27,960 nt of DNA, taken from assembly GCA_001566745.1 (NCBI GenBank), contig KQ964552.1:53483-81442 (forward strand), written 5' to 3'. The notes under the pieces were generated by a model, which worked only from the letters and a program-made list of their open reading frames with translations, searched no databases and was not told the DNA's origin. Shown one piece after another: positions 1 through 27,960 of the stretch (positions within the stretch are counted from its first letter, which is position 1; each line of letters starts with the position of its first letter). Source of the stretch: Conidiobolus coronatus NRRL 28638 (Eukaryota > Entomophthoromycota > Entomophthoromycetes > Entomophthorales > Conidiobolaceae). The translations under genes were made by a program, and so were the position numbers.

Positions 1-561
1 TATTTACAATAATAAAACTATGCTATACGCGCTAAATATATTGAAAAAATATTTTAAATACATAAAATATCAGGGTTTTATAAAAAATATAGACAGAAAA
101 TATGAGATATTGAAATGTTACTATCTTATGTTCAAAAAATTTGTCAGTTAGTAGCTAACAATCATCTTGATATATCAATTATCAGTATTGCTATTGTTAT
201 GAGCAAAAGCTAAGCTTAAGTTATTTAAAACTGAGTTATTTAAATATGTAATTAATAATATATTAAAGTTTATGAACTGTGTTTAAATTAAATATACAAT
301 AAGTGCTAATTAAGTTAAATATTTATAATAAAAGCTGTTATCTGATATTTGCTCATGATGCGTGTAACTATAATAAACTGAGCTACTAAACAAGCAAGTA
401 GAATAATAAAGCTAAAATCAAGCGAAACATAGAAAATAATAGCAATATGTAAAATTTAGATCGATAGGTTTAATAGAAAATACATTAATTTCTTAATAAA
501 CTAAAAAGGAAAATATAAAATGGAGAAGTTCTATATTAGTAAATATACTCTATAACACGAT
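1..561. other. AT-rich sequence, no gene recognised
   Basis: This is the 3' flank of the minus-strand NOP10 gene. It is very AT-rich, with stops in all frames and no tRNA-like fold or conserved peptide that I can see. The left edge of the window may cut into a neighbouring gene's untranslated region, but nothing shows it. Confidence 0.5.
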
Positions 562-756
562 TTACCAAACTTGGGCCTTTTGTTGAGTAGGTAAGATGCC
601 CAATCTCTTTTTGAAAGTGACACGGTGGCGAGAGAATTTGTCATCGGGAGAGAAACGGGCAGGGTGAGCAGAGAGGGTGGCAGCGCCATCAGGAGCTTGC
701 TTCTTTAAAGTGTAGACTCTTTCGCCTTTTTCGTTCTTATAGTACATTAAATGCAT
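562..756 (-). CDS. NOP10: H/ACA snoRNP subunit Nop10
   Basis: Nop10 is a small core subunit of the nucleolar and Cajal-body H/ACA ribonucleoprotein. With dyskerin/Cbf5, Nhp2 and Gar1 it makes pseudouridine in rRNA and snRNA. The single-exon ORF encodes 64 aa, the family's normal size. The N-terminal beta-hairpin ([16 protein letters not shown], from residue 4) and the block [17 protein letters not shown] (about 29-45) match the family nearly residue for residue. The eukaryotic form lacks the archaeal zinc cysteines, as here. The ATG fits the family's N-terminus exactly. It lies head-to-head with HYPK, and an ATCCCATAA element sits about 97 bp upstream of the ATG in gene orientation. Confidence 0.96.
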
Positions 757-852
757 TGTGGTTTATATTGATTTTGAATAAATTAATAACTATTATTATT
801 TAATTTTCATTTTTTGACAATCTAATTTATATCATGCGAAATAATTTAATGT

Positions 853-861
853 TTATGGGAT
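853..861 (-). promoter_or_regulatory. ATCCCATAA promoter element (NOP10)
   Basis: A perfect copy of the 9-mer ATCCCATAA (TTATGGGAT on the plus strand) lies about 97 bp upstream of the NOP10 ATG, in the gene's orientation. It is one of eight such copies in the window. Binding factor unknown. Confidence 0.55.
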
Positions 862-1037
862 AATATTAATCAATATTTCATCAAATTTTAACATTTAAAA
901 TGGAATAAAAACTATAAAAATTGATTAAACTAATCAAATGGATTTAGTATAATTATTTTTAAGCATACGTCGCATTCTATATATCTAATATACCATACAT
1001 TTCCCCAGCTATATAATTACTACATCAGTCCACTCAA

Positions 1038-1046
1038 ATCCCATAA
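1038..1046 (+). promoter_or_regulatory. ATCCCATAA promoter element (HYPK)
   Basis: A perfect ATCCCATAA lies about 89 bp upstream of the HYPK ATG in gene orientation. With the NOP10 copy about 180 bp away it forms an inverted pair inside the shared divergent promoter. Confidence 0.55.
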
Positions 1047-1134
1047 TTTAAATTAAGAAGTTACGAAATCATATATTCTGATTTATGTGTGAGAATATAG
1101 CTGAAATAACCAATACAATATTTTTTAAACAAAA

Positions 1135-1685
1135 ATGACTGAAAAAAAGCCAATTGAAAACGAAAATGTTGAAGATAACAGAGATAAAGACTTAGACGAA
1201 GAAGAAGAAGAAGTTGAAGAACAAGGAATTCAAGGACAAGCCAATAAAGATATGAAAAGTATGGCTGGTATGACTGAAGTTGAACAAACCCATTTACCTC
1301 AAACTCGCGTTAAAGAAGTAATGCTAATATTTTATTTTGATTTTTTATTTTACTAATTGTTGGCTTAGGCTTTAGAATTTTTCAAAAACGATGTTCAAAA
1401 GAGACAAACAGAAATTGCTCAATCGTAATTAATTAAAAAAATATTAGACTACATGCAATATTAACTCTAAATTTTAGCAAAAAAGCTCTTGATAAAATAA
1501 CCATTCAAAAAGAACATATTCCCATATTGGTAAATTATTTCAATTTTTACTTTTATTTAAAATTAATGATTGTTTTATTATAGAAAAATGAATTTGAATT
1601 GGATGAAACCCAAGCTGAAAATGTTTTAAGAGAAAATGGAGGCGACTTGAAAAAGGCTGTAGAATCTCTTTTATTAAAGGCTTGA
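1135..1685 (+). CDS. HYPK: HYPK-like NatA-associated chaperone protein
   Basis: HYPK proteins bind the ribosome-associated NatA N-acetyltransferase (Naa10/Naa15) and modulate it, and have chaperone activity. Four exons are supported by phase and splice sites: 1135..1317, 1369..1424, 1478..1529 and 1584..1685, giving 130 aa. Introns of 51, 53 and 54 nt begin GTAA and end TAG. The N-terminal half is acidic, with a run of glutamates around residues 22-28. The middle is a lysine-rich helix, and the C-terminal third (from about residue 90) is the UBA-like NAC-type domain. It carries the family features KITIQKEHIPIL, then a helix with ETQAENVLRENGGDLKKAVESL. The first exon alone would read on into a stop, which confirms the splice at 1318. 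The gene is divergent from NOP10. Confidence 0.9.
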
Positions 1686-3900
1686 TTATTGCTAATTAAT
1701 AACAATGAACTTTATTAACTTTCTCATTCTTATAACTGTGACAGTTTTTTATAACTACATAGATCATGTCATCATTTATACTGCTAAGAGATTTAATTAA
1801 TATATTTCATTTTATCAATTCTTAAGAAAAGTTTTATTGAACTAGCAGCTATCTAATTTTTATCTTCTATTTATTCAGCAATCTGTTAGAAGCGAACTCT
1901 GACATATTTGAAATATTTTGAACTAATTATATATAATTTGCTGGCTATTTTGCACTTTAAAACATCTATTTAAATAGTGTCCACAAGTTTAAATATATGT
2001 ATCATGTTTAACCTTTTCACCATTAAATTTATTATAATCAATCATAGCTACGTTATTATATGATTATATATCGCAAATGATTATATAAAAATAGCTGTAT
2101 AAATGAGATGACCATGTATATTTTTAATATTTTTCAATAAGGCTTATTAGCTGAATAATTTTTATAATTCTTTAAATTTCAAAGTAATGTGTTAAGTTTT
2201 GATGATTCTCAATGTTTAAAATAGTTGAATATAAATATGTATAGTTGCCAGTTTACTAGTTTCTGATCAAGTTAATAAATATAATATAAAGCTATGATTG
2301 GATGGAAAAAATAATACATTTCAAATGCTTAACACCTGAACTTTCAAATATTATAACTATAACATCAACAATTAAGGCTAAATTTAAAAGTTTATATGAA
2401 AGTTTATGGTTAACGAGGAAAATTTGCTCAAAAGTTTTTGATTTTTAGCTGCTTAAAGTCTATCAAAGAGTAACTTCTATTACTTAAAGTTAATAATATA
2501 GTATTTTGATATGATATTACCATCAATCCTCTATTAAATAATGACTATACACGATGAAAACTCGGTTATAAAAACTTTGAATAAAATCTGACCAATTTAA
2601 CCAAAATTATTCATACTAATATTTACCTATCACACAATACCAATTTTATATGGTGATCTATACAATTACAATGCTAAATTGGAAAATTAGTGGTTTATAT
2701 AGATTTATATAAATATTATATATAATATTCTAAGCTTATAGTATACCTTTGAAATTTATCTTAGCCTGTGTTACGAATTGTTGAAAGTATACTAGTTAAT
2801 AGTAGCTATTAGAATAGTCACCATATTAGCTTATTGCTTTTAAAGCTATTTCCTATAATTTTTATGTATGGTTACAAAGCTAACTATAAGCTATAGCTAT
2901 TAGACTGATTTTAATGATCTGTAATTTATGATATTTGAATTATTGAAAATATAATCTAAATATTACGATTACTCTATTCAAAAATAATAGTCCATTTAGA
3001 CGCTCTAAAATCAAAGATAATTTACCCACATAATTTCTATTTATTGCAGCTAAAATGATGTGCAAAGTAAGCATTTTTAACATATCTTTTGATTTACAAG
3101 TACCAGTTACTCGTATCAATAAAAAATTTAATGGAATAAAGTTGAATGATTTCAATAGCCCACATTGGTTGTTAAATGATAATAATATACTCTAATAGCT
3201 TTTGAAAAGAATCTGTGAACAACATTTTCACAAAATAAAAACTGAACTATATGTAACTATACACTAATATTAATAATTTTTCGAAATCAAATTCAAACCA
3301 CTTTAATTAAGCAGTCAAATCAATCAGAGTAAACTATATATATTATACTAATCGTAGGTATCTGATATTATATTAAAATCAAACAAGTATTAATCCTAAA
3401 AATAATTTTAAATACAGTATTGAGCTCGTGCTACTATATAGTTCATGTTAAAAAAACTATTATCAAGCACTATCAAATTCATAAAACTTAATTTGATTAG
3501 ATGTGAGCAACTGTGATTGGCTAAAAATTGCACTTGGAGAAATTAAATTTAGAATATATTAAAAAACTTATATGTTCGTAAAATTTTCAGCAATATTACG
3601 TGTAATGTATATATGCTATAATACCCAAACATATATATACTTCAATTTTAATTTTTCAACTCATTAAATGTAAAATATTTCCAAAATAGGCAATGTGACA
3701 TTTTTTAAATGCTTTATTACAATAAAACAGAATTTTATTAATTATGGTTTACAAAAAGTTTATACCCTATCTTATTCTCTTTATGTAAAAGCTAATAATT
3801 CACAATTCAAAATATATATAAAAATTCAAAAACATAATATAGTTATATATTCATTAATTATCGTATTGTTTTTATTTATTATTTGTATTGTTATTTTATC
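1686..3900. other. Long AT-rich intergenic region
   Basis: This stretch of about 2.2 kb separates HYPK from the AF4-like gene. I see only short open frames without conserved peptides, plus scattered words such as AGCTATTAG and long A/T runs. No tRNA, no transposase-like frame and no terminal repeats were recognised. The last few hundred bases must hold the promoter and leader of the gene starting at 3901. They contain TATATA-rich tracts (for example 3633-3642 and 3819-3830) but no ATCCCATAA copy. Confidence 0.5.
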
Positions 3901-6900
3901 ATGGATCCATCAAAACAAACTCCACATAGTACGCCAGTAATTGGAAGTAGATTAAAAGCTCTATCAAGAGAATTTGAAGGTCCTGATAACAGACATTCTT
4001 CAAAAAAAATTCCTAAAAAATCATTTACTAATCCTCGCTTAATTCCTGAAGGAACTCCTGTTAACTCCTTATTTCAAAACTTAATGCCACAGCGTAATAG
4101 TCCTATTTCAAGTAATAATTTGACTTCTCGGACCCCAAAAATTGCTGATTCTTCTTTTCAATATTCGGATGAAATAATACGCGAAGCTGTAAGTATATTT
4201 AAAAATTCAGTAGGTGGTCCTATTGATCCTTATTTTGTTGAAAAAATGGCTAAAAAACCTTCAGAAATTACTCAACTACTGACTGTTGCTAATCCTAATG
4301 AATCTAGTCAAATAAGTCATCCTTTAGGTCATAAAAGATACACCACCAACTTTCCACAAAAGTCTATTCCGCTATATAACCACTATGGGCATAATATACT
4401 ATACCACTCTTCTTGGCAAACTACATTTAATCCTAACGAAGGTAACCCTGTAGATCACATCGGGAGAACTCTCTACTTTGAAGATGCAGATAAAAAAGTA
4501 CATAAGATACCTCCTGAAATACCACCTTATCATCCAATGCAGAGAGCTAACTTTAGAAATGATAGAGTTAATCATGTTGGTTTAGGCAATAAGTCAAATG
4601 GTATTCAAGGTCAGCTTAATGACTTACCTCCACAAGCCACTCAAAATCCAAGCAATAATGGCTTGTCAGAAAGAAATATCAAAGATGAACCCGTAGCACA
4701 GACAGAAAAGGTTGAACAGCATATTCATACCGATACAGCTAACAAAATAGTAGAAAGTAATAAGAAATCAACGCCAGATGTTTCTAAAAAAGCTGAGAAA
4801 CTTGATACAAAGCCTGAGTCCAAGCTTGAGGCTTCAGCCGATGCTCAAGTCAGGGCGCCAGAAACAAATCTCCCGCAATCTAATATAAACACAACGGTAG
4901 CTATCAAGAAAGAGGAGCCAGAACAAGAGCCGGAACCTAAACGCATGCCCACTCCAGAGCCACTACAGCCATACTATAGTTTGATTAATCGAGATATACT
5001 AAAATTAAAAAAATCTGGATCTGAAGCTCTTATAAAGCTTTATTTAGAAATTCAAAAAACCTCTCAGGATGATGGCAAGCTTGGAGATGACCTAGGGTTG
5101 TTTGCTTTGCAATCATCTTTGAACTCTCTGAATTCAAAACTTCCACATAAATCATTAGATTTGTTAACTGCCAATGGAGGGAAAATGGTCGAAGCAGCCC
5201 GAGATTCGTTTATTCAGAACGTTAAGTCTCAAGGCAACGATATCTTATTTGATAAGGTTAATGGTGTTGGAAAGTGGAAAATACATCCCACAAACCTTAG
5301 AAAATCACCTGTATCAAAACCAGCTCCTGTTAAAATTGAAGAAAAGAGTCAAAAGATTACTAATAATGACGACACTGTAAACGAAGCTTCGCAGAAAAAG
5401 CAATCTCCTGATTCATCTAATGACGAAGTTAAAACAGAAAGAGGTGCTAAGCAAGTACAACAACCATTAAAGCAATCTTCGCTCAAATCAAAACCCAATA
5501 AGATCAGTCCAATCATAAAACTAACTTCAAATGCTGCTCCAAGTAATATCAAGCAAGAAGCAAAACCCGAGGTTAAAACTGAGAAGCAGCTAGATAATAT
5601 CAGCTTGTTAGCTCAAAATACTATACTTAAGCCAATACCTAATGTAAAATCTTCTGTTTCTAAAAACGATTCTAACGTTTTTGAAGCACCATCAAAGTCA
5701 GAAGACGCCCAAAAATCAATTATCTCAAAGAAAAACATTCTGCCAAGTGAAAAAACTAAGAGCGTCAACCCAAGCAAAGTTAAGTCAGTACCAATGCCGC
5801 CATCAGACACAAGTGCTGGCTCTTTGGGTGTCAAAAAATCATCAAAAATCATCTTAAAACCTAACAGTACAGCAGCTCAAAGCGCTCCAATGAAGAGAAT
5901 TATGGTAACTATCACATTACCTTCTCAAAAACAAATAGATTTCCAAAATAGATGTTTTAATAAGCTCCAAAAAGCTCAAAAGCTCAAAACAGTTGGCACA
6001 AAACCTTTAAATTCTAAAGAAAAGCGAGTTTTAGCTCAGTCTAACCATGATGACTATCTAAGCACTTCTCCTGAATATAAAGAATCGCGATCTAAAAATG
6101 TACAAAAACGTGCTAGAGAAGATGACCATATTTCACCCAATATTGACCAAGATATTTCCAAACAGTCTACAAACAGAGGGGCATCTAAAACTCTTGCTAA
6201 ATCACAGCGAAGAGATAGTAAGCAGCATTTATCTCCTATAACAGTATCTCAATCTCATAAAGAAGATAATGCAAGACCACCTGTAGTCAAAACATCCAGG
6301 GCATCCCCTCCTCCTCAGCTACATTCTTCATCTATGGCTCCAAAAATTGACTCCAGTAGCTCTAAATCAGCACGAGATGTCGAAGAGAAGCTATCAAGTT
6401 CACAATCAAAATTACCAGCGCAGCGACAGCAGTATTCATCTTCACAAGGCCTACTTAATGGAGTTATTCCTACTGCCACTCCACGGGATATGACAGACTC
6501 ACTTAAATCTAAGATTTCTAAATATAGTGAGGTTGCCAAAGCATGGAAAAACAAAGCGCAAAAAGTTGTTAATGATCCAGCAACGACAGAATTCGAAAAA
6601 AAGCAAGCTTTAGCTACTTATGTGGAATGCTCACTTATGTTTATTCACAATAGCGATATTAACGACTATACCCAAGAATACGACCCTTCACGCCAATGGA
6701 TGTCAATTGCAACAATGCTTGAACAGGCTGCAAAATACTTAAAGTTTTATGATGGAGGGTGTCTATATGGGCTTGTCAACATCCTTTGTGCTATGTCATA
6801 CAGTTCTATTGCATTCTACTACAACAAGAAAGTTGACCCCACAAATCCAGCTGCTCAAAATGAAGGATTGCTAAAGAATGTCGCTAGTTATTATACAAAA

Positions 6901-7116
6901 TCTGGAATGAGTTTATCGGCGGGGATAGCCGCTTTAAATATTGAAACCTTAACAAAAGAACTCCCTGGAACAATGGCTAAATGCAAAGGTGGGAAAATTG
7001 AATTTCCTAGCGAATTAGTTTATTTCAAATGGGCGTCTGTTATTCAATTTGCTCAGTCTGTAGTTGACGAGTATATATCAAATAACAAAATGCAATCAAT
7101 CAGAAGTGGTCAATAA
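3901..7116 (+). CDS. Large disordered protein with AF4/FMR2-like C-terminal domain
   Basis: This single-exon gene encodes 1071 aa. The first in-frame ATG is at 3901 (MDPSK); six codons upstream of it are open but lack an ATG. Residues 1 to about 860 are rich in S, K, P and Q and look disordered, except for a Tyr/His/Asn-rich block around 90-210 that may be conserved. Residues about 865-1071 look alpha-helical. Motifs such as YVECSLMFIHNSD, followed by MLEQAAKYLKF and a helix with LCAMSYSSIAFYYNKK, resemble the AFF-family C-terminal homology domain, the dimerising scaffold part of the super elongation complex. Fission yeast has an AFF4-related ELL-binding protein (Ebp1), so a fungal SEC scaffold is plausible. 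The disordered part has six PsiKxE SUMO-type motifs. The domain call is by eye and remote; a different nuclear scaffold remains possible. Confidence 0.5.
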   Translation: MDPSKQTPHSTPVIGSRLKALSREFEGPDNRHSSKKIPKKSFTNPRLIPEGTPVNSLFQNLMPQRNSPISSNNLTSRTPKIADSSFQYSDEIIREAVSIFKNSVGGPIDPYFVEKMAKKPSEITQLLTVANPNESSQISHPLGHKRYTTNFPQKSIPLYNHYGHNILYHSSWQTTFNPNEGNPVDHIGRTLYFEDADKKVHKIPPEIPPYHPMQRANFRNDRVNHVGLGNKSNGIQGQLNDLPPQATQNPSNNGLSERNIKDEPVAQTEKVEQHIHTDTANKIVESNKKSTPDVSKKAEKLDTKPESKLEASADAQVRAPETNLPQSNINTTVAIKKEEPEQEPEPKRMPTPEPLQPYYSLINRDILKLKKSGSEALIKLYLEIQKTSQDDGKLGDDLGLFALQSSLNSLNSKLPHKSLDLLTANGGKMVEAARDSFIQNVKSQGNDILFDKVNGVGKWKIHPTNLRKSPVSKPAPVKIEEKSQKITNNDDTVNEASQKKQSPDSSNDEVKTERGAKQVQQPLKQSSLKSKPNKISPIIKLTSNAAPSNIKQEAKPEVKTEKQLDNISLLAQNTILKPIPNVKSSVSKNDSNVFEAPSKSEDAQKSIISKKNILPSEKTKSVNPSKVKSVPMPPSDTSAGSLGVKKSSKIILKPNSTAAQSAPMKRIMVTITLPSQKQIDFQNRCFNKLQKAQKLKTVGTKPLNSKEKRVLAQSNHDDYLSTSPEYKESRSKNVQKRAREDDHISPNIDQDISKQSTNRGASKTLAKSQRRDSKQHLSPITVSQSHKEDNARPPVVKTSRASPPPQLHSSSMAPKIDSSSSKSARDVEEKLSSSQSKLPAQRQQYSSSQGLLNGVIPTATPRDMTDSLKSKISKYSEVAKAWKNKAQKVVNDPATTEFEKKQALATYVECSLMFIHNSDINDYTQEYDPSRQWMSIATMLEQAAKYLKFYDGGCLYGLVNILCAMSYSSIAFYYNKKVDPTNPAAQNEGLLKNVASYYTKSGMSLSAGIAALNIETLTKELPGTMAKCKGGKIEFPSELVYFKWASVIQFAQSVVDEYISNNKMQSIRSGQ

Positions 7117-7269
7117 TTAATTCAATATGTATTTTTAACAATTTTGCTCAATAAAGTTATTTATTTCATTGCAATTATATAACTTTTAATTACTGGTCTA
7201 TTGTATTTTTAATAAAATTTTTACTATATAAACAAAATAGAAAAAATACTCATTAGAGTTTATACATAT

Positions 7270-7274
7270 AAAAA
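7270..7274 (-). terminator. Pol III terminator of tRNA-Ile
   Basis: On the minus strand a run of five T follows five bases after the tRNA's discriminator base, as expected for RNA polymerase III termination. Confidence 0.6.
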
Positions 7275-7279
7275 TACAT

Positions 7280-7353
7280 TGCTCCCAACAGGGATCGAAC
7301 CTGTGACCTTGGCGTTATTAGCACCACGCTCTAACCAACTGAGCTATGGGAGC
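7280..7353 (-). tRNA. tRNA-Ile (anticodon AAU)
   Basis: A complete 74-nt cloverleaf folds by hand. It has a 7-bp acceptor stem (GCTCCCA with TGGGAGC, then discriminator A), a D arm GCTC-AGTTGGTTA-GAGC and a T arm ACAGG-TTCGATC-CCTGT. The 5-bp anticodon stem TGGTG/CGCCA contains one T-G pair. The loop is CTAATAA, so the anticodon is AAU, normally deaminated to IAU in eukaryotes and reading Ile codons. There is no intron. A-box and B-box (GGTTCGATCCC-like) promoters are intact. CCA is not encoded. Confidence 0.95.
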
Positions 7354-7771
7354 TATTATATTTATATTAAGCATATATTTAATTTGATATTATTTAATAT
7401 AATTTATATTGTTTTGTATTCTCATTAATGTCTATATATATTTTTGCCTAAATCATATTTTATCTTTTACAACATCTCCTTAATTTTTTCTGTTAAGCTG
7501 CATATATTTCTACAACATAAAATATTATTACAACTTCTACCATAGCGAGTGTATCGTTACTAAATTGTAGTTCATTAAATTAAATGATCTGTAGAAAAAT
7601 GATAATATATAATTTATTAATTGGATAACGTGCTATCATTCAAATAGATCAATTACATGAAAGATAGTTAAGTGTGTCTATAATATTGTCAAAAAATAAT
7701 AATTATTCTAAACTAGTTAACAAGAAACGATTCTAACGAAAATATACAATAATTAGGAGCAGCTATTAGAA

Positions 7772-8322
7772 TTATTCTTGCATTTCGTCTGAATCATACT
7801 CCTCGTCATCATCATCATCTTCGTCATCATTATTTCCACTTGCAACAATATTGCTTTGACTGGCTTGATTAGCAACTTGCTCTCTCAATTTAATTACAGT
7901 TTCGTGATTACCGGTAACTACTTCATTATAGAGTTGAATGCATTGCTTAGCAACCTAATTTGTAAAATATTAATATGCTTAAATAAATTTTTTAAAAATT
8001 AAAAATTACAATATAAGAGGAATCATCTTCTAAAACAGTTTCAAATTCATCGCTCATAATTTGATTTAAGATATCCTCAATATCTTCGATTTCAGTCTTT
8101 TTACCATCTAAAATTATTAAATAATTAAAAAATATAATATTAAACAATATGTATTAAATTACTTTTGCCAAAATATTCAACAACTACATCTATCATCCAA
8201 TCTCTCTTCTCTTTAGATTCAACACCTCCCCATTCCATTTGAACGGCTAATTTTAAAGCATCCCATTTTTTAAAGAGTAAAGTTACACCTTCTCTAAAGG
8301 CTAAAGCATTAGGATGTACCAT
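7772..8322 (-). CDS. TSR2: Pre-rRNA processing protein Tsr2
   Basis: Tsr2 is the escortin that carries the ribosomal protein eS26 into the nucleus and hands it to assembling 40S subunits; its loss impairs 20S pre-rRNA processing. Three exons on the minus strand, 8322..8163, 8107..8010 and 7954..7772, join in phase to 146 aa; both introns are 55 nt. Exon 1 carries the family signature KKWDALKLAVQMEWGG and the helix KRDWMIDVVVEYF. Exon 2 has the conserved EIEDILNQIMSDEFETVLED, which allows for the substrate-binding acidic helices. Exon 3 ends in a long acidic tail (about residues 127-146), which Tsr2 uses to bind eS26. Length and domain order are normal. It is divergent from the TFIIIC subunit gene, and both have an ATCCCATAA element about 80-90 bp before the ATG. 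Confidence 0.93.
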
Positions 8323-8412
8323 ATTATATAGTTATTTTAATATTAAATAATCAAGTAATTTTTCGTGCAATGTGGTTAACTTGTTTTTAATTTTTATTAT
8401 AAATTCAGAAAT

Positions 8413-8421
8413 TTATGGGAT
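8413..8421 (-). promoter_or_regulatory. ATCCCATAA promoter element (TSR2)
   Basis: A perfect copy, read on the minus strand, lies about 91 bp upstream of the TSR2 ATG. The extended context TTTATCCCATAAAT is near-palindromic at its AT flanks. Confidence 0.55.
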
Positions 8422-8566
8422 AAAAAAATCCAATATGCCTTATGTTGCATATTGATATAATAGAGATGAGTTTAGAGTACAAAGGTCTAAAAGCTAATCA
8501 ATTATATATGTGCACTGGGACCAGGCATAATAAGATAAAAACCTTGTTTAGTATGTATTTGAGCAA

Positions 8567-8575
8567 ATCCCATAA
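8567..8575 (+). promoter_or_regulatory. ATCCCATAA promoter element (TFIIIC subunit)
   Basis: A perfect plus-strand copy lies about 82 bp upstream of the ATG at 8657. It is the partner of the inverted copy at 8413, with roughly 145 bp between them. Confidence 0.55.
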
Positions 8576-8656
8576 AAATATGTGTGCAATCTAAGGAGTT
8601 AAAATACTTTTTAATTTTGAATTATGACTATTAAAAATTAATCGATTTTATTAACC

Positions 8657-9286
8657 ATGCTAGATACTCATAATCTGAAAAAAGTAGATAGCGATGATGA
8701 ATATGAAATTTATGAAGAAGTAATAAAAATATATTTATCTAATTTATTATAGCTAATCGAGAGTTTTTACTTGTTTTAGGAAACTTATGTAACAATGGAA
8801 TTTGACTCTGACAAGTGGGGTACTTTACCAAAGCCTGGTCAAACCTATTGCATGACTGTAAGGATTTAATTTTTTTATTTATAAGGCATGCACATTAATT
8901 AATGGCTTCTAGGGACTTGACACTGATCAGCCTTATTTTCAAGCTGCAGATACTACCTTTAGGGGTCAATATGATGAGGCTATTGGAACTGATATATTAT
9001 TAGTTGTGCCTAATAATTTTTTAAATAAGGATAATAATACTAGCGGAAATTCTAATAAAAATGAAAATGAGCAGGGTAATTTTATGATAGCTACTATGTA
9101 TCCATTTAGATTACTAATTCAAATATAGAAAACCAATTAAAATATCTAACACACACTACCAAAAAATTGAATATGCTTCAAATTGACTTATTAGCTAAAA
9201 AGACAAAAGATGAAGGAATAAACGCTGATCAAGAAGCAAAGCCTAATTACCCTTTTGACTCTTATGATGTAATGGACTTGGATTAG
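8657..9286 (+). CDS. GTF3C6: TFIIIC subunit with triple-barrel domain (GTF3C6/Sfc7-like)
   Basis: This looks like the small TFIIIC subunit (human GTF3C6, S. pombe Sfc7, C-terminal half of yeast Tfc7). It pairs with the tau95/GTF3C5 subunit and helps recruit RNA polymerase III to tRNA genes. Four exons, 8657..8719, 8780..8857, 8913..9075 and 9129..9286, give 153 aa. The barrel domain starts with ETYVTMEFDSD (about residue 22) and continues MTGLDTDQPYFQAADTTFRG and YDEAIGTDILL, matching the family pattern of a beta strand, GLDTE-P and G-Y-E--LGT. The third intron (9076..9128) is needed: reading through it ends at a TAG, whereas splicing yields LKYLTHTTKKLNM, which matches the post-barrel helix of the human protein. 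The tail ends in acidic DSYDVMDLD. Confidence 0.87.
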
Positions 9287-9482
9287 CATTCGAAAAATGC
9301 TATGTTTCTATAAAATATCGCTGTCCAGTAATATCGCACTCACACTGTAATGTATAAATAAAAGCTTATTTTAATCTAAAATCAACTTAATTAGTAATAA
9401 ACAATATATAAGAAAAACTATGCGTAGTAGTGTATTGAATTTATATAAATAAAAGAACAGTTTATAAGATATTTGATTGTTT

Positions 9483-9902
9483 TTAATCTTGTTTAGCTTC
9501 TGGGATTGAGGGCTTAACTTCACTTTTATCAGGTCTAATCCTCCAACCTCTAACCTTTCTCTTCATTAGATTTTTCTGACTTTCTTCTAAAGCAGCATTG
9601 AAGTCTTCCATATTAGGAGGTTCGGGGTATACAAATTCGTGGTCTAAAGTAACGATAGCTTTCTTATAACTGGCATCTCTGTAGCGAGAATTGGTACCGG
9701 GCTCTCTTTTAATTTTACCCTGGTATAACATAGTACGAACGTCAACGGGCTTAACTTTATAAATATTGGTTAAATAATCTTGAATATCTAACTTAGATAG
9801 GTGGATAGGAACTTTGAAAGCTACTTGATTAGGAGGCAATTGAGTTCTGATCATGGTGAAAACTATATTGGGGAAATAGACTAATTTCTTTCCTACGGTC
9901 AT
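9483..9902 (-). CDS. MRPL23: Mitochondrial ribosomal protein uL23m
   Basis: uL23m (Mrp20 in yeast) is a protein of the mitochondrial large ribosomal subunit at the polypeptide exit tunnel, by analogy with bacterial L23. The single exon encodes 139 aa from the ATG at 9902; the frame is open six codons further upstream but without an ATG. It begins VGKKLVYFPNIVFTMIR, then FKVPIHLSKLDIQDYLTNIY and VKPVDVRTMLYQGKIKR. These are the usual uL23m strand-helix-strand features, including VDVRT near residue 55. A KKAIVTLD strand and a basic KRKVRGWR extension follow. The start is consistent with human and fungal homologues, which have short N-termini. It is divergent from the LYR-protein gene and convergent with the TFIIIC subunit gene, whose 3' end is about 200 bp away. 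Confidence 0.92.
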   Translation of the reverse strand: MTVGKKLVYFPNIVFTMIRTQLPPNQVAFKVPIHLSKLDIQDYLTNIYKVKPVDVRTMLYQGKIKREPGTNSRYRDASYKKAIVTLDHEFVYPEPPNMEDFNAALEESQKNLMKRKVRGWRIRPDKSEVKPSIPEAKQD

Positions 9903-10075
9903 ATTGAATAAATTAAACAAATATTATTTAAACTGAAAATTTGAATATTGAGTTATTGTGGTGTTTGGAAAACTTCTATAATTATTATATATATTGTATT
10001 TTTATGTTAATTTTCAATCTTAATTTTGGCGTAGTTAAAATTAAATTTATATTTTTCAGCTTTGAACATGTTATA

Positions 10076-10084
10076 TTATGGGAT
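10076..10084 (-). promoter_or_regulatory. ATCCCATAA promoter element (uL23m)
   Basis: A perfect minus-strand copy lies about 174 bp upstream of the uL23m ATG, the longest distance of the set. Only about 20 bp separate it from the inverted copy serving the LYR gene. Confidence 0.5.
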
Positions 10085-10104
10085 TTAAGTAAAAACTAAA
10101 ACCT

Positions 10105-10113
10105 ATCCCATAA
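10105..10113 (+). promoter_or_regulatory. ATCCCATAA promoter element (LYR gene)
   Basis: A perfect plus-strand copy lies about 118 bp upstream of the ATG at 10231. Together with the copy at 10076 it forms a tight head-to-head pair in the divergent promoter. Confidence 0.55.
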
Positions 10114-10190
10114 TTTTAATTAGTCCATGGATAATATTTATTATTTTTAATTAGTGGTGGCATTATTTAAAAACTAAGTCAACTTCACTA

Positions 10191-10217
10191 ATAAAATATA
10201 AAATATAAAATATAAAA
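10191..10217 (+). repeat. Heptamer microsatellite (ATAAAAT)n
   Basis: Three full copies and a partial fourth copy of ATAAAAT lie just before the ATG of the LYR-protein gene, probably in its 5' leader or at its transcription start. Simple tandem repeat; no function is implied by the sequence alone. Confidence 0.8.
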
Positions 10218-10230
10218 CCAATATAGCAAA

Positions 10231-10675
10231 ATGAGTTTTAATTTAGTTCAACACCGCCAAAGAGTGCTTAATATGTATAGAGAATTTTTGAGATTAAGCT
10301 ATGATTGGCCTAAAGATGTTTTAAGACCTAACAGAGATTTTAGAACACATTTGCACAAGCAAATAGTTACTGCTTTCAATGAGAACTCAGAGCTTCAGGC
10401 TGAAAGCGAACAAGTTCAAAAGCTTTTAGCTAAGGGTGACGAGCAATTAGAAGCTTTACAAAACTTATTAGATAACAAGTATCGTGATGAGGTAATTAAC
10501 ATTGGCCATTGAAATAATTAATACTAACTTTATTTAGCATACTTTATCTGATCAAATACTCAATCCAGCAAGTAATCCTCAATACTATAAGAAACTGTTA
10601 TCATCCCTCTCTCCCTACACTTATATGAACCCTTGGAAGGCCATATTTAGTAGATTGTTCGGAAGCAGCCAATAA
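10231..10675 (+). CDS. LYR-motif (Complex1_LYR) family mitochondrial protein
   Basis: LYR proteins are small mitochondrial factors that bind the acyl carrier protein and help assemble Fe-S clusters, respiratory complexes or mitoribosomes. Two exons, 10231..10491 and 10538..10675, give 132 aa; the 46-nt intron has a clear TACTAAC branch site. The N-terminal helix RQRVLNMYREFLRLSYDWP has the LYR-type motif as MYR plus the following L and basic residues. The second and third helices contain the conserved phenylalanine in IVTAFNENSEL and a G-D/E-L pattern. Exon 2 adds a C-terminal extension (SLSPYTYMNPWKAIF) that I do not recognise from LYRM1-9, SDHAF1, FMC1 or ISD11, so the exact subfamily is open. 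It shares a divergent promoter with a mitoribosomal protein, which suits a mitochondrial assembly role. Confidence 0.72.
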
Positions 10676-12418
10676 TCATCAAAGCCCTAAAATTATTAAC
10701 ATTAATTAAGTAATAACAAATCAATTAAAAATAAATTAAAATACAAACAAAATATGATTATAAGCTGTATTATATATTTATAAATCTACTGAAACACTCT
10801 CAAATATGCTCTTTTCCACGTTTAAAATCAGCAACTCTTAAAATGAAATTTATAACAACACAGCAAATTTATAAAAACCCTTAAACTAAGCAAATTTTAC
10901 CAATAATCGAAAATAATTATTTATTTTTGAATTTTTATCGATGATCAAATACTTTTTTCTATATTGAGCAAATTGCGAAAATAATATCAATTGATATTTA
11001 AAGTATATTGATTTAGCTATATAAGCTTAGAAAATACAAAGCGGGGAATGCAAACAAATTTGAGGTAATTTTCATTCCATCTCAGGAATTTTTTGCCAAG
11101 TTAATAAAAGGAATGTTGTCTAACTTTTAAATAGCATGATTTTCAATGTTACTGAATGCCAAGTTCCTAACTATTTTATAGATGTGGCATACAGCTAAAG
11201 TGCACTTTGTCTACTCTTATATCTTCATTAAAACGATATCTACAAGGATGAAATTTTAATTTATTATAATAAATTTAATTTGCTTGCTCTAGACTATCTA
11301 TGAAACTTTTACCTGCGTTGAACAAAACATTTAAGTTACATGCATAAACTAGAGCGTATTGAAATTTTATGGTTGAATGATAGGCATTTAGTAGGGAGAA
11401 TAAAGCTAATAAAAAGAACTAAGTATCAGTTAATTATATTGGATAAAATATAATTATAGATTGCATGATTTTACCGTTGCATTACGTAGTTTAAATAACT
11501 TGGTAAGGGTCCATCAACTCAATTTAATTTAACATACTAGCATTGTTAATTGTATTAGAGTGATTGTATAATTTAGTTTGCTTTATACTGGCTAATTAGA
11601 TTTAATAGTTCTAATTACTTGAATAATGGCTAGTATATTAATTAATATATATCCACGATATTTAGTATAATTCATATATATTAGCAGCAGTATATCGCTT
11701 AAATAGTAGAACTTAAATACAATTTTTGTTTCAAATTTAGACTAGCTGCGAATTTTCAGAGTAATTTTATCAGTTGCATTTTAAAGAGGGAAAATTGATC
11801 ATCAAAATTAATGATTGCATTAAGCAATTAATTATACTTTAAAGACTATAGTTAATGGAATAGAGCTAGTTAAAGGGGGATAAGGTTTAATGAGTTCGAT
11901 GAGAGCTAGTTTAATTTCTCAATTGGATATAAAATTAGATCCTTCGGATTATTGTAGATACTCTTTCTTATTTAATTCTTTCCAGTTCGTTAATTTTTCT
12001 AGTTCAATTGAAATTGGACTGGCTAATTTGGCAAGGATTGACTGGCAATTGATTTATCCCATCCAGTTTATGTATCCCTCAGTAAGTTATGAATGATGCA
12101 AATATTTATAATGTTTCATTTAGATGTTTAATTCAAGGTGTCTATTAGCTTCATTAAATCAGAGTGAGATATGAAGGTGTAAATAACGGATAACTTGAAA
12201 TAAGTTAATTATTTCATTATTGATAGTTAGGAAATTTTAAGGTAATTAATCAAATTTTTAGTCTTCAAGATATTCCCAATTTGGGCTAGCAACGAAAAAG
12301 GGGGAGGGGGAACGGGTTACTACATATCAATGGTTAGGGGATTGAGAATTAATTGTCTTCTCCCCTATAAATACCACGTCTCAATCTTCGATTCAGAATT
12401 TATGGTGTCTATCTTAAC
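10676..12418. other. Long intergenic region, mostly empty
   Basis: About 1.7 kb. From 10676 to about 12250 I see only AT-rich sequence with short frames. One frame at 11890..12096 (68 codons, ATG start) has no family resemblance and no splice continuation, so it is not called. The last 130 bp hold a recognisable promoter (G-rich boxes and a TATA box) for the gene at 12419. Confidence 0.5.
12299..12373 (+). promoter_or_regulatory. Promoter with STRE-like boxes and TATA box
   Basis: AGGGG occurs at 12299, 12305 and 12336, and its complement CCCCT at 12362..12366. This last box abuts TATAAATA at 12366..12373, about 46 bp before the ATG at 12419. AGGGG/CCCCT is the stress response element bound by Msn2/4-type C2H2 zinc fingers in fungi. 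Four copies in 70 bp stand out in such AT-rich DNA. This suggests regulated rather than constitutive expression; the factor in this organism is unknown. Confidence 0.5.
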
Positions 12419-13234
12419 ATGTTATCTACCACAAATAACTCAACTATTAAAATGAAGAGCAGACGCTCTACTAAGATTTGGAACGCTCTAAGAAGTTTAT
12501 TCAACGGCGAGTCTGAAGAAGATCCAGCTAAAAAGGCCTTCCACTCCCGTCTATTCTCTTACAAAGATCCGATGGCTGATACCAGCCTGAAATATAATAT
12601 TGTATGGAATCCTCCTTCCATAGTGGGACTGGAAGAATCGGTTTTCTTATCACCTTCCATCTCTGATGAAAGCCACTTGGAAGACCTCGAGGATGATGAA
12701 GACGAAGAAGATGAAGAAGAAGACTCAGATACCTCTTCAGAAGACTGGTCCTTAAGCTCGATGCTTGAAGCCACAAATATATCTCCTCCTTCGCCAGATT
12801 CTTTGGTCAAAAGGAGTGCTTCTATGTCTAATACTAGCATAAAATCTATTCTAAAACCTGCCCGCTCAAGTTCGATTAGCATTCACAGCAAAAACATCCA
12901 AAGCTCGCCATCACACCCTAATTTAAAGTTATCAAAAAAAGCAAGTCTAAAGCATAGTAAATCCAGCTACTTGGGATCCAAGTTAAAGATAAACGCACCT
13001 GCTCCAGAAAAGTTATATGCATCTTCAAACAGCTCTACAAAGTCATGCCGATTCGATAGCACAGTGCTTGTATTTGAAACCTATCACCCTGGAGATTATG
13101 ATCGCGCCGAACCTGAGCACCCACCTATGACGGGTAAAGAACTGGAAAAGATTTACCTAGAACTCAGGCGATTCAAGCTCAAAGAAATGACAATTCATCC
13201 CAACTCTGTGCATAACATCTCACTCTCAATTTAA
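12419..13234 (+). CDS. Acidic/serine-rich fungal protein with conserved C-terminal YDR-ELxxFKxxEM block
   Basis: Single exon, 271 aa; a second ATG at codon 12 (12452) could also serve. Visible parts are a basic N-terminus with RSTKIWNALRSLF, an acidic run at residues 88-108, a Ser-rich middle with SILKP (143-147) and a PKA-like KRSAS, and a C-terminal block at 210-265. That block reads RFDSTVLVFETYHPGDYDR, then MTGKELEKIYLELRRFKLKEMTIHPNS. The pattern RF-x-V-x-T-x-YDR followed by EL-xx-FK-xx-EM-x-(V/I)H-xx-S is, from memory, a shared C-terminal block of uncharacterised fungal proteins, often with an upstream SILK motif. Its function is not known to me. The promoter carries STRE-like boxes and a strong TATA, unlike the housekeeping genes around it. 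No membrane segment or signal peptide is seen. Confidence 0.75.
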   Translation: MLSTTNNSTIKMKSRRSTKIWNALRSLFNGESEEDPAKKAFHSRLFSYKDPMADTSLKYNIVWNPPSIVGLEESVFLSPSISDESHLEDLEDDEDEEDEEEDSDTSSEDWSLSSMLEATNISPPSPDSLVKRSASMSNTSIKSILKPARSSSISIHSKNIQSSPSHPNLKLSKKASLKHSKSSYLGSKLKINAPAPEKLYASSNSSTKSCRFDSTVLVFETYHPGDYDRAEPEHPPMTGKELEKIYLELRRFKLKEMTIHPNSVHNISLSI

Positions 13235-13937
13235 ATCTGTGTACTTTTATTTTGATTAAGCGGGGGAATGAGGAGGGCTAGAGGAGATTGTTGTTCTTAC
13301 CTATATGAAATTGGAACTAATTGTCAGAGCAATTAATCCAATTAAGCTTAGCTCATTTGTATTATTTGGCATACTTTTATCATAGCTCTCCCGCTATAAA
13401 ACTATATTTCATTGAGTGAAATAAACCATTTAACTGCCAATAATCATACCATATTGCTTGTTAATAAGAGTATATACATATATAACTAGCCTAATATACT
13501 TATCCACAGCTCCTTCTTTAATTTATTCTACTATTTAAATAAAACACTGAATACATTAATATTTACCCTAATTATCACTAACTCTTTCCTCTCAGTTTTG
13601 CCTTACCCCTTAAGTTTATTTATAAATTATTCAATTTTATCTTATTGGCTAATTTGATCATTATTTCATTCTTTGTCTATTCAGTTTTGGAATAGTAAAG
13701 GCGACATAATGTAAATTGGTTAAAGAGTTTAACGCTGTATTTGTTAGAAGGGTTTAGTGTCAGTATTCCAGTTATTTAGCTAGTAATTAGGTATATTATT
13801 CAGCACTAATGTAATTGCAATTATGGTTATTAGCATAAAACAAACTTGAAAATCCCATAAATAATAACTCAAATAAAACTCTATAAATTCTATCAAAGTG
13901 GAAAAATGTGTAAAAGATACCTAATAAAAAATTGAAT
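13235..13937. other. Intergenic region
   Basis: AT-rich spacer of about 700 bp. A short purine-rich G-run stretch (about 13260-13285) directly follows the stop codon of the upstream gene and is probably in its 3' untranslated region. An ATCCCATAA element lies near the right end. No gene or RNA recognised. Confidence 0.5.
13852..13860 (+). promoter_or_regulatory. ATCCCATAA promoter element (unknown gene)
   Basis: A perfect plus-strand copy lies about 78 bp upstream of the ATG at 13938. It is the only copy on this list attached to a gene of unknown function. Confidence 0.55.
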
Positions 13938-14640
13938 ATGAGTGGTTTTGAAAGATTTAATATAGACTCCAAATTTGACTACGATATTTCAAAGTATGAT
14001 AAGTTAATTCAAAATTATAAGAGTAATCCTTATTTGTATTTAAATAGACGATATGATATGTACACTAAAGGTAAAAATATTAAAACTGTATTAAACATAC
14101 ATTATTTAACAATATTTTTAGTATTTGAGTTTGAAAACACTGATTTTAAGTTAGAATTAATGATATTAAAATCACCTAATGGGTAAGATTATGTAGATTT
14201 AATTGGCTAAAGTTAATTAACAACTATTATTAGAGTATTCACCTTACACATTAAAGATCCATCTACTGAAATTCAATCTTTGAAATTTAATGAAAAATTA
14301 TTCAAAGCTCCAGCTTCAAAAAACGCAAATACTTTGACCAAAGATGATGAGCTACTCACATTAAATGTCAACGGCGCTGAGGGATTGAGTGTTAAAATTG
14401 GTATAACTTTTAAATTAATTGAATTAACTCAAGAATTGGAAAATGATATTAAGCCTATTTATAGCCAGGTAGAATCATATAAATCATATTAGCAAACTTA
14501 ATTACTTATAAAATATTTAGCTTTATGACAAAAATTATTTATTCATGGCACAATTAGCAAGTAATAGGCCTATTGATAACTGGACTTTAACCCAGCCAAG
14601 GATCCAAGATGGTGACAATCAAGATTTAGAAGAAGAATAG
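13938..14640 (+). CDS. Unknown 182-aa protein, four exons
   Basis: Four exons join in phase: 13938..14070, 14122..14182, 14234..14468 and 14521..14640. The three introns (51, 51 and 52 nt) start GTAA, GTAA and GTAG and end TAG. The protein starts MSGFERFNID; frames upstream lack an ATG. Alternating hydrophobic strands suggest a beta-rich domain in the middle: VFEFENTDFKLELMILKS, VFTLHIKD, LTLNVNGAEGLSVKIGITFKL. The N-terminus is rich in Tyr, Asp and Asn (NPYLYLNRRYDMY) and the C-terminus is acidic (DLEEE). There is no signal peptide, membrane segment or zinc motif. I do not recognise the family. Splice consistency and the upstream ATCCCATAA element support a real, constitutively expressed gene, probably in basic cell function. 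Confidence 0.72.
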
Positions 14641-14709
14641 AAAATTTAGTGTATTTTAATAAATTTTGTTTTACAAAAAATAATGGATCTTTTTTATGTT
14701 TTATCATTT

Positions 14710-15772
14710 CTATTCTAATTTACCTTCTTTTTTAGCTAATTTAGCTAATTTAGCTCTCTTTTGATCTTGAACGAAGAAGTTATAGAAGAGGGCAAGCATG
14801 GAGATCATGTAGAACCAGAGAATAACAGAGAGTTGAGTAGAGTAGTGTTCAGCGGGGTTAGGTCTCAAAATGAAAGCGTTTATAATATTATAGGTGGCTT
14901 GGACGAACATACAGGTGAATTGGAACATTTGGCAAGTTGTGATATATCTCTTGATAAGAGAGACTTGCTTAATGCCAACAGCTGAGCAGAAGTAGTATCC
15001 ATACATAATAACGTGGATTAAAGAGTTGAAAGCTGCAGAAAAGTAAGCTTCACCATTGGGAGCAATAAGAGTCACATACCACCAAATTCCAAAGATTGTA
15101 GAATGGTGATAAACATGAAGGAAAGAAATTTGACGATAGTTCTTCTTTACAATCATAATCATAGTATCAACAAATTCCCAAATTTTAGAAATATAGAATA
15201 CCCAAACAATTTTGGCCATCTAAACTATCATTAGTACGGTAAAGATAAATATATTTAGTTACTTACAGGTATCCCATTACGAGTATGATCGGCAGGGTTT
15301 CCAAATAGAGAGTACTTGTCATGAATTGACTGTAATAAGATACCATAGAACATGTAGCCAGATAAGAGAGCTAATCCAAGATTATGAAGTAAAGAAAAGA
15401 ATTTGACATCCAATCTAGGCAAGTTTTTAGTAATTTTCTTGCCAATAAAGACAGCGAGTAGATATCCAATAATAATACTCAATACGTGGAAAGGATTCAT
15501 TAAGGGAAGATGCTTAGCTAAAGGGGATTGATTGTTTTCTAAGAAAGTTTTGATGGTAGAAACTTGAGCTGGAAAGTATTGAATAGCTTGATCTTCAAGA
15601 ATATTTAAAACGGGCTTGCTGCGTTCTATCCATGAAGATACCAAATTAATGATAATATCAGCTGGAGCGCTGTAGTAGCCATAGGTACCATCTGCTGAAG
15701 CTGTATTATTCAATTGAAAGAGTATTAGATCAACTTTGATTAAAGCTATAGTTTTATAATTTACTTACACAT
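14710..15772 (-). CDS. Very-long-chain/PUFA fatty acid elongase (ELO family, GLELO-like)
   Basis: ELO enzymes of the ER membrane condense malonyl-CoA with acyl-CoA, the first step of fatty-acid elongation. Three exons on the minus strand, 15772..15769, 15700..15267 and 15219..14710, give 315 aa. The first coding exon is just ATGT, followed by GTAAGT; downstream TCT-TCA-GCA keeps phase. Without it the long frame has no ATG. Family marks are KIWEFVDT (158-165), the catalytic histidine box HVYHH (181-185), NSLIHVIMYGYY (211-222) and several membrane helices. The tail is Lys-rich. The text around SPLAKHLPLMNPFHVL, FSLLHNLGL, QISFLHVYHHS and APNGEAYFSAA closely resembles the Mortierella gamma-linolenate elongase GLELO, which suggests C18 PUFA elongation toward arachidonate. 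Substrate choice is inference. No ATCCCATAA element lies upstream. Confidence 0.92.
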
Positions 15773-16873
15773 TTTTGATTATTTCTGTTATAACAAAATT
15801 TAACAAATCTTATTGGCAAAGAAGATTAGATATGAAGAAGAGATCACGTATTTATACATAGAAGTTTGATTCATTAAACGCAAAATAGAATGAATTAACT
15901 TGAATGAGTCATACGTAAATCGGAAAAAGTGTACAAATTAATTTATGCTATGCTCATTGTCACAAGAGAGTGACGAAATGTATATATTGGATTTAATTGG
16001 CTCTTTAAGGCTAATTTATGTTTCTCAAATATCTATTTCAGTAAAGTGCTTAATTAATTCTTATTTAATCACCATCTCATCTCAAAAATTCGGAAAAATT
16101 TGAACAATTAGAGGTTTATATGAAAATCTCAATCTTATCAGTTAAATTTTATAATACAGTAATTTCATTCTACCTAAAGTGTTCATATTAACAAAAATAA
16201 TAATTTTTTATGTGAAATATGGATTAAAAGCTAATAATCGCAATATAATTATAAGAATATCATATTTAAAATGAAACTTTGCTGTACAAATAAAAAATAA
16301 TCTCAATAATACAATTACTCCAAACTGGTTAACATGATTATAATTTGATTATTGTAGAGTATAATTAGAACATAATTTATATCCTCTTAATTATACTTTA
16401 ACAGTAGTTTATACAAATATAAATCAACCTTTTTTCTTCATTTAGCTAACATTGATTAAGTAAGGAGTATTATACTTAATTATGGTTTTTAACTTTAATC
16501 TTGACGCCAACTCATTAAGGTAAGAGTTGTATCCATTTTAATTTTATACTTAACTGAAGATAAGATTTAAAACTTTTATCTTTAATTGAGTTAAACAATA
16601 ATCCAATAAACTTTAGTTTAAAAACACGTCGCCAAATAAAAGTTTATTTTAACCAGTTTTTACATAAATATTCCCATATTAAACCAATTGAAACTTCCAA
16701 GATTTTGCACTTTATAGAGCAATAAAGATTTATTTTAAAGAACAAATACAAAGCAGCGTATTATTGACATATGAAAAAGTAGGTTCAATTAATTAATACG
16801 TCATTAATGTAATTATATATCATACTTGATTTAGCCACAACAACAAATATTTGTTTATTTAAATATTAATAAA
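15773..16873. other. Intergenic region before the gap
   Basis: AT-rich, about 1.1 kb, holding the elongase promoter at its left end. At 16482..16519 a plus-strand ATG opens 12 codons (MVFNFNLDANSL) and is followed by AG and a good donor GTAAGAG. This could be a first exon of a gene running into the gap, but no convincing second exon follows before 16873, so it is not called. Confidence 0.4.
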
Positions 16874-17426
16874 NNNNNNNNNNNNNNNNNNNNNNNNNNN
16901 NNNNNNNNNNNNNNNNNNNNNNNNNNNNNNNNNNNNNNNNNNNNNNNNNNNNNNNNNNNNNNNNNNNNNNNNNNNNNNNNNNNNNNNNNNNNNNNNNNNN
17001 NNNNNNNNNNNNNNNNNNNNNNNNNNNNNNNNNNNNNNNNNNNNNNNNNNNNNNNNNNNNNNNNNNNNNNNNNNNNNNNNNNNNNNNNNNNNNNNNNNNN
17101 NNNNNNNNNNNNNNNNNNNNNNNNNNNNNNNNNNNNNNNNNNNNNNNNNNNNNNNNNNNNNNNNNNNNNNNNNNNNNNNNNNNNNNNNNNNNNNNNNNNN
17201 NNNNNNNNNNNNNNNNNNNNNNNNNNNNNNNNNNNNNNNNNNNNNNNNNNNNNNNNNNNNNNNNNNNNNNNNNNNNNNNNNNNNNNNNNNNNNNNNNNNN
17301 NNNNNNNNNNNNNNNNNNNNNNNNNNNNNNNNNNNNNNNNNNNNNNNNNNNNNNNNNNNNNNNNNNNNNNNNNNNNNNNNNNNNNNNNNNNNNNNNNNNN
17401 NNNNNNNNNNNNNNNNNNNNNNNNNN
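16874..17426. other. Assembly gap (553 N)
   Basis: All bases are undetermined. The gap ends only 13 bases before the tRNA-Gly 3' end, so whatever lies next to that tRNA is not visible. A repeat at this place would explain the gap but cannot be seen. Confidence 0.99.
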
Positions 17427-17428
17427 GT

Positions 17429-17434
17429 AAAAAA
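17429..17434 (-). terminator. Pol III terminator of tRNA-Gly
   Basis: On the minus strand a run of six T follows five bases after the tRNA discriminator base, a standard RNA polymerase III stop. Confidence 0.65.
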
Positions 17435-17439
17435 CTTAC

Positions 17440-17510
17440 TGCAATGGCGGGGAATCGAACCCCGGTCTACCGCGTGGCAGGCGGTAATTATACCACTAAA
17501 CCACCATTGC
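17440..17510 (-). tRNA. tRNA-Gly (anticodon GCC)
   Basis: A complete 71-nt tRNA folds by hand. The acceptor is GCAATGG with CCATTGC and discriminator A. The D arm contains the A-box TGGTTTAGTGGTA. The anticodon stem ACCGC/GCGGT encloses the loop CTGCCAC, giving GCC, which reads GGC/GGU glycine codons. The T arm has GGGGTTCGATTCCCC (B-box GGTTCGATTCC). No intron, no encoded CCA. Confidence 0.95.
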
Positions 17511-17649
17511 TTATCACTTGGTGTATTTTTACTTTTATATTTTATATCTAATAGTTATCTATTAAACATTTCAACTTTGTTGTTTATTAGATTAATTTAA
17601 TACTATGTATATATTTAAATTTTAAATTATTTATTTGAATTCATTTGAT

Positions 17650-20600
17650 TTAGACGTTAATAGGCTGAATTAATTTCCATCCATTATTAATTGATTCCTG
17701 ATCTGCTTGACCAATGATAACACTGGCTCCCTTAGGATAACTGGAATGTAAGAGCTTTTCAGCTATTACCTTCAAATCAGTTTCCTTAGCGGTTAAGAAA
17801 GTATGACGTCTAGCCTTGGCCATATCAAGAGTAATTCCTGAAGTCCACTCTGAGAGACCTTCTTGACTTGCTGAAAGTGGGTGATCAATAGATTGGAATA
17901 CTGATAACTTGGCTTCGTTCAATTCACGCTCTTCAAACTTGTGATTTAAAGCCCATTCAAGACTTTGTTTGTATACCTGTTCACAGTTTTGATATGGGTT
18001 AGGATCTCTGTAACTGTAGAAAGATAATGTACCACGAGTAGAGTCATGGGTAGCACCTCCTCCATAAGCACCTCCCTTTTCACGGATTTCTCTGTGAAGG
18101 TAGAGATGAGTTAATAAGGTAGAGAGGATTTGGTAATGGGGACTAGTAGGATCTTGGAATGGAACAGTAGAGAGTGCTCTTGATGAGTAGTAAGAGTTGA
18201 AGGGATAAGCAAAGGTATTAAGATCAGTAGGGTTAATTTCAACGCTTTCTAAAGAAATAGGTTGATAAGATTCTTGAGCAGAAGTTGAAACTAATTGATT
18301 CTGGAGCTTAGCAAAGAGGGATTCGTGCTCATTATGAGTGGTTTGCTCAGATACAACGAAAGCCTTTAAAGTGCTGGGATTAATCAATAATTTATGTAAA
18401 CTCTTGAGGTGTTGAGTGATTTGAGGTAAAAGAGAATCTACATTGTTGGCAAGATAAGTCATGAAACGAGTTTGGTACATTCCAGAGTATATATCAGTGA
18501 TTTTCTATAAATATTGTTAATAAAATTAAAATTGGCATAATATGTTAAAATCTTACAGCTGATTCCGATAAAATACCACTAGCAAAGCCTCTAGCAAAAG
18601 TATGACCTGAGTCTGCTACTGATCCATTTAAGGAAGAAGCGGAGTTCAAGATTAAAGTCTTAATACGATCGGGCTGATCAAAGTTGGTTTCTAAGAGGAT
18701 TTTGGTCATTAATCTATACATTTCGCTAGATTTGTCGTTTAAGGCATGAGATGCAAAAGTAACACCATGAGTGTAACCTTCTAAGTTAGCCAAAGAGCTA
18801 GTGACATATGGTGAATAAGAAATTCCACCAGTAGAAAGTAGGATTTCTTCATCTAATTCAGCCATTGATTTGTCGTGGCAACCTAAGAAGCTTAAACATT
18901 CGCATAAAAGTGGAACAAATGGTCTTAAGTGAGCAGGGATATCGTTTGGAAGAGATTGTCTAATTTTAAGGTAGCTTATTCCATTTGTATTAGTATCTCT
19001 AAAAGTGATAGGAACACTAGTGTTAGTTGATGATGTAATAGGATATGACTTGGGATTCTTTTGAATGTCGTCAATTGTTAATGTAGGTAAACAGCTAAGA
19101 TCTAAATAATAATGAGTATAGTTATATTTAATTATATCTAGTTATTACCTTCTTTAGACATTTGTCTACGTTGAAGCTCAGCGTTGAATTCTTGGATTGT
19201 AGTTTCATCTTTTTCTGATTTAACCTTATTTTTAACAATATCTTTAAGCATAGAGTTTTCTTGCTGCTGGATTTGCTGTTCAAATTCTTTTGATGGTTCA
19301 GCAATATAGATTAATTTTCTGGGATTGTCCAATAAATATTTTCTGATTAAACCTTCGAAAAAGTCACCTTTAGCAATTTCACTTCTAAGCTTAGCTAAAT
19401 GCTATAAAATATATTAATACAATAGAAGCAAAGAATATTTAGATTTCTAAACTAACCTGGTCAATTTCTAAAGGATCTAAAGGATTTAATCCATAGTTCC
19501 AGTTATTCATAATACTTTGAACCAATCTAATACCAAAGTTGCTTCCACGATGACGGAAAGATAACTCGATGTTCAATAAAGCACCTTCAATTAAATCTTT
19601 GCTGAAACCTTCCTTGGAAACAGTTTCTAAAGTTTCATAAATAGTTTTCTCAATCTTTTCTAAGTTACTTGGGTTGACGCCTTGTACACCAATAGATAAT
19701 GAAGTGATGGGAGATTGTGCGTTGTAGCCAGTGGTAGGAGAGTACTCAGTGCCCAAATGTGTATCCAAAAGAGCTTTTTGAAGGGGTGCGCCACTAGTAC
19801 CGGTCAAGAGAGAAAATAGTAATCCCAAACTCATTGTAGTAAATGTATCAGTGACTTCATTGGTTAACCAAGATACAGAAATTTTATGTTGCTGTTCGGG
19901 ATTAAGCATAGGATCGAAAGGACCTTTAACAACGACTTTTCTGGGAGCATTCCAGGTGGGGTGTGTAGCAAAGCTTGGTAAGGGAGATGGCTTTGGAGAA
20001 GTTTCAAGAGTGTGAGTTAACTTTTCGTTAAGCTTGCTCAGGTGTTGATCAAGAGGGAAATTACCAAAAGTAAAGATTTTGGCATTGTTAGGATGGTAGT
20101 GATCATCATGGAATTTTTTAAGATGTTCCCAAGTGAGCTCAGGAATATTTAGAGGGTGGCCTCCGCTAACTTGATTGTATACACAGCCTTCATAGAGATG
20201 TTTTTGATGATCATAATAGTAAACTGCACCATGATCACTGAAAACACCTTTCATTTCATTAAATACGATACCTTTAAATTCCCATTCGTTGGTTTCAGGA
20301 TTCTTTTCTATTCTCCATCCTTCTTGAGAAAAGTCATACTCGCTGAGAATTGGTTTAAATACAGAGTCTAAATATACGCTCATTAGGTTGTAATAATCAG
20401 TGGGGTTTTGAGTGGAAAATGGATATTGAGTAAAATCATTAGCAGTCCAAGCGTTCATGTAAGTAGCTAAGGAACGAGGCATCATCTTGAAAAAAGGGTC
20501 TCTTACTGGGTAGGTTTGAGATCCACATAAAGTAGTATGTTCCTAATAATAGTTAATATGTGTTATAATAATTAAATCTCATAAAATAATTACCAAAATA

Positions 20601-21016
20601 TGAGCTACACCATCTGAAGTGTTATTTAATGTGGGGAAACCAATGCTAAATACGTTGTTTGACTCATCTTCTTTAGCCAAATGTAAGAGCTGAGCTCCTG
20701 ATTTTTGATGCTCCAATACTACACCAGTTAATCCAAGCGATTTAATATCTCTGTTCTAAAATAATCTTTATCAGCATTGCTAAACTTTTAAAAAAAGCTA
20801 TATGTAAAAATACCTCTTTCACTACAAACCCTTCAACAACTTTTCCAGGTTGATAATCTATTAAGACCTCTATTAGAACTGCATGATATTATAAACGTTA
20901 ATAATCATTACCTTTAACTATAGTAGAGTATAATTTTGAAAATTTAAATTATTAGCATTTAACTTAGACTTCACAAATGAAGGACTTGAAAGTCTCTGAA
21001 ATCTATTTATCATCAT
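17650..21016 (-). CDS. CYM1: Mitochondrial presequence protease (PreP/Cym1), M16C metallopeptidase
   Basis: Cym1/PreP is a matrix zinc protease that destroys cleaved presequences and other short peptides. Exons with secure phase are 20857..20814, 20755..20594, 20542..19457, 19401..19149, 19101..18557 and 18504..17650, about 981 aa plus the N-terminus, matching the family's roughly 1000 aa. The inverted zinc motif HILEH is split by the intron 20593..20543 and followed by TTLCGSQTYPVRDPFFKM. The downstream glutamate lies in GIVFNEMKG. The linker half has a Gln-rich coiled segment (QQIQQQENSML). The C-terminal half carries GGAYGGGATHDSTRGTLSFYSYRDPN. The candidate start at 21016 gives a Met/Arg/Ser/Asn-rich mitochondrial presequence. 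Its frame, however, meets a TAG just before the donor at 20911, so exon 1 (21016..20912) is one base out of phase with the rest. Confidence 0.9.
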
Positions 21017-21792
21017 CCTAAAATAAATATATATTACAAAATTATGACAATGATGATGATATTTTTATTTTTTATATATTGCTCCGGATCCATTGTAATT
21101 AATTTATGTTTTACTCTTTTATTAGCTTTATTATGGGATTGTACTGGGTATTTATAATATGAAATCATTGTCCATTACAATGAAAATTTGTGTAGTATTA
21201 ATACTAATTGAGCATTAGAATGAGAACTTTTGTAAATACAAATAATAATTTGTAAAAATGTTTATTTAAACTGCTCATGCATTTATATTATCTCAACTAA
21301 TCACGATATATACAAGTACATACATTAATTTAATATTAAATCAATATAAGTTTATTTTTAGTTGGTTTAAATATTAGATCCATGTAATAAATACACAATA
21401 TAAAGATATATAATAAACAGATATATCTTGAAGACTTGAATTAAAAGAATAATAGTTATCAATATTAATAAATATTCTTTGAAGTAAAATAAAGCAACTA
21501 ATATTAACTTTAAATTTTAATTATTATATAAAATAGTTGTAAAAACTGTTATTAACTAGCTATATAATGTAGTTATATCATCAAATACTTCAGTTTTAAC
21601 TTTCAATATTTATATTATACATCTGAAGTAATAGGTATTAGTCTAAAACATTGTTAGATTAAGTGTTAGTTGCATTTAAAAACAATCACACAGTTTAATA
21701 AGTTGAATTAAAATATAGAATGATAAAATAGAGAAAGAAGTGAGTAGATTAGCCTGATTTTTAATGATATTATATAAAAGAAAAATAGAGAA
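21017..21792. other. Intergenic region between SEC9-like gene and CYM1
   Basis: AT-rich spacer. The right-hand gene (SEC9-like, minus strand) ends at 21793, so most of this is its 3' flank plus the CYM1 promoter, which has an ATCCCATAA element at 21131..21139. No other gene seen. Confidence 0.5.
21131..21139 (-). promoter_or_regulatory. ATCCCATAA promoter element (CYM1)
   Basis: A perfect minus-strand copy lies about 115 bp upstream of the proposed CYM1 ATG at 21016. Its position supports that start region even though the first exon's frame is broken. Confidence 0.5.
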
Positions 21793-22666
21793 TTATTTAA
21801 TATTCTTAATTCTATTTTGACCAATAACCAATTTTTCGTGAACGCTTTCAGAATTCTTGGTAATATCCTTAATTTTGCCATTTTGGACATCTAATTCGTT
21901 TGACATGTTTAGGGATAAATTCTTTAAGCGATTCAATTGCCCTGAGATAATGTCTAAATTGCCATCAATTTCATCTTCCAAGGCTTGGCCCTCAGCGTCT
22001 TCTTCAAAGTTGTACTTAGACTTGGCAGGTGCACTACGAGTGCTAATATTTGAGTAACTAGGGCTATTATTTTGCATAGGTAAAGATCCACCGGAAATTG
22101 TGTGATTTTTACTATCCTTGACAGCTTCATGAATTCTATTCTTAGCTTCAAAGTTAGCTTTTCTAGTTTCGTCGTCTCTTTGGATTTGCTCTGAGTGCTC
22201 TCTCTTTAATTTTTCAATTTCTAACTCGCTCTTACTCTTTGACTTGAAAGGATTCTTAAGGAAACTGAACATAGAGTTATTAATTCTTTTTAATTCAGCA
22301 CTTTGTTCCAAAGCTAAATCGGCTTGAAGCTCAGCAATTTTCATTGAGCGATCAACGTTATTAATTTTTTCTATAATAATATTGTTAATATATGCTCTTC
22401 AATAATAAGAATTAAAAGAATAAATTACCAGATTGAGTTCCTAACTTCTCCATAGTATTAACAGCAACATCTTCAGTTTGAGCTAATCTGGCGACTGCTT
22501 GTCTAGTAGCATTTGCTGACTCTTGCTTAACATTACGGATTTGGCTTTTAACTTGAGTAAGATCTTCTTCAGTATATTCATCATCATTTTTATCTGGTAA
22601 GCTGTAATTATTAGTGAAACCGCCAGCTGGCTTACTTTGATTAGCTCTAAAACTACGATAATCTGA
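21793..22666 (-). CDS. SEC9: SNAP-25/Sec9-type Qbc SNARE (5' end not resolved)
   Basis: Sec9 provides two of the four SNARE helices that fuse secretory vesicles with the plasma membrane. Two exons are secure, 22666..22429 and 22370..21793 (58-nt intron), giving 270 aa. The Qb helix runs from about DLTQVKSQIRNVKQES through RLAQTEDVAVNTMEKLGTQSEKINNVDRSM, with its zero-layer Gln in LGTQSEKI. Next comes the Sec9-like linker with KRINNSMFSFLKNPF. The Qc helix starts about EGQALEDEIDGNLDIIS, with zero-layer Gln in ELDVQNGKI, and ends at the stop. There is no membrane anchor or palmitoylation Cys cluster, as in yeast Sec9. The upstream exon boundary at 22666 is an AG acceptor preceded by an in-frame TAG. 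No suitable ATG exon was found in the next 250 bp upstream. Confidence 0.88.
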
Positions 22667-23987
22667 CTATTTTTATTTTTATTATTAAAGTTATTAGTAT
22701 TATTATTTGAGTTATTATTATTAAGAGTTAAAGACAGAGGGATAAAGTTGATATTTATAATATTGAATTAAAAATTCATGGAATAAGCTAAAAATGGAGG
22801 ACTGAGTTAATTAGCCAATAAAATTGATTAATTTCCTTCTATTTTTACTTAATTTAAATGCACTTATATTCAACCGCAGTTGCGCCAAAATCCTCGCAAT
22901 AACACCAGTTTCATTTGTATAATCAGTTAATCTCGCTTATATAATACTCCAATATATTTTAGTATTCATTTTGTATTATCTAACGTGTAAAATATATATA
23001 TGTTTAACTTTTAAACAATTAGTATTGTTGATAATATCAAAAATCGCTTTTATTAAGTTGAAAAATCACTATGAAGTCATCAATTTTTGAATAAAAGTTG
23101 AGTAGTTTAGCTTTGCAAATTGTTTTTAATAGTCATTAGACAAGCAACCATACACATATCTAAAAACTTGAGTATATTCTTGTATATAATTAATTTTTAT
23201 GTTAAATATATATAAATAGTTGAAATTCTTCTGATGTTAAAAGGAGTTCAAAATTACAAAATATTCACACCTTAGTAACTAAATAATTTATTTCATTAGC
23301 CATATTTTAACTAAAAAGCTATTAATATCTTAATTTTTTTTCATTTTCAAACCGCAAATTTACTATTTCTACCCTCACCCCTATTTTTAAGGAGGTTTTA
23401 TGTGTTATTGGGCTTATATATGACATTTTTTGTTTGTAAAAAATCTGCATATAATTCGACAATTTTTTAAAAATTGCGCAAGTTCAGTGCCTGCATATAT
23501 TAATATTAAAATTTTATAGTTACTTGCTTAGAAAATATGAAAAAGCAGTCTGAATTTTAATTATTTAAATTCCTTTTGAACAAATAATAATTAAATTATA
23601 GCTGCTTCCGTTTTAAAGTTCTTATAACAGTAAGTGCTTATATCTTAATCGACGACCCGGAGTACAAATAACTAAAATAATTGAAAAGAATGTATGTATG
23701 CTATATTATGTAAAAATGAAACAATAAAATTATAATAATTATGATATAGCTGAGAAGTTTAAAAAAGATATAAGAAGCGTTATAAATTATAGAATAGAGA
23801 GTTAACGAGTGCCTCTACCTTTATAGCTCAATTCAAAGACAAGTCATCTAAAATGAAAACATATTATTGATTATTAAAGAATTTTTTATTTGTTATTTAA
23901 GTCCAAAAAGTTGTTGATAAGAATGATACATTAATGATTATTAACTTGCATAATCAATAGCATTGAATTAAAATTGATTGAGTTGAA
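22667..23987. other. Intergenic region containing the unresolved SEC9 5' end
   Basis: The first 70 bp are (AAT)-rich on the minus strand, and in one frame would read as an Asn-rich peptide but without an ATG. At about 22880-22890 the minus strand has TTTTGGCGCAA, an E2F/MBF-like word. The rest, up to the 3' end of the glutamine synthetase gene, is AT-rich with no recognisable gene or RNA. Confidence 0.45.
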
Positions 23988-26269
23988 TTATTGGAATAAG
24001 ATTTCATGGAACTTGGGAAGGGGCCAGTGCTTATCGGCAACAACGTTTTCAAGTTCATCAGCAGCGGTACGGATGCTGGTAAGGAGGGGAATGATTTCCT
24101 TGGCAGCAATAGCAGCTTCTTGTTCAGGTTCACCAGCGTGGTGGACGTGTTCAATAGCCTTGGAAAGCTTTTCAGTATCGCTTAAGAGGGTCTTGAAGGC
24201 CTTGGAAGTTTGTTCAAGGAGGTAGTTTCAGGTTCACTGTCAACACCAACAGACTTGAGGGCAGCTAAACCTTCAGCAATAGTCTTACGGTGTTCAACAA
24301 CGGCGGGAACGACGTGTTGGTTAACAAGAGTAACTAAGGTATCGGCTTCAACTAAGACATCCTTAGCATACTTTTCGACTAAAATATGGTAACGAGAAGT
24401 TAATTCGGTTTCAGAGAAGATACCGTTTTGAGGATCAGTTAACATAGCCTTGTTGACAGGGTCTAAGAGTTGCTTGAAGGCTTCGAGAGAAGTCTTGATG
24501 TTTAAGAGACCACGATCAGCGGCGAGCTTAGCCCAGTCGTCAGTGTAGTTATCACCTTCGAAACGAACAGGCTTAGTCTTGGTGATGAATTCACGGATGA
24601 CAGTCAATTTATCTTCGTCATTGATATATTGCTTATCACCCTTTTGCTTGAGAAGAGATTGGGTAATTTCGCGGAGGGAAGAGGCAACAGCGGCGTTCAA
24701 AATAGCAACAGGGAAGGAAGGAGTTTGCTTAGAACCAACAGCACGGAATTCGAACTTGTTACCAGTGAAGGCGAAGGGAGAGGTACGGTTACGATCAGTT
24801 AAGTCACGATCAATGTGGGGTAAGGTGGGAACCTTAAGATCCAAGATGGTACCACCAAGCTTAATGGTTTGGAGAGAAGGTTGAGAGAAAGTCTTAAGAG
24901 GACGGTTTTCTTCAATAGCGTTCAAGACTTCAGAGATGTGGTCACCTAAGAAAACGGAAATGATACCGGGAGGAGCTTCTTGAGCACCAAGACGGTGATC
25001 GTTGGAAGCAGAAGCAATGGAGGCACGGAGGAGACCACCATACTTGTGGACAGCGTTCAAGACAGCAAGAACGAAGATTAAGAAACGGTAGTTGGTTTCA
25101 GGGCGGACAGTGGGGTCTAATAAGTTAGCACCACGGTCAGTGGATAAGGACCAGTTACAATGTTTACCAGAACCGTTAATACCAGCGAAAGGCTTTTCGT
25201 GATATAAAACGCTTAATCCCTTCTTGTGGGCAACCTTGTGGATAATATCCATGGAGAGTAAGTTGTGATCAACAGCAATACCAGCTTCTTCGAAGATAGG
25301 AGCAATTTCGAATTGAGAGGGAGCAACTTCATTGTGTCTAGTCTTGACGGGGACACCTAATTTGTATAAAGCAGTTTCAGCTTCACTGATGGTTTCTAAA
25401 ACACGGCTGGGAAGTTTTCCAAAGTAATGGTCTTCCATTTGTTGATGCTTAGGAGGCAAACAACCTAAAAGAGCACGTCCAGTGATCTTAAGATCGGGAC
25501 GAAGGGTGAAGAGAGAACGATCGATTAAGAAGAATTCTTGTTCAGTACCTAAAGTAGCGAAAACGCGAGAAGTAACAGGGGGAGTACCAGGGAGGGAAGG
25601 TTCTAAAATGGAAAGAAGGTCGACAGCGGCTCTGTTAACAGCTTCGTTGGATCTAAGTAAGACAGTCTTTTGATCTAAAGCATCACCATTGTAAGAAATA
25701 TAGACTGAAGGAATATATAAGATGCTAGTGTTGTTGGGAGCAGGTAAAAGGAACATAGGACTGGTGGTATCCCAGATAGTGTAACCACGAGCTTCGAAAG
25801 TGGATCTAATACCACCGTTGGGGAAACTGGAAGCATCAGGTTCAGATTGTAATAATTGAGAGCCAGAGAAGGCATCTAAAGGAGTAACATCTTCGTAACC
25901 AGCAGCGAAGGAACTCTTTAAAGTTAAGAAAGAATCGTGCTTTTCAGCAGTGGAGTCGGTTTGAGGTTGGAACCAATGAGTGAAATGAGTGGCACCTCTT
26001 TCTTGAGCCCAAACTCTAACGGCATGAGCAATAGCGTCAGCAGTTACCTTATCGAGAGTAGAGCGACCTTTAAGTTGCTTGATAAAAGTAGTGAAAATGG
26101 GCTTGGGTAAAGCCTTGGCCATAGCCTTTAAGTTGAATACATAAACACCAAAATCTTCAGAAGGAGTGGGGTTGTTGACACTGTAAAGATCGTGGTCAGG
26201 GACGGATTGGGCTTCTTTGTGGACTTGTTCTAATAAACTAGAGGAACGAGCAGAAATAGGAATAGGCAT
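23988..26269 (-). CDS. Glutamine synthetase type III, apparent frameshift near the 3' end
   Basis: GSIII makes glutamine from glutamate, ammonia and ATP as a large dodecameric enzyme. It is typical of some bacteria and various protists, and differs from the usual eukaryotic GSII of about 360 aa. The intact frame runs 684 codons from the ATG at 26269. Family marks are ATHFTHWFQPQTDSTAEKHD (93-112), GTEQEFFLID (241-250), NEVAPSQFEIAP (313-324), NGSGKHCNWS (365-374), ASNDHRLGAQEAPP (421-434) and KFEFRAVGS (505-513). At 24216..24220 the frame slips. The continuing frame (24215..23988, 75 aa) has the proper GSIII end, helical and finishing WPLPKFHEILFQ, for about 760 aa in total. Unshifted translation ends at 24182 with an unrelated 11-residue tail. 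Codon use is strongly biased and GC-richer than the surroundings, as in a highly expressed gene. Confidence 0.93.
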
Positions 26270-26323
26270 ATTGTATCTGTTTGTTAATAAAGATAGAGTA
26301 AAGGGTAAGTTACTGACAAGAGT

Positions 26324-26382
26324 CTAATGAATAAAAAGTTAGGATATGACTATTAATATATATACGTATTTGTTCTACTTAC
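26324..26382 (-). other. Probable 5' UTR intron of the glutamine synthetase gene
   Basis: On the minus strand a consensus donor GTAAGT at 26382 is followed by a branch-like ATCCTAAC and the acceptor CATTAG at 26324, 59 nt in all. It lies 55 bp before the ATG. Size and signals match the coding introns of the window. No coding sequence is affected. Confidence 0.55.
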
Positions 26383-27960
26383 AATTGGTTGATTGTCAAT
26401 AAGAGTTAATTATGGTATTGATTGATTAATATCAACAGATTGGACGAAAATTTAAGGGTACACTCATGAATTCCTTTCCTTAAATATTAGGCATACGTCA
26501 ACCAAATTGACCCAGTCTATTCTCGCATAGTGATTAAATCTCATCTCCAATCAATCTAAAATTAGGGTGTGAGAAAATACAAAGCCACATCTCTATTGGC
26601 TTGATTCCACTCAATATCCAATTAAATTGCAAATATTGGATAAGACTGTCAGATGTGCGAATAATAAAAACCAGAATTCACTCCATAATATAATATATAC
26701 ATAAATGGAAAGATAAGGTCCTCCCTTGAAGATAACGGAAAATACGCTAATTGGATGTCTGTGAATTTTAGCAAACTTTAGCTCTAAATACCTTTTTATT
26801 TTAATCAAAAAATACTAAACTATGGAAATAAACAATAAACCTTTTAGCAGGGGTGTTTCAATTTGAAAATTAACAACTCATAAATATAAAAATAAGGGTG
26901 TAGCATTGACTTGAGAGTAGAGCAGTAATTATTGATGTTACATTGATTATTTTATGATCATTGTATGCTACAATAAGCTTAAAATCAAAACAGCAGTATA
27001 TAAGTGAAAGTATTATAAAAAAACCACAGCTATAAGCCATCGTAATCAGTCAAGAGATAAGCGTATCTGTTTATTACTTGATATAGATAATGTAGAGATT
27101 AGGATTAAACCTATTTGCACATGGCTAATCCACTCTCTATTGGCCAAATGGATTAAATAATAATTAACAGTCATTCCTCTTCAAGCCAAAAAAAGCTATT
27201 AATACAAGCAACATGTATGATTATTTAATCAAGCAAACATAGCTTAATGGACCCTAAATCATCCTTATTAATTCATATGATTATTATTATTGATAAATTC
27301 AGCTGACTGACAAAATTAAGCTAATTGCTCCAGTTTATTAAAACTATTACCTACCTGCGAAGTCACAAGTACTTTTAATATTATGACTACATAGATATAT
27401 ATCATGCTTTAAATTGTTTCTGCCGATTTCTTCCTACATGCAATAAAGTCATGCTTTTTAAAGTTAATAATAGTAATTTTATTTAGAGTCATTCACTAAA
27501 TCATATGAATTGACTAATACAGCTCAATAATTATACTTGTAAAAGTCAAAAGATAAAGAATATGATAGATTAGATTATAGCAGTCAATTAGTATGATTTT
27601 TATAAAGTGATTAACCGATCATAAAAAGTTATATTCTAGATCATTGGAAAATAGTTTTATTATGATAGATAAGAATCGCATATATCTATTAAACTTGATC
27701 ACTTTACAATAGTGATGATCGATTATAGAGCACAGCTAAATATCATGCTATAACTAACTAGGCACCATTGGTATACAGAGCAATGCCTAGATATCAACAA
27801 TATTAACTTTGCATTGATATATGATATAGCAATAATTAGTCAATACTAGTCAACTAAAAATCTAATTTCTAACTAATTAAAATTTTATTTAAAAAATTTC
27901 ATATGGCAAATTGAACAAAATTGAATAATTATCAAATTTCTAAATTTAGTAAATTTAATA
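26383..27960. other. Upstream region of glutamine synthetase, no further gene
   Basis: About 1.6 kb of AT-rich sequence. GATAAG, the core of fungal nitrogen GATA-factor sites, occurs at 26639..26644, 26712..26717 and 27056..27061. They could act on the glutamine synthetase promoter; spacing and number are only modestly above chance for this composition. A short inverted repeat lies at 27758..27790. No ORF with family resemblance and no tRNA seen. Confidence 0.4.

What the first reader, a model, noticed from the sequence alone, without database searches (positions are those of the whole stretch)
853..21139. A 9-bp promoter element, ATCCCATAA, precedes eight growth genes in the same orientation
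Perfect copies lie at 853, 1038, 8413, 8567, 10076, 10105, 13852 and 21131. Each sits about 75-180 bp upstream of an ATG (NOP10, HYPK, TSR2, TFIIIC subunit, uL23m, LYR protein, unknown 182-aa gene, CYM1) and each reads ATCCCATAA in the direction of its gene. I saw no perfect copy elsewhere in the window. With this base composition I would expect well under one copy by chance (rough estimate). Both flanks are nearly always A or T. The genes lacking it (elongase, GSIII, SEC9-like, AF4-like, TATA/STRE gene) are the ones more likely to be specially regulated. This looks like a core promoter element or factor site for ribosome-biogenesis, mitochondrial and other constitutive genes. I do not know it as a described fungal motif.
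Basis: partly seen in the sequence, partly recalled or inferred. Interest (0 to 1): 0.8.

Follow-up and report, generated by a model that had tools for sequence, protein, structure and literature searches.

The report
snRNA-type promoter word before growth genes
In an early-branching fungus, many everyday growth genes share a one-directional nine-letter start signal that matches the switch slime moulds put before their small RNA genes, so a small-RNA control system may have been taken over to run protein genes.

Summary
The window has exactly eight ATCCCATAA copies, each pointing at a gene start 77-173 bp away; 0.39 are expected by chance. The window is from Conidiobolus coronatus NRRL 28638 (100% identical glutamine synthetase). 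In the readable part of its genome WATCCCATAAW occurs 393 times against 32 for the reversed word; one-base variants at seven tested positions reach at most about twofold excess. The anatomy is fixed: motif, TATA 20-25 bp downstream (129 matches against 24 at 35-40 bp), A-rich leader, ATG at a median of 98 bp. Named genes with it are mostly housekeeping: ribosome biogenesis, RNA modification, mitochondria, DNA repair, transcription. Two P450s, a transporter, a protease and a histone lack it. My searches found no fungal report, but the last eight bases match DUSE ([AT]CCCA[AT]AA), the element about 60 bp upstream of Dictyostelium spliceosomal and other small-RNA genes. It also shares ATCCCA and TATA spacing with the plant snRNA element. 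The fungus encodes SNAPC3, a DNA-binding subunit of the snRNA activator SNAPc. Best reading: an snRNA-type promoter element, probably bound by SNAPc, that serves many mRNA genes. Binding, start sites and conservation in relatives are untested.

The parts
853..861 (-). ATCCCATAA copy of NOP10 (ATG first base 756, gap 96)
824..831 (-). TATAAATT 21 bp downstream of the NOP10 copy
1038..1046 (+). ATCCCATAA copy of HYPK (ATG 1135, gap 88)
1072..1079 (+). TATATTCT 25 bp downstream of the HYPK copy
8413..8421 (-). ATCCCATAA copy of TSR2 (ATG 8322, gap 90)
8567..8575 (+). ATCCCATAA copy of the TFIIIC subunit (TFIIIC_sub6) gene (ATG 8657, gap 81)
10076..10084 (-). ATCCCATAA copy of uL23m (ATG 9902, gap 173)
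10044..10051 (-). TATAAATT 24 bp downstream of the uL23m copy
10105..10113 (+). ATCCCATAA copy of the LYR/UQCC2-CBP6-like gene (ATG 10231, gap 117)
13852..13860 (+). ATCCCATAA copy of the unknown gene starting at 13938 (gap 77)
   Evidence: no Pfam match
13882..13889 (+). TATAAATT 21 bp downstream of the 13852 copy
21131..21139 (-). ATCCCATAA copy of CYM1/PreP (ATG 21016, gap 114)

Best explanation
ATCCCATAA is a strict, one-directional promoter element of Conidiobolus coronatus that belongs to the snRNA-gene type (Dictyostelium DUSE, plant USE, animal PSE). It sits about three helical turns (start to start) upstream of a TATA-like site and so about 60 bp upstream of the transcription start. 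Most likely SNAPc, or a SNAPc-like complex holding SNAPC3, binds it and places TBP, TFIIA and TFIIB on the TATA site. In this fungus the element serves many housekeeping mRNA genes and probably at least one snoRNA gene. Shown: sequence, strictness, direction, TATA spacing, gene class in a sample, presence of SNAPC3. Inferred: start-site position, SNAPc binding, activation, and shared descent with DUSE/USE.
For: Excess 393 v 32. Direction: of 38 copies with both flanks held, a coding start 30-300 bp away is found downstream on the same strand for 21, divergent for 8 (5 of these belong to window pairs that carry their own copies), upstream on the same strand for 1, downstream on the opposite strand for 1 (threshold 8). 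TATA at +20-25: 23 of 58 copies against a simulated mean of 7.8, largest 20 in 2,000 runs; 15 of the 39 copies on which I first saw it and 8 of 20 fetched later; genome-wide 129 v 24. A-rich from about +60. DUSE is [AT]CCCA[AT]AA about 63 bp upstream of many ncRNAs and of D. purpureum spliceosomal RNA genes (PMC3188802 passages), about 60 nt from the start, with genes of both Pol II and Pol III (PMC7919456 passages). Plant USE is RTCCCACATCG with TATA at -28 to -30, four helical turns away in Pol II genes and one turn nearer in U6 and U3 (PMC9845283 passages). SNAPC3 (PF12251) E 7.7e-56 at C46:74313-74972. SNAPC3 and SNAPC4 bind the PSE just upstream of TBP, setting a defined distance to the start (PMC9758055 passages). 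Motif plus TATA stand 220 bp upstream of the C/D snoRNA snR61 in L001.
Against: No spliceosomal snRNA gene was found in the sequence searched, so the key link, the same word before U1-U6 of this fungus, is untested. DUSE allows A or T at our positions 2 and 7. Position 2 shows no excess of variants here (114 v 118), and among the position 7 variants (121 v 66) ATCCCAAAA is no commoner than the others in the sequence held (2, against 3 and 2). The plant USE matches in only its first six bases. The passages I saw do not show that SNAPc binds DUSE. Only about 28% of copies genome-wide (129 matches, some doubled, of about 445 copies) and 23 of 58 held copies have TATA at +20-25. In human snRNA genes a TATA downstream of the PSE favours Pol III (PMC9652321 passage), whereas most of these genes are mRNAs. 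A short A/T-flanked CCC word can arise twice.
Confidence: 0.58

Rival explanations
1. A dedicated sequence-specific activator (for example a Myb/SANT, C2H2 or CSL protein, or a general regulatory factor in the role of Rap1, Tbf1 or Reb1) binds ATCCCATAA and drives a growth regulon. The likeness to DUSE and USE is convergence.
For: Gene class resembles the growth regulons of other fungi (the comparison is recalled). Recalled, not tested: the reverse complement fits a loose CSL consensus, and CCCATA also occurs in Rap1 sites. Divergent pairs often carry one copy per gene, as factor sites do. One-base variants at positions 1, 7 and 9 are up to twofold in excess, as for a factor with some tolerance.
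Against: Tight TATA spacing and one-way orientation are more than recalled yeast factor sites usually show. Match to DUSE in both sequence and inferred position.
Confidence: 0.35
2. The copies drive unannotated small RNAs that happen to lie just upstream of protein genes.
For: One copy precedes snR61 and one precedes a GC-rich island ending in T7 (L014). A SNORD52 match below the gathering score (E 0.14) lies downstream of the L057 copy, over the predicted protein start.
Against: With a start about 50 bp past the motif end and ATGs at a median of 98 bp there is no room for a small RNA in most promoters. The average leader is A-rich and not GC-rich. At gathering score snR61 is the only Rfam match within 500 bp downstream of a copy on its strand.
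Confidence: 0.04
3. Chance or base composition.
For: Single copies do occur by chance: one lies inside a PPR reading frame on the wrong strand (L027 minus, L046 4634), and the reversed word occurs 32 times.
Against: 12-fold excess over the reversed word, strand bias and spacing.
Confidence: 0.01

Closest known systems
DUSE, Dictyostelium upstream sequence element ([AT]CCCA[AT]AA)
   Same: TCCCATAA matches the consensus letter for letter; about 60 bp upstream of the (here inferred) start; DUSE serves genes of both Pol II and Pol III
   Different: In the passages I read DUSE stands before ncRNA genes; here mostly before mRNA genes, in a fungus, with a TATA-like site 20-25 bp downstream in part of the copies and stricter letters
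Plant snRNA upstream sequence element USE (RTCCCACATCG)
   Same: Shares ATCCCA and a TATA about three helical turns downstream
   Different: The last five bases differ; plant USE is described there for snRNA genes
Animal proximal sequence element bound by SNAPc
   Same: Same place just upstream of TBP, defined distance to the start; SNAPC3 present in this fungus
   Different: Human PSE sequence is unlike this word (recalled); the human use described is at snRNA-type genes
Fungal growth-regulon sites (PAC, RRPE, Rap1, Tbf1, Reb1, HomolD; recalled)
   Same: Target genes of ribosome biogenesis and growth
   Different: Different letters; no such tight TATA spacing recalled for most

Membership tests
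snRNA-type element (DUSE/USE/PSE) | Sequence fits DUSE [AT]CCCA[AT]AA | tested here: met
   Bases 2-9 are TCCCATAA; consensus from PMC3188802 passage
snRNA-type element (DUSE/USE/PSE) | Same tolerance as DUSE (A or T at its first and sixth base) | tested here: inconclusive
   Position 2 variants 114 v 118, no excess; position 7 variants 121 v 66, but ATCCCAAAA is not favoured in the sequence held
snRNA-type element (DUSE/USE/PSE) | Sequence fits the full plant USE RTCCCACATCG | tested here: not met
   Only the first six bases fit
snRNA-type element (DUSE/USE/PSE) | About 60 bp upstream of the transcription start | tested here: inconclusive
   Start inferred from TATA at +20-25 and the A-rich leader; no 5' ends mapped
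snRNA-type element (DUSE/USE/PSE) | Fixed orientation and helical spacing to TATA (plant type) | tested here: met
   129 matches at 20-25 bp v 24 at 35-40 bp; about 28% of copies
snRNA-type element (DUSE/USE/PSE) | Stands before snRNA/ncRNA genes | tested here: inconclusive
   snR61 downstream of one copy; one unnamed GC-rich island; no spliceosomal snRNA in the sequence searched
snRNA-type element (DUSE/USE/PSE) | Organism has SNAPc | tested here: met
   SNAPC3 PF12251 E 7.7e-56, above cut-off; SNAPC1 and SNAPC4 not tested
snRNA-type element (DUSE/USE/PSE) | Bound by SNAPc | not testable with these tools
   Needs binding data
Known fungal growth-regulon sites (Rap1, Tbf1, Reb1, PAC, RRPE, HomolD) | Consensus sequence | not tested
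   Consensus recalled only; by eye none equals ATCCCATAA
CSL site | Binding by a CSL protein | not tested
   Loose consensus recalled; one paper search gave nothing

The most novel reading that the evidence does not exclude
In this fungus, and perhaps its lineage, the snRNA activator SNAPc or a close derivative has become a general factor for housekeeping mRNA genes. It uses a DUSE-type word plus TATA and so couples small-RNA, ribosome and mitochondrial gene expression through one promoter code. By parsimony the DUSE/USE word would then be an ancient eukaryotic promoter element.
Probability: 0.45. Interest if true: 0.9.

Novelty: new variant of a known kind. Interest (0 to 1): 0.78.

Why it matters
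snRNA-type promoters and SNAPc are treated as special to small RNA genes (abstract and passages of PMC9758055), and a paper on DUSE says it was not expected to be conserved outside Dictyostelia (PMC7919456 passage). The same word with similar geometry at many mRNA promoters in a fungus would mean the boundary between snRNA-type and mRNA-type initiation has moved in evolution. It gives a simple, testable promoter code for a group of fungi for which my searches found no described promoter element.

Tried and rejected
Chance: rejected. Repeat or mobile element: the 39 copies printed share no flank beyond A/T richness; of 63 raw copies held, 59 are distinct places, and the four dropped are second views of the same places in overlapping loci (L027, L028, L046). 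Rap1, CSL, Staf/ZNF143: considered from memory only, kept as leads. A literal search for the word gave 308 papers; of the 30 listed none concerns a fungal promoter motif by its title, and I opened none. Paper searches for a Conidiobolus or early-diverging-fungus promoter motif: 3 papers, listing only, none about it by title; none. Fungal CSL: none. SNAPc with fungi: searches listed, none about SNAPc in fungi by title. PMC5415576 was looked up for Conidiobolus, CSL and Myb and mentions none. The L014 island was tried against Rfam (no credible match) and folded (z +0.83, not structured beyond chance). Random genome tiles were mostly withheld (14 of 20 wholly N), so a genome-wide gene-class test was not possible. 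Gene-class labels and the ten control genes were picked by me after seeing the sequences. The TATA distance was first seen in 39 copies; the genome-wide counts include those, of which 15 have it. The control spacing of 35-40 bp falls in a slightly GC-richer stretch, so 5-fold overstates the excess; against the other bins it is about 3-fold. In one search two control starts were set wrongly (PSMD12, PPR); one search repeats them with the right starts and the outcome is the same (the PPR variant lies at 170 bp, not 178). Only the first 30 genome copies, in contig order, were held with 1.5 kb flanks; they are not a random draw.
Full report
Observation. One search finds eight perfect copies, four on each strand, at the stated places, against 0.39 expected. 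Gaps to the proposed ATGs are 77-173 bp (the TFIIIC start is one base earlier than typed there). Pfam confirms Nop10p, HYPK, TSR2 and TFIIIC_sub6 and uL23m, a LYR/UQCC2-CBP6 protein and PreP/CYM1. The eighth gene is unnamed.

Source. The window's glutamine synthetase is 100% identical (97% of the query) to that of Conidiobolus coronatus NRRL 28638; the next named are Neoconidiobolus thromboides (74%) and Entomophthora muscae (75%). The held genome is 17.5 Mb in 186 contigs, but much of it is withheld: of 20 tiles of 10 kb, 14 are wholly N and about 48 kb of 200 kb are readable. I take the whole-genome counts below to refer to the readable part.

Genome-wide excess and strictness. WATCCCATAAW: 393 places, against 32 for the same word read backwards. 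Among the first 100 exact copies listed, 88 have A/T on both flanks (my comparison of the lists), so the total of exact copies is about 445. With one mismatch allowed, 2,814 against 2,287: most of that excess is in the exact word. By position, with A/T flanks, counts against control are: p1 152/87, p2 114/118, p3 224/210, p6 67/83, p7 121/66, p8 87/66, p9 93/46. So variants at positions 1, 7 and 9 may work in part, and those at 2, 3 and 6 show no excess. Positions 4 and 5 were not searched.

Direction and position. I held 59 distinct copies (8 window, 51 other). For 38 with enough sequence on both sides an automatic search for a coding ATG 30-300 bp away found 21 downstream on the same strand, 8 divergent, 1 upstream same strand, 1 downstream opposite strand (threshold 8; at threshold 15: 17, 5, 0, 1). 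Five of the divergent eight are window genes with their own copy. Reading the gene models, I could place an ATG for 31 of the 51 non-window copies: median 98 bp, quartiles 84-156, 29 of 31 within 60-200 (one search gave the same without one copy). These placements are mine, some on weak coding scores. The other 20 include introns, withheld sequence, non-coding targets and chance copies (one lies inside a PPR frame on the wrong strand). Among the first 100 copies of the genome, adjacent pairs within 700 bp are 5 divergent, 1 tandem, 0 convergent; the window adds 3 divergent.

Architecture. TATA starts 20-25 bp after the motif in 23 of 58 copies (simulated mean 7.8, sd 2.6, largest 20 in 2,000 runs). 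Genome-wide, ATCCCATAAN{20,25}TATA occurs 129 times and ATCCCATAAN{35,40}TATA 24 times; a few places count twice where TATATA gives two matches (4 such pairs in the 100 listed). Base composition turns A-rich about 60 bp past the motif start, after a small GC rise at +40 to +60. If TATA lies near -30, the start is about 60 bp from the motif start and the leader about 50 nt. Start sites are inferred, not mapped.

Genes. Forty predicted proteins downstream of the 51 non-window copies were scanned (the other 11 had no usable reading frame, were duplicates or were left out); 26 of 40 had a Pfam match at E 0.01 and 24 of 40 exceed the curated cut-off. The 24 are Plus-3 (RTF1-like), Rad9, Bmt2, a JmjC/F-box protein, NDUFA5, LYRM2-like, Med31, Nop16, Sec1 family, Rpp20, an SMC-like ATPase, a gyrase-type ATPase (by reading, topoisomerase II), Dus, Dim1, a PPR protein, Emg1, RNase H2 subunit C, an EF-P-like factor, DUF1751, NDUFA7, Pet100, Thg1, riboflavin synthase and a PIN-domain nuclease (Nob1-like). 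The two weaker ones are LOH1CR12 and TRAPP. Ten genes without an exact copy within 400 bp upstream were scanned: two P450s, an amino-acid transporter, a Zn2Cys6 factor, an M36 peptidase, a histone H2A (by reading; its Pfam match is below the cut-off), a PHD protein, PSMD12, RIO1 and a PPR protein. In the window glutamine synthetase, the elongase, the SEC9-like, AF4-like and 12419 genes lack it too. So the element marks conserved housekeeping genes, but not all: PSMD12 and RIO1 lack it. The PPR gene has TTCCCATAA 170 bp upstream, and glutamine synthetase has ATACCATAA at 140 bp. This is a small sample, picked and labelled by me.

What it is. The word is DUSE-like. DUSE, [AT]CCCA[AT]AA, lies about 63 bp upstream of many Dictyostelium ncRNAs and upstream of all D. 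purpureum spliceosomal RNA genes (PMC3188802, passages). It is associated with Pol II and Pol III genes, lies about 60 nt from the start, and was not expected to be conserved outside Dictyostelia (PMC7919456, passages). I recalled DUSE and then confirmed it in these papers. The plant element RTCCCACATCG shares ATCCCA and has TATA four helical turns downstream in Pol II genes and one turn nearer in U6 and U3 genes (PMC9845283, passages). SNAPc binds the animal counterpart just upstream of TBP, through SNAPC3 and SNAPC4, and contacts TFIIA and TFIIB (PMC9758055, abstract and passages). C. coronatus encodes a strong SNAPC3 homologue. One motif+TATA promoter stands 220 bp upstream of the C/D snoRNA snR61 (L001). 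Another, in L014, stands before a GC-rich stretch of about 105 bases that begins 31-33 bp past the TATA start and ends in seven T, with no credible Rfam match.

Mechanism. Most likely SNAPc or a derivative reads ATCCCATAA, sets TBP and TFIIB on the TATA site about three turns downstream, and so fixes direction and start. In this fungus the device is used for many housekeeping mRNAs. The strong rival is an unrelated activator with a look-alike site. Deciding between them needs the snRNA promoters of this fungus, start-site maps and binding data. No relative's genome was held (one search says so), so conservation is untested.

Noticed in passing
L014:1566-1677 (+): GC-rich island of about 105 bases after ATCCCATAA and TATATATA, ending in T7; a candidate Pol III-type small RNA gene; no credible Rfam match, fold not beyond chance.
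   Followed up: partly
L001:1281-1199 (-): C/D snoRNA snR61 downstream of a motif+TATA promoter with no clear protein ORF between.
   Followed up: partly
L009:1400-1472, L018:1386-1459, L069:47-128: Three tRNA genes end about 21-42 bp upstream of a motif copy in the same orientation; more than I would expect, not tested.
   Followed up: no
G000:C46:74313-74972 (-): SNAPC3/SNAP50 homologue in a 539-aa open frame.
   Followed up: partly
L033:2268-2276 (-), L026:2690-2698 (-): One-mismatch words TTCCCATAA and ATCCCACAA followed by TATA at 20-25 bp: possible working variants.
   Followed up: no
window 16874-17426: Run of N in the window between the elongase and CYM1 genes.
   Followed up: no
L046:4634-4642 (-): A perfect copy inside a PPR coding frame, opposite strand: probably chance.
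   Followed up: yes
L057:1-59 (-): SNORD52 match below the gathering score (E 0.14), overlapping the start of the predicted protein downstream of the motif.
   Followed up: no
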